In this document: one piece after another, positions 1 through 64,000 of the stretch
Numbering within the stretch: the first letter of the stretch is position 1
Layout: every line of letters starts with the position of its first letter
DNA from: an uncultured Eubacteriales bacterium
GTDB lineage: Bacteria; Bacillota; Clostridia; Oscillospirales; Oscillospiraceae
Direction: 5' to 3'
Assembly (NCBI GenBank): GCA_900319635.1
Contig: ONPF01000010.1
Span: 1 to 64,000, forward strand
Length of the DNA: 64,000 nucleotides
Translations under genes and position numbers: made by a program
Notes under the pieces: model-generated
Database searches by the model: none
What the model was told of the DNA's origin: nothing
Seen by the model: only the letters and a program-made list of their open reading frames with translations

Positions 1-14
1 ACAAACTGGAATTG

Positions 15-791
15 TTATTTGTGATCCGCATTCATTTCATCCGCTTTTGCGGACGGTTTTACGGTCATTTCTACCCATGCCGGTAAAAAACCGCTCTTGA
101 TGGCGTTTCTGACGGATCGGATATTCGACCATGCAGAGCAATAAAACGGGACCTTATCCCGCTGTGCAATTTCCATCGCCAACCGCGAGGTGATTGCGGA
201 TGCGATACCCTTTTTACGATATTCCGGTAAGACATCTACGCCGATCTGCCACATCTCTTCGGCATCCGCCGAGCATCCCGACAATCCGATCAGTTTTGAG
301 CCGTCATACGCTCCGACGCACAAAACGTCCAAATGCTTTCTGTCGCGGCAAAGAGCATTTGACCACTCCGGTACATACAGCTCTTCAAAATCAGCTTTCT
401 CCAACAACCGCATTTCGTATGGACACGGCAGTTTCGTGAGCTTCTCTAAATCCGGCAGATAATACTCCGCCATAAAGCAAACCGTTTGTCCCAAAGGCTC
501 CAGCCGCCGGTTCAGCCAACGCATATTCGGCGTCTCAAAGCAATGGTAGAAATCAAATCGTTCCACATACGCTTTTACAATATCAAATAGTTCCTCTGTG
601 GAACATGCCACGACATTATTGCCATAGGAGATGAAATTGCATCCGATGGGAAGACTGTAATACTTCTTTGCCTTTGATCCGAGTTTGAACGGAACGACAG
701 TATTACGATCCGAAAGAAAATCTTCCGTGCTGCATCCGATATCTTCGGCAGATTGATGCATTGCGATCTGGAACAAATCCTGAGTTGTCAT
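15..791 (-). CDS. GNAT-family N-acetyltransferase
   Basis: This 258-residue protein carries a C-terminal GNAT fold. The acetyl-CoA-binding motif A is visible as a VLPEYRKKGIASAITSRL-type segment at about residues 188-205, followed by the NIRSVRNAIKSGF segment usual in strand 6/helix 4 of GNAT enzymes. The N-terminal 110 residues are not recognisable and may bind the acceptor substrate, which cannot be predicted. The ATG at 791 is preceded by AAAAGGAGAACAG, a good ribosome binding site. The gene is clearly AT-richer than those from 1.2 kb onward and sits next to a conjugation-gene relic, so it may be horizontally acquired cargo. Confidence 0.8.
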   Translation of the reverse strand: MTTQDLFQIAMHQSAEDIGCSTEDFLSDRNTVVPFKLGSKAKKYYSLPIGCNFISYGNNVVACSTEELFDIVKAYVERFDFYHCFETPNMRWLNRRLEPLGQTVCFMAEYYLPDLEKLTKLPCPYEMRLLEKADFEELYVPEWSNALCRDRKHLDVLCVGAYDGSKLIGLSGCSADAEEMWQIGVDVLPEYRKKGIASAITSRLAMEIAQRDKVPFYCSAWSNIRSVRNAIKSGFLPAWVEMTVKPSAKADEMNADHK

Positions 792-869
792 CTGTTCTCC
801 TTTTCCGCAAATCCCGATTTGTCTGGGTGATTATATCACAGGAACCTCTCGGAGAAAAGACCGTTTGCA

Positions 870-1088
870 CTATTCTTTTTCAGCCGTCACATTTTCCTCA
901 TAGACAGAATACACCTCATTCTCTTTGAGCTTCAGCCGGTGCTGCAGGTATTCCTGCACATCAAAAGCATTGCGCTCATCATAGTCCGAGGTGAAACGGT
1001 AGTTGGGGTGCTTGGTAATGTCGTATTTATCCGAAAGGAAAGGCCGGACACCGCGGAGTTGGAGGATGCACTTGCCTCCGTCCAGCAC
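870..1088 (-). pseudogene. C-terminal relic of a VirD4/TraG-type conjugative coupling protein
   Basis: The 72 residues contain the segment DGGKCILQLRGVRPF followed by LSDKYDITKHPNYRF, which I recognise as the conserved extreme C terminus of VirD4/TraG-type coupling proteins from Tn1549-like conjugative elements. The full protein is a membrane ATPase of about 600 residues, so nearly all of it, including both Walker motifs, is missing. The frame continues a little upstream (about 1089-1110) but no related sequence remains and no start is apparent. This is a degraded end of an integrative element, consistent with the AT-rich composition of the first 1.1 kb. Confidence 0.65.
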
Positions 1089-1201
1089 AGATAGGTGGCT
1101 TTCATCGACCAGTTCAAAAACTGGTCGATTCCTCTATTTCTTTTTGCGTCCCCCGCAGCAAAAAGAAATGCAAGCGAATCCTTCCTCCGCTGCCAAGCAG
1201 C

Positions 1202-1242
1202 AAAAGGACAACGCAGAGCTTTGCCCTCTGCGGTGTCCTTTT
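1202..1242. terminator. bidirectional hairpin terminator
   Basis: AAAAGGACAACGCAGAG (1202-1218) pairs with CTCTGCGGTGTCCTTTT (1226-1242). It lies 21 bases past the stop of the minus-strand HAD/DUF3089 gene, and on the minus strand the stem ends in TCCTTTTGC. An additional small hairpin, GACCAGTT-N4-AACTGGTC, lies at 1109-1128. Confidence 0.65.
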
Positions 1243-1263
1243 GCGTATGGCCCTGTCCGGTGA

Positions 1264-3381
1264 TCAGGCGGCCTGGTCGAGGGCGTGGCTCGCGGCATAG
1301 CTTTCGATCCGCAGCGCCACGTTCTCCTGCAGGCTACGGAAGAAGAACTGGTAGTCGTAGATGTGGTAAGCGCCCGCGGGCAGTCCCGGAACGATGGGTC
1401 TGTAGTCGGCGGGATCCACGTCGGTGACCTTCACCACGCCGCGCTGCACGTCCAGATAGCAGCCGCAGAGCGCCGCCTGCTCGCTGACGATCGCGCCGCT
1501 GTAATCGGTAAAGCAGGCGCCGGGGTTTTCGTTCTTCTCCGCGGGGGTCTCGTCGGTTTTCCAGTTCAGCGGATTGATGCCGAAGGCATGCTGCCCGGCA
1601 GGGCTGATAAAGGTCTCCGCGAGCTCCGGGGCTTCGCAGTCAAAGCTGATCACAACGCCATAATCGTCCGCGCCCTGAGCGGGGCGGATCTGGGGATATT
1701 GCGCGGTCAGCTCCTCGGTGCAGGGCCAGCCGATGGCATAGACCGCCACCAGCTGATCGTACAGCGCCTCGTCGCCGAAATACTCCTCCAGCAGCCGGTA
1801 GCACATGTCCGCGCCCTGGGAGAAGCCCGCCAGGATGATGGGGCGGCCCTGGTTCTCATGCTCCAGATACCAGGCGAAGGCGGCGGAGACGTCGCTGTAG
1901 GCGATCTCCATATAGGGCTCCCAGTCCGCCCGATCCAGGCTGTAGACCTTCATGGCCGCCTGGCGGTAGTAGGGGGCGAACATCCGGGTGCTGTCCTCGT
2001 AGATCCCCCGCTCCATGTTCAGCGCGCCCAGGAAGTTTGCCTTGGTATCCTCATCGTCCAGGGACATGTTGAACTCGTCCTTCATGTCCACCGTGGGGCA
2101 GACCAGGAACAGATCCACGTCCCGATCCTCCCCGATGCCGTAATAGGCCCAATTGGCCTCGTCGGCGTAGGAGATGGGGGCGGGCTGCGCCTCTGCAGGC
2201 TCCGCCGTGGCGGCGGCCGCCGCTTCCGTGGGCTCCGGCTCCCGCTCCACCTTCGTCACGCCCTCGCCATAGATGGTCGTCCAGTCGTTTTTCATGGAGA
2301 TGGGCACCCAGTTGTACTCCTCACAGAGGCCGTACATCTTGTCCGCCTTGCTCTCGCTGCCGTTCTCGCGCACCGTGTCGTCGCAGCATAGCATAAAGGC
2401 CAGGCTCCGGTAGGGGTTGTTGCTGGTGACGTACTCGGCCATGCTGGCGTCGCCCGTGCTGTTGCCGAAGGAGAGCACCGGCTGCACGCCGATCTCCTGC
2501 TGGATGACAGTGACCTTGTTCATCTTCAGGTTCTTGATCAAAAACTCGCCGCCCAGCACCAGCTGATCGTTCTCATCGTACACATACTGCAGGCCGTCGG
2601 TATCGCCCTGATTCGGGGCAACCAGCGTCTCGTCCGAGCCGATGATCTGTCGCGGCGGGATGTTCAGGGGGGAATTGTCCACGATGCCGCGGACGATGAA
2701 GCGATCCGTGCCGCTGACGATATAGACCGTAAAATCGTTGGCCTGGAGGTAGTTCACCACTTCCAGCATGGGCTTGTACCAGCCCTCGCCCCGGAGCATG
2801 CCCTCATAGCTGGGCATGGGCAGCTTCTTGAACTCCTGGATATAGGCGTTGAACTCCTCCACAGTCATCCCCGCGAAGGCGGAGGCGATGCATCGGCCGT
2901 GATCCACCTCCAGCCCCTCGAAGGAGGCGCCGCTGCGGTTCTGCTCCACGATCTTCAGCGCGGTCTCCCGCTCGAAATCGCTGGCCTTGTCCTTGTAATC
3001 CGGGTCCTCCAGGACGCGGTAGACCAGAAGGGTGTAGTCAAAGTAGTTGGGGTCGGTCTCGCAGAAGAGCGTGCCGTCCAGGTCGAAAACCGCGATGCGG
3101 TTCTCCACCGGGATATAGTCCGCGCTCCCCTCCTCCGTCACCGCTTCCACATAGCTCACCAGCTCCGCCCGGGCGACGGACTCCGGCGTCCACAGGGTCA
3201 GATATTCGTCCCCGGGGACGACGACGGGCTCCTCGGCAGGCTCCCCCGCCTGCTTCCAGCCCACGCCCAGGGCATAGAGGATGCTCACCGCAAGCAGCAG
3301 GCAGATGGCCGTCAGAGCCACGCCCCGCCAGGTTTTCATCTGCTTTTCTTTTTTCCTGAATTCCTGCGAATTCTTCTTCAT
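1264..3381 (-). CDS. membrane-anchored HAD phosphatase / DUF3089 hydrolase fusion protein
   Basis: The 705-residue protein has three parts. A single N-terminal membrane segment lies at about residues 18-38, with no lipobox. A HAD-superfamily phosphatase domain covers about residues 90-370: motif I is FDLDGT with flanking Asp, motif II is the YIVSGTD segment, and a late acidic motif reads SFGNSTGDASMAEY. After a Glu/Ala/Pro-rich linker (about 380-400), a DUF3089-type alpha/beta-hydrolase domain covers about 405-660 with nucleophile elbow GFSQG. Both domains should face outside the membrane. Each family is known separately, but I do not recognise this fusion as common. Substrates are unknown; surface phosphate or ester scavenging is an inference. 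The ATG at 3381 follows a GGGAGGCTTGACAA segment. Confidence 0.75.
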   Translation of the reverse strand: MKKNSQEFRKKEKQMKTWRGVALTAICLLLAVSILYALGVGWKQAGEPAEEPVVVPGDEYLTLWTPESVARAELVSYVEAVTEEGSADYIPVENRIAVFDLDGTLFCETDPNYFDYTLLVYRVLEDPDYKDKASDFERETALKIVEQNRSGASFEGLEVDHGRCIASAFAGMTVEEFNAYIQEFKKLPMPSYEGMLRGEGWYKPMLEVVNYLQANDFTVYIVSGTDRFIVRGIVDNSPLNIPPRQIIGSDETLVAPNQGDTDGLQYVYDENDQLVLGGEFLIKNLKMNKVTVIQQEIGVQPVLSFGNSTGDASMAEYVTSNNPYRSLAFMLCCDDTVRENGSESKADKMYGLCEEYNWVPISMKNDWTTIYGEGVTKVEREPEPTEAAAAATAEPAEAQPAPISYADEANWAYYGIGEDRDVDLFLVCPTVDMKDEFNMSLDDEDTKANFLGALNMERGIYEDSTRMFAPYYRQAAMKVYSLDRADWEPYMEIAYSDVSAAFAWYLEHENQGRPIILAGFSQGADMCYRLLEEYFGDEALYDQLVAVYAIGWPCTEELTAQYPQIRPAQGADDYGVVISFDCEAPELAETFISPAGQHAFGINPLNWKTDETPAEKNENPGACFTDYSGAIVSEQAALCGCYLDVQRGVVKVTDVDPADYRPIVPGLPAGAYHIYDYQFFFRSLQENVALRIESYAASHALDQAA

Positions 3382-3486
3382 TTGTCAAGCCTCCCAAGCT
3401 GTTTTGTTTTTACGGTTCCCCGTCTGTTCCTCCGGCTGGAGGATCGCGATCCGCCCCCGCCCGTATGCGCAATGGAGGGGTCAACT

Positions 3487-4020
3487 TCATTCCTTCCCCC
3501 CAGCCTCATCCGCCAGAGAGACCAGCTCTTCGTAGCTCAGCGAGCCCTCCCGGTTGTAGGTCACGACCCCGTCCGCGTCCAGGATGATGGTCTGGGGCAG
3601 GACGGTGGAGGCGTTCAGCAGCTCGCCCAGGCTCCCGTCCTCGTCCACGGCAAAGGGCATGGCGTAGTCGTAGTCCTTCAGATACGCCGCCACGTCCGTA
3701 GTCACCGGCGGGCAGTGCAGCGCCAGCACAGCGATCTCTCCCGGCCGCTCCCGCAGCAAGCGGTCGAAGTGCGGCAGCTCCCGCACGCAGGGGGTGCACC
3801 AGGTGGCCCAGAGGTTAATGACCACCACCTTCCCCCGCTGCTCGGAGAGGCTGAAGCTGCTGCCGTCCACGCATTGCACCGTGAAATCCGGCAGCTGCTC
3901 CCCCACCTGGGAGCCGGGATCGGGCGCGGGCTTGCCCTCCGGCCGATTCACCAGCAGCAGCACCGCAGCAAGCACCAGCAGCGCCGCCGCCCAGAGCAGG
4001 CGGCCTGTTTTCTTGTTCAT
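3487..4020 (-). CDS. membrane-anchored TlpA/ResA-like thiol-disulfide oxidoreductase
   Basis: This 177-residue protein has an N-terminal signal anchor (about residues 7-25) followed by a thioredoxin fold with active site WATWCTPC at about residues 71-78. The cis-proline region (ASTVLPQTIILD) supports an AhpC-TSA/TlpA type. It should act on the outer face of the membrane as a thiol reductant or disulfide exchange partner. Its start ATG overlaps the stop of the upstream polyferredoxin gene by four bases, so the two are translationally coupled. The membrane polyferredoxin next door probably delivers electrons to it. It is the second TlpA-like gene in this operon. Confidence 0.88.
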   Translation of the reverse strand: MNKKTGRLLWAAALLVLAAVLLLVNRPEGKPAPDPGSQVGEQLPDFTVQCVDGSSFSLSEQRGKVVVINLWATWCTPCVRELPHFDRLLRERPGEIAVLALHCPPVTTDVAAYLKDYDYAMPFAVDEDGSLGELLNASTVLPQTIILDADGVVTYNREGSLSYEELVSLADEAGGKE

Positions 4021-4940
4021 TGCCGCGCCCCCTTCCCCGTGTCATCCTGAGCGGAGCCGCAGCGCGGCGGAGTCGAAGGATCTCGCCCCCGCAGGACGAG
4101 CTTCCCCGCACGGAAGGAGATGGCCTGAAAGCGGCATACGTCGATGCACTTGCCGCAGTGGACGCACTCGCTGTCCCCCACGGCGCGGATGTCCATGGGA
4201 CAGACGCGCAGGCAGGCGCCGCAGTCGGTGCAGCGGCTCCTGTCCACCTTCACGCCCAGCAGCGCAAGCCTGGCCATGAGGCCGTAGAGGGCGCCCAGGG
4301 GGCAGAGGAAGCGGCAGAAGGCGCGGAAGACGAACACGCAGGATGTGAGGATCAGCACCAGGAGTGAAAACTTCCACCAGAAGATGCCGCCGGTCATGGC
4401 GCGCAGGGCTTCGTTTGCCGGATGGAGCATCAGCAGCAGCGCACCCTCCAGGGTGCCGGCGGGACAGATGAACTTGCAAAAGCCCGGCAGCGGCAGACGC
4501 CGCAGGGCAAACCAGGCGGGGATACCGATGACGAAGAGCAGCAGCACGCCGTATTTCACCCGGCTGAGCCTTCGCGTCAGCGGGCTTTTGGGCACTTTTC
4601 GCGTGGGGATCTTGTGCAGAAGCTCCTGAATCAGGCCAAAGGGGCACAAAAAGCCGCAGATGACCCGCCCCAGCAGCAGACCGAAGAGCAGCAGCACCCC
4701 CACAATGTAGAAGGCCGGGCGATCCGCCGAGGCCGCCACTGCGTTCTGCAGGGAGCCCAGCGGGCATGCGCCCACCGCCCCCGGGCAGGAATAGCAGTTC
4801 AGCCCCGGGACGCAGACGCTTTTCAGCGGGCCGGTATAGATCTCCCCCTCGGCGAAGCCCTTCAGGTGGGCGTTGTAGAGCAGCGCCGAGTAGAGCTGGA
4901 TCAGCCGCCGGGTGGACGGCCTGGGCAGCTTCTTAACCAA
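4017..4940 (-). CDS. 4Fe-4S membrane polyferredoxin (NapH/YccM-like)
   Basis: The 307-residue protein has about five hydrophobic segments with cysteine motifs on their flanks. These include CPGLNCYSC-type cysteines near residue 45, CGFLCPFG near 95, CKFICPAG near 157 and CRFLCPLG near 217. Two ferredoxin clusters follow at about 236-275 (CTDCGACLRVCP, then CVHCGKCIDVC). Such proteins pass electrons across or along the membrane. The best start is TTG at 4940, which gives the typical N terminus KKLPRPSTRRLIQLYSALLY and overlaps the end of the upstream CXXC micropeptide gene by eight bases. The neighbours suggest electron supply to two TlpA-like thioredoxins. Confidence 0.85.
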   Translation of the reverse strand: MVKKLPRPSTRRLIQLYSALLYNAHLKGFAEGEIYTGPLKSVCVPGLNCYSCPGAVGACPLGSLQNAVAASADRPAFYIVGVLLLFGLLLGRVICGFLCPFGLIQELLHKIPTRKVPKSPLTRRLSRVKYGVLLLFVIGIPAWFALRRLPLPGFCKFICPAGTLEGALLLMLHPANEALRAMTGGIFWWKFSLLVLILTSCVFVFRAFCRFLCPLGALYGLMARLALLGVKVDRSRCTDCGACLRVCPMDIRAVGDSECVHCGKCIDVCRFQAISFRAGKLVLRGRDPSTPPRCGSAQDDTGKGARQ

Positions 4941-5073
4941 GGCCGATACACTCCGAGCAGATCTTGACGGCCTTGGCCAGCACGTCCCGGGCGCCGCCGT
5001 TCAGGACGCCCAGCACCACCAGCAAAAGCCCCAGGGCAAACAGCGCCGCCCACAGCGCTCTTTTCCGCGTCAT
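4933..5073 (-). CDS. CD1871A-family CXXC micropeptide
   Basis: This 46-residue gene starts with ATG at 5073 and ends with TAA at 4933-4935. The peptide has one hydrophobic helix (about residues 8-24) and ends in AVKICSECIGLG, the C-terminal CXXC-I-G signature of the CD1871A family. It overlaps the upstream TlpA lipoprotein gene by four bases (ATGA) and the downstream polyferredoxin gene by eight. Its invariant position between these genes in clostridia suggests that it is a membrane redox subunit relaying electrons. The molecular role is not established. Confidence 0.85.
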   Translation of the reverse strand: MTRKRALWAALFALGLLLVVLGVLNGGARDVLAKAVKICSECIGLG

Positions 5074-5993
5074 CCCGCTCTCCTCAGCATGATCAGATAG
5101 TTCTGATCATAGGGCTCCGCGGTATACGTATCCGGATCCACAAATTCATAGCCCTCGGGGATCTTGATGACCTGGATGTGATAGCGGTAGCGCATGCCCG
5201 TGAAAACCGCAAGCCCTTGCCCGTCGGTGGTGACGGGGGTGCAGGCCGTGTCGGTGCAGAAATTGATGACCACACCTTCCACCGGCGCGTAGTTTTCATC
5301 GATGATCCTGACGGTGTAGCGGCAGACCATGGGGTCATAGTCCGGGCCGGTATAGCGCGCAAAATGCTCCAGAAAGGCCTCTGTCGAGCTCTCGGCGCCG
5401 CCCGTCATCGCGGCGATCCGGCCGCTGCGATCCACATACAGCGTGACGGGGATATAGCCCGGCACAAAGCGATCCAGCCCCGTCCCGGCCACATTGGCCA
5501 TGGGGAAGCTGAGGCCGTTCGCAGCTGCGAAGTCCCGCAGCACCTCGTCCGTGTCGTCGGGCTCGACGGACAGGGCGATCACGGCGACCTTGTCGGAATT
5601 TTGCGACCAGGCCTCCTGCAGGAAGGGGAACTCCCTCCGGCAGGGGCCGCACCAGGTCGCCCAGAGATTGATGAGCACCAGCTCGTGATCCTCCAGGGCC
5701 TTGGACAGGGTGAAGTCCGTGCCGTCACAGCAGCGGACGGTAAAGTCCTCCAGCAGAACAGGCTCCGTATTGGGATCCGGCGTCGGTGCGGGCTCCTCGG
5801 TGATCTCCGGCTCCGGCTCTGCTGTCGGCTCCGGTTCCGGCTCCGCGGCGGGCTCCGGGTCCGCTGTTGCGGGGATCTCGGGCGTCTCCGTCTCCGGCGT
5901 TCCGTCGGTCTCTGGCTGGGTCTGCTGCCCGCCGCAGCCGGCCAGGCAGCTCAGCGCCAGCAGCAGCGCAAGCAGAAAAGCGATTCTTTTCAT
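5070..5993 (-). CDS. TlpA-like thioredoxin-fold lipoprotein with C-terminal beta domain
   Basis: From the ATG at 5993 (AAGGAGGACGTATT upstream) the 307-residue protein has a lipoprotein signal peptide with lipobox LSCLAGC. A Pro/Glu-rich linker (about residues 25-75) follows, then a thioredoxin domain with active site WATWCGPC near residue 112. The last 90 residues resemble a carboxypeptidase-regulatory or SpaA-like beta sandwich (VEGVVINFCTDTACTPVTTD) with a tyrosine-rich end. It should sit on the outer membrane face as a thiol reductase. It heads the redox operon and is coupled by ATGA overlap to the CXXC micropeptide. The extra C-terminal domain is unusual and may bind a partner or cell wall. 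Confidence 0.85.
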   Translation of the reverse strand: MKRIAFLLALLLALSCLAGCGGQQTQPETDGTPETETPEIPATADPEPAAEPEPEPTAEPEPEITEEPAPTPDPNTEPVLLEDFTVRCCDGTDFTLSKALEDHELVLINLWATWCGPCRREFPFLQEAWSQNSDKVAVIALSVEPDDTDEVLRDFAAANGLSFPMANVAGTGLDRFVPGYIPVTLYVDRSGRIAAMTGGAESSTEAFLEHFARYTGPDYDPMVCRYTVRIIDENYAPVEGVVINFCTDTACTPVTTDGQGLAVFTGMRYRYHIQVIKIPEGYEFVDPDTYTAEPYDQNYLIMLRRAG

Positions 5994-6009
5994 AATACGT
6001 CCTCCTTGA

Positions 6010-6597
6010 TCAATTTGTTTTCTCATCCGTTTTGCTTCTTTCGTGACCCTCGGCGGCGCCGGACTCCTCCCCTTTGCGAAACAGCACGAACTTCTCCAGC
6101 GGGAAGAGCACCGCCATCTGCACCAGCCCCGCGCAGAGGGCGGCGATGGTGCGCGCCAGGGAGGCCAGCGCCCCGCCCATCAGCTTCGCGGCGATGAAGC
6201 CCTGGAGCCAGGTGGTGAACAGGATCAGCCCCGTCAGGATGACGAGATAGGCGACGAGGCCGCCCCGGCGTCCCACGCCCCGGAAGGTGGTCTTCATGTT
6301 CATGAAGTAGCCGTACAGATTGGCCAGATAGTTGGACAGGAAGAAGGGCAGCACATAGCCCCAGGTGACGACCCCGTCCTGCACATAGATGCTCTCCCCC
6401 TCGAAGAGCCGCTCCGGATCGAACACCGGGCGCAGAAGGGTTGGGAGCTTGGCGCTCACGCCGTCAAAGAGCAGGGGCAGCAGGTTTGCCAGCAGCAGCT
6501 GCAGCAGGGTGATGCTCAGGCTCACCAGGTTGAATTTTATAAACTGCCACAGCGCCCTGTCGCCATAGCGCTCATCCAGCCGTTTCCAGAATCTCAC
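6010..6597 (-). CDS. GtrA-like four-helix membrane protein
   Basis: The 195-residue protein begins at GTG 6597 behind AGGAGAGGAGGGACGCAT. It has four hydrophobic segments and the GtrA-type motifs FIKFNLVSLS near the N terminus, NYLANLYGYFMN in the middle and a basic segment ending in FVLFRKG. GtrA proteins are associated with lipid-linked sugar translocation. The tail (about 175-195) is charged. It lies only 16 bases upstream of the TlpA lipoprotein gene and shares its promoter, so it is co-transcribed with a redox operon, an odd pairing. Family assignment is fairly secure; function here is not. Confidence 0.7.
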   Translation of the reverse strand: MRFWKRLDERYGDRALWQFIKFNLVSLSITLLQLLLANLLPLLFDGVSAKLPTLLRPVFDPERLFEGESIYVQDGVVTWGYVLPFFLSNYLANLYGYFMNMKTTFRGVGRRGGLVAYLVILTGLILFTTWLQGFIAAKLMGGALASLARTIAALCAGLVQMAVLFPLEKFVLFRKGEESGAAEGHERSKTDEKTN

Positions 6598-6639
6598 ATG
6601 CGTCCCTCCTCTCCTTGTTCCTGCTATATGCCATATGTC

Positions 6640-6668
6640 AGTATAGCAATTCAGACCGCGCCGTGCAA
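6640..6668 (-). promoter_or_regulatory. sigma-A promoter of the GtrA/TlpA redox operon
   Basis: On the minus strand, TTGCAC (6668-6663) and TATACT (6645-6640) are separated by 17 bases. The -10 box lies 42 bases upstream of the GTG start at 6597. Confidence 0.6.
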
Positions 6669-6728
6669 GCCCCGCACGGGAAATGTCCGCATCCGCGGTC
6701 GAAAAAAGTTCTTATGCGGAAAAAAGCA

Positions 6729-6757
6729 TTGACAAATATAGTTAGAGGTGTTAAACT
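6729..6757 (+). promoter_or_regulatory. feoA: sigma-A promoter of the feo operon
   Basis: TTGACA (6729-6734), a 17-base spacer and TAAACT (6752-6757) form a strong promoter 100 bases before the first feoA start. GTTAG/CTAAC operators overlap its spacer, its -10 box and the transcription start region. Confidence 0.75.
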
Positions 6758-6819
6758 AACCGATGGTTAGATGATCCTAACCATTCTTCTTGCCTTGTAG
6801 TTAGTTTTCTTGAACTAAC
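6741..6819. promoter_or_regulatory. three GTTAG/CTAAC palindromes, probable metal-regulator operators
   Basis: Three inverted repeats lie in tandem. Site 1 is GTTAG-N10-CTAAC at 6741-6760, covering the spacer and -10 box. Site 2 is GGTTAG-N6-CTAACC at 6765-6782. Site 3 is GTTAGTT-N6-AACTAAC at 6800-6819 with perfect arms. They precede the ferrous iron uptake genes. The TTAG/CTAA half-sites resemble DtxR/IdeR-type boxes more than the Fur box, but the spacing is unlike the classical DtxR consensus. An iron-responsive repressor of the DtxR/MntR class is the likely ligand. Confidence 0.6.
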
Positions 6820-6856
6820 TCCTGGAGGGATGGAGAGAAAGGAGGGGGACGTATTG

Positions 6857-7066
6857 ATGCCTCTTTATTTGGCTGACCCCGGAGAGGAGAGCATCATCCG
6901 GAAGGTCGGGGGAAATCCCGACATGAAGAAGCACCTGGAGGATCTGGGCTTTGTAGCCGGCGGCTCCGTCACGGTGCTCAACACCATCGGCGGGAACCTG
7001 ATCGTCAAGGTCAAGGAATCCCGGGTGGCCATCAGCAAGGAAATGGCCGGCAAGATCATGATTTGA
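6857..7066 (+). CDS. feoA: FeoA domain protein (first copy)
   Basis: This small SH3-like FeoA protein (69 residues from ATG 6857) modulates the FeoB ferrous iron transporter. The family pattern is visible as HLEDLGFVAGGSVTVL in the first half and GGNLIVKVKESRVAISKEMA in the second. An upstream ATG at 6830 is in frame, but the ribosome binding site AAAGGAGGG (6839-6847) lies between the two and points to 6857. A second FeoA gene follows after 27 bases, so the operon encodes two separate FeoA proteins ahead of FeoB. Confidence 0.9.
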   Translation: MPLYLADPGEESIIRKVGGNPDMKKHLEDLGFVAGGSVTVLNTIGGNLIVKVKESRVAISKEMAGKIMI

Positions 7067-7093
7067 ACAAATTGCAATAAAGGAGAAATGAGG

Positions 7094-7315
7094 ATGAAAA
7101 CACTGAGAGACGTAAAGGTGGGCGAGACGGCCAAGGTCGTGAAGCTCCACGGCGAGGGCGCCGTCAAGCGCCGCATCATGGACATGGGCATCACCAAGGG
7201 CGTGGAGGTCTATGTTCGCAAGCTCGCTCCCCTGGGCGACCCCATCGAGGTCAATGTCCGCAATTATGAGCTGAGCCTGCGCAAGGCCGATGCGGAGCAG
7301 ATCGAAGTAGAATAA
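7094..7315 (+). CDS. feoA: FeoA domain protein (second copy)
   Basis: This 73-residue FeoA protein has the family core GEGAVKRRIMDMGITKGVEV followed by PLGDPIEVNVRNYELSLRK. It should bind FeoB at the membrane. ATG 7094 is preferred over ATG 7088 because the ribosome binding site AAAGGAG ends only a few bases before 7088. It differs clearly from the first FeoA and lies 12 bases before feoB, with which it is certainly co-transcribed. Confidence 0.92.
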   Translation: MKTLRDVKVGETAKVVKLHGEGAVKRRIMDMGITKGVEVYVRKLAPLGDPIEVNVRNYELSLRKADAEQIEVE

Positions 7316-7327
7316 GGAGAAGGAACG

Positions 7328-9676
7328 ATGGACAAGAAACTGCGAATCGCCCTGGCGGGCAACCCCAACAGCGGCAAAACCACCCTGTTCAATAAGCTGA
7401 CCGGCGCCAACCAGTTCGTTGGCAACTGGCCCGGCGTCACCGTGGAAAAGAAGGAAGGCAAGCTCCTGGTCGACAAGGAAGTCACCCTGACCGACCTGCC
7501 CGGTATCTACTCCCTCTCCCCCTACACGCTGGAGGAGGTCGTGGCCCGGAACTATCTTGTGGAGGAGAAGCCCGACGCCATCCTGAACATCGTGGACGGC
7601 ACCAACCTGGAGCGCAACCTCTATCTGACCACCCAGCTGACCGAGCTGGGCATCCCCACCGTTATCGCCATCAACATGATGGATCTGGTGCGGAAGAAGG
7701 GCGACAGCATCAATCTCAAGGAGCTCTCGAAGCAGCTGGGCTGCAAGATCGTGGAAATCTCCGCCCTGAAGGGCGAGGGCGTCAAGGAAGCCGCCCAGGC
7801 CGCCATCGAGGCCGCCAAATCCGGCAAGACCCGCCCCCAGCACAACTTCTCCGGCCCCGTGGACCACGCCATCGCCCACATCGAGGAGCTCGCCCTGAGC
7901 GGCATCCCCGAGGAGCAGAAGCGCTGGTACGCCGTCAAGCTCTTTGAGCGCGACGAAAAGGCCACCGAGCATCTGAAGCTCTCCGCCTCCGTCAAGTCCG
8001 GTGTGGAAGAGGCCGTCAAAGCCTGCGAGAAGGAGCTGGACGACGACGCCGAGAGCATCATCACCAATGAGCGCTACGTCTACATCGCCCAGCTGCTCAA
8101 GGGCATCTACAAGAAGAAGGGCAAGGGCGAGCTCTCCACCTCCGATAAGATCGATAAAATCATCACCAACCGCTGGCTGGCCCTGCCCATCTTCGCGGTA
8201 ATCATGTGGCTGGTGTACGCGCTCTCCATGGGCAAGTCCATCACGGACGGCGGCATCTCCATCGGCACCTGGCTCACCGACTGGACCAACGACGTCCTGG
8301 GCGGTGCCTGGCTTACCGACGGCTCCCGCGCCATCCTGGAAGGCTGGGGCGCTGCGCCCTGGCTCACCGGCCTCATCTCCGACGGTATCTTCGCCGGCGT
8401 CGGCGCGGTACTGGGTTTCGTGCCCCAGATGCTGGTGCTGTTCCTGATGCTCTGCATCCTGGAGGACTGCGGCTACATGGCCCGTATCGCCTTCATCATG
8501 GACCGGATCTTCCGCCGCTTCGGTCTCTCCGGCAAGAGCTTCATCCCCATGCTGGTGGGTACCGGCTGCGGCATCCCCGGCGTTATGGCCTCCCGTACCA
8601 TCGAGAACGAGCGTGACCGCCGCATGACGGTCATGACCACCACCTTCATGCCCTGCGGCGCCAAAATGCCCATCATCGGCCTCATCGCCGGCGCCCTCTT
8701 CGACGGCAGCACCTGGGTCGCCACCTCCGCTTACTTCATCGGCGTCGCCGCCATCGTGCTCTCCGGCATCATGCTGAAAAAGACCAAGATGTTTGCCGGC
8801 GATCCCGCCCCCTTCGTCATGGAGCTGCCCGCCTACCATGTGCCCTCCATCGGCAACGTCCTCCGCGGCACCTGGGAGCGGGGCTGGAGCTTCATCAAGC
8901 GCGCCGGCACCGTCATCGTGATCTCCTCCATCGTCATCTGGTTCCTCATCAGCTTCGGCTCCGTCAACGGCAAGTTCGGTATGGTGGATGACCTGTACGA
9001 GGATGAGGATCTGGTCACCGACGAGTACATCGTGGAGGTCGCAGACCGCATGGGCATTTCCGAGGACGAAGTGGAGCCCATGGACGACTCCATCCTGGCC
9101 CGCGTTGCCCAGCCTGTCTCCGTCGTCTTCAAGCCCCTGGGCTTCGGCGATTGGAAGCCCACCGCCGCCACCGTCACCGGCCTTGTTGCCAAGGAAGAGG
9201 TGGTCGCCAACTTCGGTATCATGTATAACTTCGACGCCCGGGCACAGCAGGCCGTGGACGAGGAGACCGGCGAGCCCCTCTTCGATGAGGAGACCGGCGA
9301 GCCCATCATGGAGGAGTTGGACGAAGAAGGCTCCCAGATCTGGGAGAACGTGGCCGCGGACTTCAACAACATCTCCGACGGTCACGGCAAGCTGGCTGCC
9401 TACGCCTTCATGATCTTCAATCTCCTCTGCGCCCCCTGCTTTGCCGCCATCGGCGCCATCAAGCGCGAGATGAACAGCCGCAAGTGGACCTGGTTCGCCA
9501 TCGGCTATCAGTGCGGCTTTGCCTATGTGGTCTCCTTCATCGTGTGGCAGCTCGGCCGTCTCTTCGTGGGCGGCGCCAGCGTGATCGGCGTGATCCTGGC
9601 CCTGCTGATGCTCGGCGCGCTGTGCTTCCAGCTCTTCAAGCCCTACAAAGAGGCCTCGAAGCTGACCATCCAGTAA
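7328..9676 (+). CDS. feoB: FeoB ferrous iron transporter
   Basis: FeoB takes up ferrous iron through the inner membrane using a cytoplasmic G-protein domain. The 782 residues show G1 GNPNSGKT (11-18), G3 DLPG (56-59) and G4 NMMD (116-119), a helical linker to about 275, then the Gate-containing membrane region. The conserved membrane cysteines occur in GTGCGIPG and in the MPCGAKMPI and NLLCAPC segments. A soluble acidic insert of about 110 residues (about 555-665, with repeated ETGEPLFDEETGEPIMEE) lies within the C-terminal membrane half, as in other clostridial Feo[14 protein letters not shown] precedes the ATG. Confidence 0.97.
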   Translation: MDKKLRIALAGNPNSGKTTLFNKLTGANQFVGNWPGVTVEKKEGKLLVDKEVTLTDLPGIYSLSPYTLEEVVARNYLVEEKPDAILNIVDGTNLERNLYLTTQLTELGIPTVIAINMMDLVRKKGDSINLKELSKQLGCKIVEISALKGEGVKEAAQAAIEAAKSGKTRPQHNFSGPVDHAIAHIEELALSGIPEEQKRWYAVKLFERDEKATEHLKLSASVKSGVEEAVKACEKELDDDAESIITNERYVYIAQLLKGIYKKKGKGELSTSDKIDKIITNRWLALPIFAVIMWLVYALSMGKSITDGGISIGTWLTDWTNDVLGGAWLTDGSRAILEGWGAAPWLTGLISDGIFAGVGAVLGFVPQMLVLFLMLCILEDCGYMARIAFIMDRIFRRFGLSGKSFIPMLVGTGCGIPGVMASRTIENERDRRMTVMTTTFMPCGAKMPIIGLIAGALFDGSTWVATSAYFIGVAAIVLSGIMLKKTKMFAGDPAPFVMELPAYHVPSIGNVLRGTWERGWSFIKRAGTVIVISSIVIWFLISFGSVNGKFGMVDDLYEDEDLVTDEYIVEVADRMGISEDEVEPMDDSILARVAQPVSVVFKPLGFGDWKPTAATVTGLVAKEEVVANFGIMYNFDARAQQAVDEETGEPLFDEETGEPIMEELDEEGSQIWENVAADFNNISDGHGKLAAYAFMIFNLLCAPCFAAIGAIKREMNSRKWTWFAIGYQCGFAYVVSFIVWQLGRLFVGGASVIGVILALLMLGALCFQLFKPYKEASKLTIQ

Positions 9677-9758
9677 GATTTTTCTCCACTCCCAATCTCC
9701 GGCGGGGCCACATCAGTGACTCCGCCGGACACGCGTACCTTTCAAAGGAAGTGATCCC

Positions 9759-9950
9759 ATGTTAGCCTGGCTCTCTGCCAATCTGGTGAATATCGCGCTG
9801 ATCCTGGTGATCGCGCTGGTGGTCGTGCTGCTGATCCGCGGCATGATCCGGGACAAAAAGGCCGGCAAGTCCTCCTGCGGCGGCAACTGCGCCAGCTGCG
9901 GGGTCTGCGGCGGCAGCTGCTCGGGCTGCCGGTCCAAGCCGTCCCCCTGA
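9759..9950 (+). CDS. FeoB-associated Cys-rich membrane protein
   Basis: This 63-residue peptide has one membrane helix (about 8-28), a basic stretch, and a cysteine cluster CGGNCASCGVCGGSCSGC near the C terminus. It matches the small FeoB-associated Cys-rich family (FeoC-like position) found after feoB in Bacillota. The cysteines may hold iron or an iron-sulfur centre at the cytoplasmic pore, but this is unproven. It is the last gene of the feo operon, 82 bases after feoB, and is followed directly by a terminator. Confidence 0.88.
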   Translation: MLAWLSANLVNIALILVIALVVVLLIRGMIRDKKAGKSSCGGNCASCGVCGGSCSGCRSKPSP

Positions 9951-9972
9951 CAGAGTCTACTACCTCCCTCTA

Positions 9973-10016
9973 CGCCCGGAAGCCGTGTCCTCTCGCGGCT
10001 TTCGGGCGATTTTTTG
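9973..10016 (+). terminator. intrinsic terminator of the feo operon
   Basis: CGCCCGGAAGCCG (9973-9985) pairs with CGGCTTTCGGGCG (9996-10008) across a 10-base loop with one G-U pair, followed by ATTTTTTG. Confidence 0.88.
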
Positions 10017-10065
10017 TTGCGCAGGCCGGTCGGGTCTGGTAAAATTGAGGTACTTTCCATCATCT

Positions 10066-10140
10066 CGTAGGGACGACCATTGGTCGTCCGTCTGTTGGGC
10101 ACAATACGGAGTCCACGGACGAGCAATGCTCGTCCCTACG
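10066..10140. repeat. bipartite palindromic repeat, copy 1
   Basis: Outer arms CGTAGGGACGA and TCGTCCCTACG enclose two hairpins, GGACGAC-N4-GGTCGTCC-type (10071-10089) and GGACGAG-N4-GCTCGTCC-type (10117-10135), with a linker of about 27 bases. The same architecture recurs at 16802, 21809 and 40377. Confidence 0.75.
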
Positions 10141-10186
10141 GAGCAAAAGCAAACCGTCTACGGAATTCAAAAAAAGGAGCTGGGCC

Positions 10187-10687
10187 ATGGACGTCATCAC
10201 CCATATCCCCTCGCCGCTGGGGACGATCACCCTGGCAAGTGACGGCGCGGCGCTGATCGGGCTCTGGTTTGAGGGCCAGAAGCACGATCTCGCCGGACTC
10301 TCCCCCACCCCGGTGGAGGCGGAGCTGCCCGTATTCGCGGAAACCCGCCGCTGGCTGGACTGCTATTTTGCCGGCGGCGTCCCGGATTTCACGCCCCCGC
10401 TGGCGCCCCGGGGAACGGCGTTTCAGCAGCGGGTCTGGGCGCTGCTGCGGGAGATCCCCCACGGCTGCACGGCAAGCTACGGGGAGCTGGCCGCGCGGCT
10501 GGGCTGTCTCTCCCCCCGGGCGGTAGGGCAGGCCGTGGGGCGCAACCCCATCTCCCTGCTGATCCCCTGCCACCGGGTGCTGGGCGCAGGCGGGCGGCTC
10601 ACGGGCTACGCCGGCGGCCTTTGGCGCAAGGAGGCGCTGCTGCGGCTGGAGGGGATTTTGCCGAAGGAGGAGAGCTCATGCAGATGA
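10187..10687 (+). CDS. ogt: methylated-DNA--protein-cysteine methyltransferase
   Basis: The enzyme removes alkyl groups from O6-alkylguanine by transfer to its own cysteine. The 166-residue protein shows the active site IPCHRV at about residues 126-131, preceded by the helix-turn-helix region TASYGELAARLGCLSPRAVGQ with its RAVGQAVGRNP wing, and an N-terminal ribonuclease-like domain. RBS AAAAAAGGAG lies before ATG 10187. It overlaps the following NUDIX gene by ten bases, suggesting a two-gene repair/housecleaning unit. Confidence 0.95.
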   Translation: MDVITHIPSPLGTITLASDGAALIGLWFEGQKHDLAGLSPTPVEAELPVFAETRRWLDCYFAGGVPDFTPPLAPRGTAFQQRVWALLREIPHGCTASYGELAARLGCLSPRAVGQAVGRNPISLLIPCHRVLGAGGRLTGYAGGLWRKEALLRLEGILPKEESSCR

Positions 10688-11169
10688 ACTACTGTCCGGT
10701 CTGCGGCCGGGCATTGATCCAGCGGGAACACCCCACGGAGCCGCCCACGGCCTGGTGCGAGGGCTGCGGAGACTGGCGCTTCCCCCTCTACAGCGCCGCC
10801 GTCAGCGTGATCTTGCTGAACCCCGGTCGCGACCGGATGCTGCTGATCCGCCAGTACGGCGAGACGGAGCCGGTGCTGGTGGCGGGCTACATCGACAAGG
10901 GCGAGACCGCCGAGGCCGCCGTCCTGCGGGAGGTTTCGGAGGAGCTGGGCCTCTGCGCCCGGGAGCCCCGCTTCCTGGGCAGCCACTACTACGCCCCCAG
11001 CGAGACCTTGATGCTGAACTTCCAGGCCACCGTGCCGGAGGAGACGCCCCACCCCAACGCCGAGGTGGACAGCTGGCTCTGGGTGCCGGCGGAGGAGGCG
11101 CCCCGGCTGGTGAAGCCCGGCGGGCTTGCGGAGCTCCTGCTTGCCGACTGGACGAAGGGTGAATTGTAA
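10678..11169 (+). CDS. NUDIX hydrolase with N-terminal zinc ribbon
   Basis: The 163-residue protein starts at ATG 10678 behind AAGGAGGAGAGCTC. An N-terminal zinc ribbon is formed by CPVCG and CEGCG (about residues 5-28), as in the NADH pyrophosphatase (NudC-like) branch. The Nudix box G-x5-E-x7-REVSEELG is intact at about 65-87. A nucleotide or sugar-nucleotide pyrophosphatase is likely, but the substrate cannot be set from sequence. It overlaps the alkyltransferase gene by ten bases. Confidence 0.88.
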   Translation: MQMNYCPVCGRALIQREHPTEPPTAWCEGCGDWRFPLYSAAVSVILLNPGRDRMLLIRQYGETEPVLVAGYIDKGETAEAAVLREVSEELGLCAREPRFLGSHYYAPSETLMLNFQATVPEETPHPNAEVDSWLWVPAEEAPRLVKPGGLAELLLADWTKGEL

Positions 11170-11217
11170 ACCAAATTCATATTTTCCAGTTGACATTAAT
11201 CCTCGATGGCCTATAAT
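11164..11217 (+). promoter_or_regulatory. bioY-birA promoter with probable BirA operator
   Basis: TTGACA (11190-11195), 16 bases, TATAAT (11212-11217) form a strong promoter. TTGTAAACC (11164-11172), 15 bases, AGTTGACAT (11188-11196) match 8/9 and 6/9 of the Gram-positive BirA site TTGTTAACC-N15-GGTTAACAA as I know it. The right half-site covers the -35 box, so biotinyl-AMP-bound BirA would block its own operon. The site begins within the last codons of the NUDIX gene. Confidence 0.65.
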
Positions 11218-11247
11218 GGGAGCATCCGAAAAAACGAGGTGCTCTGT

Positions 11248-11814
11248 ATGAAACCGAGGATTCCCGTCCGGGAGATGGCGCTGGCGGCCATGGGCGCGGC
11301 GCTGATCGCCGTCTGCTCCTGGATCTCCGTCCCCACTCCCCTGCCAAACGGCGTGCCCTTCACGCTGCAGACCTTTGCCGTCTGCCTGCTGACGGCGCTC
11401 TACGGCTGGAAGCTGGGGCTTGGCACCGTGGCCGTCTATCTGCTGTTGGGCGCGGTGGGCGCGCCGGTCTTCGCCGGCTTCAAGGGCGGCGTCGCGGCTC
11501 TGCTGGGCGTCACCGGCGGCTATCTGGTGGGCTTTCTGTTCACCGCCCTGGTGACGGGGCTGCTGGCGGAAAAGCTCTCCCGCCGCTTTCCTCTGCTGCT
11601 TCTGTGGATGGCGTTGGGGCTTGCCCTCTGCTATGCCTTCGGCACGGTCTGGTTTGTGCAGGTCTACGCGAAAAACACCGGCCCCATCAGCGTGGCCACA
11701 GCGCTTGGCTGGTGCGTGCTGCCCTATCTGCTGCCGGACGCGGTGAAGCTCACGCTGGCCGCCCTGCTGACCGGGCGGCTCTACCCCCTCTTACAGAAAG
11801 GACAAAGGCCATGA
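11248..11814 (+). CDS. bioY: BioY biotin ECF-transporter substrate-binding component
   Basis: BioY is the membrane S component for biotin uptake. The 188 residues from ATG 11248 show about six hydrophobic helices and family motifs: PLPNGVPFTLQTFAV near the N terminus, GAVGAPVFAGFKGG in the middle and GGYLVGF. No energy-coupling ATPase genes are adjacent, so it probably uses a shared ECF module. No biotin synthesis genes are present nearby, consistent with scavenging. It overlaps birA by four bases and is under a probable BirA operator. Confidence 0.93.
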   Translation: MKPRIPVREMALAAMGAALIAVCSWISVPTPLPNGVPFTLQTFAVCLLTALYGWKLGLGTVAVYLLLGAVGAPVFAGFKGGVAALLGVTGGYLVGFLFTALVTGLLAEKLSRRFPLLLLWMALGLALCYAFGTVWFVQVYAKNTGPISVATALGWCVLPYLLPDAVKLTLAALLTGRLYPLLQKGQRP

Positions 11815-12782
11815 CCAAGGATCTGGTGCTGGAAACTCTCTGGGCCAATGCGGACGAAAATCTCTCCGGCGAGGAGCTGGCCTCCCGCCTTTCTCTCAGC
11901 CGCGCGGCGGTGTGGAAGGCGGTGGAGCAGCTGCGCGCGGAGGGCTATCTCATCGAATCCGCCCCCCGGCGGGGCTACCGGCTGCTCTCCAAGAGTGATG
12001 TGCTCAGCGCGGCGGGCATCCAGCGTCACCTGAAAAGCCCGGGGCTGCGCCTGCGCTATGAGCCGGAAATCGGCTCCACCAACACGGCGCTGAAGGAGCT
12101 GGCCAACGCCGGGGAGCCCGCCGGTCTTGCCCTGGTGGCAGGGCGGCAGAGCGCCGGGCGGGGCCGTATGGGGCGCAGCTTTTTCTCCCCCGGGGACACC
12201 GGGGTCTATCTGAGCCTGCTGCTGCGGCCGACGCTGCCTGCGGCGGAGGCTACGGGGCTTACCGCCTGCGCTGCGGTGGCGGTGGCGGAGACGCTGGAGG
12301 AGCTCTCCGGCCGCCCCGCTCAGATCAAGTGGGTCAACGATATTTTCATGGACGGCAGGAAGGTCTGCGGCATTCTGACTGAGGCCGCGCTGGACTGCGA
12401 GAGCGGTCAGATGAGCTACGCCGTGCTGGGCGTGGGCGTGAACGCCCTGGAGCCTCCCGGGGGCTTTCCCCCGGAGCTGCGGGACATCGCCGGAGCGGTG
12501 TTCCGGGAGACGGATTTGCCGGAGCTGCGCTGCCGTATCGCCGCCGGGATCCTGGATCGGCTCTGGGCCTTCTGCGGCGGAGAGAAGATAGCGGACTGCT
12601 TTGAGGGCTACCGCGCCCGCTCCCTGGTGCTAGGGCGGGAGGTGGAGCTGCTCTCCCCGGGGCAGGCGCCCGTCCCCGCCCATGTACTGGCGCTGGATGA
12701 GGATTACGCCCTGCGGGTGCGCCTTGCCGACGGCAGCGAGCGCCGGGTGCAGTCGGGCGAAGTGCGGATACGGCCGCTGTGA
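11811..12782 (+). CDS. birA: BirA bifunctional biotin-protein ligase and repressor
   Basis: The 323-residue protein attaches biotin to carboxylases and, in class II form, represses biotin genes. An N-terminal winged helix-turn-helix (about 1-65, LSGEELASRLSLSRAAVWKAV) marks the repressor type. The ligase domain has the biotin/ATP loop AGRGRMGRSFFSP at about 118-130 and the KWVNDIF segment at about 177-183. A C-terminal SH3-like domain ends the protein. The ATG at 11811 overlaps the bioY stop (ATGA). Together with the operator upstream of bioY this is an autoregulated biotin-sensing pair. Confidence 0.93.
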   Translation: MTKDLVLETLWANADENLSGEELASRLSLSRAAVWKAVEQLRAEGYLIESAPRRGYRLLSKSDVLSAAGIQRHLKSPGLRLRYEPEIGSTNTALKELANAGEPAGLALVAGRQSAGRGRMGRSFFSPGDTGVYLSLLLRPTLPAAEATGLTACAAVAVAETLEELSGRPAQIKWVNDIFMDGRKVCGILTEAALDCESGQMSYAVLGVGVNALEPPGGFPPELRDIAGAVFRETDLPELRCRIAAGILDRLWAFCGGEKIADCFEGYRARSLVLGREVELLSPGQAPVPAHVLALDEDYALRVRLADGSERRVQSGEVRIRPL

Positions 12783-12805
12783 TTCGCTTTTTTGCGATTA
12801 TGGAC

Positions 12806-12834
12806 TTGGCAAAAGCCCGGGGATAGGGTATACT
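12806..12834 (+). promoter_or_regulatory. sigma-A promoter
   Basis: TTGGCA (12806-12811), 17 bases, TATACT (12829-12834) lies 38 bases upstream of the start at 12872. Confidence 0.7.
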
Positions 12835-12871
12835 GTTCTCATCAAATCAAAAGAATCAGGAGATGATCCCG

Positions 12872-13480
12872 ATGAAAAAATGGACGATCCTCGCGCCCGT
12901 CGGCCTTCTCGCCCTGGGCGCCGCCTTCGTGCTGACACGCAAAAAAGCCGTCCCCGCGCCCAAAGCCGCTCCCAAGGCTCAAAAGGCCGCCCCCGCCAAG
13001 GCACCCAAGGCGCCCGTTAATCTGAAAACCGGCAGCTACAGCTTTATCTCCGGCTTCCAGAACGCCGCCACCGTGGAGATGACCCTGGACTACGACGGGG
13101 AGAAGTTCAGCTACGCCGTGGTGGAGGAGGACTTCCTCAGCTACTCCAGCGACTCCCATGTGGCGCTGCTGCAGGGGGAGGATTTCAGCCTGCAGATCGA
13201 GTACGCGGCCTACTTCACCGGGGAGGATTTCCCCGCCCACTGCGCCGCCCTGGCCGAGAAATACCAGAGCTTTGCCCCCGTGCGCTACGGCAGCGTGGAC
13301 GCGGTGAAGTATCTGGAGGGAGACAATCTGTGCTTCTGCGTCCCCATCCCCGAGGACGAGCACAGCTATGTGCAGGTGCTGCTCTTTAAGGACAAGGGCA
13401 ACGACACCCCCCTGCCCGATATGGCGGAGGATCCGGATCTGGGCGCCATCCTCTCCAGCATCCGCTTCCGGAAGGTCTGA
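12872..13480 (+). CDS. hypothetical membrane-anchored protein
   Basis: The 202 residues begin at ATG 12872, behind CAGGAGATGATCCCG. One N-terminal hydrophobic segment (about 5-19) is followed by an Ala/Lys/Pro-rich spacer (about 20-50) and a mixed alpha/beta domain rich in acidic and aromatic residues. No catalytic motif is recognised. The layout suggests an extracytoplasmic domain tethered by a flexible linker. It has its own promoter and lies before a small lipoprotein gene. Confidence 0.6.
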   Translation: MKKWTILAPVGLLALGAAFVLTRKKAVPAPKAAPKAQKAAPAKAPKAPVNLKTGSYSFISGFQNAATVEMTLDYDGEKFSYAVVEEDFLSYSSDSHVALLQGEDFSLQIEYAAYFTGEDFPAHCAALAEKYQSFAPVRYGSVDAVKYLEGDNLCFCVPIPEDEHSYVQVLLFKDKGNDTPLPDMAEDPDLGAILSSIRFRKV

Positions 13481-13555
13481 ACCGTTCGCAAGGTGCCGCC
13501 GGGCCTCGGCTCGGCATCCCTGCAAAGGAATAAATGAAATAGGAGAATCGGATTC

Positions 13556-14068
13556 ATGAAAAAATGCATCCTGGTTATACTGAGCGTCGCGATCCTGCTC
13601 TCCCTGGCCGGCTGCGGCGGGGCGAAGAATGCAAGCCCGGAGGACTTGATTCAAAACTTTCTCACTGCCGTAAAGGAAAAGGACTATGAGGCCATCTGGA
13701 ATATGGTTCCGGAAGAAGTTCAGGACTACGCTGTAAAAGAAGGGATCATTCAGGACAAGGCGGACGGCCTGCGCTTCATCGCCTTCGCTGTCAATGACTA
13801 CTATTGGCTGGAAGACCTCGATCTCCCCTCCCGCAGTTCATTCTCTTTCAGAGTTCTTGAAAACCATGCCCATGAGGAAGACGTGGAGGAGATCCGGGAA
13901 TGGCTGAATGAGTACGGTATCAAGCTCTCGGTAAACGACTGCGTCTTTATGCGGATCGAGGTTACGGCAGACGGACGTTCCGAAGAGACGTGGATGTTCC
14001 TCGTCAAAAGCGGGAGTGAATGGTACATGCTCTCCGTCGTCGGGGATGACGAGATCTTTGAGTATTGA
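13556..14068 (+). CDS. small lipoprotein with NTF2/DUF4878-like domain
   Basis: The 170-residue protein has a signal peptide ending in the lipobox LAGC near residue 19. The mature part starts with SPEDLIQNFLTAVKEKDYEAIW, typical of the first helix of NTF2-like or DUF4878 lipoproteins, and ends with a beta-rich stretch containing GSEWYMLSVVGDD. Function is unknown; such domains often bind small ligands or wall partners. Base composition is less GC-rich than the flanking genes. A strong terminator follows. Confidence 0.7.
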   Translation: MKKCILVILSVAILLSLAGCGGAKNASPEDLIQNFLTAVKEKDYEAIWNMVPEEVQDYAVKEGIIQDKADGLRFIAFAVNDYYWLEDLDLPSRSSFSFRVLENHAHEEDVEEIREWLNEYGIKLSVNDCVFMRIEVTADGRSEETWMFLVKSGSEWYMLSVVGDDEIFEY

Positions 14069-14101
14069 GTCTGGGCCGAAACCGGATCTCTTCAAATTGT
14101 C

Positions 14102-14152
14102 AACCTGGGCACGATCGTGCGGAAAACCGCAAGATCGTGCCCAGGTTTTTTC
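14102..14152 (+). terminator. intrinsic terminator
   Basis: AACCTGGGCACGATC (14102-14116) and GATCGTGCCCAGGTT (14133-14147) form a perfect 15-base-pair stem followed by TTTTCTTTT. Confidence 0.92.
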
Positions 14153-14227
14153 TTTTCCCGAAGCCAAATCAGGATCCTCTATTAATGGCTTTCAAATAAA
14201 CTTTATACAATTTTCCCAGATTGTCTA

Positions 14228-14256
14228 TTTAATTCCTACTAAAGTTCTGGTATATT
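14228..14256 (+). promoter_or_regulatory. extended -10 promoter of the Rrf2 gene with possible self-operator
   Basis: TTTAAT (14228-14233), 17 bases and TATATT (14251-14256) preceded by TGG (extended -10). The region ATTCCTACTA...GGTAT has some resemblance to IscR/Rrf2 type-1 sites (ATAC...GGTAT with a central ACTA), so autoregulation is plausible but weakly supported. Confidence 0.45.
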
Positions 14257-14294
14257 CATCTCTGGAAATACCCAGTAGAAAAGGGGGAATTCGC

Positions 14295-14714
14295 TTGAAT
14301 ATCACCAGCAAGGGGCGCTATGCCCTGCGGGTGATGCTGGATCTGGCGCAGCACCGGTCGGATGGCTTCGTGTCGCTGAAAACCGTGGCAGAGCGGCAGG
14401 AGATCTCCATGAAGTACCTGGAGGCCATCGTGGGCAGCCTGAAAAAGGCCGAACTGCTGGAGAGCACCCGGGGCAAGGAGGGAGGCTACCGGCTCAGCAG
14501 GGAGCCGGCGGACTACACCGTGGAGGAGATCCTCCGCTCCATTGAGGACAATCTGGCGCCCGTCTCCTGCATCAAGGACGGCAGCATCCAGTGTGACCGC
14601 GCCGCCGCCTGCCTCACCATCCCCATGTGGAAGGAGCTGGACGAGCTCACCAACGCCTATCTGAAAACCGTCACGCTGGAGGATCTGCTCACCGGGCAGA
14701 AATGGAAAGCGTGA
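14295..14714 (+). CDS. Rrf2/IscR-family Fe-S regulator
   Basis: This 139-residue winged-helix regulator starts at TTG 14295, behind AAAAGGGGGAATTCGC. The N terminus NITSKGRYALRVMLDLA is diagnostic of Rrf2 proteins. Three cysteines in PVSCIKDGSIQCDRAAACL (about 91-108) correspond to the cluster ligands of IscR-type sensors. It lies upstream of nifS and nifU and likely represses iron-sulfur assembly genes according to Fe-S status. The noncanonical TTG start may keep expression low. Confidence 0.9.
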   Translation: MNITSKGRYALRVMLDLAQHRSDGFVSLKTVAERQEISMKYLEAIVGSLKKAELLESTRGKEGGYRLSREPADYTVEEILRSIEDNLAPVSCIKDGSIQCDRAAACLTIPMWKELDELTNAYLKTVTLEDLLTGQKWKA

Positions 14715-14732
14715 TCCGCCGCATTTGAAGGG

Positions 14733-15048
14733 AGAGACCCCTCAGTCTGGCCTGCGGCCAGACAGCTCCCACCTTGCGGTGCCCGAAAAATGCATCGGGC
14801 TTACGCTGATCCTCGCATTTTTCGACCGCTGCGGAAATTCCGGGCTCCCTGTTTCCGCCGCCGGCGGCGGGAGCCCGCAATTCCCCTTGCAGGGGAGCCT
14901 ATAAGGAAAGAGACCCCTCAGTCTGGCCTGCGGCCAGACAGCTCCCCTTGCAGGGGAGCCTATAAGGAAAGGAATACCCCTCCGTCATCCGCCTTGTGGG
15001 GGACGGCGGATGACACCTCCCCTTAGGCAGGGGAGGCTACAAGGAAAG
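14733..15048. repeat. tandem repeat modules in the Rrf2-nifS intergenic region
   Basis: The 344-base gap holds no gene. A GAGACCCCTCAGTCTGGCC module containing the hairpin TCTGGCCTGCGGCCAGA occurs at 14733-14770 and again from about 14909-14947. A module CTCCCCTTGCAGGGGAGCC plus TATAAGGAAAG occurs at about 14882-14910 and 14942-14970, and a variant at 15017-15048. The modules are GC-rich hairpins of a kind scattered through Oscillospiraceae genomes. They may serve as processing or attenuation sites between the regulator and nifS. Confidence 0.7.
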
Positions 15049-15058
15049 GAAGATTGAA

Positions 15059-16246
15059 ATGTTTGTTTACGCTGACAACGCCGCAACCACCTGCGTGTCC
15101 AAGACCGCGCTGGACGCCATGCTGCCCTATCTGACCGAGCAGTACGGCAACCCCTCCAGTCTGTATTCCTTCGGGCAGAACGCCCAGGAGGCGCTGCAGA
15201 GCGCCCGCGAGACCATTGCCCGCTGCATCAATGCTGATCCGCGGGAGATCTACTTCACCTCCGGCGGCTCCGAGGCCGACAACCAGGCCATCGTCTCCGC
15301 CGCCCGTCTGGGCGCCCGGAAGGGCAAAAAGCATCTGATCTCCACCAAGTTCGAGCACCACGCCGTGCTGCACACCTTGAACAAGCTGGAAAAAGAGGGC
15401 TTCGAGGTGACGCTGCTGGACGTGCACGAGGACGGCGTCGTCCGCCTCGAGGAGTTGGAAGCCGCCATCCGGGAGGACACGGCGCTGGTGACCATCATGT
15501 TCGCCAACAACGAGATCGGCACCGTGCAGCCCATCGCGGAGATCGGCGCCCTGTGCCGGGCCAAGAAGGTTCCCTTCCACTGTGACGCCGTGCAGGCTGC
15601 GGGCCACATGCCCATCGACGTGAAGGCCATGCAGATCGACATGCTGGCCATCTCCGGCCACAAGTTCCACGCCCCCAAGGGGGTCGGCGCCCTCTACGCC
15701 CGCAAAGGCATGGTGCTGACCAATGTGATCGAAGGCGGCGCTCAGGAACGGGGCAAGCGCGCCGGCACCGAGAACGTGGCCGGCATCGTGGCCATGGCCG
15801 CCGCCCTGGAGGAGAGCTGCGCCAACATGGAGGCCAACACCGCGAAGATCATCCCCATGCGCGATAAGCTCTTTGCCGAGCTCTCCAAGATCCCCCACAG
15901 CAAAATTAACGGCAGTCTGGAGCACCACGTCCCCGGCACGGTGAACATGTGCTTCGAGGGTATTGAGGGCGAGAGCCTGCTGCTCCTGCTGGACGACGCG
16001 GGGATCTGCGCCTCCTCCGGCAGCGCCTGCACCTCCGGCTCCCTGGACCCCAGCCATGTGCTGCTGGCCATCGGCCTGCCCCACGAGGTGGCTCACGGCT
16101 CCCTGCGCCTCTCCATCGGCGAGTACAATACCATGGCCGAGATCGACCACATCATCGAGACTGTGCCCAAGGTGGTGAGCTATCTGCGCTCCATGTCCCC
16201 GGTGTGGGACGAGCTGCAGAAGGGTCAGCGGCCGCACCTCATTTAA
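15059..16246 (+). CDS. nifS: cysteine desulfurase NifS/IscS
   Basis: This pyridoxal-phosphate enzyme takes sulfur from cysteine for Fe-S cluster assembly. The 395 residues show the start YADNAATT, the [11 protein letters not shown] segment, the PLP lysine in [10 protein letters not shown] (about 201-210) and the sulfur-carrying cysteine loop [17 protein letters not shown] at about 320-336. The short loop form suits a NifS/IscS partner of NifU. RBS AAGGAAAGGAAG precedes ATG 15059. It belongs with the upstream Rrf2 regulator and downstream nifU. The enzyme could also feed sulfur to the molybdenum hydroxylase of this window. Confidence 0.96.
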
Positions 16247-16264
16247 AATCATTTTTCCTCTTTG

Positions 16265-16303
16265 CCTCCCCTGAAAGGGGAGGTGCCCCGAAGGGGCGGA
16301 GGG
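16265..16303. repeat. short GC-rich double hairpin
   Basis: CCTCCCCT-GAA-AGGGGAGG (16265-16283) is followed by GCCCCGAAGGGGC (16285-16297), between nifS and nifU. It is the same class as the modules upstream of nifS. Confidence 0.6.
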
Positions 16304-16343
16304 ATATCCCGGACTACTGAAAACTTGTATTGGAGGTTATCTC

Positions 16344-16787
16344 ATGGCTCTCTACAGTGAAAAGGTAATGGATCATTTCCGCAATCCCCGCAACGTGGGA
16401 CAGATCGACGACGCCGACGGTATCGGCGAGGTGGGCAACGCCAAGTGCGGCGACATCATGCGTATGTACCTGAAGATCGACGAGAATCAGGTCATCACCG
16501 ACGTGAAGTTCAACACCTTTGGATGCGGCAGCGCCATCGCCACCAGCTCCATGGCCACCGAGCTCATCAAGGGCAAGACTGTGAAGGAAGCCCTGGAGCT
16601 TTCGAACAAGGCCGTGGTGGAGGCGCTGGACGGGCTGCCCGTGCACAAGCTCCACTGCAGCGTCCTGGCCGAGCAGGCCGTCCGCGCCGCCGTGAAGGAC
16701 TACTACGACCGCCACGGCATCGCCTACGACCCCGAGGACTTCAAGGAGATGGACGAGGACGAGCTCCACGAACACGTGGGACATTGA
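16344..16787 (+). CDS. nifU: NifU/IscU-like Fe-S scaffold
   Basis: This scaffold protein holds nascent Fe-S clusters made with NifS. In the 147 residues the three ligand cysteines are visible in GNAKCGDIM, FGCGSAIATSS and LHCSVLAEQA, with the Asp two residues after the first cysteine. The first line LYSEKVMDHFRNPRNVG is diagnostic. RBS TTGGAGGTTATCTC precedes ATG 16344. It encodes only the IscU-like domain, without the NifU C-terminal domains. Confidence 0.95.
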   Translation: MALYSEKVMDHFRNPRNVGQIDDADGIGEVGNAKCGDIMRMYLKIDENQVITDVKFNTFGCGSAIATSSMATELIKGKTVKEALELSNKAVVEALDGLPVHKLHCSVLAEQAVRAAVKDYYDRHGIAYDPEDFKEMDEDELHEHVGH

Positions 16788-16801
16788 AGCAGTTTTGATC
16801 T

Positions 16802-16870
16802 GTAGGGGCGATTCACGAATCGCCCGCAAGCCTGCACCCATGTCCACGGGCGACCGCAGGTCGCCCCTAC
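16802..16870. repeat. bipartite palindromic repeat, copy 2
   Basis: Outer arms GTAGGGGCGA and TCGCCCCTAC enclose hairpins GGGCGATTCACGAATCGCCC (about 16806-16825) and GGGCGACCGCAGGTCGCCC (about 16848-16866). The linker contains CATGTCCAC, similar to the linker of copy 1. Confidence 0.75.
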
Positions 16871-16872
16871 GC

Positions 16873-16907
16873 AGCAAAGCCTCCCGGCGGTGCCGGGAGG
16901 CTTTGCT
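16873..16907 (+). terminator. hairpin terminator after nifU
   Basis: AGCAAAGCCTCCCGGC (16873-16888) and GCCGGGAGGCTTTGCT (16892-16907) form a perfect 16-base-pair stem with a three-base loop, then GTTCTTAT. The U tract is short. Confidence 0.65.
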
Positions 16908-16914
16908 GTTCTTA

Positions 16915-17021
16915 TACTAACACCTAATAGAAATCTTTGATTCTTTCCGGTCAGAATTGCGCCATGCTTCGTTGCTTCCCTTGACCATATATCTCCATTA
17001 TGCTCTGATCAGGTATTAGTA
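16915..17021. mobile_element. MITE-like 107-bp element with terminal inverted repeats
   Basis: TACTAACACCT (16915-16925) and AGGTATTAGTA (17011-17021) are inverted repeats matching at 10 of 11 positions, with weaker similarity beyond. The interior has no coding potential and is AT-richer than its surroundings. It abuts the stop codon of the M23 gene at 17022. No transposase is nearby, so a non-autonomous miniature element is the best guess. Confidence 0.4.
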
Positions 17022-17756
17022 TTATGCCGGGAGATAGTCCAGCGGGTTCTGGTTCACGCCGTTGCGCAGCACGCCGAAGTGCAGGTGCGCCTGCTCGCTG
17101 ACCTCCGCCAGCGCCGTTGCGCCTACCGTGCCGATCACGCTGCCGGGCTCCACCCAGTCGCCCACGCTGACAGCGGTCTCCTCCGCCAGGTTCGCGTAGA
17201 CCGTGCTGAAGCCGTCCCCATGGCTCACCGTGACCACGGTGCCAAGGAAGTCGTCCTTTCGCACGCTCTCCACGCTCCCGGCGTGAGCGGCCAGAACCGT
17301 CTCCCCCAGGGGGGCCAGAATGTCGATGCCCTCGTGGGTGCGCCAGTCGCCCATGGTCTCGTCATAACGGAGCGTGTCCGGATCGTGGAAGCGGGCCACC
17401 TCTCCGCTGATCGGCCAGGCGTACACCGGGTTCACCGGTGCGGGCTCCTCCTGGAACACCTCCTGGGCTTCCGGCTCCTCCTGGACTTCCGGCTCCTGGA
17501 AGACCTGGGTGGACTCCTGGATGATCTCCTCCAGGGTCTGGGAATCGTCCCGCTTGGGCGGGAGGATCATCTCTGTCCGGCCTGCGCCGGTGGTGGTATT
17601 GCTGACTTCGATCACGTCTTCTGCCATAGTCCCATTCCCTGCCGCCAACATCCAGGCGGAAACGCCGATCACCGCGGCGCACAGGAGAAGGACTATGTAG
17701 AAGCCCTTACCCGTGAAAAATGCCTCCAGCCAGCTGCCGGAGCTTTTGCTGTTCAT
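17022..17756 (-). CDS. membrane-anchored M23 (LytM-fold) peptidase, SpoIIQ-like
   Basis: The 244-residue protein from ATG 17756 (GGAGGG seven bases upstream) has one N-terminal membrane segment (about 16-36), a Glu/Gln/Pro-rich linker (about 75-115) and a C-terminal LytM domain. The zinc ligands are present: HEGID (about 160-164) and HLHFG near 226. The enzyme could therefore be an active peptidoglycan endopeptidase. The architecture (short cytoplasmic N terminus, one helix, LytM domain) is that of clostridial SpoIIQ, which acts in the forespore membrane. No sporulation genes are adjacent, so the specific role remains open. Confidence 0.8.
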   Translation of the reverse strand: MNSKSSGSWLEAFFTGKGFYIVLLLCAAVIGVSAWMLAAGNGTMAEDVIEVSNTTTGAGRTEMILPPKRDDSQTLEEIIQESTQVFQEPEVQEEPEAQEVFQEEPAPVNPVYAWPISGEVARFHDPDTLRYDETMGDWRTHEGIDILAPLGETVLAAHAGSVESVRKDDFLGTVVTVSHGDGFSTVYANLAEETAVSVGDWVEPGSVIGTVGATALAEVSEQAHLHFGVLRNGVNQNPLDYLPA

Positions 17757-17962
17757 GTGTTTTCCCTCCATGCAAGATTAGGTTTGCATCCCTATTCTTG
17801 CCTGGAATGGAAGAGATTATACATGCGCAGTTTTGCGTTTTAAGATTTGAATTTTGAAAAAAGATAAAAAAGTCGTTCCCGGCTCCCGCAAGCACGAGGT
17901 GTCGCCGGCGCTTGCGCCGGTGACGGAGGGGTTCGATGTGGCAATACGTTTTCTTCCTTGCT

Positions 17963-18634
17963 TTATTCCCCGCAGAGGAGCTCCCCGTCCCGCATGGTGT
18001 AGATCTGATCCATCATGCCGGCGATCTCCATGTCGTGAGTGATGACGATGACGCAGCGCCCCTCCTCGTGGGCCAGGCGCAGCAGGATCTCCACCACCTG
18101 CTCGCCGTTGGAGATGTCCAGGTTCCCGGTGGGCTCGTCGGCCAGGATGATCCGGTTCCCCGCCGCCAGCGCCCGGGCGATGGCCACCCGCTGCTGCTGC
18201 CCGCCGGAGAGCTGGGACGGGAAGCGGGAAAACTCCCCCTCCTCTATGCCCACGGCCAGCAGCTCCTTTTTCGCCCGCTCCCGGGCCTCCGCCCGGGGGA
18301 CTTTTTTCAGCTTCAGAGGGTAGAGCACGTTCTCCTCCGCCGTCAGCAGCGGAAAGAGGTTGTAGCTCTGATAGATCACCGCCGCGTGATCCCGGCGGTA
18401 GACGTCGCAGTCCAGCTCCCGGGTAGATTTTCCTTCAAAGCAGACTGTCCCCTCGGTGGGCAGCTCCAGGCCGGCCAGCAGGCTCAGAAGCGTGGTCTTG
18501 CCGCTGCCGGACTTGCCCACGATGGCGTAGGTCTTCCCTGGCTCAAAGCCGCAGGAGACGTGCTTCACCGCGTGGACGGTCTGGTACTTGTTCTGATAGG
18601 AAAAGGACAGGTCTTCAGCTTTCAAAATCTCCAT
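17963..18634 (-). CDS. ABC transporter ATP-binding protein (MacB/LolD type)
   Basis: The 223-residue ATPase shows Walker [10 protein letters not shown] (about 37-45), signature [15 protein letters not shown] (about 140-154), Walker [14 protein letters not shown] (about 160-172) and the switch histidine in VIVITHD. It pairs with the two FtsX-type permeases upstream in the same minus-strand operon, four bases after the 380-residue permease. Such modules export peptides or lipids or resist antimicrobials. The promoter and the divergent padR gene are at 22.1 kb. Confidence 0.93.
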
Positions 18635-18638
18635 GTTC

Positions 18639-19781
18639 TCACTCCTGTTCTCGCAAAATGGCGGTGGGCGCGGTGCGCACCGAGCGGAGCACCGCTAAGG
18701 CGCAGCCCACAGAGTGGAATAACAGAAAGATCAGCGCCGGGATCGGCCTTCCGCGTATGAGGGCGATGCAGAGCGCCGCGAGGCAAGGCAGCGCCAGCTG
18801 CTCCGCCATCACCAGGGTGAAGAGCCGCCCCCGGGTGAGGCCCAGGGTGCGCATGAGGGCGTAGGTTCGGGCCTCGCCCCGGGTGGCCAGGAAGCCCAGC
18901 AGGAAGCCCGCCCCCAGGCTCAAAAGCGCCAGCCCCGGCAGCAGCAGCTCCAGCCGCCGGATGTTCTGCTCCATGGCGGCGCAGGTGGCGCGGTACTGCT
19001 CGTCGTGGATGGTGAGGGCGTAGAGCCCCTTGGGCGCCACGGCGCCGGGATCCACCGGGGAGAGCATGGGCTGGGCCGCCTCGGTCAGCTCCTGCACCTT
19101 GCTGTTGTCGGCCAGGAGGAAGGCGGCAGAGTCCGTGGTGGCATAGGGCGCAAGCTGCGCCGCCAGCTGCTGGGCGGCCGGGTAGGGCATAAAGATCTCG
19201 CCGCTGCCCCCCAGGTACCAGCCCACCACCTGGAATTCCACTTCCATGTCGGTTCCGCTGGGATTGGTGGGCGAGGCGCCCGCAGGATCCCGCACCTGCA
19301 GCGTCAGGCTCCCGCCGCCGTAGCGCTCATAGAGCTCCTGGGGCACCAGGCAGAGGTAGCGCCGGCTCTCGAAGAAATCCTCCGCGTCGCAGGCGTAGTT
19401 TCCGCCCTTCGCCTCGTCCAGCAGGGGGCTGCAGCGGGGATTGCTGACGCCGACGAGCTGCCCGGCCACGCCGGGGCCGTTGCAGGTGAAGCTCTTGGTG
19501 AGGCGCAGATCCTTCACATAGCCGCCGATCCCCTCCTCCGGGTCGGTGAGAAAATCGGTATAGATATGGGTCATGCCCAGCTTTTCCGTGGTGGTGCCCC
19601 GCACGTCGGAGACGACGCAGAGGATCTCGTAGCTCTCCCGCACCTCCTGCAGGCGCTCTCGCTCGGCGCTGAGGGTGCCCGCGAGAACGCAGAGCAGCAG
19701 GCACAAAAGCGCGCTGATTGTAAGCCCCAGCAGGCTGAGCCAGGGACGCCGCAGCAAGCGCTTGACCGTGAAATTCTCCAT
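18639..19781 (-). CDS. FtsX-like ABC permease (380 aa)
   Basis: The start is ATG 19781, two bases after the stop of the upstream permease gene. The protein has one N-terminal membrane helix (about 15-37), a large extracytoplasmic domain of about 200 residues, and three C-terminal helices, the FtsX/MacB layout. The segment TRGEARTYALMRTLGLTRGR at about 310 is the cytoplasmic coupling helix typical of the family. It likely forms a heterodimer with the 659-residue permease and the ATPase. The substrate is unknown. Confidence 0.87.
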   Translation of the reverse strand: MENFTVKRLLRRPWLSLLGLTISALLCLLLCVLAGTLSAERERLQEVRESYEILCVVSDVRGTTTEKLGMTHIYTDFLTDPEEGIGGYVKDLRLTKSFTCNGPGVAGQLVGVSNPRCSPLLDEAKGGNYACDAEDFFESRRYLCLVPQELYERYGGGSLTLQVRDPAGASPTNPSGTDMEVEFQVVGWYLGGSGEIFMPYPAAQQLAAQLAPYATTDSAAFLLADNSKVQELTEAAQPMLSPVDPGAVAPKGLYALTIHDEQYRATCAAMEQNIRRLELLLPGLALLSLGAGFLLGFLATRGEARTYALMRTLGLTRGRLFTLVMAEQLALPCLAALCIALIRGRPIPALIFLLFHSVGCALAVLRSVRTAPTAILREQE

Positions 19782-19783
19782 GC

Positions 19784-21763
19784 TCACACCCCCATCAGCT
19801 TTCTGGGCCGCTGCCGAGAAAGCAGCCGGGCCTGTACCGCCATCAGCAGCGCCAGCACGCCAAGCTGCGCCGCCGCGAAGAGCGCCAGCTGCCCGGGGCT
19901 CAGGGCGCTGCCCTCCACCAGAGCCGCCAGCTCCTCCTCCGTCATGACGCTGCCGCTGAAGACGCTGTAGTCCACCTTGGCCAGGGCGTCGGAGAGGATC
20001 TGCCCCTGCACCAGGCGCAGCAGCCACGCGCTGATCGCCGTGCCCAGCGTGATGCCCAGCGCCGCGGTCACAAGGCCGCTGCCAAAGAGATAGCCTCCCG
20101 TGCGCCACGGGCTCGCCCCCTGGGAGCGCATGACGCCCAGGTTATGCCGCTGGGCGCCCTGGTACATCAGCAGCACCAGCAGCAGCCAGATCCCCCAGGC
20201 GCCCAGGGCGATGGCCGCCAGGCGTGCGGAGGAGAAGCGCAGGCCGTTCAGATCCCGCTGCACCTGCTCGAAGCCCTGCTCCATGGGGTAGAACTCTCCG
20301 GCGTAGGGGGAATCTGCGAGAGCAAGGCGGAACTCGTCCACCATGCCGTTTCGCAGCTCCACCGAGAGGTAGACCCCGTAGAGATCCTGGCTTTCCTCTC
20401 CGAAGGCGCCGGGGATCTGCGCCTTTTTGGGCATGAACACCGTGTCCGCCGTGAAGGCGTAGGAGCCGGTGGGCCAGTTCTCCGTCAGCCGGTAGATGCC
20501 GACGATCGTATATTCTTCTTCCTCACCCAATTCCGCCAGGGCATCCACGTCCCCCACGGAGGGGCGGTTCAGCCGCCCGTCCCAGCGGTAGAGATTCACG
20601 GAATCGTTCAGCACGCTGAGAAAGTTCTCCTTGTCCGGCGGGGCGACCAGGTACTGCCGCAATTTCACCCTGTCCCCCACCGTAAGGCCTGTGCGCAGGG
20701 CCTCCGCCTCGGAGATCACCAGCACCCGGGCCCCGGTCTCGTACTCCTCCGGGGTGAAGCTGCGGCCCTCCAGGATGCGGGCGTCGTTCTGCACAAAGGC
20801 GGTGACGGCCTCCAGATTCTCCGTGCCCAGCACGGGGAGGCTGTGCAGCTGCCGCTCCAACGCGGCACGGTAATCGCCCCAGAGGGGCTCGTTTGCGAAA
20901 AATTCCTCCACGTCTCCCTCAAGAGGCTGGCAGACGGGGTAGCCGTAGTGGGCATAGTCGCCTGTGGGCTCGAAAGAGGCGGCGTTTTCCACGCTCTCCC
21001 CGCCGACGAAGACCTGGGAAGGAATCAGGGGATAGTATTCGATCCGCTCCCCCTCCAGGCGGCCGTGCAGCGAAAGATAGGGGGTGTTGAACATCTCGTC
21101 GCCCACCCAGTAGTTGCCGGTGCGTTCGGCGTGGTAGTCACCGCTGAAGATATAGCGCCCGCCCCGGGCAAAATAGTCCTCCAAATCAAAATCCGGCTCA
21201 CCCTCGATGCTGACGGAGGCGCTGACGTAACAGGCGTCGTCCTTCGGGCTGCGCCACCAGGTGGACTCGTACTCCGGGTGCGCCGTCACCATCTGCTCCA
21301 CCTTGAGCAGGAGCATCTGCCCGCCGCTATTGCCCCGGTAGATGTCCGCCACCGTGGCCACCAGGATCACCCGGCTGTAGCTGCGGGTGTCCCCCACGCC
21401 GCGCCAGGAGAGCTCCCGCCGCAGCCCCAGCAGGGGCTCGAAATCCGGGCTGTAAGCCGCCGACAGCGTGTGGATGCGCACGGCCTCCACGCTCTCCTGG
21501 CTCTCCAGCCAGTCCCGCTCCTCCTGGGGGAAGCTGCGCTCCTCGGTGTCCCAGCCCATGCCGCCCTGGATGTAGTGGGAGCTGACGGCCCGGTCGGTGC
21601 GCACGGCGATGGCGGTGTGCCGCGCGTCCACCGCGGCGGAAAGCCGCGCCGAGGAGACCCACAGCGCCGCCGCCACCGTGAGAAAAGCGGCCATCACCGC
21701 ACCCAGGACGATCCACAGCAGCGTGGTGCCGGGTCTGCGCAGCAAACGTTTTTTCCAGTCCAT
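19784..21763 (-). CDS. FtsX-like ABC permease (659 aa) with large extracellular domain
   Basis: The 659 residues begin with a membrane helix (about 15-37), followed by an extracytoplasmic region of about 470 residues and three C-terminal helices from about 530. The coupling region NLGVMRSQGASPWRTGGYLF lies near 560. The extracellular part is more than twice as long as in the partner permease, pointing to a substrate-capture role. Start ATG 21763 has GAGAGGGATACC upstream. It is the first gene of the exporter operon, with a leader of about 300 bases containing palindromic repeats. Confidence 0.85.
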   Translation of the reverse strand: MDWKKRLLRRPGTTLLWIVLGAVMAAFLTVAAALWVSSARLSAAVDARHTAIAVRTDRAVSSHYIQGGMGWDTEERSFPQEERDWLESQESVEAVRIHTLSAAYSPDFEPLLGLRRELSWRGVGDTRSYSRVILVATVADIYRGNSGGQMLLLKVEQMVTAHPEYESTWWRSPKDDACYVSASVSIEGEPDFDLEDYFARGGRYIFSGDYHAERTGNYWVGDEMFNTPYLSLHGRLEGERIEYYPLIPSQVFVGGESVENAASFEPTGDYAHYGYPVCQPLEGDVEEFFANEPLWGDYRAALERQLHSLPVLGTENLEAVTAFVQNDARILEGRSFTPEEYETGARVLVISEAEALRTGLTVGDRVKLRQYLVAPPDKENFLSVLNDSVNLYRWDGRLNRPSVGDVDALAELGEEEEYTIVGIYRLTENWPTGSYAFTADTVFMPKKAQIPGAFGEESQDLYGVYLSVELRNGMVDEFRLALADSPYAGEFYPMEQGFEQVQRDLNGLRFSSARLAAIALGAWGIWLLLVLLMYQGAQRHNLGVMRSQGASPWRTGGYLFGSGLVTAALGITLGTAISAWLLRLVQGQILSDALAKVDYSVFSGSVMTEEELAALVEGSALSPGQLALFAAAQLGVLALLMAVQARLLSRQRPRKLMGV

Positions 21764-21808
21764 GGTATCCCTCTCTATGGTGTAAATGTGTGGATTGTTC
21801 TATTCTCT

Positions 21809-22034
21809 GTAGCGCCGACCAGTGGGCGGCGTTACCCGCATCGCTGCGGAGGGAAGACTTTCGCCGAGCAATGCTCGGCGCTACGGGGACGGGGGAATGG
21901 CGGGCGATTCGTGAATCGCCCCTACGGGCAAGGTCGGCCCTCCGTAGGGGCCGGCCCCCGGACGGCCCGATCCTGCCTTCCCGTACGTCCAAACTTTCGG
22001 GCTGTCGAGGGCGCCAGCCCCTACGCAGGCCGGA
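21809..22034. repeat. bipartite palindromic repeat, copy 3, with additional palindromes
   Basis: GTAGCGCCGA (from 21809) is matched by TCGGCGCTAC (to 21884), enclosing the GCCGAGCAATGCTCGGC hairpin. GGCGATTCGTGAATCGCCCC follows at about 21905-21924, and GTAGGGGCCGGCCCC at about 21951-21965. The block fills most of the 403-base gap between the exporter operon and padR and lies in the 5' leader of the exporter mRNA. Confidence 0.65.
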
Positions 22035-22071
22035 GAGGGCGACGTATTCCGCCCCCATTCTCTTTGATCCA

Positions 22072-22100
22072 TATATACCACAGGCGCCGATACTTGTCAA
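22072..22100 (-). promoter_or_regulatory. sigma-A promoter of the ABC exporter operon
   Basis: On the minus strand TTGACA (22100-22095), 17 bases and TATATA (22077-22072). Transcription would start near 22065, giving a leader of about 300 bases before ATG 21763. Confidence 0.65.
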
Positions 22101-22109
22101 TGCTATATA

Positions 22110-22138
22110 TTGCTATTTTGAAAGTATTGTGCTATACT
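22110..22138 (+). promoter_or_regulatory. padR promoter and probable PadR operator
   Basis: TTGCTA (22110-22115), 17 bases, TATACT (22133-22138). The palindrome AGTAT-N6-ATACT (22123-22127/22134-22138) overlaps the -10 box, and TGCTATATATTGCTATT repeats the TGCTAT half twice (22101-22117). The operator region is shared with the divergent exporter promoter, as usual for PadR-controlled exporters. Confidence 0.5.
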
Positions 22139-22166
22139 CACGCTGAAATTTTATGGACGAGAGAAG

Positions 22167-22511
22167 GTGGGCGGCACGGAGAACACGGGGCATTCCTTTA
22201 TATCCTACTTCAAGCGGGCGACCAGTCCCCTGGCGGTGCTGCGCTGCCTGTGTGAGCGTCCCATGTACGGATACGAGATCTCCGCGGAGTTGAAGGAGCG
22301 CAGCGGCGGGAAGTTTACCATCTCCCTGCTCTACCCGGTGCTCTATCGGCTGGAGGAGCAGGGCTATGTGGAGGTGGCCGCCACCGAGGTGGCGGACGGC
22401 CGTGCCCGCAGCTACTACGGCATCACCGAGGCCGGGCGGGCCTATCTGGAAAAGACCATGGCCGAGTATGCGGACATTTCCGCGGTCTTTGAACGCATGA
22501 TGGAGCGGTGA
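22167..22511 (+). CDS. PadR-family transcriptional repressor
   Basis: This 114-residue winged-helix protein shows the PadR core SPLAVLRCLCERPMYGYEIS, followed by FTISLLYPVLYRLEEQGYVE and a GRARSYYGITEAG wing. The C-terminal dimerisation helix is short (subfamily s1). The first possible start is GTG 22167; the AGAGAAG before it is close, so initiation is not certain. It is divergent from the FtsX-type exporter and presumably represses it until an inducer, often the exported compound, binds. Confidence 0.88.
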   Translation: MGGTENTGHSFISYFKRATSPLAVLRCLCERPMYGYEISAELKERSGGKFTISLLYPVLYRLEEQGYVEVAATEVADGRARSYYGITEAGRAYLEKTMAEYADISAVFERMMER

Positions 22512-22522
22512 GGGGTCAGCCT

Positions 22523-22689
22523 GTCCTTCCCACAGCGGGGGAAGGTGGCAGACGCCGTCTCACGCAAGGCGGCTGACGGATGAGGGAGAGGGGTTGATGC
22601 GCTATTCGACCTCTTTCTACCGGCAAGCTTCTCCCTCATCCGCCTCCAGTTAGCTAACTGGAGGCACCTTCCCCCGCTGGGGGAAGGAC
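22523..22689. repeat. 167-bp long dyad element
   Basis: The 25-base arms 22523-22547 and 22665-22689 are inverted repeats with one mismatch (outer CCTTCCC, inner GGGGGAAGGTG). Inside, GGATGAGGGAG (22578-22588) pairs with CTCCCTCATCC (22631-22641), and CTCCAGTTAGCTAACTGGAG (22644-22663) is itself palindromic. There is no coding potential. It resembles the miniature palindromic elements common in Oscillospiraceae. Confidence 0.6.
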
Positions 22690-22694
22690 GGCCA

Positions 22695-22817
22695 CACATA
22701 CAAAACAGGACGAGCTTTTGGCTCGTCCTGTTTGGGTTTCGGGGTATTTTTACTTGAGGTTGAAGAAGGCTTTGCGGCCGGGGTACTGGGCCACGTCGAA
22801 GAGCTCCTTCTTGATGC
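22695..22817 (-). pseudogene. duplicated 3' end of enolase plus terminator (left direct repeat)
   Basis: This 123-base block is nearly identical to 24631-24754. On the minus strand it encodes [20 protein letters not shown] and a stop, the last residues of enolase, followed by a terminator (ACAGGACGAGC 22705-22715 with GCTCGTCCTGT 22721-22731). The sigma/anti-sigma operon ends 15 bases before it, so the copied terminator can serve that operon. Differences from the true eno copy are a few substitutions and one loop base. Confidence 0.85.
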
Positions 22818-22831
22818 TGCGCTCTGCTGCG

Positions 22832-23974
22832 TTATCGGATGGTGCTGTAATCCACCATATCCAGGATCGCGTCGATCTCCGCATCGCCCAATCCCTCGAT
22901 CTGAACGATATGCAGTGTTACAAAGGAGCTTTCAAGATACACATAGGCATATACATCTGTATCGTTCTGCAGGATTGTGATCTCCGTCCCATCGGGCGTG
23001 GTATGGTTTCTTGTGCGGAAGCTGTTGATGTCCTGAACCTGTTCAAAGAATTCATAGCCGCTGGACAGGGTGTCATAGGGTGAATTGTAGAAATAGCAGC
23101 TCGTCCCGGCGTTTGTCAAATTCTCGGTCGTGAAGAAGCTGACCGCAAAGGTTCCCTCGTCATAATAGTAGAACTTGTCATAGCCGCTTGGCTCCACACG
23201 GAAGAACCGCCCCCCTCCGGCGCAGACCTCGTTGATCCTTGCTGTGATTTCCTCTCGGGAAGATCCGTCCGTCTGATCCCCATATCTCTGGAACATCTGC
23301 GTCCTCTGGTGCCGGAGCTTCAGACCATAGCTTGCTGCAATGCTCTCCAGCTTATCTGCCATCTCCTGCGTATAGACATGGTAGCTGTAGTCATAGCCTT
23401 CAAAGCCCTTGGCTCGGAGCTCCCAGTATGCCGTAAACTGCTCGTAATCCGAGGAAGACACCACACGCCGTTCGATCTCCGTCTCCGCGTTACCGTCACT
23501 ATAGAAAATCATGGTTACTGTTCCGTCGCCGTTATCTTCTACGGTAGATGTTCTTGTGTTTTCGGGCGACTTGCAGCTTTCCGGCTCCTGGATGCTGTTT
23601 TCCAGGCGCCAGGCGTCCCACTCAGCCCAGGCTTTCGCGGAGTTGGCGATCTTTTCGCGGATGGCAGGGTCTATTTCCTCCGGAACATCCTGCGGCTGTG
23701 TGAAGGACAGATAGCTGCCGTCACTTTCTGCGTCCGTAAGATACCCATCTGTAATGAGCAGCGCCCGGAGGCCAAACAAATCGGCCGCATAGGCGACGGC
23801 ACCCAGCCCCAGAACAAGCACTGCGGCCAACGCAAAGGTTATGATACGTTTCTTTTTCATGTGGACGATCCTTTCCGGGGCCTCCTGTATGGCGCCGGGC
23901 CGAAAGGCCGCCGCTTCGTTGATGTATTTTTCATCCATGCCGTTTAGAGCCCTTGAAATCGTTTCCCGTCTCAT
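22832..23974 (-). CDS. probable transmembrane anti-sigma factor
   Basis: The 380-residue protein has a cytoplasmic N terminus of about 38 residues (TISRALNGMDEKYINEAAAF), one membrane helix (about 43-63) and an extracytoplasmic domain of about 300 residues. The N-terminal motif is typical of small clostridial anti-sigma proteins that follow an ECF sigma gene. Its start overlaps the sigma gene stop by four bases, so the pair is coupled. The outer domain is not recognised and presumably senses an envelope signal. GC content is lower than in surrounding genes. Confidence 0.72.
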   Translation of the reverse strand: MRRETISRALNGMDEKYINEAAAFRPGAIQEAPERIVHMKKKRIITFALAAVLVLGLGAVAYAADLFGLRALLITDGYLTDAESDGSYLSFTQPQDVPEEIDPAIREKIANSAKAWAEWDAWRLENSIQEPESCKSPENTRTSTVEDNGDGTVTMIFYSDGNAETEIERRVVSSSDYEQFTAYWELRAKGFEGYDYSYHVYTQEMADKLESIAASYGLKLRHQRTQMFQRYGDQTDGSSREEITARINEVCAGGGRFFRVEPSGYDKFYYYDEGTFAVSFFTTENLTNAGTSCYFYNSPYDTLSSGYEFFEQVQDINSFRTRNHTTPDGTEITILQNDTDVYAYVYLESSFVTLHIVQIEGLGDAEIDAILDMVDYSTIR

Positions 23975-24528
23975 ACAAGCAAACCCTCCTTTTCAAGATA
24001 GCGTTTGAGTTTTTCTCTGATGCGGAAGAGCCGGACAGCTACACTGTTTGGGGTCGTATTTGCCATCTTGGCAATGTCCTGCAGCGGATCGGAATACCAG
24101 TAGCGCCGCGTAAAGAGAAATCTGTCCGTATAATTCAGCGTGGACAGAAAGGCGTTGATCCCTTCGGCAAGTTCCTTTGCCTCAAGCTCATCTTCCACGC
24201 TGCCGCTGTCAGACAGAACTTCTTCCAATTCATCCAGCGCTGTGTCATACCGGCTGTTTCGCTTCTCCGCTGTGTTGGCGTGATACTTCATCGTTGCAAG
24301 GTTGCGCGCAATCCTGCACACGAATGTGCGCAACGGAGTTGGCCTGTGAGGCGGGATGGCGTTCCAGACTCCGAGATAGGTGTCGTTTACACACTCCTCG
24401 GCGTCCTGTTCGTTTCCAAGAATATTCCGCGTCACTCTTGCCACTGCGTTGCCGTGCTTTTTGGCAAGCTCGGCGATCGCCTGTTCTGAGCGCTCAAAAA
24501 ACAGGGCGATGATCTCCGTGTCTGTCAT
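23971..24528 (-). CDS. ECF-type RNA polymerase sigma factor
   Basis: The 185-residue protein contains sigma region 2 (NEQDAEECVNDTYLGVWNAI at about 39-58) and region 4 (SDPLQDIAKMANTTPNSVAV at about 146-165). It should direct polymerase to envelope or stress genes once freed from the anti-sigma factor encoded next. RBS AAAGAGGTGACAGCTT precedes ATG 24528. The two-gene cassette, with its own composition, sits between duplicated enolase ends, which suggests acquisition. Confidence 0.9.
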   Translation of the reverse strand: MTDTEIIALFFERSEQAIAELAKKHGNAVARVTRNILGNEQDAEECVNDTYLGVWNAIPPHRPTPLRTFVCRIARNLATMKYHANTAEKRNSRYDTALDELEEVLSDSGSVEDELEAKELAEGINAFLSTLNYTDRFLFTRRYWYSDPLQDIAKMANTTPNSVAVRLFRIREKLKRYLEKEGLLV

Positions 24529-24640
24529 AAGCTGTCACCTCTTTCCGCCTTCACTCATAAACTATGTTTTTTCTCCGGAGGATTAACAGAAAGTACAAGA
24601 AAATAATTTTTTCCGAAATTATTCTCTCTTCACATACAAA

Positions 24641-24668
24641 ACAGGACGGGCCTGACGGCTCGTCCTGT
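24641..24668 (-). terminator. terminator of eno (inside the right direct repeat)
   Basis: ACAGGACGGGC (24641-24651) pairs with GCTCGTCCTGT (24658-24668), with one G-U pair; on the minus strand the stem is followed by TTTTGTATG. The whole repeat spans 24631-24754. Confidence 0.8.
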
Positions 24669-24686
24669 TTGGGTTTTGGAGTATTC

Positions 24687-25991
<1,305 letters not shown>

Positions 25992-26029
25992 TTAACCTCC
26001 TAAAATTGGGTTTCCTATGGTCGCAAGGT

Positions 26030-26058
26030 ATTATAACAAAAGCCTTTCCAAAAGGGAA
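26030..26058 (-). promoter_or_regulatory. eno promoter (extended -10)
   Basis: On the minus strand TATAAT (26035-26030) is preceded by TGT, an extended -10. A poor -35 TTCCCT (26058-26053) lies 17 bases upstream. Confidence 0.55.
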
Positions 26059-26142
26059 GAGCAACTTGACAAAAAACTGGCAAAACCGGTATTTTTTGTT
26101 CATTCTGACAAGGGGGACGGCGGCGGAACGCCCTGCCTGGGG

Positions 26143-27396
26143 TCAGGGTTCGATCACAATGATGGCGGGCACGCCGCCGTCGTCCGTGCCGGGCTCGTCC
26201 ACCGGATCGGCCGTCCCGGCGTCACCGGTGATGATCTCCGCCTCCCCTCCCCCGGTCTCCGCCGGAGGCGCATCCAGCTCCGCCGGGGCTGGCGTGGGTC
26301 TGGGGCGGTAATAGTCCGGATCCTGCAGACCGGCGGTGCCGGCAAAGCCGTCTCCGCTGCGGTAGACCAGATCCACATTCTGTGAGCCGATGGGCGTATC
26401 AAAGGGATTGAGACTCTCGTTCACCAGCCGGAGCCAGGGCTCCAGCTCCAGCACCGCGTAGCTGTAGCCGGAGATGGTGGCCGGGCTGCAAGGCGCGGTG
26501 TAAAAATGGATGTCCTCCGCCCGGCAGAGGAAGAGCTGCCGCAGAAGGAAGGCCAGGTTCGCCCCGCTCAGATCCGTCTCCAGCCGCTCCGCCAGCAGAT
26601 TCACCAGCTCCGGCGCGTGGGGGATGCTCCCCAGAGAGAGAAACTGCCCCGCGCAGGCGCGCAGAAACTCCTGCTGCATCTCGATCCGCCCCAGATCGCC
26701 GGTGATGTAGCCGCTGCGGAAGCGGCAGAGCTCCATGGCCTGCTCCCCGTCCAGCAGCTGGTAGCCCGGCTGCAGGTGGATCTTCAAATCCTGGCTGGGA
26801 TCCTCATAGTCCATGGCCATGGGCACGTCAAAGTACACCCCGCCGATGCAGTCCACCGCCGCCACCAGCACATCCAGATCCACCACCGCCCAGCAGTCCG
26901 GCTCGAAGCCGCAGAGCCTGCCGATCTGACGCTTGAGGGCGCTGATGCCGTCGCCGCCGTTCAGCCGGGAGCCCCAGTAGACGGCGTTTATTTTGCGCAC
27001 CTCCCAGGGGGAGTTCACGATGGTGTCCCGGGGGATGCTGACAAAGTCCATCCGGTGCTGCACGGTGTCGATCCGGCCCAGGATCAGGGTATCGGTGTTG
27101 TAGTTTCCGTCGTCATTGCCCACCAGGAGGATGGTATAGACCCCGTCCTGCCGGGCGCTGGGGATGGCCTCCCCCTCCGGCAGCGCGTCGGGATCCGGCT
27201 CCGGTTCCGGCTCCTCCCGCTCCCCCATGGGGCGGGGCGCCGCGGTCGCTGCGGGGCTGGGGTACACCCGCAGCACCGTCTGGCTCGTTTCCGGCGCCCG
27301 CTCCCAGATCCGATAGGCGCAGACCAGCGCCAGAAGCAGCAGCATGGCTGCGCAAAGCAAAGTCAAAGACGCATGACGCGCCGTGTTTTTCTTCAT
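26143..27396 (-). CDS. LytR-CpsA-Psr (LCP) family protein
   Basis: LCP enzymes transfer lipid-linked glycopolymers onto peptidoglycan. From ATG 27396 (AAGGGGATGCAT upstream) the 417 residues comprise a signal anchor (about 10-28), a Glu/Pro-rich stretch, and the LCP domain. The domain shows LLVGNDDGNYNTDTLILGRI, the arginine-containing SIPRDTIV and NAVYWGSRLNGGDGISALK motifs, and the DCIGGVYFDVP and QAMELCRFR segments. The C-terminal 90 residues are low complexity, rich in Ala/Pro/Asp/Glu. No teichoic acid genes lie nearby. The -10 candidate TATACT lies about 55 bases upstream of the start. Confidence 0.9.
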   Translation of the reverse strand: MKKNTARHASLTLLCAAMLLLLALVCAYRIWERAPETSQTVLRVYPSPAATAAPRPMGEREEPEPEPDPDALPEGEAIPSARQDGVYTILLVGNDDGNYNTDTLILGRIDTVQHRMDFVSIPRDTIVNSPWEVRKINAVYWGSRLNGGDGISALKRQIGRLCGFEPDCWAVVDLDVLVAAVDCIGGVYFDVPMAMDYEDPSQDLKIHLQPGYQLLDGEQAMELCRFRSGYITGDLGRIEMQQEFLRACAGQFLSLGSIPHAPELVNLLAERLETDLSGANLAFLLRQLFLCRAEDIHFYTAPCSPATISGYSYAVLELEPWLRLVNESLNPFDTPIGSQNVDLVYRSGDGFAGTAGLQDPDYYRPRPTPAPAELDAPPAETGGGEAEIITGDAGTADPVDEPGTDDGGVPAIIVIEP

Positions 27397-27550
27397 ATGC
27401 ATCCCCTTCCGATTCTGGGTAAAAATGGTTCTGTCCTGCAGTATAGCGTCGAATTGTGAACAGAACGTATCCAAATCGCCCGGCGGCGCCTTAAGTTTTC
27501 TGAAGACGTCTCCGGGAGTATGTGCATCAAATGGGAAAATTATGCAAAAA

Positions 27551-27579
27551 ACAGGCTGACCGGGTCTCGGTCAGCCTGT
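27551..27579 (-). terminator. intrinsic terminator of the MMPL/GLUG operon
   Basis: ACAGGCTGACCG (27551-27562) pairs with CGGTCAGCCTGT (27568-27579); on the minus strand the stem is followed by TTTTTGC. Confidence 0.85.
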
Positions 27580-27586
27580 TGTCTGT

Positions 27587-30394
27587 TCAGGATTTTTCTT
27601 CTGTTTTGTCCGCGGTCTTTTTCCGCTTCCGCTTCCGGGCGGAGATGGCCAGGGCCAGCACCAGCACCGCCGCCGCGGTGATGCCCGCGCCAAGGTACAG
27701 GCCGGTGCGATCCTTCTGCACCTCTACCGCGGAGAAGACCACGGTGCTCTCGTCGCAGTCAAAGCTCAGGTAGCTGCCGGTCTGCTCGGTGTCCGTCAGC
27801 ACCCACTGGCCGTCCCGCAGCACATAGATCTCCACGCTGCGGCCCCGCTCCAGCTCCGGCGGCAGGTAGCGCAGGCTGTAGCTCTGCCCCTCCTCCAGCT
27901 TGCTCAAACGCATGACCCAGGTCTCCAGCACCTGGCCATCCTCCGGTTGGGGCGCCTCGCCCGTGTAGGGATTGAGCAGCAGCTCGGTATTCCGGTCGAA
28001 ATCGCCCTGGATCAGCACGATGGCCATGGGGGAATCCTCCCGGGTGTTCCGGGAGGCCAGCGCGCCCTCCCGCGGGGTGTAGACCGCCTCGATCACCGCG
28101 CTGTAGTACAGCGCGCTGTAATCGTAGTCCGGCCAGGCGCCGGTGTAGCCCTCCTTCTCGGGCACCGGCGGGATCTGGGAGGCGCTGATGCCGCCGCCGT
28201 AGGAGAATTCGATCTCCGCCACCAGCTCGCCGTCCGCCTCGAAGCGCAGGCGCAGGGAGCGGAACTGCTCGGGCAGATCCTCCCGGCTCAGAAGCTCTTC
28301 GTAAGTGACCGGCACGGCCTTGCCCTCGTAGCTGATGCCGTCCACGGCGCCCAGGTGCTCGTGGACAAAGTAGTTTCCGGTGACCGCGTCGCCGCTCACG
28401 TCCGCCCAGCCGGCAACCGCGCCGGAGAAGGCGGTATTCTCGCTGAGGCCGACCATGCTGACGCAGTCCTGCACGGTGGTGCCGTAGCCGGCCACGCCGC
28501 CCACATACTCCCGGCCACTCAGATTGCACATGGCGTAGCTCTGGCGCACCACGCTGTAGGAGCAGCCGACCACGCCGCCCACATAGCCTCCATCGCTGCT
28601 GCTCACCGCGCCGTAGCTCTCGCAGCGCAGGATGCAGCCCAGCTGCTCCCCGCCGGCGATGCCGCCCACGCCGTCCCGCCGGCCGGTGATGGCGCCGCGG
28701 TTCACGTTGTCGGAGCTGATGCACTTGGTCTCAAAGGTGTTGGAGACGATGCCCTCGATGCCGATGACCTCAGCCAGATCACCCTCCATGTCGAACTCGT
28801 ATTCGATGCCCATCTCGCCGGCGATGCCGCCCACGTTCTTGTCGCCCTCCACAGCGCCGTGGTTCATGCAGCGGGACACCCGTCCCTCCACGTCGTCCTC
28901 CTCCAGCTCGTCGGAGATGTCCTCGAAGATCTGGCGGTTGGCGCCGCCGTTCAGGGCGTTTGCCATCAGCATCAGCACCCGGGCCAGCTGATCGTTGGCG
29001 TCGGTCAGCTCGTCGGAGAGCACGCCGCCGTTGCTGGCCAGGATGGCATAGATCTGCAGCATCCCGTCCGCCATACCGCTGAGATCGTCGGAGAGCCCGT
29101 CGGGCACGGTGACATTATCGGTGTCGATGCTGGTGTTGTCGTCCACGTAGTCCAGCCCGTCCTGCAGATCCTGATCGGTCACGCCGCTCTCCCCGCTGCC
29201 GCCGGAGATGGTCCCTCCCCCGTCCACCGGGGCGATGCTGCCGCCGCCGGGGGCGGGCTCGACCGTGCCGCCGCCGGTGTCGCCGCTGACGGGGCTGATG
29301 CTGCCGCCGCCGCCGATTTTGCCCGAGGCGGAGCTGCTGCTCTGGTCGATCTCGTCCAGGGCGCCCTGCATCTCGTCGGACATGACGCCCAGGGTGCCGG
29401 AGGCCAGGTTCATCTTGTAGTTCAGCAGCGCCAGCTCCTCCAGGAGATTCACAGACTCTTTCAGCACCAGATAGGGCTCCATCTGCCCCACGATGCCGCC
29501 CACGTCCTTGCGGCCATAGATCGGGCCGCTGTTCTCGCAGCCGGTCAGAAAGCCGGCCTGGCGGCCGGCGATGCCGCCCACATTATAGCCGAAATGGGGA
29601 TAGCCCACCTCGCCGCTGTTGACGCAGTCCCGCACGACGCCGGAGGAATAGCCCACCACGCCGCCGCTGTCGGACACCACGTCCTCATCCTCGGCGTTGG
29701 TCAGCTCCACGGCGTTGAGGCCGTTGATGCGCAGATCGTCCAGCTGCAGGGTATCCTCGGAGATGGTGGTGTTCACCCGCGCCTCGCTGCTGCAGTCGGC
29801 GATCACACCCTCGTTATAGCCCACGATGCCGCCGGTCATGCGCTTGCCGTCCACGGTGCCGGAAGCGCTGCAGTCCCGCACAGTTCCGTAGTTTTCTCCG
29901 ATGAGGCCGCCCACGGCGTTCTTGCCGGAGACGCTGCCCTCAAAGCTGCAGCGCAGGACGCTGCCCCGGTTCTCCCCCGCGAGGCCGCCCAGCTGGCAGC
30001 GGCCGTTTTCCGGCGCGATGCTGCCGGAAATGTGCAGATCCCGCACCTCGGCGCCCTCCTGGATGTAGCGGAAGAGCCCCTGGTGGGAGCCGTCAGTGGC
30101 CAGGTGCAGCCCCGTGATGCTGTGGCCGCCGCCGTCAAAGACGCCGCCGAAGCTGGGGATGGGCTGGATGGCTGTTCCCTCCAGATCCAGATCCTTGTCC
30201 AGCACCACATGCAGGTTGCGGGAGTAGCTGTCCAGCCGGCAGTCCTCCGCCAGCTTCTCCAGATCCTCCACTGAGGAGATGTGCCGGATGACCCATTCCT
30301 TTTCCTCCTGAGCCGGCTCCGCAAAGGCCAACGGCGCAGCAGAAAGCAGCAGCGTCAGGCAAAGGAGCAGCGCAAGCAAGCTCTTTCCTCTCAT
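27587..30394 (-). CDS. GLUG-repeat surface protein with C-terminal membrane anchor
   Basis: The 935-residue protein starts at ATG 30394 behind GGAGGAGAAACGAA. A signal peptide ends near residue 25 (PLAFA). Repeated units of the GLUG type (GGLAGENRGSVLRCS, GGLIGENYGTVRDCS, GGIVGYNEGVIADCS and others) run from about 80 to 330 and again from about 510 to 680, predicting a right-handed beta solenoid. Between them is a Gly/Ser/Pro-rich and coiled segment (about 330-500). A basic-flanked membrane helix lies at about 900-922. It is likely a wall-exposed adhesin or envelope protein. It is coupled by ATGA overlap to the MMPL transporter, a possible exporter partner. Confidence 0.78.
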   Translation of the reverse strand: MRGKSLLALLLCLTLLLSAAPLAFAEPAQEEKEWVIRHISSVEDLEKLAEDCRLDSYSRNLHVVLDKDLDLEGTAIQPIPSFGGVFDGGGHSITGLHLATDGSHQGLFRYIQEGAEVRDLHISGSIAPENGRCQLGGLAGENRGSVLRCSFEGSVSGKNAVGGLIGENYGTVRDCSASGTVDGKRMTGGIVGYNEGVIADCSSEARVNTTISEDTLQLDDLRINGLNAVELTNAEDEDVVSDSGGVVGYSSGVVRDCVNSGEVGYPHFGYNVGGIAGRQAGFLTGCENSGPIYGRKDVGGIVGQMEPYLVLKESVNLLEELALLNYKMNLASGTLGVMSDEMQGALDEIDQSSSSASGKIGGGGSISPVSGDTGGGTVEPAPGGGSIAPVDGGGTISGGSGESGVTDQDLQDGLDYVDDNTSIDTDNVTVPDGLSDDLSGMADGMLQIYAILASNGGVLSDELTDANDQLARVLMLMANALNGGANRQIFEDISDELEEDDVEGRVSRCMNHGAVEGDKNVGGIAGEMGIEYEFDMEGDLAEVIGIEGIVSNTFETKCISSDNVNRGAITGRRDGVGGIAGGEQLGCILRCESYGAVSSSDGGYVGGVVGCSYSVVRQSYAMCNLSGREYVGGVAGYGTTVQDCVSMVGLSENTAFSGAVAGWADVSGDAVTGNYFVHEHLGAVDGISYEGKAVPVTYEELLSREDLPEQFRSLRLRFEADGELVAEIEFSYGGGISASQIPPVPEKEGYTGAWPDYDYSALYYSAVIEAVYTPREGALASRNTREDSPMAIVLIQGDFDRNTELLLNPYTGEAPQPEDGQVLETWVMRLSKLEEGQSYSLRYLPPELERGRSVEIYVLRDGQWVLTDTEQTGSYLSFDCDESTVVFSAVEVQKDRTGLYLGAGITAAAVLVLALAISARKRKRKKTADKTEEKS

Positions 30395-32853
30395 TTCGTT
30401 TCTCCTCCCGTGGTATTCTCCTCCAGCGCCAGCTCCTCCATGGGCTGGACGCTGCCGATGTCGATGATGGCGTTCAGCGAGCCGCGGAACACGCCGTGCA
30501 CCTCCGCGTCGATCAGACCGTCCAGCTTGCCCCGCACCCGGCCGTCGATGCGCATGAGCCCCACCCGGTGGGAGACGCGGTTGCCCCGGTCGATGCTGAA
30601 GGAGGTCTTTTTGATGACGATGTCGCCCATCAGCAGGATCTGGGGCAGCACGCACATGACCAGGAAGATGGAGATGAGGGTGCCCACGCCCAGGTACACG
30701 CCGATGGCGGAGATGGTCTCGTTGGAGGTCATGAAGCCGATGACGATGCCGGCGGAGGCCAGCATGGTGCCGGAGGTGATGATGGTGGGGAAGGCCTGGT
30801 TCAGCGTTTCGATCATGGCCTGGCGCAGGGGCATCTTCTCTTTCAGCTCCATATAGCGGCTGGAAATGACGATGGCATAGTCGATATTGGCGCCCATCTG
30901 GATGGCGCTGATGATCAGGTAGGTCAGGAAGAACAGATTGTTTCCCCTGAGATAGGGGATGGCAAAGTTGCAGAAGATACTGCCCTGGATGATCAAAATC
31001 AGCAGCAGGGGCAGACCCACCGAGTGGAAGGTGAAGAGCAGCACCAGAATGACGAACAGCACCGTCAGCACGCTGATGAGCAGATTGTCGTTCCGGAAGG
31101 AGGCCTGCAGGTCGCTGCAGCTGGTGGTGTCCCCCACCAGATAATACTCGCTGTAATACCGGGCGGTCAGGCCGTGGATCACGTTCAGATACTCGTAGCT
31201 GTCCTTCCCCTCGGTGGGCAGATTCAGGTCGATGACGATGCGCGTCCAGTTGGCGCTGCGCAGCTGAAGCTGGGCGTCGTGGATCTGCACTTCCAGATCG
31301 TCCAGCTTTTCCTCCGTCTCCGGCTTCAGATCCAGCGTCACCTCGCTGCGCTTGTCAATGAGATAGTTGAAGAGGTCGATGAGCGGGATGCGGTAGTTGT
31401 CCAGATTGGTGATGATCTGGCCGTAGTCGTCCCGATTCATGGCATAGCTGGCGTAGAGCGCCTGGGCCACCTCATAATCCAGCTCCGTCAGCTCCGCGAA
31501 CTGCCGCGGCGTCAGGGCGCTGGTGAGCACATAGCCGTCCATGGCCTCGATATTGGCAAGGCCGGTGACCTTTTCCACCCGGCTCAGCTCCTCGATATCC
31601 GCGATGAGGGCGGCCTCCTTCTCATTGCTGCCTGCGGGGACGATCAGCGCCATCCGGTTGGTCTTGCCGAAGACCTCATGGATCCGCGCCGCGGCGATCT
31701 GCTCCTCGTTCTGCCGGATGGAGGAGACGGAATACTGGTCATAGACGTAGTTGACCTTGTTGGAGAACACCGCCGCCGCGATGAAGACGCCCAGGAACAC
31801 CACCGGCATCACAAAGCGGGTGGCGTAGACGGCCTTGCCCAGGAAGCTGATTTTGGGAACGAAATTCCTGTGGTGGGTCTTGTCGATCCACTTGGAGAAG
31901 ACCAGCAGCAGTCCCGGCATCAGCAAAAACACCGAGCAGAGGGAGAGCAGGATCGCCTTGATGAGTACGAGACCCATGTCCCGGCCCAGCTGATACTGCA
32001 TGAAGCACAGGGCCAGCAGCCCCGCCACGGTGGTCAGGGAGCTGGCGGAGATCTCCGGAATGGCCTTGGCCAGAGCGGCAATACAGGCCTCCCGGGGGGG
32101 CTTCGTCTCATGCTCCTCCATATAGCGGTGGCAGAGGATGATGGCGTAGTCGATGGCGAGGGCCAGCTGCAGCACGATGGCGATGGAATTGGTGACGAAG
32201 GAGATTTCCCCCATCAGGTAGTTGGTGCCCATGTTGAGGAGCGCCGCCGCGCCGAAGGTCAGCAGCAGCACCAGGATCTCCGCATAGGTCTTGGAGGTCA
32301 GCAGCAGCACCAGGATGATGATGACCACCGCGATGAGATCCACCACCAGCATTTCCTGGTCGATGACGGCTTTGAGGGGATTGCCCACATTGCTGTCCAC
32401 ATACAGGTCGTAGGCGGCCAGCTCCTGCCGGATCTCCTGCAGCGCGTCGATGCTGATCTCGTCGTTTTCGGTTCCGTCAAAGGTAACGGTGAAGAGCGCC
32501 GCCGCCTGGGCATAGTGCTTCTCGCTGTGGTCGAATTCCACAGACTTTACGCCCTCGATCTCCTCGATCCGGGCGCAGAGCTCCTCCGCCTGCTCATATG
32601 TAACGTTCTCCACCATCACCTGGGCGGTGCCGAAGGTGGTGAACTCCTGCTCCATCAGATCCAGACCCTGCCGGGTCTCCGTCGTCTCGGGCAGATAGGC
32701 CGTCAGGTCGTCGTTGACGCGCACCCAGCCGCGGGAGACGGCGCAAAAGCCCGCGGCAATCACAAACAACAGGAAGAATACGCTCCTCCGATCCACGATC
32801 AGAGAGGCCACCTGTTCCATAAAGCTCTGCTTTTTCCCTGCACCCATGCTCAT
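30391..32853 (-). CDS. MMPL/RND-superfamily transporter
   Basis: This polytopic protein (820 residues from ATG 32853, GAGGAG upstream; ATG 32871 is an in-frame alternative) has the duplicated RND layout. There is a first helix near residues 25-42, a soluble domain, five helices around 170-340, a seventh helix near 365, a second soluble domain and five helices from about 605. Proton-relay-type acidic residues appear in LALAIDYAIILCHRY and again in MGANIDYAIVISSRY. MMPL proteins export lipids or lipid-linked molecules. Coupling to a GLUG surface protein gene is notable. Confidence 0.9.
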   Translation of the reverse strand: MSMGAGKKQSFMEQVASLIVDRRSVFFLLFVIAAGFCAVSRGWVRVNDDLTAYLPETTETRQGLDLMEQEFTTFGTAQVMVENVTYEQAEELCARIEEIEGVKSVEFDHSEKHYAQAAALFTVTFDGTENDEISIDALQEIRQELAAYDLYVDSNVGNPLKAVIDQEMLVVDLIAVVIIILVLLLTSKTYAEILVLLLTFGAAALLNMGTNYLMGEISFVTNSIAIVLQLALAIDYAIILCHRYMEEHETKPPREACIAALAKAIPEISASSLTTVAGLLALCFMQYQLGRDMGLVLIKAILLSLCSVFLLMPGLLLVFSKWIDKTHHRNFVPKISFLGKAVYATRFVMPVVFLGVFIAAAVFSNKVNYVYDQYSVSSIRQNEEQIAAARIHEVFGKTNRMALIVPAGSNEKEAALIADIEELSRVEKVTGLANIEAMDGYVLTSALTPRQFAELTELDYEVAQALYASYAMNRDDYGQIITNLDNYRIPLIDLFNYLIDKRSEVTLDLKPETEEKLDDLEVQIHDAQLQLRSANWTRIVIDLNLPTEGKDSYEYLNVIHGLTARYYSEYYLVGDTTSCSDLQASFRNDNLLISVLTVLFVILVLLFTFHSVGLPLLLILIIQGSIFCNFAIPYLRGNNLFFLTYLIISAIQMGANIDYAIVISSRYMELKEKMPLRQAMIETLNQAFPTIITSGTMLASAGIVIGFMTSNETISAIGVYLGVGTLISIFLVMCVLPQILLMGDIVIKKTSFSIDRGNRVSHRVGLMRIDGRVRGKLDGLIDAEVHGVFRGSLNAIIDIGSVQPMEELALEENTTGGETK

Positions 32854-32952
32854 TTCAAGCTCCTCATGCACATATTCATACAGAGTGCATTATACACCTT
32901 ATTCTTAAAAAATCTATGAAAGTCAATTTTTTCACACCGTTTTTTGGCGCGG

Positions 32953-32981
32953 TTGACAAGGCCGGGAAGAGCTTTTATACT
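32953..32981 (+). promoter_or_regulatory. sigma-A promoter of the permease/hydrolase pair
   Basis: TTGACA (32953-32958), 17 bases, TATACT (32976-32981), 34 bases before the start at 33015. A divergent -10 TATAAT for the MMPL operon lies on the minus strand at 32894-32889. Confidence 0.78.
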
Positions 32982-33014
32982 GTTGTTACACCATTTTTCA
33001 AGGAGTTTACGCCT

Positions 33015-34172
33015 ATGAAAACGAGCCAAGCCAAGACTCGCCTCAGCTTCTGGGAGGCGACCAGCATCATCATCGGCCACGGCGTGGGCGCGGGGATCCA
33101 GGCCGTGCCCTTTCTGGCCTCCCGCAACAGTCTGCGGGAGATGCTGCTGATCCTGTGCTTCTGCTACCTCTTCAATGTATTGCTGCACCTGATCATCGCG
33201 GAGCTGAGCTACAACAACGACGGGGCTCAGTTCATCTCCTGCTTCGACCGGGAGATGTTCTCCGGCAAGCTCAAGACCATTTTCACCTGGGCGGCCTTCG
33301 CGCTGCTGGGGCTCTCGGTGCTCGTCAACGTCAGCGCCTTCCTCATCGGCGCCGCGGACGTGTTTGAGCAGTGGTTTGAGCTGCCCCGTTTTGCCGGAAT
33401 GCTGCTGTTTTACGTCATTGGCGCCGGCGTTGTGTTCTTCGGTCTGAAGCTGGTTGGCGTCTGCGAGAAATTCTCCGTGGCGGCCATGGTACTTGTGGTG
33501 GGTGCCCTGCTGGTAGTGGTGCTCCGGCGGGAGACCCATCCCCTGCCCACAGAAGTCCAGAGCTGGAAATACACCGCCGCCCTCTTCGGCTCTGTCTCCT
33601 TCTCCCTCTCCGCGGTCATCTCCACGCCCCAAGTGGTCAAGGGGCTGCAGGGGGATAAAAAGCGCATCCGCGGCTCCATCGCCGTGGGGCTTGCCATCAA
33701 CGCCGCGCTGATCCTCCTGGTGACGCTGACCACGCTGCTGGGCGCCGGAAAGGACGTCAGCAAGAAGGTCGCGCTGGTGGAGCTGGGCGTGAACCTGGGC
33801 GATTGGCCCGCTGTAGTGGCCTTCCTCTTCTCCCTCTTTGCCCTGGCCACCTCCTTCTGGGCCAACACCCTGAATCTGCGGGACATCGTCCACGAGCAGA
33901 CCCGCTGGAACGAAAAGCTCAGCTGGCTGGCCGCCTCTCTGCCCTGCCTGCTCTTTGCCGCCCTCAGCTCTCTGGAATTTGTGGATCTCTCCCGCGTTGC
34001 CGGCATCATCCAGGTGGTCACGGGCATCGGCGTCATCGTTGCCTACGCCCTCAGCCGCAGACGGGTTGGCAGGTCGGAGCTGGTGGGCGTATTCGGCACG
34101 GTTCCTTTTCTGATCCTGGTGGGGCTGTGCACCCTGCTGGCCACCGTGGGCTCTGCGATCCCGCTTGATTGA
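33015..34172 (+). CDS. amino-acid permease (APC/HAAAP-like)
   Basis: The 385-residue protein has about eleven membrane helices. The start FWEATSIIIGHGVGAGIQAVP fits the first, partly unwound helix with a GxGxGI motif of APC-fold amino acid transporters, most like the hydroxy/aromatic amino acid permease branch. ATG 33015 is preceded by AAGGAGTTTACGCCT. Substrate specificity cannot be read from sequence. An alpha/beta hydrolase gene follows after 12 bases in the same operon. Confidence 0.75.
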   Translation: MKTSQAKTRLSFWEATSIIIGHGVGAGIQAVPFLASRNSLREMLLILCFCYLFNVLLHLIIAELSYNNDGAQFISCFDREMFSGKLKTIFTWAAFALLGLSVLVNVSAFLIGAADVFEQWFELPRFAGMLLFYVIGAGVVFFGLKLVGVCEKFSVAAMVLVVGALLVVVLRRETHPLPTEVQSWKYTAALFGSVSFSLSAVISTPQVVKGLQGDKKRIRGSIAVGLAINAALILLVTLTTLLGAGKDVSKKVALVELGVNLGDWPAVVAFLFSLFALATSFWANTLNLRDIVHEQTRWNEKLSWLAASLPCLLFAALSSLEFVDLSRVAGIIQVVTGIGVIVAYALSRRRVGRSELVGVFGTVPFLILVGLCTLLATVGSAIPLD

Positions 34173-34184
34173 CGGAGGGACAGG

Positions 34185-35096
34185 ATGAAGCTCAAGACGC
34201 TTTTGGCGCTCGGCCTGCCGGCAGCAGCGCTCTGCACGCTCACCGGGGAGCTGTACCGGCATATCTTCTGCCGGGAGGGCTCTCCCCTGCTCTCGCCGCT
34301 GATGAACGGCAAGAGCCACAAGCCGGACTACTACGCTCACCGGGACGGGGACGCGGCGCGGCTGCGCACACTTCCCCACGAGCGCTTTGCGCTCCGCTCC
34401 GGCCGGGGCGCCCTGCTGCGGGGCTTCTACTTCCCCGGCGGCGGGGAGGGCAAGCGCATCGCCTTTCTGGTGCACGGCTACCGCTCCGAGCACGCGGAGA
34501 CCGCCGGCATGTACTATGACTACTACCGCAGCCGGGGCTTCGACCTCTTCTGCTGCGACCACGAGGCCCACGGGGAGAGCGAGGGGCGCTTCATCGGCTT
34601 CGCCGCCTTTGAGGACGGGGACTGCCTGCGCTGGATCGACTTTCTGCGCCGGCACTTCGGTGAGGATGTGCAGATCCTGCTCCACGGCTTCTCCATGGGC
34701 GCCTGCACGGTGCTGAAAATGGCCGACCGCTGTCCTGAGAATGTGAAGGCCATCGTGGAGGACAGCGGCTTCCGGGACGCGCCGGATCAGCTCCGGGGCA
34801 TGCTGGGGCCCTTCTATCCCCCGCTCCGGCTGCTGCACCGGCTCATCGCCGGGGTGGATCTCCGGCAGGGAGACGCACGCCCCGCTCTCCGGACGGCGCA
34901 GATCCCCATCCTCTTTGTTCACGGGCGGGACGATCCCATGGTGCCCTTCCGGAACGCCCCCGCGCTCTATGAGAGTTACGCCGGGGAAAAGGACTTCCTC
35001 TTTGTGGACGGGGCAAAGCACGTGGAGAGCATGCACGTCTCTCCCGAGGCCTACGAAAAAAAGCTGGACGGGCTGATCCGGCGGTACTTCGCATAA
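34185..35096 (+). CDS. alpha/beta hydrolase with N-terminal signal anchor
   Basis: The 303-residue protein has an N-terminal hydrophobic stretch (about 5-20) and an alpha/beta-hydrolase fold. The oxyanion segment is FLVHGYRSE, the nucleophile elbow is GFSMGA (Ser near 170), an acid lies in FVHGRDDPMVP and the histidine in DGAKHVES. It resembles the YqkD/BAAT-like serine hydrolases often anchored outside the membrane. It forms an operon with the upstream amino-acid permease, so peptide or ester breakdown feeding uptake is conceivable, but that is inference. Confidence 0.85.
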   Translation: MKLKTLLALGLPAAALCTLTGELYRHIFCREGSPLLSPLMNGKSHKPDYYAHRDGDAARLRTLPHERFALRSGRGALLRGFYFPGGGEGKRIAFLVHGYRSEHAETAGMYYDYYRSRGFDLFCCDHEAHGESEGRFIGFAAFEDGDCLRWIDFLRRHFGEDVQILLHGFSMGACTVLKMADRCPENVKAIVEDSGFRDAPDQLRGMLGPFYPPLRLLHRLIAGVDLRQGDARPALRTAQIPILFVHGRDDPMVPFRNAPALYESYAGEKDFLFVDGAKHVESMHVSPEAYEKKLDGLIRRYFA

Positions 35097-35101
35097 AAAA
35101 T

Positions 35102-35142
35102 GACCGGCGGGTATGCATCTGTGCGATGCGCACCCGCCGGTC
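35102..35142. terminator. bidirectional terminator between converging genes
   Basis: GACCGGCGGGT (35102-35112) pairs with ACCCGCCGGTC (35132-35142). On the minus strand it is followed by ATTTTTTATG, a good terminator for the kinase operon; on the plus strand by TATTTCTG. Confidence 0.82.
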
Positions 35143-35155
35143 TATTTCTGCTTGC

Positions 35156-35896
35156 TCAGCCGTGCCTGCCCTTGGAGGCACGCTTTTTGTAATCTCCGTA
35201 GTAGCTGCCGTAATATTTCTGGTAATAGCCCTTGCGGTAGTAGCCCTTGCGATAGTAGTACTTCTCGTTCTTCTGATCCACCATGTTCAGCACCGCGCCC
35301 AGGATGGGGCAGCCGGTAGTCTGGAGCTGGTCGATGGCGCTCTGGGCCATGCGATAGGGCACGTTGCCGGAGGATACGACCATCACGATCCCGTCACAGA
35401 GCGGGGCGACCACCGCCGCGTCCACCACCAGGTTAATAGGCGGGCAGTCCACGATCACATAGTCATACTCCTCCCGGCAGATCTCGATGAGCTTCTGCAT
35501 CCGGGCGTTGGACAGCAGCTCCGCCGGGTTGGGGGGCACGCGGCCGGCCAGGATCATGTTCAGGTTCTGCATATCCGTCTCCACCAGCACATCCTCCAGC
35601 CCGTTGCGGGCGGAGAGCAGATGGGACAGGCCGGGGATGGACTTCTCCCCCTTGGCATAGCGGTCGGCCATCACAGACTTGCGCATGTCCGCGTCGATGA
35701 GGATCACCCGGGAGCCCAGCTGCGCCATAGAGCGGCACAGGTTCAGCGCCACGGTGCTCTTCCCCTCGTCCGCCAGGGTGCTGGTGATCATGATGACCTT
35801 CTTGTCCTTGCCGCAAAACTGCAGGTTGGTGCGCAGAAGCTTCATGGCCTCGTTCACGTCATAGGGCATTTCCCGTTTGTTGATTGCAATCTGCAT
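35156..35896 (-). CDS. CpsD/CapB-type bacterial tyrosine kinase
   Basis: The 246 residues show the BY-kinase signature: Walker A ADEGKSTVALNL (about 46-57), Walker A' ILIDADMR (about 74-81) and Walker B YVIVDCPP (about 150-157). The C terminus is a tyrosine cluster with about a dozen Tyr residues in 25 (KYYYRKGYYRKGYYQKYYG), the autophosphorylation site. The activator is the separate CpsC-like protein encoded two genes upstream, as in Gram-positive bacteria. Kinase and phosphatase genes are five bases apart. Confidence 0.94.
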   Translation of the reverse strand: MQIAINKREMPYDVNEAMKLLRTNLQFCGKDKKVIMITSTLADEGKSTVALNLCRSMAQLGSRVILIDADMRKSVMADRYAKGEKSIPGLSHLLSARNGLEDVLVETDMQNLNMILAGRVPPNPAELLSNARMQKLIEICREEYDYVIVDCPPINLVVDAAVVAPLCDGIVMVVSSGNVPYRMAQSAIDQLQTTGCPILGAVLNMVDQKNEKYYYRKGYYRKGYYQKYYGSYYGDYKKRASKGRHG

Positions 35897-35901
35897 GATC
35901 C

Positions 35902-36633
35902 TTACTCCTTCGATCCCATCAGAATGGCCTTGGGGCTATCGCACAGCAGGCGCTGCGCCAGAGAGCGGCCATATTTCTTTTCGATTTGCCGGGCGCAGAG
36001 CTCCAGCTCCGGCGTCCGGATGCGCACATCGTGCGCGTCGCTGGCGATCACGTCCACCAGCTCTTTCTGCAGCAGCTTCTTCACCAGCTGCTTCTGCCGC
36101 AGCCCTTCCCGGCCCAGAACACTGCCAGCGTTCACCTGCAGCAGGGCGCCGGACGAGCGCAGCTCCCAAGCAAAGCCCGGATCCTGCAGCGGAGCATAGC
36201 GCTCCACATGGGCGAGCAGCGGCTTCCAGCCGGCCTCCTGCACCGATGCAACGGCCTCCAGCATGTCCGCCGCGCTGTGCCTCCCGCCAAACTCCACCAG
36301 CAAGTGCTTTCCCTGGCCCAGGGGGCGCAGGTTCCCGCTCTCCAGCCGGCTGCGGAAGATTCGGTCATAATGATACTCCCGGCTGCAGGAAAGGGTGAGG
36401 GGCAGCGCCGCCTCCTCCGCCAGTCTCTGCACCAGGGCAAAATGCTCCGCCACGCTCTCATCGCTGCTCTCGAACATGTCCGCGCGCAGATGAGGGGTCA
36501 GGCAGATGCTGCGCACCCCCTGCGCCGCCTCCAGCTTCATCAGCTCCAGGCTCTCCTCCTCATCGTAGGCGCCGTCGTCCACATAGGGCATCAGGTGGCA
36601 GTGGATGTCCGCCAGCTCAAACGCCGGGCTCAT
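35902..36633 (-). CDS. CpsB/CapC-type PHP tyrosine phosphatase
   Basis: The 243-residue metal-dependent phosphatase opens with the PHP motif DIHCHLMPYVDDGA, with further metal ligands in CLTPHLR, the FGG region and the late ASDAHDVR. It dephosphorylates the BY-kinase and so controls exopolysaccharide or wall polymer assembly. The start overlaps the CpsC-like gene stop by four bases. Confidence 0.93.
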   Translation of the reverse strand: MSPAFELADIHCHLMPYVDDGAYDEEESLELMKLEAAQGVRSICLTPHLRADMFESSDESVAEHFALVQRLAEEAALPLTLSCSREYHYDRIFRSRLESGNLRPLGQGKHLLVEFGGRHSAADMLEAVASVQEAGWKPLLAHVERYAPLQDPGFAWELRSSGALLQVNAGSVLGREGLRQKQLVKKLLQKELVDVIASDAHDVRIRTPELELCARQIEKKYGRSLAQRLLCDSPKAILMGSKE

Positions 36634-37394
36634 GAGCGCTTCGTCATGTTCCGCTCAAAGGGAACGGAGCTGAGAATGGTGATGCCCAGGTAGCGGTTCA
36701 CATCCTCCTCGGTGGTGATGGTGTCGTTCATGAAATAGCGCACCAGCACCACGATGACCGCGACCAGCGCGAAGGCCAGGCCGCCGATCACCGCGTCCCG
36801 CTTGACATAGGGGCTGGACTTGCTGCCCATGACGGCCCGTTCCACAAACTGGGGACGGTCGGTTTTCATGATCTCCGCGATCTGATCCTGCATGACAGAG
36901 GCCAGCGCGTTGCTCACCTGGGCGGCCTTGGCGGGATCCCGGTTGGTGACGGAGATGCGCAGCATATGGGAGTCCTCCGGACTCGTCACGCTGATGGTGT
37001 TCTCCTTCAGCAGCTGGCTGGGGGTCATGTCCCAGCCCAGCTCCTGGATCACCAGCTCCGTGGTGGGGCGGGATTTGGCAATGATCTGGAAGTCCGTGGT
37101 CATCTTGTCCGCCGTGGAAAGCGTCTGGGTGCTGGTGTCTCCGGTCGTACTGAAGACATAGATGGTAGAGCGCGCAGTGTACTGAGCGGGGACAAAGAGC
37201 TTCACGCCCACGCCCACCAGCAGCGCCCCCACCAGGGCTGCCAGAACAAAGATCCAGACATGGTGCACCAGGAGGCTCAAGATCTCCATCAGATCGATCT
37301 CTTCCTCCCCGCGGGAGGCGGTCAGCGGCCGCTGCTCCTGCACGGCAGGCTGGCCGTTTGCGTTTCTATAGTAGTTGTTCGTTCTTTGATCCAT
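36630..37394 (-). CDS. CpsC/Wzz-like polysaccharide co-polymerase and kinase activator
   Basis: The 254-residue protein from ATG 37394 has two membrane helices (about 50-72 and 218-238) flanking an outer helical domain, with the N-terminal Wzz signature EIDLMEILSLLVHHVW. The PCP family controls chain length and activates the CpsD kinase through its C-terminal cytoplasmic tail. It is the first gene of a kinase module. Unusually, no glycosyltransferase, flippase or polymerase genes accompany it here. Confidence 0.92.
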   Translation of the reverse strand: MDQRTNNYYRNANGQPAVQEQRPLTASRGEEEIDLMEILSLLVHHVWIFVLAALVGALLVGVGVKLFVPAQYTARSTIYVFSTTGDTSTQTLSTADKMTTDFQIIAKSRPTTELVIQELGWDMTPSQLLKENTISVTSPEDSHMLRISVTNRDPAKAAQVSNALASVMQDQIAEIMKTDRPQFVERAVMGSKSSPYVKRDAVIGGLAFALVAVIVVLVRYFMNDTITTEEDVNRYLGITILSSVPFERNMTKRS

Positions 37395-37491
37395 AAAGCT
37401 GGCCCTCTCCTGTGCTTTATCCGCGAGCGCTCTCCCCATTGCGGGCAGGGCTCGCCTGCGTCGGGGCGGATCGCCCACACCGCGACACCAT

Positions 37492-37520
37492 ATTATAACA
37501 TGCTCCGTATCTTCCTGCAA
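37492..37520 (-). promoter_or_regulatory. promoter of the tyrosine-kinase module
   Basis: On the minus strand TTGCAG (37520-37515), 17 bases and TATAAT (37497-37492) preceded by TGT. The gap 37395-37764 holds this promoter and the divergent one at 37698; nothing else is recognisable in it. Confidence 0.72.
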
Positions 37521-37697
37521 GAGGGGATTTCCCCTTGTATTCCCCTGTTTTTTGTCACCGAGTCGATCTTTGGCCTCGCTCTGTGCCGGGCTGTTTTTAT
37601 TCTACCACAGCCCGAAGGCCTGTGCAAGCGAGGAGGCTGTCTTCTGTCAGGAGCTGCTATTTTCTACACCTTTTCCTGCAGCATATCCCCCACTGTA

Positions 37698-37726
37698 TTG
37701 ACGGGAGGGGAAAACTGTGTTATATT
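37698..37726 (+). promoter_or_regulatory. sigma-A promoter of the CNNM/CorC pair
   Basis: TTGACG (37698-37703), 17 bases, TATATT (37721-37726), 38 bases upstream of ATG 37765. Confidence 0.75.
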
Positions 37727-37764
37727 TTGCTGTGATTTTATCATAAGGGAGTGTATGTCCAATT

Positions 37765-39057
37765 ATGGATGGCGACAGTCGATCGTCCATGTTGCCGTGG
37801 ATCGTCGCAGTCATATTGCTGCTCTTTGCAGCCTATTTCGCCGTGGCGGAAACGGCCTTTGCCTCCGCCTCGCGCAACAAGATCAAAACCGCCGCCGACA
37901 AGGGCGACGGCCGCGCCGAAAAGGCGCTGTACATCCTGGATCACTTTGACCGGGCCATCAGCACCCTGCTGATCGGCACGAACATCGTGCATATCGCGGC
38001 GGCCTCTCTCGTCACCGTGGCAGTCACCCGCCTGTGGGGCTTGAGCGCCGTGAGTGTCAGCACCATCGTGACCACTATCGTGGTCTTCTTCGCCGGGGAG
38101 ATGCTGCCCAAGAGCATCGCCAAGAAATACCCCGAGCGGCTGAGCAAGGCCACCGCCGGATCTCTCCGCTTCTTCATGTTCCTCTTCTGGCCCGCCTCCT
38201 CCCTGCTGACGCTGATCGGCCGGGGCGCCGCGGCGCTGACCAAGGGCGAGCCCGAGATCTCCGTGACAGAGGATGAGCTCTACGATATCATCGAGGACAT
38301 GACCGAGGAGGGCAGCCTGGACGAGGAGCAGGGCGACCTGATCTCCTCCGCGCTGCAGTTCGGTGAGGTGACGGTGGAGAGCATCCTGACCCCCCGGGTG
38401 GATCTGGAGGCCATTGACATTGAGGACAGTCTGGAGGAGATCCTCTCCCAGATCAAGTCCCAGAACCACAGCCGCCTGCCGGTCTACGAGGGCAGCATCG
38501 ACAACATCATCGGCATCCTGCAGATCCGCCGCTTCATCAAGGCCTATCTGCACGAGAAGGACGCTCTGGATCTGCGGAGTCTTCTGGATCAGCCCTTCTT
38601 CATCCACCAGAGCACCAAGATCGACGAGCTGCTGCCCATCATGTCCAAGAAGCGGCAGAACATGGCCGTGGTCACCGACAACTACGGCGGCACCCTGGGC
38701 ATCGTCACGGTGGAGGACATCCTGGAGGAGCTGGTAGGCGAAATCTGGGATGAGGACGACGTGGTGGAGGAGCCCTTCCAGGAGCTTTCGGAGGGCGTGC
38801 TGCTGGTGGACGCGGACGAGAGCGTCAGCGACGTGATGGCCGAGCTGGACTACGAGGATCCCGAAGAGGACGAGGAGCTGGTGAACACCCGCATGGGCGA
38901 GTGGGCCTATGAGCAGTTCACCGCCATCCCCAAGGTGGGCGACAGCTTCCGATACCACGCGCTGGAGGTCACCGTCTCCGCCATGGAGCACAACCGCATC
39001 CGTAAGCTAAAGGTCACCCTCCTGCCGGAGGAAGAGGAAGGGGGCGAGGAGGCATGA
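37765..39057 (+). CDS. CNNM/CorC (hemolysin C-type) membrane protein, copy 1
   Basis: The 430 residues comprise an N-terminal DUF21 membrane domain (three to four helices, about 10-140), a CBS-domain pair (about 200-330, with VTVESILTPRVDLEAID and SRLPVYEGSIDNIIGI) and a C-terminal CorC/HlyC transporter-associated domain (about 340-425, ending in a RIRKLKVTLLP strand). The family exports or senses Mg2+ or other divalent ions. Overlap of four bases (ATGA) couples it to a paralogue. Confidence 0.92.
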   Translation: MDGDSRSSMLPWIVAVILLLFAAYFAVAETAFASASRNKIKTAADKGDGRAEKALYILDHFDRAISTLLIGTNIVHIAAASLVTVAVTRLWGLSAVSVSTIVTTIVVFFAGEMLPKSIAKKYPERLSKATAGSLRFFMFLFWPASSLLTLIGRGAAALTKGEPEISVTEDELYDIIEDMTEEGSLDEEQGDLISSALQFGEVTVESILTPRVDLEAIDIEDSLEEILSQIKSQNHSRLPVYEGSIDNIIGILQIRRFIKAYLHEKDALDLRSLLDQPFFIHQSTKIDELLPIMSKKRQNMAVVTDNYGGTLGIVTVEDILEELVGEIWDEDDVVEEPFQELSEGVLLVDADESVSDVMAELDYEDPEEDEELVNTRMGEWAYEQFTAIPKVGDSFRYHALEVTVSAMEHNRIRKLKVTLLPEEEEGGEEA

Positions 39058-40322
39058 CGGAGACCGTTTTCACCATTGCGGGCATCGTCCTGTGCGTGCT
39101 TCTCTCGGGCTTCTTCTCTGGCTCGGAGATGGCCTATTCCTCCTGCTCGAGCCTGCGGCTGGAGCATCTGCGGGACGGCGGCTCCAAGCGGGCCGGCGTG
39201 GCCGCGAAGATTGCCGAGCGCTTTGAGGACGCCCTCAGCGCCATTCTCATCGGCAACAACCTGGTGAACATCGCCGCCTCCTCTCTGGTGACGGTGCTGG
39301 TCTATCAGCTCACCCGGGGCACCGACATGGTCTGGCTGGGGACGCTGATCATCACGGTTATCATCATCATCTTCGGGGAGACCATCCCCAAGATCACCTG
39401 CAAGAAAAACGCCAACCGGGTCGCCGTGCGCTACGCCTACCCCGTGCGGGGGCTGATGCTGGTGCTCAAGCCCCTGGTCTGGCTGGTGGTAAAGCTTATC
39501 GACCTGATCACCCGCCCCCTCAAGGGCGAGGAGGACGAGGACGCCGAGGAGGCCGTGGAGGAGCTGCAGAACCTCATCGAGACCGCCGAGGACGAGGAGG
39601 TTCTGGACGAGGATCAGTCGGAGCTTGTCCAGGCCGCCATCGAGTTTGACCAGATCTCCGCCTCCGAGGTCATGACCGCCCGGGTGGACGTCTGCGCCAT
39701 CGACATTGAGGACGACTGGGAGGAGATCCTCCGCCTGGTGGAGGAGGCTCCCTTCTCCCGCCTGCCGGTCTATGAGGGCAGCATCGACAACATCATCGGC
39801 GTGCTGTACCTGAACCACTTCCTCAAGGCCATCACCGAGGACGGGCACACCGACATCCGCAAGCTCCTGATGCCCCCCTGCTACGTCTACAAGACCATGA
39901 AGCTCCCCCAGGTGCTGAACGCACTGAAAAAGGCGCGGCAGCATCTGGCCATCGTGTCCGACGAGTACGGCGGCACCCTGGGCGTCCTGTCTATGGAGGA
40001 CGTGCTGGAGCAGATCGTGGGCGACATCTGGGACGAGACGGACACCGTGGAGCAGGAGGTCGTGCAGCGCTCCGAGAGCGAGTATGAGCTGGACGGCGAC
40101 ATGGTGATCGCCGACTTTCTGGAGCTTCTCGGCATCGACGAGGACAGCTTCGAGGCCGAGAGCGAGACCGTGGGCGGCTGGACGGTGGAGTCCTTCGGCG
40201 CCTTCCCCCAGGTGGGCGACAGCTTCACCTATGAAAACTGGCGCGTCACCGTGCTTGCCATGGACGGCCGCCGGGTGGAAAAGGTGCTGGTGCAGGCTCT
40301 GCCCGAAACAGAAGACGAATAA
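39054..40322 (+). CDS. CNNM/CorC (hemolysin C-type) membrane protein, copy 2
   Basis: The 422-residue paralogue of the preceding gene has the same DUF21, CBS pair (ISASEVMTARVDVCAID, SRLPVYEGSIDNIIGV) and CorC_HlyC domains in order. The near-identity of the CBS motif with copy 1 points to tandem duplication, while the membrane and acidic linker regions have diverged. Overlapping start and stop suggest fixed stoichiometry, perhaps a heterodimer. A terminator follows. Confidence 0.92.
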   Translation: MTETVFTIAGIVLCVLLSGFFSGSEMAYSSCSSLRLEHLRDGGSKRAGVAAKIAERFEDALSAILIGNNLVNIAASSLVTVLVYQLTRGTDMVWLGTLIITVIIIIFGETIPKITCKKNANRVAVRYAYPVRGLMLVLKPLVWLVVKLIDLITRPLKGEEDEDAEEAVEELQNLIETAEDEEVLDEDQSELVQAAIEFDQISASEVMTARVDVCAIDIEDDWEEILRLVEEAPFSRLPVYEGSIDNIIGVLYLNHFLKAITEDGHTDIRKLLMPPCYVYKTMKLPQVLNALKKARQHLAIVSDEYGGTLGVLSMEDVLEQIVGDIWDETDTVEQEVVQRSESEYELDGDMVIADFLELLGIDEDSFEAESETVGGWTVESFGAFPQVGDSFTYENWRVTVLAMDGRRVEKVLVQALPETEDE

Positions 40323-40328
40323 AAACAC

Positions 40329-40372
40329 AGGGGCCCTTTGAAAACTCCGGTTTTCAAAGGGTCCTGTTTTCA
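40329..40372 (+). terminator. intrinsic terminator of the CNNM pair
   Basis: CAGGGGCCCTTTGAAAAC (40329-40346) pairs with GTTTTCAAAGGGTCCTG (40351-40367) with a small bulge, followed by TTTTC. Confidence 0.8.
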
Positions 40373-40376
40373 TCCC

Positions 40377-40448
40377 GTAGGGGCGGCTATCAGCCGCCCG
40401 CCGCCCCCGCCTGTGTCCGACAACGGGCGGCTGATAGCCGCCCCTACG
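40377..40448. repeat. bipartite palindromic repeat, copy 4
   Basis: CGTAGGGGCGGC and GCCGCCCCTACG arms enclose two identical hairpins, GGGCGGCTATCAGCCGCCC and GGGCGGCTGATAGCCGCCC, with a linker containing TGTGTCCGACAAC. It sits between the CNNM terminator and the pckA promoter. Confidence 0.8.
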
Positions 40449-40485
40449 CACGAAGCCCCTACGCGCTAAAAACTCTCCCTTTCGA

Positions 40486-40514
40486 TTGACGGGGCGGGCG
40501 GCTTGTGATATATT
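40486..40514 (+). promoter_or_regulatory. sigma-A promoter of pckA
   Basis: TTGACG (40486-40491), 17 bases, TATATT (40509-40514), 66 bases before ATG 40581. The leader contains the small hairpin TCCGCCGATGGGCGGA (40531-40546). Confidence 0.75.
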
Positions 40515-40580
40515 GAAGCTGTATCTGTATCCGCCGATGGGCGGAATTAACAAAAATTGCCGAAAGGGGTTTGATGCACC

Positions 40581-42194
40581 ATGGCACACATCGATCTGAG
40601 CAAGTACGGCATTACCGGCGCGACCGAAATCATCTACAATCCCAGCTACGAGCAGCTTTTCAAGGACGAGATGGATCCGTCTCTGGAGGGCTTTGACAAG
40701 GGCGTTTTGACGGAGCTTGGCGCCGTGAACGTCATGACCGGTATCTACACCGGCCGCTCCCCCAAGGACAAATACATCGTGATGGACGAGAACTCCCGCG
40801 ACACCGTGTGGTGGACCAGCGAGGGCTATAAGAACGACAACCACCCCATGACCCAGGAGACCTGGGAGGTGGTGCGGGATCTGGCGCGCAAGCAGCTCTG
40901 CGGCAAGAAGCTCTATGTGGTGGACGCCTTCTGCGGCGCCAACAAGGACACCCGCATGGCCATCCGCTTCATCATGGAGGTAGCCTGGCAGGCCCACTTC
41001 GTGCGCAACATGTTCATTAAGCCCACCGCTGAAGAGCTGGAGAGCTTTGAGCCCGACTTCGTAGTGTACACCGCCTCCAAGGCCAAGTGCGAAAACTACA
41101 AGGAGCTGGGTCTGAACAGCGAGACCGTGGTGGCCTTCAACGTCACCAGCCGGGAGCAGGTCATCATCAACACCTGGTACGGCGGCGAGATGAAGAAGGG
41201 CATGTTCTCCATGATGAACTACTACCTGCCTCTCAAGGGCATGGCCGCCATGCACTGCTCCGCCAACACCGACATGAACGGCGAGAACACCGCCATCTTC
41301 TTCGGCCTCTCCGGCACCGGCAAGACTACCCTGTCCACCGACCCCAAGCGCCTGCTGATCGGCGACGATGAGCACGGCTGGGACGATAACGGCGTCTTCA
41401 ACTTCGAGGGCGGCTGCTATGCCAAGGTCATCAACCTGGACAAGGACTCCGAGCCCGACATCTACAACGCCATCAAGCGGGACGCCCTGCTGGAGAACGT
41501 CACCGTGGACGAAAACGGCAAGATCGACTTTGCCGACAAGTCCGTCACCGAGAACACCCGCGTCTCCTACCCCATCGAGCACATCGAGAAGATCGTGAAG
41601 AAGGTGCGCCCCGTGTGCTCCGGCCCGGACGCCAAGAACGTGATCTTCCTCTCCGCCGACGCCTTCGGCGTGCTGCCTCCCGTCTCCGTCCTGACCCCGG
41701 AGCAGACCAAGTACTACTTCCTCTCCGGCTTCACCGCGAAGCTGGCCGGCACCGAGCGCGGCATCACCGAGCCCACCCCCACCTTCTCCGCCTGCTTCGG
41801 CCAGGCCTTCCTGGAGCTACACCCCACCAAGTACGCGGAAGAGCTGGTGAAGAAGATGGAAAAGAGCGGCGCCAAGGCCTACCTGGTCAACACCGGCTGG
41901 AACGGCACCGGCAAGCGCATCTCCATCAAGGACACCCGCGGCATCATCGACGCCATTCTGGACGGCTCCATCCTCACCGCGCCCACCAAAATGATCCCCT
42001 ACTTCAACTTTGAGGTTCCCACCCGACTTCCCGGCGTGGATCCCGCCATCCTGGATCCCCGGGACACCTACGCCGATCCTGCCGTCTGGGAGGAGAAGGC
42101 CAAGGATCTGGCCGGCCGCTTCATCAAGAACTTCGTCAAGTACGAGAGCAACGAGGCGGGCAAGGCTCTGGTGGCCGCCGGCCCCCAGCTGTAA
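40581..42194 (+). CDS. pckA: phosphoenolpyruvate carboxykinase (ATP)
   Basis: This enzyme interconverts oxaloacetate plus ATP with phosphoenolpyruvate, CO2 and ADP; in gut anaerobes it often runs toward oxaloacetate. The 537 residues show the ATP-type kinase-1a loop [11 protein letters not shown] (about 243-253), the kinase-2 [20 protein letters not shown] segment, substrate-binding [10 protein letters not shown] near 63-72 and ENTRVSYPI. Length is typical. RBS GAAAGGGG lies 12-19 bases before the ATG. Confidence 0.98.
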
Positions 42195-42226
42195 GGCAGT
42201 TTTGAGTTTTGAGAATAGCACAAAAA

Positions 42227-42262
42227 AGGCGGCTTCGGATTGCTCCGAAGCCGCCTCTTTTG
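42227..42262. terminator. bidirectional terminator between pckA and the SDR gene
   Basis: AGGCGGCTTCGGA (42227-42239) pairs with TCCGAAGCCGCCT (42244-42256). The plus side ends in CTTTTG and the minus side in TTTTTTG, so it serves both converging genes. Confidence 0.92.
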
Positions 42263-42272
42263 AATTTTTCCT

Positions 42273-43034
42273 TTATTCGATCCCCTGCTGGCGGCACCAG
42301 ATCTTCATCACCAGCTTCACCGGCAGGAATTTCACCAGGCGCACCTGGCGGCGCACCGGGTGACCCAGAATGGACACCAGCTTTTTCTTTTTCAGATCCT
42401 GCATGGCCTGTGCGGCCACTTCCTCTGGGCCGTACCAGCGATCCACATAGCGGATGTAGTCGTCGTGCCGCGCAGCAGCCTGAAACTCCGTCTTCACCCA
42501 GCCGGGGCACACGCACATCACATGGATGCCGCGGGGCTTAAGCTCCCGCCACAGAGCGCGGGAGAGGGAGAGCACATAGCTCTTGCTGGCGCCGTAGACC
42601 GCCTGCCAGGGCACCGGCTGCCAGGCCGAGTTGGAGCCCATGTTCACGATGGCGTCGCCTTTTTTCATATAGGGCAGGCTCACGTGGCACATGGCCGTGA
42701 GCGTCAGGGAATTGAGCCGTGCGCTCGCGAGGAGCTTGTCCAGCTCCTTCTCCGCAAAGGGGCCGAAGACCCCGCAGCCCGCCGCGTTCACCAGCAGCCC
42801 GATCTCCGGCTGCTCCTTTTCCAGCAGCTCCCGGTAGCGCGTCACGCTCTCCTCCGCCGCCAGATCCAACACCACCGGACGCAGGGGCGTGGTGCAGTCC
42901 TGCTTCAGCTCCTCCAGGCGCTCCGACCGACGGGCGATGACCCAGATCTCCTCAAAGGCGCCCTCCCGGTCGATGGCGCGGACAAACTCTCTTCCGATCC
43001 CGGCGGAGGCGCCGGTCACAACTGCGATTCTCAT
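42273..43034 (-). CDS. short-chain dehydrogenase/reductase
   Basis: The 253-residue protein starts at ATG 43034 (GGGAGGCTTTTGC upstream). The Rossmann motif TGASAGIG lies at about 7-14, NAAG near 83, a catalytic serine in NMGSNSAWQ, and YxxxK as YGASK near 146-150. The C terminus carries a basic, hydrophobic tail (HPVRRQVRLVKFLPVKLV), as in DltE/YqjQ-like SDRs that sit near membranes. The substrate is unknown. Confidence 0.92.
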   Translation of the reverse strand: MRIAVVTGASAGIGREFVRAIDREGAFEEIWVIARRSERLEELKQDCTTPLRPVVLDLAAEESVTRYRELLEKEQPEIGLLVNAAGCGVFGPFAEKELDKLLASARLNSLTLTAMCHVSLPYMKKGDAIVNMGSNSAWQPVPWQAVYGASKSYVLSLSRALWRELKPRGIHVMCVCPGWVKTEFQAAARHDDYIRYVDRWYGPEEVAAQAMQDLKKKKLVSILGHPVRRQVRLVKFLPVKLVMKIWCRQQGIE

Positions 43035-43132
43035 GCAAAAGCCTCCCTTGTGCGCCTGCCTTCCCGCAGGCTCTTTTTTATTATACGGACACCCCGGGCG
43101 CCCCGTCAAGCTTTTCCTTCTCCGAAAAGAAT

Positions 43133-43161
43133 TTGACCTTGCCCCGAAAATGAAGTATAAT
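43133..43161 (+). promoter_or_regulatory. sigma-A promoter
   Basis: TTGACC (43133-43138), 17 bases, TATAAT (43156-43161), 44 bases before ATG 43205. Confidence 0.78.
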
Positions 43162-43204
43162 ACAGCAGGAAACACGCTGAAAGCCGAAAGAAGGAGGCAT
43201 CCCC

Positions 43205-44347
43205 ATGGCAAATATTCACGACATCAGCCGCGACGCCTTTATGCTCCGCGGCCCCCTGGCCAAAAAGGGCTATGACTGGTGGTGGCATTCCCTGACGGCG
43301 GAGAACGCCGAGACCGGTGAGAAGAAGCCCTTTTATGTGGAGTTTTTCACCTGCAACCCGGGCCTGGCGGCGGAGGAGCCCGTCATCGTCTGGAACGATC
43401 CGGAGAAGCAGAAGCAGGGCATCCTGCCCTCCTATGTGATGGTGAACGTGGGCTTCTGGGGCGAGGAGCACGGGCAGCTGCACAATTTCTACGCCTGGAA
43501 GGACGTGGAGCTGCATCCCGACGCGCCCTATTTCATCGCCTGCGGCCCCTGCAGCTGCTCCGAGACCTACACCGAGGGCAGCGTCACCGTGACGCCGGAG
43601 GAGGCGGCCGCCCACCCCGAGTGGATGTGCGACGCGGGCAGCATGCGCTGGAAGCTGGAGATCGACAAGCAGATCGCCTTCAACGTGGGCTACGGCGCGG
43701 ACAAATTTTTCCGGGACAAGAACGCCTTTGAGATGTTCTGGCACGCCGAGGGCATGAAGACCAAATACCGGGGCGAGATCGTCCTGAACGGGGTCCGGTA
43801 CCTGGTCCGCCCGGAGACCTGCAACGGCTATGCGGACAAGAACTGGGGCGGGGACTTCACCTCTCCCTGGGTGTGGCTCTCCAGCAACGAGCTCAGAAGC
43901 CGCGTCACCGGCAGGAAGCTGGAAAACAGCGTCTTCAACATCGGCGGCGGGCGCCCCAAGGTGGGCCCCGTGGCGCTGAACCGGAAGCTGCTGGGCGAGT
44001 TTTACTACGAGGGGACGGACTATGAGTTCAACTTCTCCAAATTCTGGACTCTCTCCGGCACCGAGTTCGACTGCCGGGAGACCGAGGACGAGATCCACTG
44101 GCATGTGGTGCAGACCACGGCCACGGCCAAGCTGGACACCCAGGTTCGCTGCAGCAAGAAGGACATGCTGCTCATCAACTACGAGGCGCCCACCGGCCTC
44201 AAGCGCCACAAGCGGCTCTGGAACGGGGGCACCGGCACCGGCGTCCTCAAGCTCTACAAGCGCACACCCAGTGGGGAGGAGATCCTGATCGACGAGGTGG
44301 AGGCCAGCGGCATCGGCTGCGAATACGGCGAGTACGACCCGGACTGA
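43205..44347 (+). CDS. uncharacterised protein, tocopherol-cyclase/CrtC-like
   Basis: The 380-residue soluble protein is rich in Trp, Tyr and Asn and lacks a signal peptide. The stretch CNGYADKNWGGDFTSPWVWL at about 212-231 resembles the Y-x-x-KNWG motif of the tocopherol cyclase and hydroxyneurosporene-hydratase-like beta-barrel families. The N-terminal part contains FMLRGPLAKKGYDWWW, also barrel-like. A lipocalin-type double barrel acting on a hydrophobic molecule is a guess. It is a single-gene transcript with its own promoter and hairpin terminator. Confidence 0.5.
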   Translation: MANIHDISRDAFMLRGPLAKKGYDWWWHSLTAENAETGEKKPFYVEFFTCNPGLAAEEPVIVWNDPEKQKQGILPSYVMVNVGFWGEEHGQLHNFYAWKDVELHPDAPYFIACGPCSCSETYTEGSVTVTPEEAAAHPEWMCDAGSMRWKLEIDKQIAFNVGYGADKFFRDKNAFEMFWHAEGMKTKYRGEIVLNGVRYLVRPETCNGYADKNWGGDFTSPWVWLSSNELRSRVTGRKLENSVFNIGGGRPKVGPVALNRKLLGEFYYEGTDYEFNFSKFWTLSGTEFDCRETEDEIHWHVVQTTATAKLDTQVRCSKKDMLLINYEAPTGLKRHKRLWNGGTGTGVLKLYKRTPSGEEILIDEVEASGIGCEYGEYDPD

Positions 44348-44371
44348 GCCCGGCGCCCGGGAAGCGGGATC

Positions 44372-44422
44372 TATAGCAGCACATCCGGGGGACGGTCTGT
44401 CCCCCGGATGTGCTGTTCTATA
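44372..44422. terminator. long hairpin between converging genes
   Basis: TATAGCAGCACATCC...GGGGGAC (44372-44392) pairs with GTCCCCC...GGATGTGCTGTTCTATA (44399-44422) with a TT bulge. U tracts are weak on both sides. Confidence 0.6.
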
Positions 44423-44444
44423 GGATCGCGCGGCTGCATGTGGT

Positions 44445-45719
44445 TTAGTTTTCCATCATCAGCGCAATGATCTCTTTATCCGTCTGTTCCATGCCGAAGC
44501 GGGCGAGTCTGCCCACATTGGCGATGGTGTTCTCCACGCCCTTTTTCACGATGCCGTCCCCGCCGTAGAACTGATTGCCGTCCCGGTACATGGCGAGGGC
44601 CAGCAGCCCCGCATCCACCGCCGCGGCGATCTTGGCGGCACAGCTTGCCTTGGCCCCGTCGCAGACGATGCCGGAGGTGACGGCCACGGCGTTCACGATG
44701 ACGTGGGCGATCTTGTGGAAGCGCCCGCCCTGGAGCCAGGCCACGCCCGCCGCCGCCCCGCAGCCGGCGCTGACCGCGCCGCAGTAGGCCGAGAGGCGGC
44801 CGATGCCGGTTTTGAGATGGGTGGTCACCAGGTTTGCGACGACCAGCGCCCGCAGCAGCTCCTCCCGGCTCTTGCCCGTCTCCCGGGCGTAGACGATGAC
44901 GGGGACGCTGGTGGTGATGCCCTGGTTGCCGCTGCCGGAATTGATGACCACGGGTAATTCGCAGCCATTCATGCGCGCGTCGCTGGCGGCGGCGGCCCAG
45001 GCGCGCATCTGATACTCCAGGCAGTCCTCATGCCCCCGCAGCAGGGTCTTGCCGATGTTGGCGCCGTAGTTGTTTCGGAGCCCTTCCTCGGCGATGGCCA
45101 TGTTGTAGGCGATCTGCCGCTCCAGGGTCTCCCGCACATCGGAGAGCGCAACGCTCCCGGCAAAGTCCACGATGCCCTCCACGGACATGAAGCTCCGGTC
45201 GGTGAGCCCATCCTCCGCCTGGCTGATCTCCTTTTCCAGCAGGGTCTCCCCGTTGCGCCGGATCAGCACCAGATTGGTGTGGTAGTCCACGATGCGCACA
45301 GCGGCGGACTCCTCCCCGGCGAAGGCGGTGATCTGAATATCGAAGATATGCCCGGTGTCCGCGTGGCGCACCTGGATGGGCGCCGCTTTGAGATAGTCCG
45401 CCATGGCGGCGATCTCCGCCCCCGTCACATGGGAGAGCACCTCCAGCTCCGCGTCCGCATCCCCGGCGACGGCGCCGGCGGCCGCGGCGGCGGGGATGCC
45501 CCGGAGGCCCCCGGTGTGGGGCACGACCACGCTCTTCACGTTCTTGATGATGTTGCCGCTGACCTCCACCAGCAGCCGCTCCGGGACTTTCCCCAGAACA
45601 GCGCGGGCCTTCGCGGCGGCATAGGCAATGGCGATCGGCTCCGTGCAGCCCATGGCGGGCAGCAGCTCCTCCTTCAGGATCTGCACATACTTGGCATAAC
45701 AAATATCGCTGCGTTCCAT
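44445..45719 (-). CDS. UPF0597 / serine dehydratase alpha-like, probable L-cysteine desulfidase
   Basis: The 424-residue protein starts at ATG 45719 behind GGGGAGGGGCGACG. It shows MGCTEPIAIAYAAAKA near the N terminus, the NSGSGNQGITTSVPV motif near 270 and C-terminal cysteines in SAYCGAVSAGCGAAAG, all typical of the UPF0597 (YhaM/CyuA) family. Members use a 4Fe-4S cluster to split cysteine to pyruvate, ammonia and sulfide. It is monocistronic. Sulfide made here could serve Fe-S or molybdenum centre assembly, but no link is shown. Confidence 0.9.
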   Translation of the reverse strand: MERSDICYAKYVQILKEELLPAMGCTEPIAIAYAAAKARAVLGKVPERLLVEVSGNIIKNVKSVVVPHTGGLRGIPAAAAAGAVAGDADAELEVLSHVTGAEIAAMADYLKAAPIQVRHADTGHIFDIQITAFAGEESAAVRIVDYHTNLVLIRRNGETLLEKEISQAEDGLTDRSFMSVEGIVDFAGSVALSDVRETLERQIAYNMAIAEEGLRNNYGANIGKTLLRGHEDCLEYQMRAWAAAASDARMNGCELPVVINSGSGNQGITTSVPVIVYARETGKSREELLRALVVANLVTTHLKTGIGRLSAYCGAVSAGCGAAAGVAWLQGGRFHKIAHVIVNAVAVTSGIVCDGAKASCAAKIAAAVDAGLLALAMYRDGNQFYGGDGIVKKGVENTIANVGRLARFGMEQTDKEIIALMMEN

Positions 45720-45750
45720 CGTCGCCCCTCCCCAGACAGGCTTTTTGTCT

Positions 45751-45779
45751 ATCATACTAAAAACAACACAAAAGGTCAA
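45751..45779 (-). promoter_or_regulatory. sigma-A promoter of the UPF0597 gene
   Basis: On the minus strand TTGACC (45779-45774), 17 bases, TATGAT (45756-45751), 32 bases before ATG 45719. Confidence 0.75.
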
Positions 45780-45873
45780 TTCCCCCGGCCTGTTTGTGCG
45801 AGGTTTTGCTGCTTTTTTGTCTTTTGTGCGGAAGGGCTTGTCTCTCTTCTTCGTCGGAACTCACAGGCCATGA

Positions 45874-46134
45874 CGATCGGGACAGGACGGCACCCGTCCT
45901 GCCCCGATCGCTCTCGCTATACTTTTCTGATATCAGCAGACGGGATCCCCGTTTCGGGAATCCTGTCAAGCTGTCGACAAAGTGTCGACAGCTTGAGAGC
46001 AAAGCTGGGAACTTCCGAAAAAGTTCCCATTCTTGCGTAAATTGAACGTGAAGGGTGGCATACCCCCCCTTCGATCAAAACGAAGCAGGAAACGGTATCG
46101 CTTTTTTGCGCGATCCCGTTTCCTGCTTCGTTAT
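45874..46134. other. non-coding cluster of six hairpins
   Basis: The gap 45780-46157 holds no credible gene but a row of inverted repeats: 45874-45890/45894-45910 (17-base arms, one G-U), GGATCCCCG-TTT-CGGGAATCC near 45943-45963, CAAGCTGTCGACA-AAG-TGTCGACAGCTTG at about 45968-45996, GGGAACTT-N6-AAGTTCCC at about 46010-46031, GAAGGGTGG...CCCCCCTTC near 46049-46072, and GAAGCAGGAAACGG...CCGTTTCCTGCTTC at about 46083-46130. The last can terminate the minus-strand operon that stops at 46158. The rest may be a structured RNA or stacked palindromic elements. Confidence 0.55.
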
Positions 46135-46157
46135 TTCATGCAGAAGTCCAGCTGGGT

Positions 46158-46940
46158 TCACTCTTTTTGCGTTTGAGAGCCGGGGAAATAGGGACAGTCG
46201 CGGTACAGGCACTCCCGGTTTGCGGGGAAATAGCGGCAGGAGACCTTGCCCAGGGGCATCTCCACGCCCAGCAGCTCCTCCGTAAAGGCCGCGGCGCGGG
46301 TGATGGCGAGTCTGCCGGTGCGCTTGCAGCAGCGTGGGCCGCCCACATCGGCCAGGGTATTCAGGCAGTCTGCAACCAGCCGCTGCGGGATCGGCCAGGC
46401 GTCCTTGTGGACAGGGTTGGAGCCCAGAAGAATGCTCATGTAGATCCCGGCGCCCGCCGCCGCACCGCAGACGCCCCAATAGCCGCAGGTGCCGCCGGGC
46501 ACCTGGGAGGCGCGGCGCACCGCCTCGCGCAGGGCTTTTTCCAGCTCGATCCCGCCGCCGTTGTTGCGATAGGCGGTCAGCAGCACGCAGGGGACGATGA
46601 CGTGGTGCTCCGGCCCGTGCATGTGCACCTGGCGCAGCGCGACCACCTGCTCGAAGAGCGCCAGCGGATCCTTTTCCCTGCTGGCCAACAGGAGCGGGAT
46701 GAAGAAGGCAATGGATGCGGATTCATGGCAGCTGTCGCAGACGAAGTGGCCTTCTTCACAGGCGCAGTTTGCCTCAGCCTCTCTGCCGCATATGGCGCAG
46801 CGAAGAGGCCTTGTCTCTCCGAAATAGACCAGGGGCTTTCCGCAGAGGAGACAGCCCGTTTTGTGCTGTGCCCTGTCCGGCGCGGGGGCCGGGGGGCAGC
46901 AGCAGGTCTCGCCCTCTTGTTTCTTTTCGATTTCCGTCAT
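46158..46940 (-). CDS. DUF5714-type cysteine-rich protein of the Mo-hydroxylase accessory operon
   Basis: The 260-residue protein has an N-terminal zinc-ribbon-like region with CLLCG, CAICG and CACEEGHFVCDSCH (about 30-75). A helical domain follows with conserved GGTCGYWGVCGAAAGAGI and a late CxxxxxxCLYRDCPYF cluster. I recognise this as the DUF5714 family, found with radical SAM genes of this locus type. A cofactor-binding or metal-binding role is likely, but no reaction is known. Its start overlaps the CoA ligase stop by four bases. It is the last gene of the operon. Confidence 0.7.
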   Translation of the reverse strand: MTEIEKKQEGETCCCPPAPAPDRAQHKTGCLLCGKPLVYFGETRPLRCAICGREAEANCACEEGHFVCDSCHESASIAFFIPLLLASREKDPLALFEQVVALRQVHMHGPEHHVIVPCVLLTAYRNNGGGIELEKALREAVRRASQVPGGTCGYWGVCGAAAGAGIYMSILLGSNPVHKDAWPIPQRLVADCLNTLADVGGPRCCKRTGRLAITRAAAFTEELLGVEMPLGKVSCRYFPANRECLYRDCPYFPGSQTQKE

Positions 46941-48112
46941 ATTTCCTCCACCTTTCTTTTCCCCGCATACAGGCTGCGGTCCTCCGGTCTCACCGGGCGA
47001 AGTTCTGTTTTGGCGTCCAGCGCGGGAAGCCTGCCCTCGCCGCAGGTCAGGATCTGCAGATGCAGCCCTCCGTTTCGTCTCTCCGCCCGGTAGTCACAAA
47101 CGAAGGGCAGCGAAAACAGCGTCTCATCCAGCGCCGCGAGCTCCGCCGTCTCCTTCCGGTGCACGGTATCGAGCCGCAGCACTTCGCTGCCGCAGGGGCA
47201 CTTGTCCGGGATCACCCGGGTATAGTCTCCGGTGCGGTAGCGGATCAGCGGCATGGCCTCCATGCCGATGGTGGTGATGATCAGCTCGCCGGTCTCCCCC
47301 GGCGGGAGCGGGCGGCCCTGCTCATCCACGATCTCGGCGATCACGTGGTTTTCTCGCAGATGCATGCCCTCATGGGCCGGGCAGCAGATCGCCCCGCCCA
47401 GGGCCATCTCCCGGGAGCCGTAGTGGGGAAAGAGGCGGCTCTGCAGGATCGCCTCGCAGCCTTTCAAAACCGCGTCGGGGCAGGCGTCGCCGCTTACGAG
47501 CGCACGCCGCAGGCTGCCTCGCCCGCACACCCGCAGCAGGGAGAGGAGCTGTACCGGCATGCCCACAAAGGTGTCCGGTCTTTCTGTTTCCAGCAGCTTG
47601 GCAAATTCGCCGTAGCTGAGCCCGACGCCCAGCTTGAGCGGTCTGGCGCCGAGGCGCTCCACCGCCTCCGCGATCAGCTCCCCGAGGCCGTGGGGGCCGG
47701 AGAAGGGAAAGCAGATCATGGTGACGCTGCCGGGAAAGATCAGCTCGCCAAGGCCCGCCATAAAGAGCTCCACCGTGCGCGCGCAGTCCCCCTCGGTGTA
47801 GAACACGCGCTTGGCAGCGCCGGTGGTGCCGGAGGTGGCGTCGGAGAGCACGCGCCGGATCTCCGCCTGGGAGCAGAGCAGCAGCCCCGGCGCATGGTGC
47901 GCCAGATCCTCGTCCGTCGTAAAGGGGAGAGAGGCAAGGTCGGAAAGAGAATCAAGATGATCGGGCAGCTCCCGGTAGAAGCCGCCCCGCTCCTTTTCCC
48001 GCTTTAGCAGGGCGTTGAGCTTCCGGAGCTGCAGCTCCTCGATGCTGGCTCTGGTGACACAAGGAAGCCCCTCCTGCGCGCGCAGAAGAGCGTCGATCCG
48101 GGAAAGGCTCAT
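46937..48112 (-). CDS. PaaK-like AMP-dependent acyl-CoA ligase (DVU_1553-type)
   Basis: The 391 residues belong to the adenylate-forming superfamily, phenylacetate-CoA-ligase branch. The phosphate loop is DATSGTTGAAKRVFYT at about 92-107, followed by HYGSREMALGG near 222 and the RYRTGDY hinge region near 295 with a CPCGS cysteine pair just after. The family activates a carboxylate as acyl-AMP and normally forms a CoA thioester. It overlaps the radical SAM gene and the DUF5714 gene by four bases each. In this context it may activate a carboxylate of a cofactor or a peptide. Confidence 0.83.
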   Translation of the reverse strand: MSLSRIDALLRAQEGLPCVTRASIEELQLRKLNALLKREKERGGFYRELPDHLDSLSDLASLPFTTDEDLAHHAPGLLLCSQAEIRRVLSDATSGTTGAAKRVFYTEGDCARTVELFMAGLGELIFPGSVTMICFPFSGPHGLGELIAEAVERLGARPLKLGVGLSYGEFAKLLETERPDTFVGMPVQLLSLLRVCGRGSLRRALVSGDACPDAVLKGCEAILQSRLFPHYGSREMALGGAICCPAHEGMHLRENHVIAEIVDEQGRPLPPGETGELIITTIGMEAMPLIRYRTGDYTRVIPDKCPCGSEVLRLDTVHRKETAELAALDETLFSLPFVCDYRAERRNGGLHLQILTCGEGRLPALDAKTELRPVRPEDRSLYAGKRKVEEI

Positions 48113-49428
48113 CGGTACAGCGCCTCCCCGTCCTGGTTCGTCAGATTATAGGCGCAGAAGGGCACCAGCCCATAGCGGCTGTCCACCTCGCAGATGTGGC
48201 AGCGGCGCAGCCGATCCAGATCCAGGTTCCACGCATCCTGAAACACCATGCCGGACACGGCAAAGGTACTGCGTCGGGCCTCCTCCAGGAAGGCGTCCAG
48301 GGAGGATGTCTCGGTAAGGGTGTCATCCTCGTCAAAGGCTGACACAGTGCCGCTCCACTGGTCTGCCACAGACGTACGGGAATCGTCGGAGCTGGTGCAG
48401 CAGCAGCCGCCGCTCTGGCGGCGGGGGAGGCATTTGAGCGTTCCGTTCGGATGAATGCGATAGCTGGCATGGAAGGAGCAGTAGGCACTCTCCGCCCCGC
48501 CCCCGTAAAAATCGGAGGCGCGGAGCATACCCTCGGTTTGCTCTTCGATCAGGGCCAGGAGCTTCGGAATGGTGATGGGCCGCTCCGGACGCTTCAGCGC
48601 GCAGCGGCCGAAATAGCTCAGGGGCTGAAAATGTACGCCGCGGACTGCGGGGGCCATCTCCAGCGCAAAGCGCAAAATCGCCCCGACCTGATCCTCATTC
48701 ACGCCCCGCGCGATCACCGGCACCAGCACGATGCCCAGCCCCGCCGCGGCACAGGCTTCGATGCAGCGCTTTTTCTCCTCCAGCAGCGGCCGACCGCGAA
48801 GCGTTATGTAAACCTGATCGTCCAGTGCGTCGAACTGCAGGAACACGGTGTTGAGCCCCGCCTCCCGGAGCGTTTCGGCATAGCCCGGCTCCGCGGCGAG
48901 ACGCAGCCCGTTGGTATTGAGCTGGAAGAAGCCGAAGCCCTTTTCCCGGCCCAGGCGGATGATCCTGGGCAGGTCGTCCCGCACGGTCGGCTCCCCGCCG
49001 GAGAGCTGGATGTTGAACGGGCCGCCGTGGGCCATCAGATACTCGTATTGCTTTTCGATCTCCGTGAGCGGCAGATCCGGCGCGGGCTCCTCCCCGGCGG
49101 CGGCAAAGCAGACCGGGCAGCGCAGGTTGCAGCGCCGCGTCAGCTCCAGCAGCATGCAGCAGCCCTTGCGCAGATGCTCGGTGCAGAGACCGCAGTCCCT
49201 GGGGCAGCCCTTTTCCGGCGCCCGCCCCTCCCGCGGAGGATCGACGGCGGTATTTTCGCTGTTCCAGCGGAGATACGAGGCCAGATTGCCCTCCCAGATC
49301 AAAGCGGAAAAAGCGCCGTGCTCCTCACAGCGCTTGTCGAGATAGACGCCGTCCTTTTCCGAACGCTTCTGTGCGTCTACGACGCGCAGGCACACGGGGC
49401 AGACGCTTTTGGTTTTTCCGATAATCAT
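48109..49428 (-). CDS. radical SAM protein, TrsS-like
   Basis: The 439-residue protein starts at ATG 49428, overlapping the previous stop (ATGA). The radical SAM motif CNLRCPVC lies at about residues 100-107 and is followed by SGGEPTVRDDL. N-terminal cysteines (SVCPVC, then KGCPRDCGLC) and C-terminal cysteines (SGGCCCTSS, then RRCHICEV) suggest auxiliary clusters of the SPASM or related type. Related proteins in other genomes are reported as selenoproteins, as I recall, but this copy has no in-frame TGA. The enzyme is probably the chemical centre of the locus; its substrate is unknown. Confidence 0.85.
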   Translation of the reverse strand: MIIGKTKSVCPVCLRVVDAQKRSEKDGVYLDKRCEEHGAFSALIWEGNLASYLRWNSENTAVDPPREGRAPEKGCPRDCGLCTEHLRKGCCMLLELTRRCNLRCPVCFAAAGEEPAPDLPLTEIEKQYEYLMAHGGPFNIQLSGGEPTVRDDLPRIIRLGREKGFGFFQLNTNGLRLAAEPGYAETLREAGLNTVFLQFDALDDQVYITLRGRPLLEEKKRCIEACAAAGLGIVLVPVIARGVNEDQVGAILRFALEMAPAVRGVHFQPLSYFGRCALKRPERPITIPKLLALIEEQTEGMLRASDFYGGGAESAYCSFHASYRIHPNGTLKCLPRRQSGGCCCTSSDDSRTSVADQWSGTVSAFDEDDTLTETSSLDAFLEEARRSTFAVSGMVFQDAWNLDLDRLRRCHICEVDSRYGLVPFCAYNLTNQDGEALYR

Positions 49429-49850
49429 AACAGTCCTCGCTCCGACAGGATCTCCATGCACTTTTCATAGGTCGCGGCGATGATCTGCGGGCAGTACTCC
49501 ACGCGCTTGGCGGGGTTGCCGCGGGTGATGTCCCGGCAGTCGATCCCGCCGTAATCGGCGGTGATCTCGTCCTCAAACCAGCGGGTGAATTCGCCCAGCG
49601 CCGGCTTATGCTCCGGATCATCCATGCCGGTGTCCTCGCCCTTCCCCGTGAAATAGGAGATCACGCAGGCGCCGCCGGTCATGCAGCCGCAGCAGTTCTG
49701 GGAAAAGCCCACGCCGCCGTTGAGGCCGCCCATGGCCTTCACAAGCCCGGGGTTTTCCTCCCCCAGGGTCTCCAGCATCAGGATCGCCAGGATCTGGCCG
49801 CAGAAGTAGCCGTAGCGGCTCAGCTCCATCACCCGTTCAAAAAGATCCAT
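49425..49850 (-). CDS. C-GCAxxG-C-C family protein (DVU_1555-type)
   Basis: The 141-residue protein from ATG 49850 has the family pattern: a first cysteine in GYFCGQILAILML (about 15-27), CCGCMTGGACVISYF near 53-67, and later cysteines in GIDCRDI and EYCPQII. Such proteins are putative redox or metal-binding partners often found in anaerobes. It lies five bases after the methyltransferase gene and overlaps the radical SAM gene, so expression is tightly linked. A role as electron donor or cluster carrier for the radical SAM enzyme is inferred. Confidence 0.82.
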   Translation of the reverse strand: MDLFERVMELSRYGYFCGQILAILMLETLGEENPGLVKAMGGLNGGVGFSQNCCGCMTGGACVISYFTGKGEDTGMDDPEHKPALGEFTRWFEDEITADYGGIDCRDITRGNPAKRVEYCPQIIAATYEKCMEILSERGLL

Positions 49851-49855
49851 CCTTG

Positions 49856-50368
49856 TCAGTCCTTTCTTCCGATCAGCAGCCAATAGCTGCTCTTTCCCCT
49901 CGGGCGTTCCCAGCAGGGCGCCTCGCCGCGCCACAGCGCCTCCAGATAATAGTCCCGCCACGCCTCCGTCAGATCCTCAGCCCTCAGCAGCGCAAAGCCG
50001 GCCTCTCGCAGGAGGAGCTCCGGAGAGGTAAAAAACAGATCGGACAGCAGCAGCTTTCCGCCGGGGCGCAGCAGGCGAAACGCCTCCCGCAGGGCCCCCG
50101 GCTGGTCGCCGGAGACGAAGAAGGCGCACTGGCTGAGCACGGCGTCAAAGCTGCCGCCGGGATAAGGGGCGTGCAGCAGATCGCCCCGTCTGATCCAGGG
50201 CGAGCGCGGCGCCAGATCGATCCCCTCCGCCTGAAAGCCGAGACCGCGCAGCAGCGCAACGGTCTCCCCCGCGCCGGCGCCCATGTCCAGCACCGAGGCG
50301 CCGGCCGGCAGCTCCGCCAGCTCCAGCATGCGGCGCGTATGGGCCTCGCCGCCCGGGTGCGCGTTCAT
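49856..50368 (-). CDS. class I SAM-dependent methyltransferase (DVU_1556/TrsM-type)
   Basis: The 170-residue enzyme from ATG 50368 has SAM motif I VLDMGAGAGETVALL (about 27-41), the acidic residue of motif II in AEGIDLAPRS, and motif IV/post region FDAVLSQCAFFV and LLRPGGKLLLSDLFF. It is compact, with a short C-terminal cap ending SSYWLLIGRKD. It overlaps the redox protein gene by four bases. The methyl acceptor is unknown and may be a cofactor or a product of the neighbouring radical SAM enzyme. Confidence 0.85.
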   Translation of the reverse strand: MNAHPGGEAHTRRMLELAELPAGASVLDMGAGAGETVALLRGLGFQAEGIDLAPRSPWIRRGDLLHAPYPGGSFDAVLSQCAFFVSGDQPGALREAFRLLRPGGKLLLSDLFFTSPELLLREAGFALLRAEDLTEAWRDYYLEALWRGEAPCWERPRGKSSYWLLIGRKD

Positions 50369-50586
50369 TTGTCCTCCAGCGCCCGCTCCACCGAGGCGAC
50401 CTTCCCCAGCGCCAGCTCCTCCGGCACATAGACGAAGCCGCAGCTGGGGCAGACCGGCAGCTCCACGGGGAAGCCGTTGTCCAGATACATGAACTTGGCC
50501 TTGCCCTTGATAAGCGGCACGCCGCATTTGACGCAGCGGAGCTTGCCCTGCGGGTCGATGGTATAATAGTTTTTCTCGATCGCCAT
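50365..50586 (-). CDS. small zinc-ribbon/rubredoxin-like redox protein (DVU_1557-type)
   Basis: The 73-residue protein has two CxxC knuckles, CVKCG (about 18-22) and CPSCG (about 46-50), separated by a beta hairpin with KGKAKFMYLDNGFPVELPV. The layout fits a zinc ribbon or rubredoxin-like iron site. It lies three bases after the dicluster oxidoreductase gene and overlaps the methyltransferase. It probably passes electrons or delivers a ligand within this pathway. Confidence 0.75.
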   Translation of the reverse strand: MAIEKNYYTIDPQGKLRCVKCGVPLIKGKAKFMYLDNGFPVELPVCPSCGFVYVPEELALGKVASVERALEDK

Positions 50587-50589
50587 GGT

Positions 50590-52878
50590 TCAGCCCTCCC
50601 GTTTGACAACGTTCATCCGGTGGCTCCAGGCGCGGTGCACCAGATAGCCCCCGTCCGCGGGGCTGAACTTGACCCAGAAGGTGGCGTTGCCCACACGGCG
50701 GCGCGCGACCAGCAGGCCGTCCTCGTCCTGGATGGCCTCGCCGCTTGCGCGATAATCCTCCAGCACGGCGATCACATCGTCGGTCAGGATCATGCGCTCA
50801 TCCATCATCCGCCGTGCATCCTCGGTATAGTTCAGCTCGTAGTCCAGTTTTTCTTCCATGCTCTCCTCTCCCCACAGCTCGCACAGCAGCGAGCGTTTCA
50901 GCGCCAGCCGGTTCCGGCGTTTTTCGCTGAGATCCGGCGGCGCCCCGGCGTCCGTGCCGTAAACCAGCTCCAGCAGATGACAGGATTCCCGCCCCTGCCG
51001 GGCAAACCGATCCCGGCAGGCCATGCAGTAGGTCAGATAGGCCTCGTCGCTGCGCTCCAGGCACTGCTCGGTCATCTCCCCCGCCACCTCCCGGTTTGCG
51101 TAGGCGGTAAGACCGCCGTAGCCGCAGCAGGGGGAGCGGTCGCCGGAATAGGGGGTGTCCGTCAGGCGCACGCCCAGCGCTTCCGCCAGGCGGCGGATGC
51201 CGGCCTGGGTGGCGGCATCGCCCCGGGCGCCGCAGGAGTCGTGCAGCGCCATCGGGCGCTCCAGGCGGCGGACGCCCTCGGGCAGACCGATCTCCTCCAG
51301 CACCTCCCAGACGCCGCGCAGCTTCTTTACGCCCTGCTCTCTGAGCTCCCTGGCGCAGCTGGGGCAGCCGGCGATCACGATCGGATCGCCCAGACGGGCA
51401 AGCTCCCGATCCAGCAGCTCCTGGGTCTGCTGCGCCAATTCCGTCCGGCCGGCCCAGTCGGCAATGGCGCCGCAGCAGCCCAGCATCAGCGCCACGCCGC
51501 CGTCGAGCCGCGCGCAGAGATCCTCATAGGCCGCCCGCACGGTGTCCGGCGCGATGGCCGCAGCCTGGCAGCCGGGGAAAAAGACGTAGCGGCAGCTCTC
51601 ATAACCCGGCTGAGGCCGCGCCAGAAAGGCGTCGCCGTTGGAAAAGAGCATGTCCAGCAGCGCAAATTCGTGGGGCGCAAGGGGCATTTTATCCGTGGAA
51701 ACCATGTTCTGCCGCGCCAGGTGGCAGACACGGGCCATATCAAAGCCGTTGGGGCAGACCACCGTGCACTGTCCGCAGAGGGAGCAGGCGTTCATGGGCT
51801 TGTTGAGCTGGTGGTCGCCCATGATGATCTGGGTGTTGTTGTAGATTTCCCGGGCCAGAAGTCCGGGATGCTTTTTGTAATGTCTGAGATAGGCGCAGCT
51901 TTTCAGGCACTCCTCGCAGTGGCACTGGATGCAGCGCCCGGCCTCTTCGATGGCCTGCTCCCTGGAATAGCCGCCATCCGGGACAGCCACACGGCGCAGC
52001 TTTTTTGCCGCCGAGAGGTCGGTGTAGAGTCTGCTCTCCGCCGCGCCCTCCTGCCCGCGGGTATTGCGGGGATCCAGCTTCTGCGCCAGACGGTCCACCG
52101 TCAGCGCCGCTTTCTTCGCGCCGAAGGCCGCGTCCAGCACGCCCTCTGTCGCCCCGCTGACCAGGCGCTCTTCCTCGCAGATCATCAGCTCCGGGATCGG
52201 CTCGCTCTCCGGAAAGAGCCTCTTCCTGACCTCGTCCGAGGCGCAGAGCACATCAAAGGCAGACTTCTGCTGCTCATAAAACGCCGCGTCCAGGCGGCAG
52301 CCGCATACGAATCGGATCTCCTTGCCCTTCAGCCGCTTGAGCTCCAGGGCGAAGGCAGTCTCGTCCAGAAAAGGCGCGGCACGGCGGAGATAGGCCTCCG
52401 GATCCTCTTCCTCACAGAACACCGTGACGGGATAGGCCTTCTTTTCCAGCTCCCCCGCCAGCAGCAGCGCAAAGAGCCCGGAGCCGAAGACGGCGGTCTT
52501 CTGCCGCTTGCTTGTGCGAAAGATGCCGCCGAGCCGGGACTGCTCGCCGAAGCGGGCCACCGCCCGCTCCACCTCCCGGATGGCCGGAGCGTCGCCAATC
52601 TCGCCCAGACGGCATTTGCCCTCGCAGGGCGCTTCGCAGCCCCGGGACAGGATCAGCGGGAAGGGCGCGATCTTTTCATAGATCTGCAGGGCCTTTTTGA
52701 AGTTGCCGTCCGCCGCCGCCTTGAGCAGAGCGCGGGTATCCAGCTTCAGCGGGCAGGCCGCGCTGCAGAAGGGCGGCTGCTCGTAGACGCAGCGGGCCAC
52801 CATGCTCTCCATCTCTTCCTTGGAGATCTTGTTGACCTTATAGACGTGGGTCGAGCCCCGTTCCTGGATCTGAGGCAA
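50590..52878 (-). CDS. nucleotide-disulfide oxidoreductase-like / CCG-dicluster protein (DVU_1558-type)
   Basis: The best start is TTG 52878, with GGGAGGTG six bases upstream, giving 762 residues. An N-terminal Fe-S domain like that of glutamate synthase small subunit has CSAACPLKLDTRALL and CEAPCEGKC. A Rossmann segment follows (VFGSGLFALLLAGEL near 127). Next come a ferredoxin-like dicluster region (CIQCHCEECLKSC, CSLCGQCTVVCP) and two CCG/HdrB-like modules (FFPGCQ, LGCCG, GCPSC; DSCG, SPCCGYGG, CMAC). A short C-terminal domain closes it. It likely moves electrons between pyridine nucleotide or ferredoxin and the hydroxylase or radical SAM enzyme. Confidence 0.82.
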   Translation of the reverse strand: MPQIQERGSTHVYKVNKISKEEMESMVARCVYEQPPFCSAACPLKLDTRALLKAAADGNFKKALQIYEKIAPFPLILSRGCEAPCEGKCRLGEIGDAPAIREVERAVARFGEQSRLGGIFRTSKRQKTAVFGSGLFALLLAGELEKKAYPVTVFCEEEDPEAYLRRAAPFLDETAFALELKRLKGKEIRFVCGCRLDAAFYEQQKSAFDVLCASDEVRKRLFPESEPIPELMICEEERLVSGATEGVLDAAFGAKKAALTVDRLAQKLDPRNTRGQEGAAESRLYTDLSAAKKLRRVAVPDGGYSREQAIEEAGRCIQCHCEECLKSCAYLRHYKKHPGLLAREIYNNTQIIMGDHQLNKPMNACSLCGQCTVVCPNGFDMARVCHLARQNMVSTDKMPLAPHEFALLDMLFSNGDAFLARPQPGYESCRYVFFPGCQAAAIAPDTVRAAYEDLCARLDGGVALMLGCCGAIADWAGRTELAQQTQELLDRELARLGDPIVIAGCPSCARELREQGVKKLRGVWEVLEEIGLPEGVRRLERPMALHDSCGARGDAATQAGIRRLAEALGVRLTDTPYSGDRSPCCGYGGLTAYANREVAGEMTEQCLERSDEAYLTYCMACRDRFARQGRESCHLLELVYGTDAGAPPDLSEKRRNRLALKRSLLCELWGEESMEEKLDYELNYTEDARRMMDERMILTDDVIAVLEDYRASGEAIQDEDGLLVARRRVGNATFWVKFSPADGGYLVHRAWSHRMNVVKREG

Positions 52879-52908
52879 GGTACGCACCTCCCATGATAAT
52901 GATAAACC

Positions 52909-52967
52909 GGGGATGTGGGACGATCGTCCCACATCCCCATTATAGCATTGCGTATCGGATTTGAAAA
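52909..52967 (-). promoter_or_regulatory. internal promoter and 30-bp perfect palindrome
   Basis: On the minus strand TATAAT (52944-52939) has a weak TTTTCA (52967-52962) 17 bases upstream. Directly downstream, over the start site, lies a perfect palindrome of 15-base arms (52909-52938; half GGGGATGTGGGACGA). It may be a repressor operator or a leader hairpin. It gives the seven-gene accessory operon a control separate from the mop gene. Confidence 0.55.
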
Positions 52968-52969
52968 GC

Positions 52970-55636
52970 TTACTTCTCCAGCGCCTTGAGGGCGGCCAGC
53001 ACCTTGTCCGGGCGGGCCGGGATGCGGGTGATGCGGGCGCCGGTGGCGTTGTAGATGGCGTTGAGGATGGCGGGGTGCGGCGCATCCAGCCCGTAGGGGC
53101 CGTTGGGACGGTAGGTCTCGTTGTAGTGCAGCTCGATGTCATCGGGCACGTCGTTGGGGTACGGGATGCCGCAGCGCAGGAGGCTGGTCTCCTTCTGGAG
53201 ATCGTCGAAGTCCTCGCTCAGCGCCAGGCCGATGCCCTGGGTCAGGCCGCCGTAGAAGTTGCCGTCCACCAGGAGCTTGTTCATGATGGTGCCCACGTCG
53301 GCCACGGCGGTGAACTTCTCGACCTTGACCTTGCCGGTCTGGGTGTCAACGCAGACCTCGGGCAGGAAGATGGTGTACATGTAGGTGGCAAAGGGCTCGC
53401 CCTGGGCGGTGTCCTGATCCACCGGGTGGTCGGCGCAGTAGGTGGTGACCCAGTTGCCCTCCTCGGCCAGCAGCGCCTCGGCGGCCAGACGGCAGGCGTT
53501 GCCGCTCATGACCTGGGAGCGGGAGCCGCCGGCGGGGCCGGAGTTCGGGGTGTACTTGGTGTCGTTCATGACCAGGCGGATCTGCTCGGGCTTGAAGCCG
53601 GCCTGGCGCAGAGTCTCGTGGGCGGAGACCAGCGCGCCCATGTCGGCGCCCTGTCCGTGATCCTCCCAGGAGACGTAGATGGTCACGGTGCCGTCCTTGT
53701 TGAGCTCGGCATAGGCGGAGGAGGAGTCCACGCCGTCCAGACCGCAGCCGTAGACGCCCAGCGCCACGCCGATGCCGTACTTGTAGCGGCCGTCGGAGGC
53801 GGCGTTCTTCTCGGCGACTCTCTTCTTGCCGGCCTCGTACAGCGGGCGGGCCTTGTCGAACAGCGCCTCCTCACAGTACACATCGGGGGCGTAGCCGGTG
53901 GGGATGGTGGTGTGCTCGGCTTCCTTGTAGCAGTTCATGGCGCGCATCTCGAAGGGATCGATGCCCATCTTGGCGGCCAGGCAGTCAATGGCGATCTCGG
54001 AGCCCATGAAGGACTGGGGAGAGCCGTAAGCGCGAAAGGCGGAGCCCCAGGCGTGGTTGGTGAACACGGTCTGGCTCTTGTTGCGGATGGAGGCGATGCC
54101 GTAGCCGGCGCCGGTGAACTGGCTCAGACGCATGGTCAGCAGGTCGCCGAACTCGGAGTAGGGGCCGTGGTCCACGTAGTTGTCGCCCCACAGGGCCAGC
54201 AGCTTGCCGTTCTTGTCCGCCGCCAGCTTGATGTGCATGAAGGCGGGAGAGCGCTTGCCGGTGTAGGTGATGTTCTGGAACTGGTTGAAGTTCAGGGAGA
54301 CGGGCTTGCCGATGATCTTGGCGGCCGCGCCGATCAGAGCCTCGTTGGTGGGGGAGAACTTGTAGCCGAAGGTGCCGCCGGCGTGGTTCTGGATGATGCG
54401 CAGCTTCTCCATGGGCACGCCGATGCCGGCGGCGATCATGGGCATGTGCAGGTGGATGCCGATGGACTTGGAGTGCACGGTGACCATGCCGTCCTCGTCG
54501 ATGTAGCCGTAGCCGTTGTCCGGCTCCAGGTGCAGGTGGGGCTGACGGGAGCAGTAGCTCTCGATCTCGACCTGCTGCTCGTCGGGGATGGAATCCCAAT
54601 CGAAGTCGGGTCCCTTGATGCAGTTGGTCTCATAGAAGACGTTGGGGGTGCCGGGGTGGATCTCGATGGCGTCGGGCGCCATGGCGTCCAGCGCGTTCAT
54701 GTAGGCGGGCAGCTCTTCGATCTCGACCTTCACGGCGTCGGCCGCGGCGCGGGCGTGCTCCTCGGTATCGGCCGCCACGATGGCGATGGCGTCGCCGAAC
54801 TGGAAGATCTTGTCGGAGCAGAGGACGGGCCGCTCAAAGCCGTCGGTCTTGTTGTGCTTGGGCAGCATGACCAGACCGTTGATCTGGTTGGTGCCGCCGG
54901 CGGCCAGGATGTCCTTGTAGGTGATGACCTTCACCACGCCGGGCATCTTCTCGGCCTCGGTGGTGTCGATGGACTTGATGTTGGCATGGGAGACCTTGGC
55001 CTGGGTCAGGGCCAGGCGCAGGCAGCCGGGCATCTTCAGCGCGTCGTCAGCGCCGAAGTCCCAGGTGCCGGTGACCTTCTGGGCCGCGGAGGGACGGATG
55101 TACTTGGTGCCCTTGATGCTGTCGCCGGTGGGCTTGAAGACCAGGTCTTCCTTGGTCATCTCGCCGCGAAGCACGGCGGCGGCGTCCATAACGGCGTCCA
55201 CCAGGGGCTTATAGCCGGTGCAGCGGCAGAGGTTGCGCTGCTTGTTGAACCAGTCGCGCACTTCCTCGCGGGTGGGGCTGGGGTTATTCTCCAGCAGCAC
55301 CTTGGCGCTGATGATGAAGCCGGGGGTGCAGAAGCCGCACTGAGCGCAGCCGTGGGCCATCCAGGCCACCTGCAGCGGGTGCATGTCGCTCAGGGTGCCG
55401 ACGCCCTCGATGGTGGTGATCTCGGCGTTGTCGGGAACTCTGCTCATCTTGTAGATGCAGGACTTGGTGACCTTGCCGTTCATGATGACATTGCAGGCGC
55501 CGCAATGGCCCTCGCCGCAGCCGATCTTGCAGCCGGTCAGCAGCAGGTGCTCACGCAGGACGGTCGCCAGAGTCTCGTCCTTGTCCAGGACCAGGTTCCG
55601 GGTAACGCCGTTGATGACAAGCGTTTTTCTGATCAT
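52970..55636 (-). CDS. Mop-type molybdenum aldehyde oxidoreductase, atypical active site
   Basis: The 888-residue protein joins both 2Fe-2S domains and the molybdopterin-binding domains in one chain, as in Desulfovibrio Mop. Cluster ligands are [13 protein letters not shown] (about 36-48) plus a later Cys, and [10 protein letters not shown]...CRCTGY (about 96-140). Cofactor-contacting segments include [18 protein letters not shown] and DHGQGADMG. Near the C terminus, where related enzymes have a GVGE motif with the catalytic glutamate, this protein reads [15 protein letters not shown] and seems to lack about eight residues. RBS AAGGAGGTACACAC precedes the ATG. It follows the small His-rich gene in one transcript. 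Confidence 0.9.
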
Positions 55637-55689
55637 GTGTGTACCTCCTTGTATGTTTGTTTTATTTTGCTTCGTTTGGAATGAACCGC

Positions 55690-55953
55690 TTATTCGTGGC
55701 CGTGCCCGTGGCCGCCGCAGCGGTCATGGTCGGGGCCCTTGCCGGTGATGTCCTTCACCCGCTCGATCCCCCGGGGCGTATAGAACACGAGCTGGGACAG
55801 GCTTCCGTCCAGATTCTCCCCGCTCAGACGGAGGAAGTTGGCGTTTTCAAAGTAATCGATGGGCAGCTCCCGCCGAAAGACCTTGCCCGTAGTTTTGTCC
55901 CGAACCTCCACCGTGATCTCGTCCGCGGTGATCTCGAACAGTTCCTCGTTCAT
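55690..55953 (-). CDS. small His-rich protein preceding mop
   Basis: The 87-residue protein from ATG 55953 has a beta-rich core (ITVEVRDKTTGKVFRRELPI, then LVFYTPRGIERVKDIT) and a metal-binding tail DRCGGHGHGHE. I do not recognise a named family. It is first in the transcript with the molybdenum hydroxylase, 53 bases upstream of it. A role as a small metal-binding or maturation factor for that enzyme is inferred from context only. AGAGGG nine bases before the ATG is a modest ribosome binding site. Confidence 0.65.
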   Translation of the reverse strand: MNEELFEITADEITVEVRDKTTGKVFRRELPIDYFENANFLRLSGENLDGSLSQLVFYTPRGIERVKDITGKGPDHDRCGGHGHGHE

Positions 55954-55966
55954 GGGAATCGACCCT

Positions 55967-56043
55967 CTTTCCCGGGAAAGGCAGGATTTCCTTCCCCATA
56001 TCTCTACGCATTTATCATACACTTCATTTCATTGTTGCGGCAA
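55967..56043 (-). promoter_or_regulatory. promoter of the His-rich/mop transcript with palindrome
   Basis: On the minus strand TTGCCG (56043-56038), 18 bases, TATGAT (56019-56014). Downstream, CTTTCCCGGGAAAG (55967-55980) is a perfect 14-base palindrome just before the ribosome binding site and could be an operator. Confidence 0.5.
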
Positions 56044-56050
56044 GTTATAA

Positions 56051-56087
56051 CAAAAAGCAATTCGCAGATTCTGCGAATTGCTTTTTG
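56051..56087. terminator. perfect 18-bp hairpin, terminator
   Basis: CAAAAAGCAATTCGCAGA (56051-56068), one base, TCTGCGAATTGCTTTTTG (56070-56087). On the minus strand it ends in CTTTTTG, terminating the TylF-like gene that stops at 56143. Confidence 0.8.
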
Positions 56088-56142
56088 TGAAAATTGTTCA
56101 AAAAGGAAGGTGGAAACCTGTCGCAGCCGTGAGCGGCTGAGA

Positions 56143-57117
56143 TCAAGTGTTGAGACGGCGCGACTTTGTCAGCACCAGGGTGCCGCAGACGTCGCACAGG
56201 GGAACCGCCGGCAGCGCGCAGCCGAGTTCCCCCTCATAGCGCTCCAGCGCCCTTGCCACACCGGGAAGCTTCGGGTTGGCCCAGTCATGCAGCAGCAGAA
56301 AGCCGCCGGCGGAGAGCCGCGGCCAGAACCAGCGCAGGCCGCTGAGCGTGCTCTCCTCCAGATCCACGTCCAGGGAGACCAGGGCGAAGCGCAGCTCCTC
56401 CAGCCCCTCCGCCGTTCCGGGGAAGAGGCCCCTGCGGATCTCTGCCCGCTCCGGATGGGGCAGCAGGGAGAGCAGCTTTTTTGCGTCGGCAAGCCGGTGG
56501 GCCTCCACCAGCCCCGCGGCCTGGCCCCCGGCCTCCTCCTCGGCAAAGCCGGAGAAGGTGTCAAAGAGCCAGAGCCTCCGCTTTGGCAGCAAGGCGTTGA
56601 TGCAGCGGGCAAAGGCACCCCGATATACCCCCAGCTCCGCCGCGTCCCCGGGGATGCCCTCCAGCCTTCGGCAGATGCCCTCCAGGCTTCGCAGCCGCAC
56701 GCAGTCGTTTTCCAGATCCCGATCCTGAAGAGGGCTGTGCTCCAGCCACATCGGATCCCGCATGGCCCTTTGAGGACGGCGCAGCTCCTCCAGCAGCTCC
56801 TCCGGCAGCACCCGGGCAGCCCGCTCATAGGAGAGATTTCTGTCCTGCAGGCTCCAGTTGTTCCTGCAAAACAGCAGCTTTTCCCGGGGAAAGCCCAATT
56901 CCTCCGCCTTCGCGGCAATGGCCTCCGCCTGGCGGCTCGCCACCAGGATCAGATCGAAGTCCCTCCCCCGCAGCGCGTCCGGCGCCATGATCGGCCGCCC
57001 CAGAAAGCTCCCGTCTCGCCCTTCTCCGTCCAGAAAGCCGCAGACTTCCCGCGGATCCAGCCCCCGATCCAGCAGATCTCCGGCGCCGCAGCCTGTGCCC
57101 CAGACATAGATTTTCAT
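56143..57117 (-). CDS. TylF/MycF-like O-methyltransferase with N-terminal Rossmann domain
   Basis: The 324-residue protein from ATG 57117 has an N-terminal nucleotide-binding-like domain (YVWGTGCGAGDLL, then DFDLILVASRQ, about 1-80). A TylF-type methyltransferase domain follows: AELGVYRGAFARCI near 165, LWLFDTFSGF near 187 and LVSLDVDLEESTLSGLRWF near 250, with metal-binding acids in LDVD and LLLHDW. Related two-domain proteins act on sugars. It sits between the two halves of the molybdenum island, on the minus strand as a single gene, and may or may not be part of it. Confidence 0.8.
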   Translation of the reverse strand: MKIYVWGTGCGAGDLLDRGLDPREVCGFLDGEGRDGSFLGRPIMAPDALRGRDFDLILVASRQAEAIAAKAEELGFPREKLLFCRNNWSLQDRNLSYERAARVLPEELLEELRRPQRAMRDPMWLEHSPLQDRDLENDCVRLRSLEGICRRLEGIPGDAAELGVYRGAFARCINALLPKRRLWLFDTFSGFAEEEAGGQAAGLVEAHRLADAKKLLSLLPHPERAEIRRGLFPGTAEGLEELRFALVSLDVDLEESTLSGLRWFWPRLSAGGFLLLHDWANPKLPGVARALERYEGELGCALPAVPLCDVCGTLVLTKSRRLNT

Positions 57118-57189
57118 GCCTTCATCCCCTTTTCCCTTCTTTCGATTCAATTATATCCGGAAAAATGGCCCTTGTACAGACAGTTTTGC

Positions 57190-57218
57190 TTTACAAAGCT
57201 AAATAAATGGTGTATACT
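57190..57218 (+). promoter_or_regulatory. promoter of the cofactor/mod gene series
   Basis: TTTACA (57190-57195), 17 bases, TATACT (57213-57218), 53 bases before ATG 57271. The palindrome GCTTT-AC-AAAGC (57188-57199) overlaps the -35 box. Confidence 0.62.
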
Positions 57219-57270
57219 TCAAATCGTCGAAATATATTTTTTTGTTATTCGCCGAAAGGAGGTTCGCTGT

Positions 57271-58194
57271 ATGCGCGTCGGCGCTGTGATCGTGGCGGCG
57301 GGCATGTCCTCCCGGATGGGGGACTTCAAGCCCATGCTGAATATCGGTTCCATCTCCATTGCCCAGCGGATCGTGGCCACCTTCCGTCAGGCGGGGGTCA
57401 CCCGCATCGTGGTGGTCACGGGCTACAACGCCCAGCAGCTGGAGCGGCATCTCGCCAACAACGGCATCGTATTCCTCCGAAACGAGGACTATGCCGGCAC
57501 CCAGATGTTCGACTCCGCCAAGATCGGCCTCTCCTACCTGCAGGACAAGTGTGACCGCATTCTCTTCACTCCGGTGGACATCCCGCTCTTTACGGCCATG
57601 ACCGTCTCTTCCCTTCTGCTCTCCAAGGCGGAGCTTGCCTGCCCTGTCTGCATGGGCAAGCCCGGACATCCCCTTCTGATCTCTTCTTCGCTTCTGCCCC
57701 GGATCCTGGCCGATTCCGGGGAGGGCGGTCTCCAGGGGGCCATCCGCCGCTGCGGGGCGGAAATGACCAGGATCCCGGTGGACGACGCGGGGATCCTCCA
57801 CGACGCGGACACGCCGGAGGACTATCGGGCTTTGCTGGATTACCACAACAAGCAGCTGATCCGCCCGGAGATCACCGTGTCCCTTTCCCGGGAACGGCCC
57901 TTTTTTGACGAGCGTACCGCCATGCTCCTAGCCCTGGTGGAGGAGACGAAGTCCGTGCGCACCGCCTGCCAGCGCATGCAGATCTCCTACTCCGGCAGCT
58001 GGAACATCATCCACGCGCTGGAGAGTCAGCTTCGCTTTCCGCTGCTGGAGCGCAGCCAGGGCGGCGCGAACGGAGGCGAGAGCCGCCTGACGGAAAAAGG
58101 AAAACGGCTCCTGGATTGTTACCAGCGCTATGCCCAGCGCCTGCGGCAGGATGCGGCGGCGCTGTTTGAAGAATACTTCGGAGCGGAATTATGA
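57271..58194 (+). CDS. MobA-like NTP transferase fused to ModE-like HTH (DVU_1551-type)
   Basis: The 307 residues have an N-terminal nucleotidyltransferase domain (about 1-190) with VIVAAGMSSRMGDFKPML (the GG/AAG-x-x-SRMG nucleotide loop) and FTPVDIPLF, as in MobA/MocA enzymes that attach CMP or GMP to molybdopterin. A C-terminal winged helix (about 215-305) reads TKSVRTACQRMQISYSGSWN and SRLTEKGKRLL, the ModE/LysR-type DNA-binding pattern. So one protein may both finish the dinucleotide cofactor and regulate genes. RBS AAAGGAGGTTCGCTGT precedes the ATG. It overlaps the next gene by four bases. Confidence 0.85.
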   Translation: MRVGAVIVAAGMSSRMGDFKPMLNIGSISIAQRIVATFRQAGVTRIVVVTGYNAQQLERHLANNGIVFLRNEDYAGTQMFDSAKIGLSYLQDKCDRILFTPVDIPLFTAMTVSSLLLSKAELACPVCMGKPGHPLLISSSLLPRILADSGEGGLQGAIRRCGAEMTRIPVDDAGILHDADTPEDYRALLDYHNKQLIRPEITVSLSRERPFFDERTAMLLALVEETKSVRTACQRMQISYSGSWNIIHALESQLRFPLLERSQGGANGGESRLTEKGKRLLDCYQRYAQRLRQDAAALFEEYFGAEL

Positions 58195-59243
58195 GTCGAA
58201 AGATCTGGCTGATCCGCCACGCCATGCCGGATATCCCCCTGGGGGAGCGCTGGTGCGTGGGCGGGAGATCGAATTTCCCCCTGGGACGCCTGGGAAAGCT
58301 GCAGGCGGCCCTGCTGCCCTTCCTGCCGGAGCTTCAAGGTCTGGACGCTGTGTTCTGCAGCAGCCTGCTCCGCGCCAGGGAGACCGCCCTGCCCCTCTGC
58401 CCCGCCCCGCGGGAGATGCCCGGGCTCCAGGAGCAGGACATGGGCCTCTGGGACGGGCTCTCCTTCCGGGAGATCCGGCAGCGCTATCCCGCGCTCTATG
58501 CCGCCCGGGAGCAGGATCCGGCTCTGCTGCCCCAGGGGGCGGAGAGCGTGGAGGCCGTGCGCCGTCGCATGACCGAGGGGATCCTCCGCTGCCTGCGGGA
58601 GAGCGAAGGCACTATTGCCATCGTGAGCCACAAGGGCTCCATCGCGAGCATCACCGGCCAGCGGGAAAAGCTGGGCTACACCTCCCTGACTCTGCTGGAG
58701 GCGGAGCGGGAGGAGCTGCGCGTCCTCTCCGTGGGGCAGGCCCCCCACCCGGCGCTGACGGAGGAAGTGTGCCGCGTGCTGATGCATGCCGCCGGCGCAG
58801 AAGCGCGCATCGCCCACTGCCGCGCGGTGGCGGAGCTGGCGGAGGAGCTGCGGAAGGCGCTTGCGGATAAGGGGCTCCCGCTGGATCGGGACACCCTTCG
58901 CGCCGCTGCCCTGCTCCACGACATTGCCCGGGATCTGCCGGAGCATGCAGCGGTGGGCGCCCTCTGGCTGCGGGAGCTGGGCTATCCGGCGGTGGCCGAC
59001 TGCGTCCGGCAGCACCACGACCCGGATTCCACTGCTCTCGGCGAGGCGGCGCTCCTGTACCTGGCCGACAAGGCGGTAAGGGGAGGCGAACGGGTCTCCG
59101 TCGAGGAGCGCTTCGCCGCAAGTCTCGGCAAATGCAAAACGCCGGAGGCTCTGGCCGCCCATCGGCGGCGCCTGGAAGCAGCAAGAGAAATTCTGAAAAA
59201 CATCAAAACCGTCTGCGGGGAGCAGAGCTTCCCGGAGCTGTAA
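58191..59243 (+). CDS. histidine phosphatase fused to HD-domain hydrolase
   Basis: The 350 residues start with a histidine phosphatase domain (RHAMPDIP catalytic motif at about 9-16, CSSLLRARETA near 57, second histidine in IVSHKGS near 146). From about 190 an HD domain follows, with HAAGAEARIAHCRAVAELAE, the metal-binding LLHDIARDLPEH and VRQHHDPD. Both are phosphohydrolase types, so the fusion could trim a phosphorylated or nucleotide intermediate, for example of the molybdenum cofactor. It is coupled by four-base overlap to the NTP transferase gene. Confidence 0.8.
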   Translation: MSRKIWLIRHAMPDIPLGERWCVGGRSNFPLGRLGKLQAALLPFLPELQGLDAVFCSSLLRARETALPLCPAPREMPGLQEQDMGLWDGLSFREIRQRYPALYAAREQDPALLPQGAESVEAVRRRMTEGILRCLRESEGTIAIVSHKGSIASITGQREKLGYTSLTLLEAEREELRVLSVGQAPHPALTEEVCRVLMHAAGAEARIAHCRAVAELAEELRKALADKGLPLDRDTLRAAALLHDIARDLPEHAAVGALWLRELGYPAVADCVRQHHDPDSTALGEAALLYLADKAVRGGERVSVEERFAASLGKCKTPEALAAHRRRLEAAREILKNIKTVCGEQSFPEL

Positions 59244-59261
59244 ACAGAGGAGGAGTACCGC

Positions 59262-60287
59262 ATGAAGCTGTTGAAGACCGAGGACGCGGTGGGCCATGTG
59301 CTCTGCCACGACATCACCCAGATCATCAAGGACGAGAAGAAGGGTCCGGTGTTCCGCAAGGGGCACATCATCCGTCCCGAGGACGTGCCTGTGCTGCTCA
59401 GCGTGGGCAAGGATCATGTCTACATCTGGGAAAACAATGAAAACATGCTCCACGAGGATGAGGCCGCGGATATCCTGCGGCAGATCTGCCAGGGGGAGCA
59501 CATGCACGCCACCGAGCCCAAGGAGGGCAAGATCGAGCTCATCGCGGATATAGACGGTCTGCTGCTCATCGACGTGGAGCGGCTCCGCGCCGTCAATTCC
59601 CTGGGAGAGATGATGATCGCCACCCGCGCCTCCGGCTTTTTCGTGAAGCAGGGCAGCAAGCTCTGCGGCACCCGGGTCATCCCCCTGGTCATCGAAAAGG
59701 AGAAGATGGAGCGGGCCAGAGCGGTGGCGGGGCCGGAGCCTCTGCTGCGCCTGGTGCCGGTGCGCCCGAGAAAATACGGTGTGGTCACCACCGGCAACGA
59801 GGTGTTCTACGGCCGCATCCAGGACACCTTCACCCCCGTCATCCAGGACAAGCTCCGGGAATACGGCTGCGAGATGGCGGAGCATGTGATCCTGAACGAC
59901 GACCATGAGAAGATCACCGCGGCCATCCGGGACATGCTGGACAAGGGCTGCGAGATGGTCTTCTGCAGCGGCGGCATGAGCGTGGATCCGGACGACAAGA
60001 CCCCGCTGGCGATCAAAAATACCGGAGCGAACATCGTCTCCTACGGGGCGCCGGTGCTGCCGGGGGCCATGTTCCTGGTCTCCTATATGCCGGACGGGCG
60101 GCCGGTCTGCGGTCTTCCCGGCTGCGTCATGTATGCCAGACGCACCATCTTTGATTTGCTGCTGCCCTATCTGGTGACGGACACCCCCATCACCAAAGAA
60201 TATCTGGCCGGTCTGGGCCACGGCGGACTCTGTCTCAACTGCCCGGTCTGCCGCTTCCCGGACTGCGGCTTCGGCAAGGGCGTATAA
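59262..60287 (+). CDS. MoeA-like molybdopterin-binding protein with Cys-rich C terminus
   Basis: The 341-residue protein contains a MoCF-biosynthesis domain (about 165-305; VVTTGNEVFYGRIQD and FCSGGMSVDPDDKTP are the substrate-loop motifs of MoeA/MogA proteins). The N-terminal half has a distinct beta-rich domain. The C terminus ends in LCLNCPVCRFPDCGFGKG, a four-cysteine cluster not found in classical MoeA. It probably binds molybdopterin and inserts molybdenum, or acts on the mature cofactor for this locus. RBS GAGGAGGAGTACCGC precedes ATG 59262; it lies 18 bases after the phosphatase gene. Confidence 0.82.
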   Translation: MKLLKTEDAVGHVLCHDITQIIKDEKKGPVFRKGHIIRPEDVPVLLSVGKDHVYIWENNENMLHEDEAADILRQICQGEHMHATEPKEGKIELIADIDGLLLIDVERLRAVNSLGEMMIATRASGFFVKQGSKLCGTRVIPLVIEKEKMERARAVAGPEPLLRLVPVRPRKYGVVTTGNEVFYGRIQDTFTPVIQDKLREYGCEMAEHVILNDDHEKITAAIRDMLDKGCEMVFCSGGMSVDPDDKTPLAIKNTGANIVSYGAPVLPGAMFLVSYMPDGRPVCGLPGCVMYARRTIFDLLLPYLVTDTPITKEYLAGLGHGGLCLNCPVCRFPDCGFGKGV

Positions 60288-60308
60288 GCATCCCTGTTTT
60301 TCTTCCGG

Positions 60309-60333
60309 TATAAGCGCGTAAAACGCGTTTATA
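60309..60333. promoter_or_regulatory. 25-bp palindrome, candidate molybdate-responsive operator
   Basis: TATAAGCGCGT (60309-60319), AAA, ACGCGTTTATA (60323-60333) pair at 10 of 11 positions, 40 bases before modA. The position suits a repressor or activator site. The ModE-like HTH of the NTP transferase encoded 3 kb upstream is a candidate ligand; the sequence only loosely resembles the E. coli ModE box. Confidence 0.5.
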
Positions 60334-60373
60334 TAAATTCATTTCCCTGAAAAACGGGAAGGAGGAAGTAAAC

Positions 60374-61306
60374 ATGAAAAAAATCCTGGCACTGCTGCTT
60401 GCGCTGTGCATGATGCTTGCGCTGGCGGCCTGCGGCGAGACGGAGGCCCCCAAGACCGAGGAGCCCCAGGACGCCGCAGAACCCGAGACCCCCGTCGAGC
60501 CCGAGACCCCCGAAGAGGCCCCCGAAGCGGAAACGGCCGAGCCCGAAGCCCCCGCCGAGCCCGCTGAGCCCATCGAGATCGTGGTCTTCGCCGCAGCGTC
60601 CATGACCGAGACGCTGAACGAGCTGAAGACGGTCTATGAGGCCGAGCACCCCGGCGTCACCATCCTCTACAACTTCGACTCCTCCGGCACTTTGAAGACC
60701 CAGATCGAGGAGGGCGCCGCCTGCGACCTGTTCATCTCCGCCGGGCAGAAGCAGATGAACCAGCTGGACATCAGCGCCAGCCCCGATGTGAACACCGACG
60801 GTCTGGACTTCGTACAGGAGGGAACCCGCATCAACCTGCTGGAGAACAAGGTGGTGCTGGTCGTTCCCGTGGGCAACCCCAAGGGCATCGAGAGCTTTGA
60901 CATGCTGGCCCAGCTGCTGGAGACGGGCGACGTGCTGATGGCCATGGGCGGCGCCGACGTCCCCGTGGGCCAGTACACCCAGAAGATCCTGGCCTGGTAC
61001 GGGCTGGACGAGGCGGAGCTCTCCGCCGCCGGCTGCATCAGCTACGGCGGCAACGTGAAGCAGGTCACCACCCAGGTGGAAGAGGGCAGCGTGGACTGCG
61101 GCGTGGTCTACTGCACCGACGCCTTCTCCTCCGATCTGACGGTTGTGGACAGCGCCACCGCCGAGATGTGCGGCCAGGTCATCTACCCCGCCGCCGTGAT
61201 GAAGAACGCGCCCCACCCCGCCGAGGCTCTGGAATTTCTGAGCTTCCTGCAGAGCGAGGAGGCCATGGCCGTGTTTGAGTCGGTGGGCTTCTCTCCCGCG
61301 CCCTGA
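60374..61306 (+). CDS. modA: molybdate ABC transporter substrate-binding lipoprotein ModA
   Basis: The 310-residue lipoprotein has a signal peptide with lipobox LALAAC (Cys near 20) and a Glu/Pro-rich linker to about 65. The ModA domain begins VVFAAASMTETLNELKTVYE, with oxyanion-binding serines in AAASMTE and NFDSSGTLKTQIE and later GVVYCTDAF. It captures molybdate (or tungstate) outside the cell. RBS AAGGAGGAAGTAAAC precedes ATG 60374. A stable hairpin separates it from modB. Confidence 0.94.
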   Translation: MKKILALLLALCMMLALAACGETEAPKTEEPQDAAEPETPVEPETPEEAPEAETAEPEAPAEPAEPIEIVVFAAASMTETLNELKTVYEAEHPGVTILYNFDSSGTLKTQIEEGAACDLFISAGQKQMNQLDISASPDVNTDGLDFVQEGTRINLLENKVVLVVPVGNPKGIESFDMLAQLLETGDVLMAMGGADVPVGQYTQKILAWYGLDEAELSAAGCISYGGNVKQVTTQVEEGSVDCGVVYCTDAFSSDLTVVDSATAEMCGQVIYPAAVMKNAPHPAEALEFLSFLQSEEAMAVFESVGFSPAP

Positions 61307-61313
61307 CTTGCTT

Positions 61314-61341
61314 GCCCGGGCGGGCAAAAGCCCGCCCGGGT
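61314..61341 (+). other. intercistronic hairpin modA-modB
   Basis: GCCCGGGCGGGC (61314-61325), AAAA, GCCCGCCCGGGT (61330-61341) with no U tract. It probably stabilises or partly attenuates the mRNA so that the binding protein is made in excess of the membrane subunit. Confidence 0.65.
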
Positions 61342-61361
61342 GATTCCTTCTGGAGGGAACG

Positions 61362-62060
61362 ATGAACTTTTTTGAATGGTTGGGCAAGGCGGATCTGTTC
61401 CCCCTGTGGAACTCCCTGCGCATTGCCGCCATCAGCTGCGTGCTGGTGTTCTTTCTGGGCATCTTCTTTGCCTACTACGCGGCCAGGCTCCCCCGCTGGC
61501 TCAAGGGCGTGCTGGACGTGATCCTGACCCTGCCCCTGGTGCTGCCGCCCACGGTCTGCGGCTATCTGCTGCTGCTGGTCTTCGGCGTGAACCGCCCGGT
61601 GGGAGCCTGGCTTCTCAGCCACGGGATCCAATTCGTCATGAAATGGTACGGCGGAGTCCTGGCCGCCTCTCTGGTGGCCTTTCCCCTGATGTACCGCACG
61701 GCCCGGGGCGCCTTTGAGAGCTTCGACAAAAACCTGGGCTACGCCGGGCAGACCCTGGGCCTTTCCAACAGCTATATCTTCTGGCGCGTGCGGATGCCGG
61801 CCTGCCGCCAGGGGATCCTGGCGGGCACGGTGCTGTCCTTCGCCCGGGCGCTGGGCGAATACGGCGCCACCAGCATGTTCATCGGTTACATTGAAGGCCG
61901 CACCGCCACCGTCTCCACCACGGTCTACATGCTCTACCAGAACAGCAAAAAGGATCCGGCGGTGCTCTATTGGGTACTGGTGAACCTGCTGATCAGCACG
62001 GTGGTGCTGCTGACGGTGAACCTGCTGGAGGCCCGACAGAAAAAGGCGGTGAAGGCATGA
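61362..62060 (+). CDS. modB: molybdate ABC transporter permease ModB
   Basis: The 232-residue permease has five to six helices and the cytoplasmic EAA loop, seen as AGQTLGLSNSYIFWRVRMPAC (split here: AGQTLGLSN, then FWRVRMPA) near 130-150. The PLVLPPTVCGYLLL segment after the second helix is typical of ModB. RBS TCTGGAGGGAACG precedes ATG 61362. Its stop overlaps the modC start by three bases. Confidence 0.94.
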   Translation: MNFFEWLGKADLFPLWNSLRIAAISCVLVFFLGIFFAYYAARLPRWLKGVLDVILTLPLVLPPTVCGYLLLLVFGVNRPVGAWLLSHGIQFVMKWYGGVLAASLVAFPLMYRTARGAFESFDKNLGYAGQTLGLSNSYIFWRVRMPACRQGILAGTVLSFARALGEYGATSMFIGYIEGRTATVSTTVYMLYQNSKKDPAVLYWVLVNLLISTVVLLTVNLLEARQKKAVKA

Positions 62061-63103
62061 GTCTGATCGTGGATATCCACAAGGATCTGGGCACTTTCGT
62101 GCTGGACGCCGCCTTCGAGGCGGAAAAGGGCGTCACCACCCTGCTGGGGCCCTCCGGCTGCGGCAAGAGCCTGACCCTCAAGTGCATCGCCGGCATCGAA
62201 AAGCCGGACAAGGGCCATATCGAGCTGGACGGCCGGGTGCTGTACGATTCGAAAAAGCACATCAACCTCCGTCCCCAGAGCCGGAACGTGGGCTATCTCT
62301 TCCAGAATTACGCGCTCTTCCCCAACATGACCCTGCGGCAGAACATCCTCTGCGGCATGCGGGCCGTCAAGGGCCGGGAGGAGAAGGAGCGCCGTCTGCG
62401 GGAGATGCTGACGATGATGCGGCTGGAGGGGCTGGAAAAGCACAAGCCCCAGCAGCTCTCCGGCGGCCAGCAGCAGCGGGCGGCCCTGGCCCGCATCCTG
62501 GTCAGTGAGCCGAAGCTTCTCATGCTGGACGAGCCCTTCTCCGCCCTGGACGCCCACCTGCGGGACGCTCTGAAGGTGGAGATGCGGGACATGCTGCAGT
62601 CCTTCGGCCGGGAGGTGCTGATGGTCACCCACAGCCGGGAGGAGGCCTACACCATGAGCGACAGCATCGCCGTCATGGACGAGGGTCGGCTTTTGACCTG
62701 CAAGCCCACCAAAAGCGTCTTTGCCGACCCCGGCAGCGTCCCCGCCGCGGTGCTGACCGGCTGCAAGAACATCGCCCCGGCCAGAAAGTGCGGGGAGCGC
62801 CAGGTGGAGGTGCCCTCCTGGGGCGTCCGCCTGACCACGGGGCAGCCTGTGGGAGATGGTCTTGCGGCCATCGGCATCCGCGCCCACTACTTTAACCCCG
62901 CCTCGCCTCAGAACCGCTTCCCGGTGGTCTATCAGGAGGAGCTGGAGGAGCCCTTTGAGCTCACCATCCAGTTCCGCTACGCCGGGCAGGATCCAAAGAG
63001 CGAGCCCATCTGGTGGCGGGTACCCAAGGACAGGCGCCCCGCCCAATTCCCGGCGGAGCTGGGCGTCTCCCCGGCGAATATCCTGTTGCTCTATGACATC
63101 TGA
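62057..63103 (+). CDS. modC: molybdate ABC transporter ATPase ModC
   Basis: The 348-residue ATPase shows Walker A GPSGCGKS (about 32-39), Q-loop LFQNYALFPNMT, signature [15 protein letters not shown] (about 135-149), Walker B LLMLDEPFSALD and the switch histidine in MVTHSREEA. The C-terminal 110 residues form a TOBE-like regulatory region. ATG 62057 overlaps the end of modB. It completes the molybdate importer and is followed by a terminator. Confidence 0.93.
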   Translation: MSLIVDIHKDLGTFVLDAAFEAEKGVTTLLGPSGCGKSLTLKCIAGIEKPDKGHIELDGRVLYDSKKHINLRPQSRNVGYLFQNYALFPNMTLRQNILCGMRAVKGREEKERRLREMLTMMRLEGLEKHKPQQLSGGQQQRAALARILVSEPKLLMLDEPFSALDAHLRDALKVEMRDMLQSFGREVLMVTHSREEAYTMSDSIAVMDEGRLLTCKPTKSVFADPGSVPAAVLTGCKNIAPARKCGERQVEVPSWGVRLTTGQPVGDGLAAIGIRAHYFNPASPQNRFPVVYQEELEEPFELTIQFRYAGQDPKSEPIWWRVPKDRRPAQFPAELGVSPANILLLYDI

Positions 63104-63117
63104 CCCTAACCAAAAGG

Positions 63118-63155
63118 AAAGCGCGTGCTTCGCAATCTGCGTCGCACGCGCTTTT
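63118..63155. terminator. bidirectional terminator after modC
   Basis: AAAGCGCGTGC (63118-63128) pairs with GCACGCGCTTT (63144-63154), followed by TTCG on the plus strand. On the minus strand the stem is followed by CCTTTTGG. Confidence 0.8.
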
Positions 63156-63164
63156 TCGGCTATT

Positions 63165-63674
63165 CTATTTGGCTTGTCCGGAGGCCACCCATTGCTTTAG
63201 GGCCAGCAGCTCTGGCTCAAAGCCACGGATCCGGTGCTTCTTTCCCTCGCAGTCCAGGATTTCGATGACGCCAAGGCTCCTGTGTTCATACAGCCTGCGG
63301 ATCTTTCCCGTTTTGCGGATATAGCCGCGGCGAAAGGCCAGCAGGTAGAAATCGGTGGACAGAAACCAGCGGTCATCCGGCTGCTCCGGATCCAGATTCT
63401 CCTCGGCAAAGCGAAAGCCAAAGAGCCGCTCCTGTCGCAGCAGCAACAGAAACCCTTTCCACCTCCCGAACAGAAAAACAACCAGAAAAACCAGATACAA
63501 AAGGGCTGTCAGGAACAGGGAGAGAGTCAGAACCTCCCGCAGCCCCAGGTGATAGAGGAGCCCGGCGAGAATTCCTCCGGTCAGCGTCAGGGCGGGGATA
63601 AACCGCCAGATCGACCGGTAATCCTTCCCACAGCGCCAAAAGAGCCTTCCTTTTGTCAGCTTCTTTTTCTTCAT
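63165..63674 (-). CDS. hypothetical membrane protein with two helices
   Basis: The 169-residue protein has a basic N terminus (KKKKLTKGRLFWR), two adjacent membrane helices (about 26-44 and 49-70), and a cytoplasmic domain with RWFLSTDFYLLAFRRGYI that looks like a YcxB/PH-like fold (YcxB-like C-terminal domain). Function is unknown. ATG 63674 and GTG 63677 are both possible starts; neither has a clear ribosome binding site. It separates modABC from the XdhC-family gene. Confidence 0.55.
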   Translation of the reverse strand: MKKKKLTKGRLFWRCGKDYRSIWRFIPALTLTGGILAGLLYHLGLREVLTLSLFLTALLYLVFLVVFLFGRWKGFLLLLRQERLFGFRFAEENLDPEQPDDRWFLSTDFYLLAFRRGYIRKTGKIRRLYEHRSLGVIEILDCEGKKHRIRGFEPELLALKQWVASGQAK

Positions 63675-63776
63675 CACACATCATGCGCCCGCATAACACT
63701 TCCGATCCGACATGCCTGACGTACTCTCAAGGGGAAAAGGTTCGTCTACCTCAATTCCGAATTCCGTATTTCGAAT

Positions 63777-64000
63777 TCAGCAAACGCTCCCGTCCTCCAC
63801 CAGCACCTTCATGGTGCCGCCGCAGACCATGCCGTCGGACTCCGCCACGTCGCCGGTCAGGTCGATGTCGATGATCTGATAGCGCCCGGTGCCGATGATC
63901 TTCACCGCGTCGCGGATCACGGCGCCCTCGCTGCAGCCGCCGCCGATGGATCCGGTGACCTTGCCCAGGGGGCTCACGGCCATCTTGGCCCCCGCCGCCC
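63777..64000 (-). CDS. XdhC/CoxI-family Mo-hydroxylase maturation factor, 5' end outside the window
   Basis: The visible 74 codons read AKMAVSPLGKVTGSIGGGCS, followed by EGAVIRDAVKII and VAESDGMVCGGTMKVLVED, ending at TGA 63777-63779. This is the XdhC N-terminal domain pattern (GAKM, GSIGGG, CGG). XdhC proteins bind the molybdenum cofactor and help insert or sulfurate it in xanthine dehydrogenase-type enzymes. Only a short C-terminal piece follows the CGG motif, so this is a one-domain type. It supports the assignment of the island to a molybdenum hydroxylase. Confidence 0.85.
   Translation of the reverse strand, partial: AAGAKMAVSPLGKVTGSIGGGCSEGAVIRDAVKIIGTGRYQIIDIDLTGDVAESDGMVCGGTMKVLVEDGSVC

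Follow-up and report, generated by a model that had tools for sequence, protein, structure and literature searches.

A Mop-type aldehyde oxidoreductase locus with Trs genes in an uncultured member of the Oscillospiraceae, and a possible role for the invariant tail of its small partner protein

With almost 40 years of study behind it, the aldehyde oxidoreductase (Mop) of D. gigas has become a textbook example of a molybdenum enzyme, and we take PDB entries 1sij and 1vlb to represent this enzyme (the 1sij chain is found in 11 PDB entries) and 1dgj to represent that of D. desulfuricans. The available text of PMC10223205 describes the D. gigas enzyme as carrying an ordinary pyranopterin cytosine dinucleotide (MCD), and as lacking the sulfido ligand when purified and being active without it. 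In D. vulgaris, a different aldehyde oxidoreductase, a tungsten enzyme, is named in the available part of PMC10102598. The closest described gene neighborhood is DVU_1551-1559 of D. vulgaris, whose Trs families are already named in NCBIfam (NF045645, NF045646, NF045663, NF045665-NF045669) and of which the radical SAM protein TrsS is also in print, attributed in the accessible part of PMC13188914 to Haft and Tolstoy (2025). This cluster is widespread among bacteria, and no proven function for the set was found in the literature searched, in agreement with an earlier, sequence-only reading of this DNA. By sequence, the nearest characterized relative of TrsS is the tetraether lipid synthase Tes (MJ0619, 7tol), in whose reaction a C-S intermediate arises on the C-terminal cluster (PMC9433317, as far as its available text goes).

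The window analyzed here is a stretch of 64,000 nucleotides (contig ONPF01000010.1 of assembly GCA_900319635.1, positions 1-64,000, forward strand) from an uncultured Eubacteriales bacterium (Oscillospiraceae), in which gene families were assigned with NCBIfam models, by bit scores relative to model cut-offs, and with Pfam. The Trs/DVU_1551-1559 system is represented by eight minus-strand genes (46158-55636), seven of them arranged as MOP-DIC-RDX-MT-CGA-TRSS-LIG, as in most relatives, together with a divergent set of genes. The eight encode a Mop-type molybdenum aldehyde oxidoreductase of the DVU_1559 family (52970-55636; NF045668, 1412 bits, cut-off 1100; Pfam), a dicluster oxidoreductase, DIC (50590 to about 52845, the start being uncertain between 52845 and 52812; NF045663, 796 bits, cut-off 530; Pfam), a two-knuckle small protein, RDX (DVU_1557 family, DUF7479; 50365-50586; NF045645, 93 bits, cut-off 60), a SAM methyltransferase (DVU_1556 family; 49856-50368; NF045667), a C-GCAxxG-C-C protein (DVU_1555 family; 49425-49850; NF045669, 151 bits, cut-off 103), the Tes-like TrsS (48109-49428; NF045646, 592 bits, cut-off 490), a PaaK-like AMP-forming ligase (DVU_1553 family; 46937-48112; NF045666, 326 bits, cut-off 300), with structural matches to 4r1l and other PaaK structures, and a Cys-rich DUF5714 protein (46158-46940; PF18978, 206 bits; NF045648, 147 bits, cut-off 600), a distant relative of the selenoprotein MbdU. 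The starts of the methyltransferase, the C-GCAxxG-C-C protein and TrsS are inferred, and, given these starts, four of the junctions are 4-base ATGA overlaps. On the opposite side, a divergent, plus-strand set of Moco/molybdate genes (57271-63103) encodes a MocA-like NTP transferase with a ModE-like HTH (57271-58194; NF045665; TIGR03310, 115 bits; TIGR00637, 61 bits), a CobC-like histidine phosphatase fused to HD (58191-59243; PF00300, PF01966; NF045665), a MoeA-like molybdopterin-binding protein (59262-60287; PF00994, 89 bits) with a Cys-rich tail evident in its sequence, and the molybdate transporter ModABC (modA, 60374-61306; modB, 61362-62060; modC, 62057-63103; PF13531, PF00528, PF00005), followed at the window end by XdhC on the minus strand (contig positions 63780-64895; PF13478, PF02625). 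All the genes named in the sequence-only reading are present by NCBIfam and Pfam matches, with the qualification that XdhC lies mostly beyond the window, which holds about 220 of its bases (63780-64000).

That reading had also equated the set with DVU_1551-1559, and this is borne out, as TrsS, the ligase, RDX, DIC, the C-GCAxxG-C-C protein and Mop all score above their NCBIfam cut-offs, and the gene order around Mop is conserved. Two proteins fall below: the methyltransferase (119 bits, cut-off 155), which aligns to NF045667 only up to model position 127 of 213, and the NTP transferase, which matches the first half of the DVU_1551 model NF045665 (203 bits over positions 2-201 of 359, cut-off 315), the second half being matched by the phosphatase-HD protein (137 bits over 194-358, the same cut-off). 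Judged by sequence, the methyltransferase and the NTP transferase are related to the Trs families, diverged or split. The window differs from the DVU_1551-1559 neighborhood also in that the NTP transferase bears the ModE-like HTH in place of HD, HD is fused to the phosphatase, the DUF5714 gene is added, and modABC and XdhC are on the divergent side. Directly in front of Mop, a small minus-strand gene (55690-55953) encodes a protein with a His-rich tail for which a Pfam search gave no family; it is present in 14 of 15 same-genus stretches (L062-L076) and also in L194, L196, L202, and L204, and its membership in the system is uncertain.

The window Mop possesses two [2Fe-2S] domains and the Moco-binding domains (PF01799, PF00111, PF02738, PF20256) typical of Mop-type enzymes of the xanthine oxidase family, and no FAD domain was found in Pfam or NCBIfam searches. 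Its PDB relatives, 1dgj and 1sij (with 1vlb), are full-length homologues with the same domains; unlike these, the Mop of the window is missing the stretch that contains the Glu motif. Relative to its genus relatives, 23 and 8 residues are missing, the 8 residues being those that contain GCGE, the local form of the GxGE motif, whose Glu we take to be the catalytic Glu of xanthine oxidase-family enzymes. Loss of this Glu as a family trait was rejected, since all 20 same-genus loci covering the region retain GCGE, and the gap in the window copy, not noted in the sequence-only reading, is perhaps an assembly error. One genome encodes a Mop that is 100% identical to the 1sij chain over 305 residues, and the Trs operon adjoins that Mop; in another set of genome contigs searched with the D. 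gigas Mop, the best match was at 79%.

The connection between Mop and the accessory genes, proposed in the sequence-only reading, holds across genomes. Among 398 genomes of the same phylum, counted as such with kinship ignored, 24 encode TrsS above cut-off and 26 encode Mop, with the two together in 22 and apart in six (TrsS alone in two, Mop alone in four) and neither in 370. For the most part, the families are not found separately, nor in genomes lacking a molybdenum hydroxylase, with some exceptions (G413, G391, G132, and G266). Full-length DIC (>650 bits) is encoded in 25 genomes, all within the 26 Mop genomes; the ligase (E<=1e-75) in 23 of the 24 TrsS genomes (in 22 above cut-off); and RDX likewise in 23 of the 24, and in none of the eight genomes with only lower-scoring hydroxylases. 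Within the genus of the window, TrsS and Mop are gained or lost together: 28 of 36 other genomes encode both, one only Mop, one only TrsS, and six neither. Of 80 named Mop loci, 54 extend at least 8.5 kb downstream, and in 47 of these the dicluster, two-knuckle, methyltransferase, C-GCAxxG-C-C, TrsS, and ligase genes follow on the same strand, a grouping beyond chance. In 25 of the 80 loci no TrsS match falls within the stretch, and 12 of the 14 genomes searched from among these possess TrsS above cut-off. In four operons (L062, L065, L066, and L067) the ligase gene follows the C-GCAxxG-C-C gene with no TrsS in between; their genomes encode a divergent TrsS elsewhere, the two TrsS types sharing 42% identity. 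Module genes unlinked from Mop are found with MocA-like and HD genes (L273, L274) or with XdhC (L289, L299, L300). The D. gigas Mop is inherited with at least six genes that are beyond the account given by the structural work consulted here.

DIC combines a GltD-like N-terminal part, a [4Fe-4S] dicluster, and two HdrB-like CCG motifs (C..CC..CxxC), with 25 Cys columns, those of these motifs included, invariant in all 104 DIC sequences; the CCG spacing pattern occurs twice in 87 and once in 17 of them. RDX of the window ends in VERALEDK. Its last residue is Lys, at one fixed position, in all 116 distinct ORFs with a stop (EDK in 113); in each of eight further families encoded at these loci, no single last residue is found in more than 44% of sequences. 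At nine loci in eight genomes, DIC and RDX are fused in a single open frame, with EDK still last; both the invariant C-terminus and these fusions were found in the present analysis. In genome G373, the sole RDX adjoins TrsS, apart from Mop-DIC, and at L272 RDX sits within the TrsS module. The amino-group carriers LysW/ArgW, as described in the available text of PMC10433800, are likewise small, with metal-binding Cys and a conserved C-terminal motif, on which they carry their substrate. Their motif, however, is EDWGE rather than LEDK, and the ligase neighboring RDX is PaaK-like; RDX as a LysW homologue was rejected, neither sequence kinship nor an EDWGE C-terminus having been detected, and no sequence kinship of RDX to known carrier proteins was found.

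The predicted model of the window TrsS matches 7tol closely (E 6e-40, TMq 0.84), and the metal-ligand positions of Tes (a rubredoxin-like site, FeS-N with His, the radical SAM cluster, and FeS-C with a Met at the position mapped to labile Met439) are retained, ligand positions being taken from the available part of PMC9433317 and the C-terminal ones mapped through a weak local alignment. TrsS differs from Tes in that the position mapped to Tyr459 is not conserved (V in 65 of 88, Tyr being outside the six commonest residues), in one extra invariant Cys (C86), and in its score with the Tes model NF045702 (320 bits, below the cut-off of 450). Pterin methylation, prompted by the Pfam zinc-ribbon name HMPTM, was dropped because the characterized MJ0619 is Tes and pterin activity is not corroborated in the available text of PMC9433317. 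Selenocysteine as a general trait of TrsS was also rejected: an in-frame TGA, near the C-terminus, is present in one of 88 sequences, and none in the window TrsS. The C-GCAxxG-C-C protein is predicted to be all-helical (model pLDDT 95.8), its best fold match being split-Soret cytochrome 1h21, not significant by E-value (E 0.084, prob 1.00, TMq 0.67).

The reading we tentatively prefer, as a possibility that falls short of even chances, is that the locus encodes an aldehyde-oxidizing redox complex along with a private maturation module that would put a putative group on the RDX tail. Mop would oxidize an aldehyde and, as it lacks an FAD domain, is proposed to hand the electrons to DIC, with RDX as the partner or C-terminal domain of DIC; what the data show for this part are the co-occurrence, the operon order, the DIC-RDX fusions, and the conserved Cys. 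The maturation part (TrsS, the ligase, the methyltransferase, and the C-GCAxxG-C-C protein, to which XdhC, the MocA-like transferase, and HD/phosphatase are often added) would build or attach an organic group, perhaps one containing sulfur, on the invariant LEDK tail: the ligase would activate a carboxylic acid as an AMP ester, TrsS, by analogy with Tes, would link an unactivated carbon to C or S, the methyltransferase would cap the group, and the loaded tail would then serve DIC, while XdhC and MocA would complete an ordinary MCD cofactor. Co-inheritance and the invariant last residue of RDX suggest such a dedicated chemical modification. The co-occurrence, the TrsS genes encoded elsewhere where Mop loci lack them, the invariant last Lys of RDX, and the DIC-RDX fusions speak for the RDX-tail proposal, as do RDX adjoining TrsS in G373, the Tes metal-ligand positions in TrsS, and the ordinary MCD of the D. 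gigas enzyme despite the operon. Against it are the partial gene sets in the four exceptional genomes, a DMSO-reductase-linked TrsS-like group with no neighbor matching the RDX model, the lack of sequence kinship between RDX and known carriers, and the Tyr459 position; the invariant C-terminus can also be explained as a docking tail, and CoA esters of free acids are the usual products of PaaK-fold enzymes. A more specific version, in which RDX would belong to a new class of protein-bound redox or acyl carriers, with a putative prosthetic group made by TrsS, the ligase, and the methyltransferase on the LEDK Lys side chain or the terminal carboxylate, and acting as a lipoyl-like arm for an HdrB-type enzyme, we regard as doubtful. 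The sHdr-LbpA system, with sLpl(AB) and LipS1/LipS2 (available text of PMC10332631), likewise clusters an HdrB-type enzyme, a small carrier, a dedicated ligase, and radical SAM enzymes, but this is a parallel only, as by family searches RDX is not related to LbpA, nor the ligase to LplA. Should the tail of RDX or the cofactor prove to bear a trs-made group, this enzyme class would have a physiological electron acceptor and a maturation route other than those assumed, and a Tes-type radical enzyme would also act outside lipid synthesis.

The module may instead add an extra group to the molybdenum cofactor of Mop, as the sequence-only reading had suggested, or install a labile Mo ligand that purified enzymes may have lost; we consider this unlikely. 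MCD assembly needs no radical SAM, ligase, or methyltransferase steps. A cofactor role is kept in play by a TrsS-like group with a DMSO-reductase-family gene directly downstream in six of six genomes (at L218 along with Moco genes), the DMSO-reductase and Mop superfamilies sharing little but Moco, and the association of unlinked module genes with MocA-like, HD, or XdhC genes points the same way. The purified D. gigas enzyme does lack a sulfido ligand, but it is active without it, and the claim is weakened because the operon adjoins the 1sij-identical Mop, an enzyme described with ordinary MCD (available text of PMC10223205). It is about as unlikely that the product of the module is a small diffusible molecule, in line with the alternative of a dedicated small molecule named in the sequence-only reading, either an organosulfur or other electron carrier acting at the HdrB-like sites of DIC, or the aldehyde substrate itself: the two conserved CCG motifs, TrsS and ligase found in trans when unlinked, and a dihydrolipoyl dehydrogenase gene (TIGR01350, 477 bits) directly upstream of TrsS in G413 are in its favor, but alcohol dehydrogenase-like genes (iron type by reading of sequence) in 21 of 134 stretches scanned suggest ordinary alcohol/aldehyde oxidation over one dedicated substrate, and no exporter-like cluster was seen, by eye, among the extra clusters common to at least six loci. 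Equally improbable is a tail that is a docking peptide only (for Mop, DIC, or TrsS), with RDX acting as a simple electron carrier that perhaps reduces TrsS, and TrsS modifying Mop, DIC, or a lipid, a reading consistent with the fusions, with RDX beside TrsS in G373 and L272, and with Tes-like relatives adjoining LGT genes (L295, L296), but plain docking, in our judgment, would rarely keep the final residue the same throughout a family (116 of 116), and descriptions of the D. gigas Mop in the available text of PMC10223205 report no odd residue.

As to the exceptions, G266 encodes at least two Mop, DIC, and RDX (with EDK retained in L288), and TrsS and the ligase were not found in this fragmented assembly. 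In G132, a 1056-bit Mop fragment is followed by 8.9 kb without partner genes, and the genome contains no TrsS above cut-off, DIC, ligase, or RDX. G413 encodes TrsS, a second TrsS-like gene, and the ligase, and G391 the ligase, both without Mop, DIC, or RDX. For the DMSO-reductase-linked TrsS-like group, which at L218 is accompanied by MoeA, by the MoeA-like protein with a Cys tail and also, judged by eye from the sequence, by MobB and MobA, an RDX-like partner was rejected, no neighbor matching the RDX model. The same loci contain four ORFs of 35-130 residues with two CxxC (three in L219, one in L223). The ORF at L219:15822-15998, which lies 5.7 kb from the TrsS-like gene and encodes 58 residues ending in TEK, may represent a genuine zinc-ribbon protein.

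The Trs/DVU_1551-1559 gene set is a real, conserved and previously named system, of which the window carries a variant. Positions 55636 to 46158 of the minus strand encode, in this order, a Mop-type molybdenum aldehyde oxidoreductase (Mop), a dicluster oxidoreductase with HdrB-like CCG motifs (DIC), the two-knuckle protein RDX of 73 residues, a methyltransferase, a C-GCAxxG-C-C protein, the Tes-like radical SAM protein TrsS, a ligase of the PaaK type and a DUF5714 protein; with the inferred gene starts, four of the junctions overlap by 4 bases (ATGA). The plus-strand genes from 57271 on encode a MocA-like transferase that carries a ModE-like HTH, a fusion of phosphatase and HD and a Cys-tailed MoeA-like protein, and include modABC. 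The sequence-only reading had recognized here the set of DVU_1551-1559, and NCBIfam bears this out: Mop, DIC, RDX, the C-GCAxxG-C-C protein, TrsS and the ligase all score above the cut-offs, with the methyltransferase (119 bits against 155) and the NTP transferase (203 against 315) falling below. The DVU_1551 model joins transferase and HD in one protein, whereas in the window these are divided between two genes. XdhC, counted in that reading as part of the locus, is indeed encoded, but at contig positions 63780-64895, almost entirely outside the window.

The functional tie of the accessory parts to Mop is very probably a strong one. The check originally suggested, genome-wide co-occurrence of these families with Mop, was carried out on 398 genomes of the phylum (genomes are denoted G, and fetched stretches around Mop/TrsS loci L), with TrsS and Mop each scored against the model cut-off. 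TrsS passes in 24 genomes and Mop in 26; the two are together in 22 versus apart in 6 (TrsS alone in 2, Mop alone in 4), with neither in 370 (Fisher p ~5e-30, genomes being counted as independent and kinship ignored). Of the two TrsS-alone genomes, one is G413 and the other, G135, has a 953-bit Mop fragment at the edge of a contig; three of the Mop-alone genomes, G131, G373 and G142, have TrsS-like matches of 469, 456 and 332 bits, and the fourth, G266, has none. Full-length DIC (>650 bits) is found in 25 genomes, all within the 26 with Mop, G142 being the one without; weaker DIC relatives occur in 8 more genomes, none with Mop above cut-off, and 7 of these 8 pass only when neighbouring pieces are added. 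The ligase, detected at E 1e-75 in 26 genomes (24 above cut-off), is present in 23 of the 24 TrsS genomes (22 above cut-off; absent from G135), and without an above-cut-off TrsS in G131, G373 and G391. A search of 71 selected genomes found RDX in 29, namely in 23 of the 24 TrsS genomes and in G131, G373, G266, G031, G591 and G600, and in none of the 8 having only lower-scoring hydroxylases.

The window's genus presents the same picture. Among 36 other genomes, with positives taken at E<=1e-50, 28 have both Mop and TrsS, 1 has Mop alone, 1 TrsS alone and 6 neither (Fisher p 2e-5), and 27 of the 29 TrsS positives are above the model cut-off. In the sole Mop-only genome, G017, the contig stops just past the C-GCAxxG-C-C gene; the sole TrsS-only genome, G031, is 82% complete, and RDX is also present in it. 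TrsS is of two types in this genus (9 and 6 sequences compared); members of one type are 72-73% identical, and the two types are 42% identical to each other. Four operons (L062, L065, L066, L067) have no TrsS between the C-GCAxxG-C-C gene and the ligase, and their genomes encode the other type elsewhere; in these cases, therefore, the slot is vacant only where a second TrsS exists. In the two cases examined (L299, L300), the relocated type adjoins a CobW/HypB/UreG-type GTPase, with XdhC nearby.

Assembly fragmentation affects several of the genomes with incomplete sets, yet it cannot explain all of them away. G266 encodes at least 2 Mop, 2 DIC and 2 RDX (EDK being kept in the one RDX read, in L288), and no TrsS or ligase was found in this genome. 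In G142 a contig end truncates Mop, and neither a full DIC nor a ligase nor RDX was found genome-wide. In G132 a Mop fragment of 1056 bits, short of the cut-off, is followed by 8.9 kb free of partners, and the genome yielded no above-cut-off TrsS and no DIC, ligase or RDX. The reverse example is G413, where dihydrolipoyl dehydrogenase, TrsS, a second TrsS-like protein, the ligase and DUF5714 are encoded in a row (L214:250-6256), and Mop, DIC and RDX were not detected in the genome; its relative G391 has the ligase and DUF5714.

A scan with the 1sij Mop returned 311 related stretches, and the best 80, which were kept, come, by their titles, from sulfate reducers, Synergistaceae, Chloroflexota, Actinomycetota and Bacillota. 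Among these 80, 54 loci have at least 8.5 kb downstream, and in 47 of them all six partners follow Mop on the same strand, the exceptions being L109, L112, L119, L122, L131, L138 and L179; in L119, TrsS scores above cut-off as a broken frame at its usual position. In 25 of the 80 the fetched stretch, often short, has no TrsS match; 14 of these genomes were searched and 12 have TrsS above cut-off, the other two being those of L117, whose Mop stops ~300 bases before the stretch end, and L175. The reference genomes of L108 and L109 both have TrsS above cut-off. An unlinked module of methyltransferase, C-GCAxxG-C-C protein, TrsS, ligase, MocA-like transferase and HD is seen in L273 and L274. A protein cluster whose profile matches the window's XdhC has neighbouring members at 53 of the TrsS-bearing loci. 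Genes for alcohol dehydrogenase-like proteins, by eye of the iron type, occur in 21 of 134 scanned stretches, L127 among them, hinting at oxidation from alcohol through aldehyde to acid.

As to the chemistry, the nearest solved relative of TrsS is 7tol, the tetraether lipid synthase Tes (MJ0619), both by sequence (258 bits) and by the AlphaFold model (pLDDT 87; E 6e-40, TMq 0.84). The ligands of the rubredoxin site (C6, C9, C30, H33) and of FeS-N (C71, C75, C78, H81), with roles assigned from part of the Tes study (PMC9433317), are kept in 88 of 88 TrsS, as is an extra C86. By a weak local alignment of the C-terminal part, the position of Tes Met439 is Met in 84 of 88 and that of Tyr459 mostly Val (65 of 88). 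The same part of that study reports that Tes forms a carbon-sulfur intermediate at its C-terminal cluster, and there pterin methylation could not be corroborated. Kinship with Tes, the kept ligands and this intermediate argue for C-C or C-S bond formation, which TrsS, by analogy, would likely carry out on an unactivated carbon. An in-frame TGA near the C-terminus, likely a selenocysteine codon, is found in 1 of the 88, in L206 (9518 onward). TrsS relatives adjoin LGT genes, a lipid context, in L295 and L296, and a full-scoring Tes (L239; NF045702, 528 bits, cut-off 450), possibly a bacterial tetraether enzyme, is encoded in the genome of L144, by its title a Desulfobacteraceae MAG.

Our first choice for the site of the putative modification is the RDX tail. 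Of 117 distinct RDX C-termini 116 reach a stop, and every one of the 116 has Lys as its last residue, at a single alignment position (EDK 113, EEK 2, ESK 1); in eight other families of these loci the commonest final residue accounts for no more than 52 of 119 sequences, the value for Mop, and tail lengths differ, the MoeA-like protein varying least with 3. Column entropy averages 1.86 bits in the RDX body and 0.90 bits in the tail. EDK remains terminal also at nine loci in eight genomes (L119 and L282 belong to the same genome) where DIC and RDX share one open frame, and in G373 the sole RDX adjoins TrsS, with Mop and DIC on another contig. The RDX architecture resembles LysW, which, according to part of one paper (PMC10433800), bears its substrate on a C-terminal Glu, and the logic of the cluster resembles that of LbpA, described in part of another (PMC10332631) with a dedicated ligase and LipS1/LipS2 beside sHdr; both are parallels in working, not in membership, and a kinship search for RDX gave no sequence relation past generic zinc ribbons. 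As to the other partners, all 104 DIC sequences above 650 bits share 25 invariant Cys columns, those of two CCG motifs among them, and the model of the C-GCAxxG-C-C protein (pLDDT 96) has one match, split-Soret cytochrome c 1h21 (probability 1.00, E 0.084, not significant), hinting at a possible iron centre.

Action of the TrsS module on the cofactor of Mop comes second. The strongest counterpoint to the RDX tail speaks for it: in six of six genomes (G183, G403, G101, G142, G591, G600) a DMSO-reductase-family gene lies directly downstream of a TrsS-like gene (L218, L219, L223, L294, L304, L305). Four of these TrsS-like proteins score 332-363 bits against the TrsS model and form a putative common group in the tree; the other two were recruited by 57-59% identity to the G183 protein. 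Besides these, the G183 operon encodes MoeA, a Cys-tailed MoeA-like protein and what read as MobB and MobA. In the four longer stretches no ligase or RDX-model match was found near these genes. This second setting of TrsS favours a Moco-linked role. A 58-residue ORF with two CxxC, ending in TEK, lies 5.7 kb from one of the TrsS-like genes (L219:15822-15998). The sequence-only reading had proposed an extra group on the molybdenum cofactor, and here a crystal structure is a constraint. One genome encodes a Mop 100% identical over 305 residues to the 1sij chain, which we take to be D. gigas Mop, preceded by a MoeA-like gene and followed by DIC, RDX, methyltransferase, C-GCAxxG-C-C, TrsS, ligase and HD; the NTP transferase has no match above threshold at this locus. 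In part of a review (PMC10223205), one of the leaders of the D. gigas Mop work describes the cofactor as pyranopterin cytosine dinucleotide (MCD) and the enzyme as lacking FAD and not dependent on a sulfido ligand, flavodoxin being the partner used. With an ordinary MCD so described and the operon beside the same Mop, MCD is unlikely to bear a stable extra group; it may bear a labile one. Production of a free small molecule by the TrsS module is placed third.

Some features of the window lie outside this argument. Its Mop gene is shorter than the same-genus genes, with 69 bases missing at ~53461 and 24 at ~53090, both in frame, the second gap deleting AAGCGEAP including the Glu motif; as the G017 Mop has a frame-breaking gap in the region of the first, assembly error is possible. 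A small protein with an HGHGHE tail, matching no Pfam family, is encoded immediately ahead of Mop (55690-55953); within the genus it recurs in 14 of 15 fetched stretches, and it is also found in L194, L196, L202 and L204, there not always adjoining Mop. The interval from Mop to the divergent Moco genes holds a TylF-like methyltransferase gene (56143-57150, PF05711), and a similar protein is present in L074. The operon is adjoined by a gene for a serine dehydratase alpha-chain family protein (44448-45779, PF03313); this family includes cysteine desulfidases, and the protein is a possible sulfur source.
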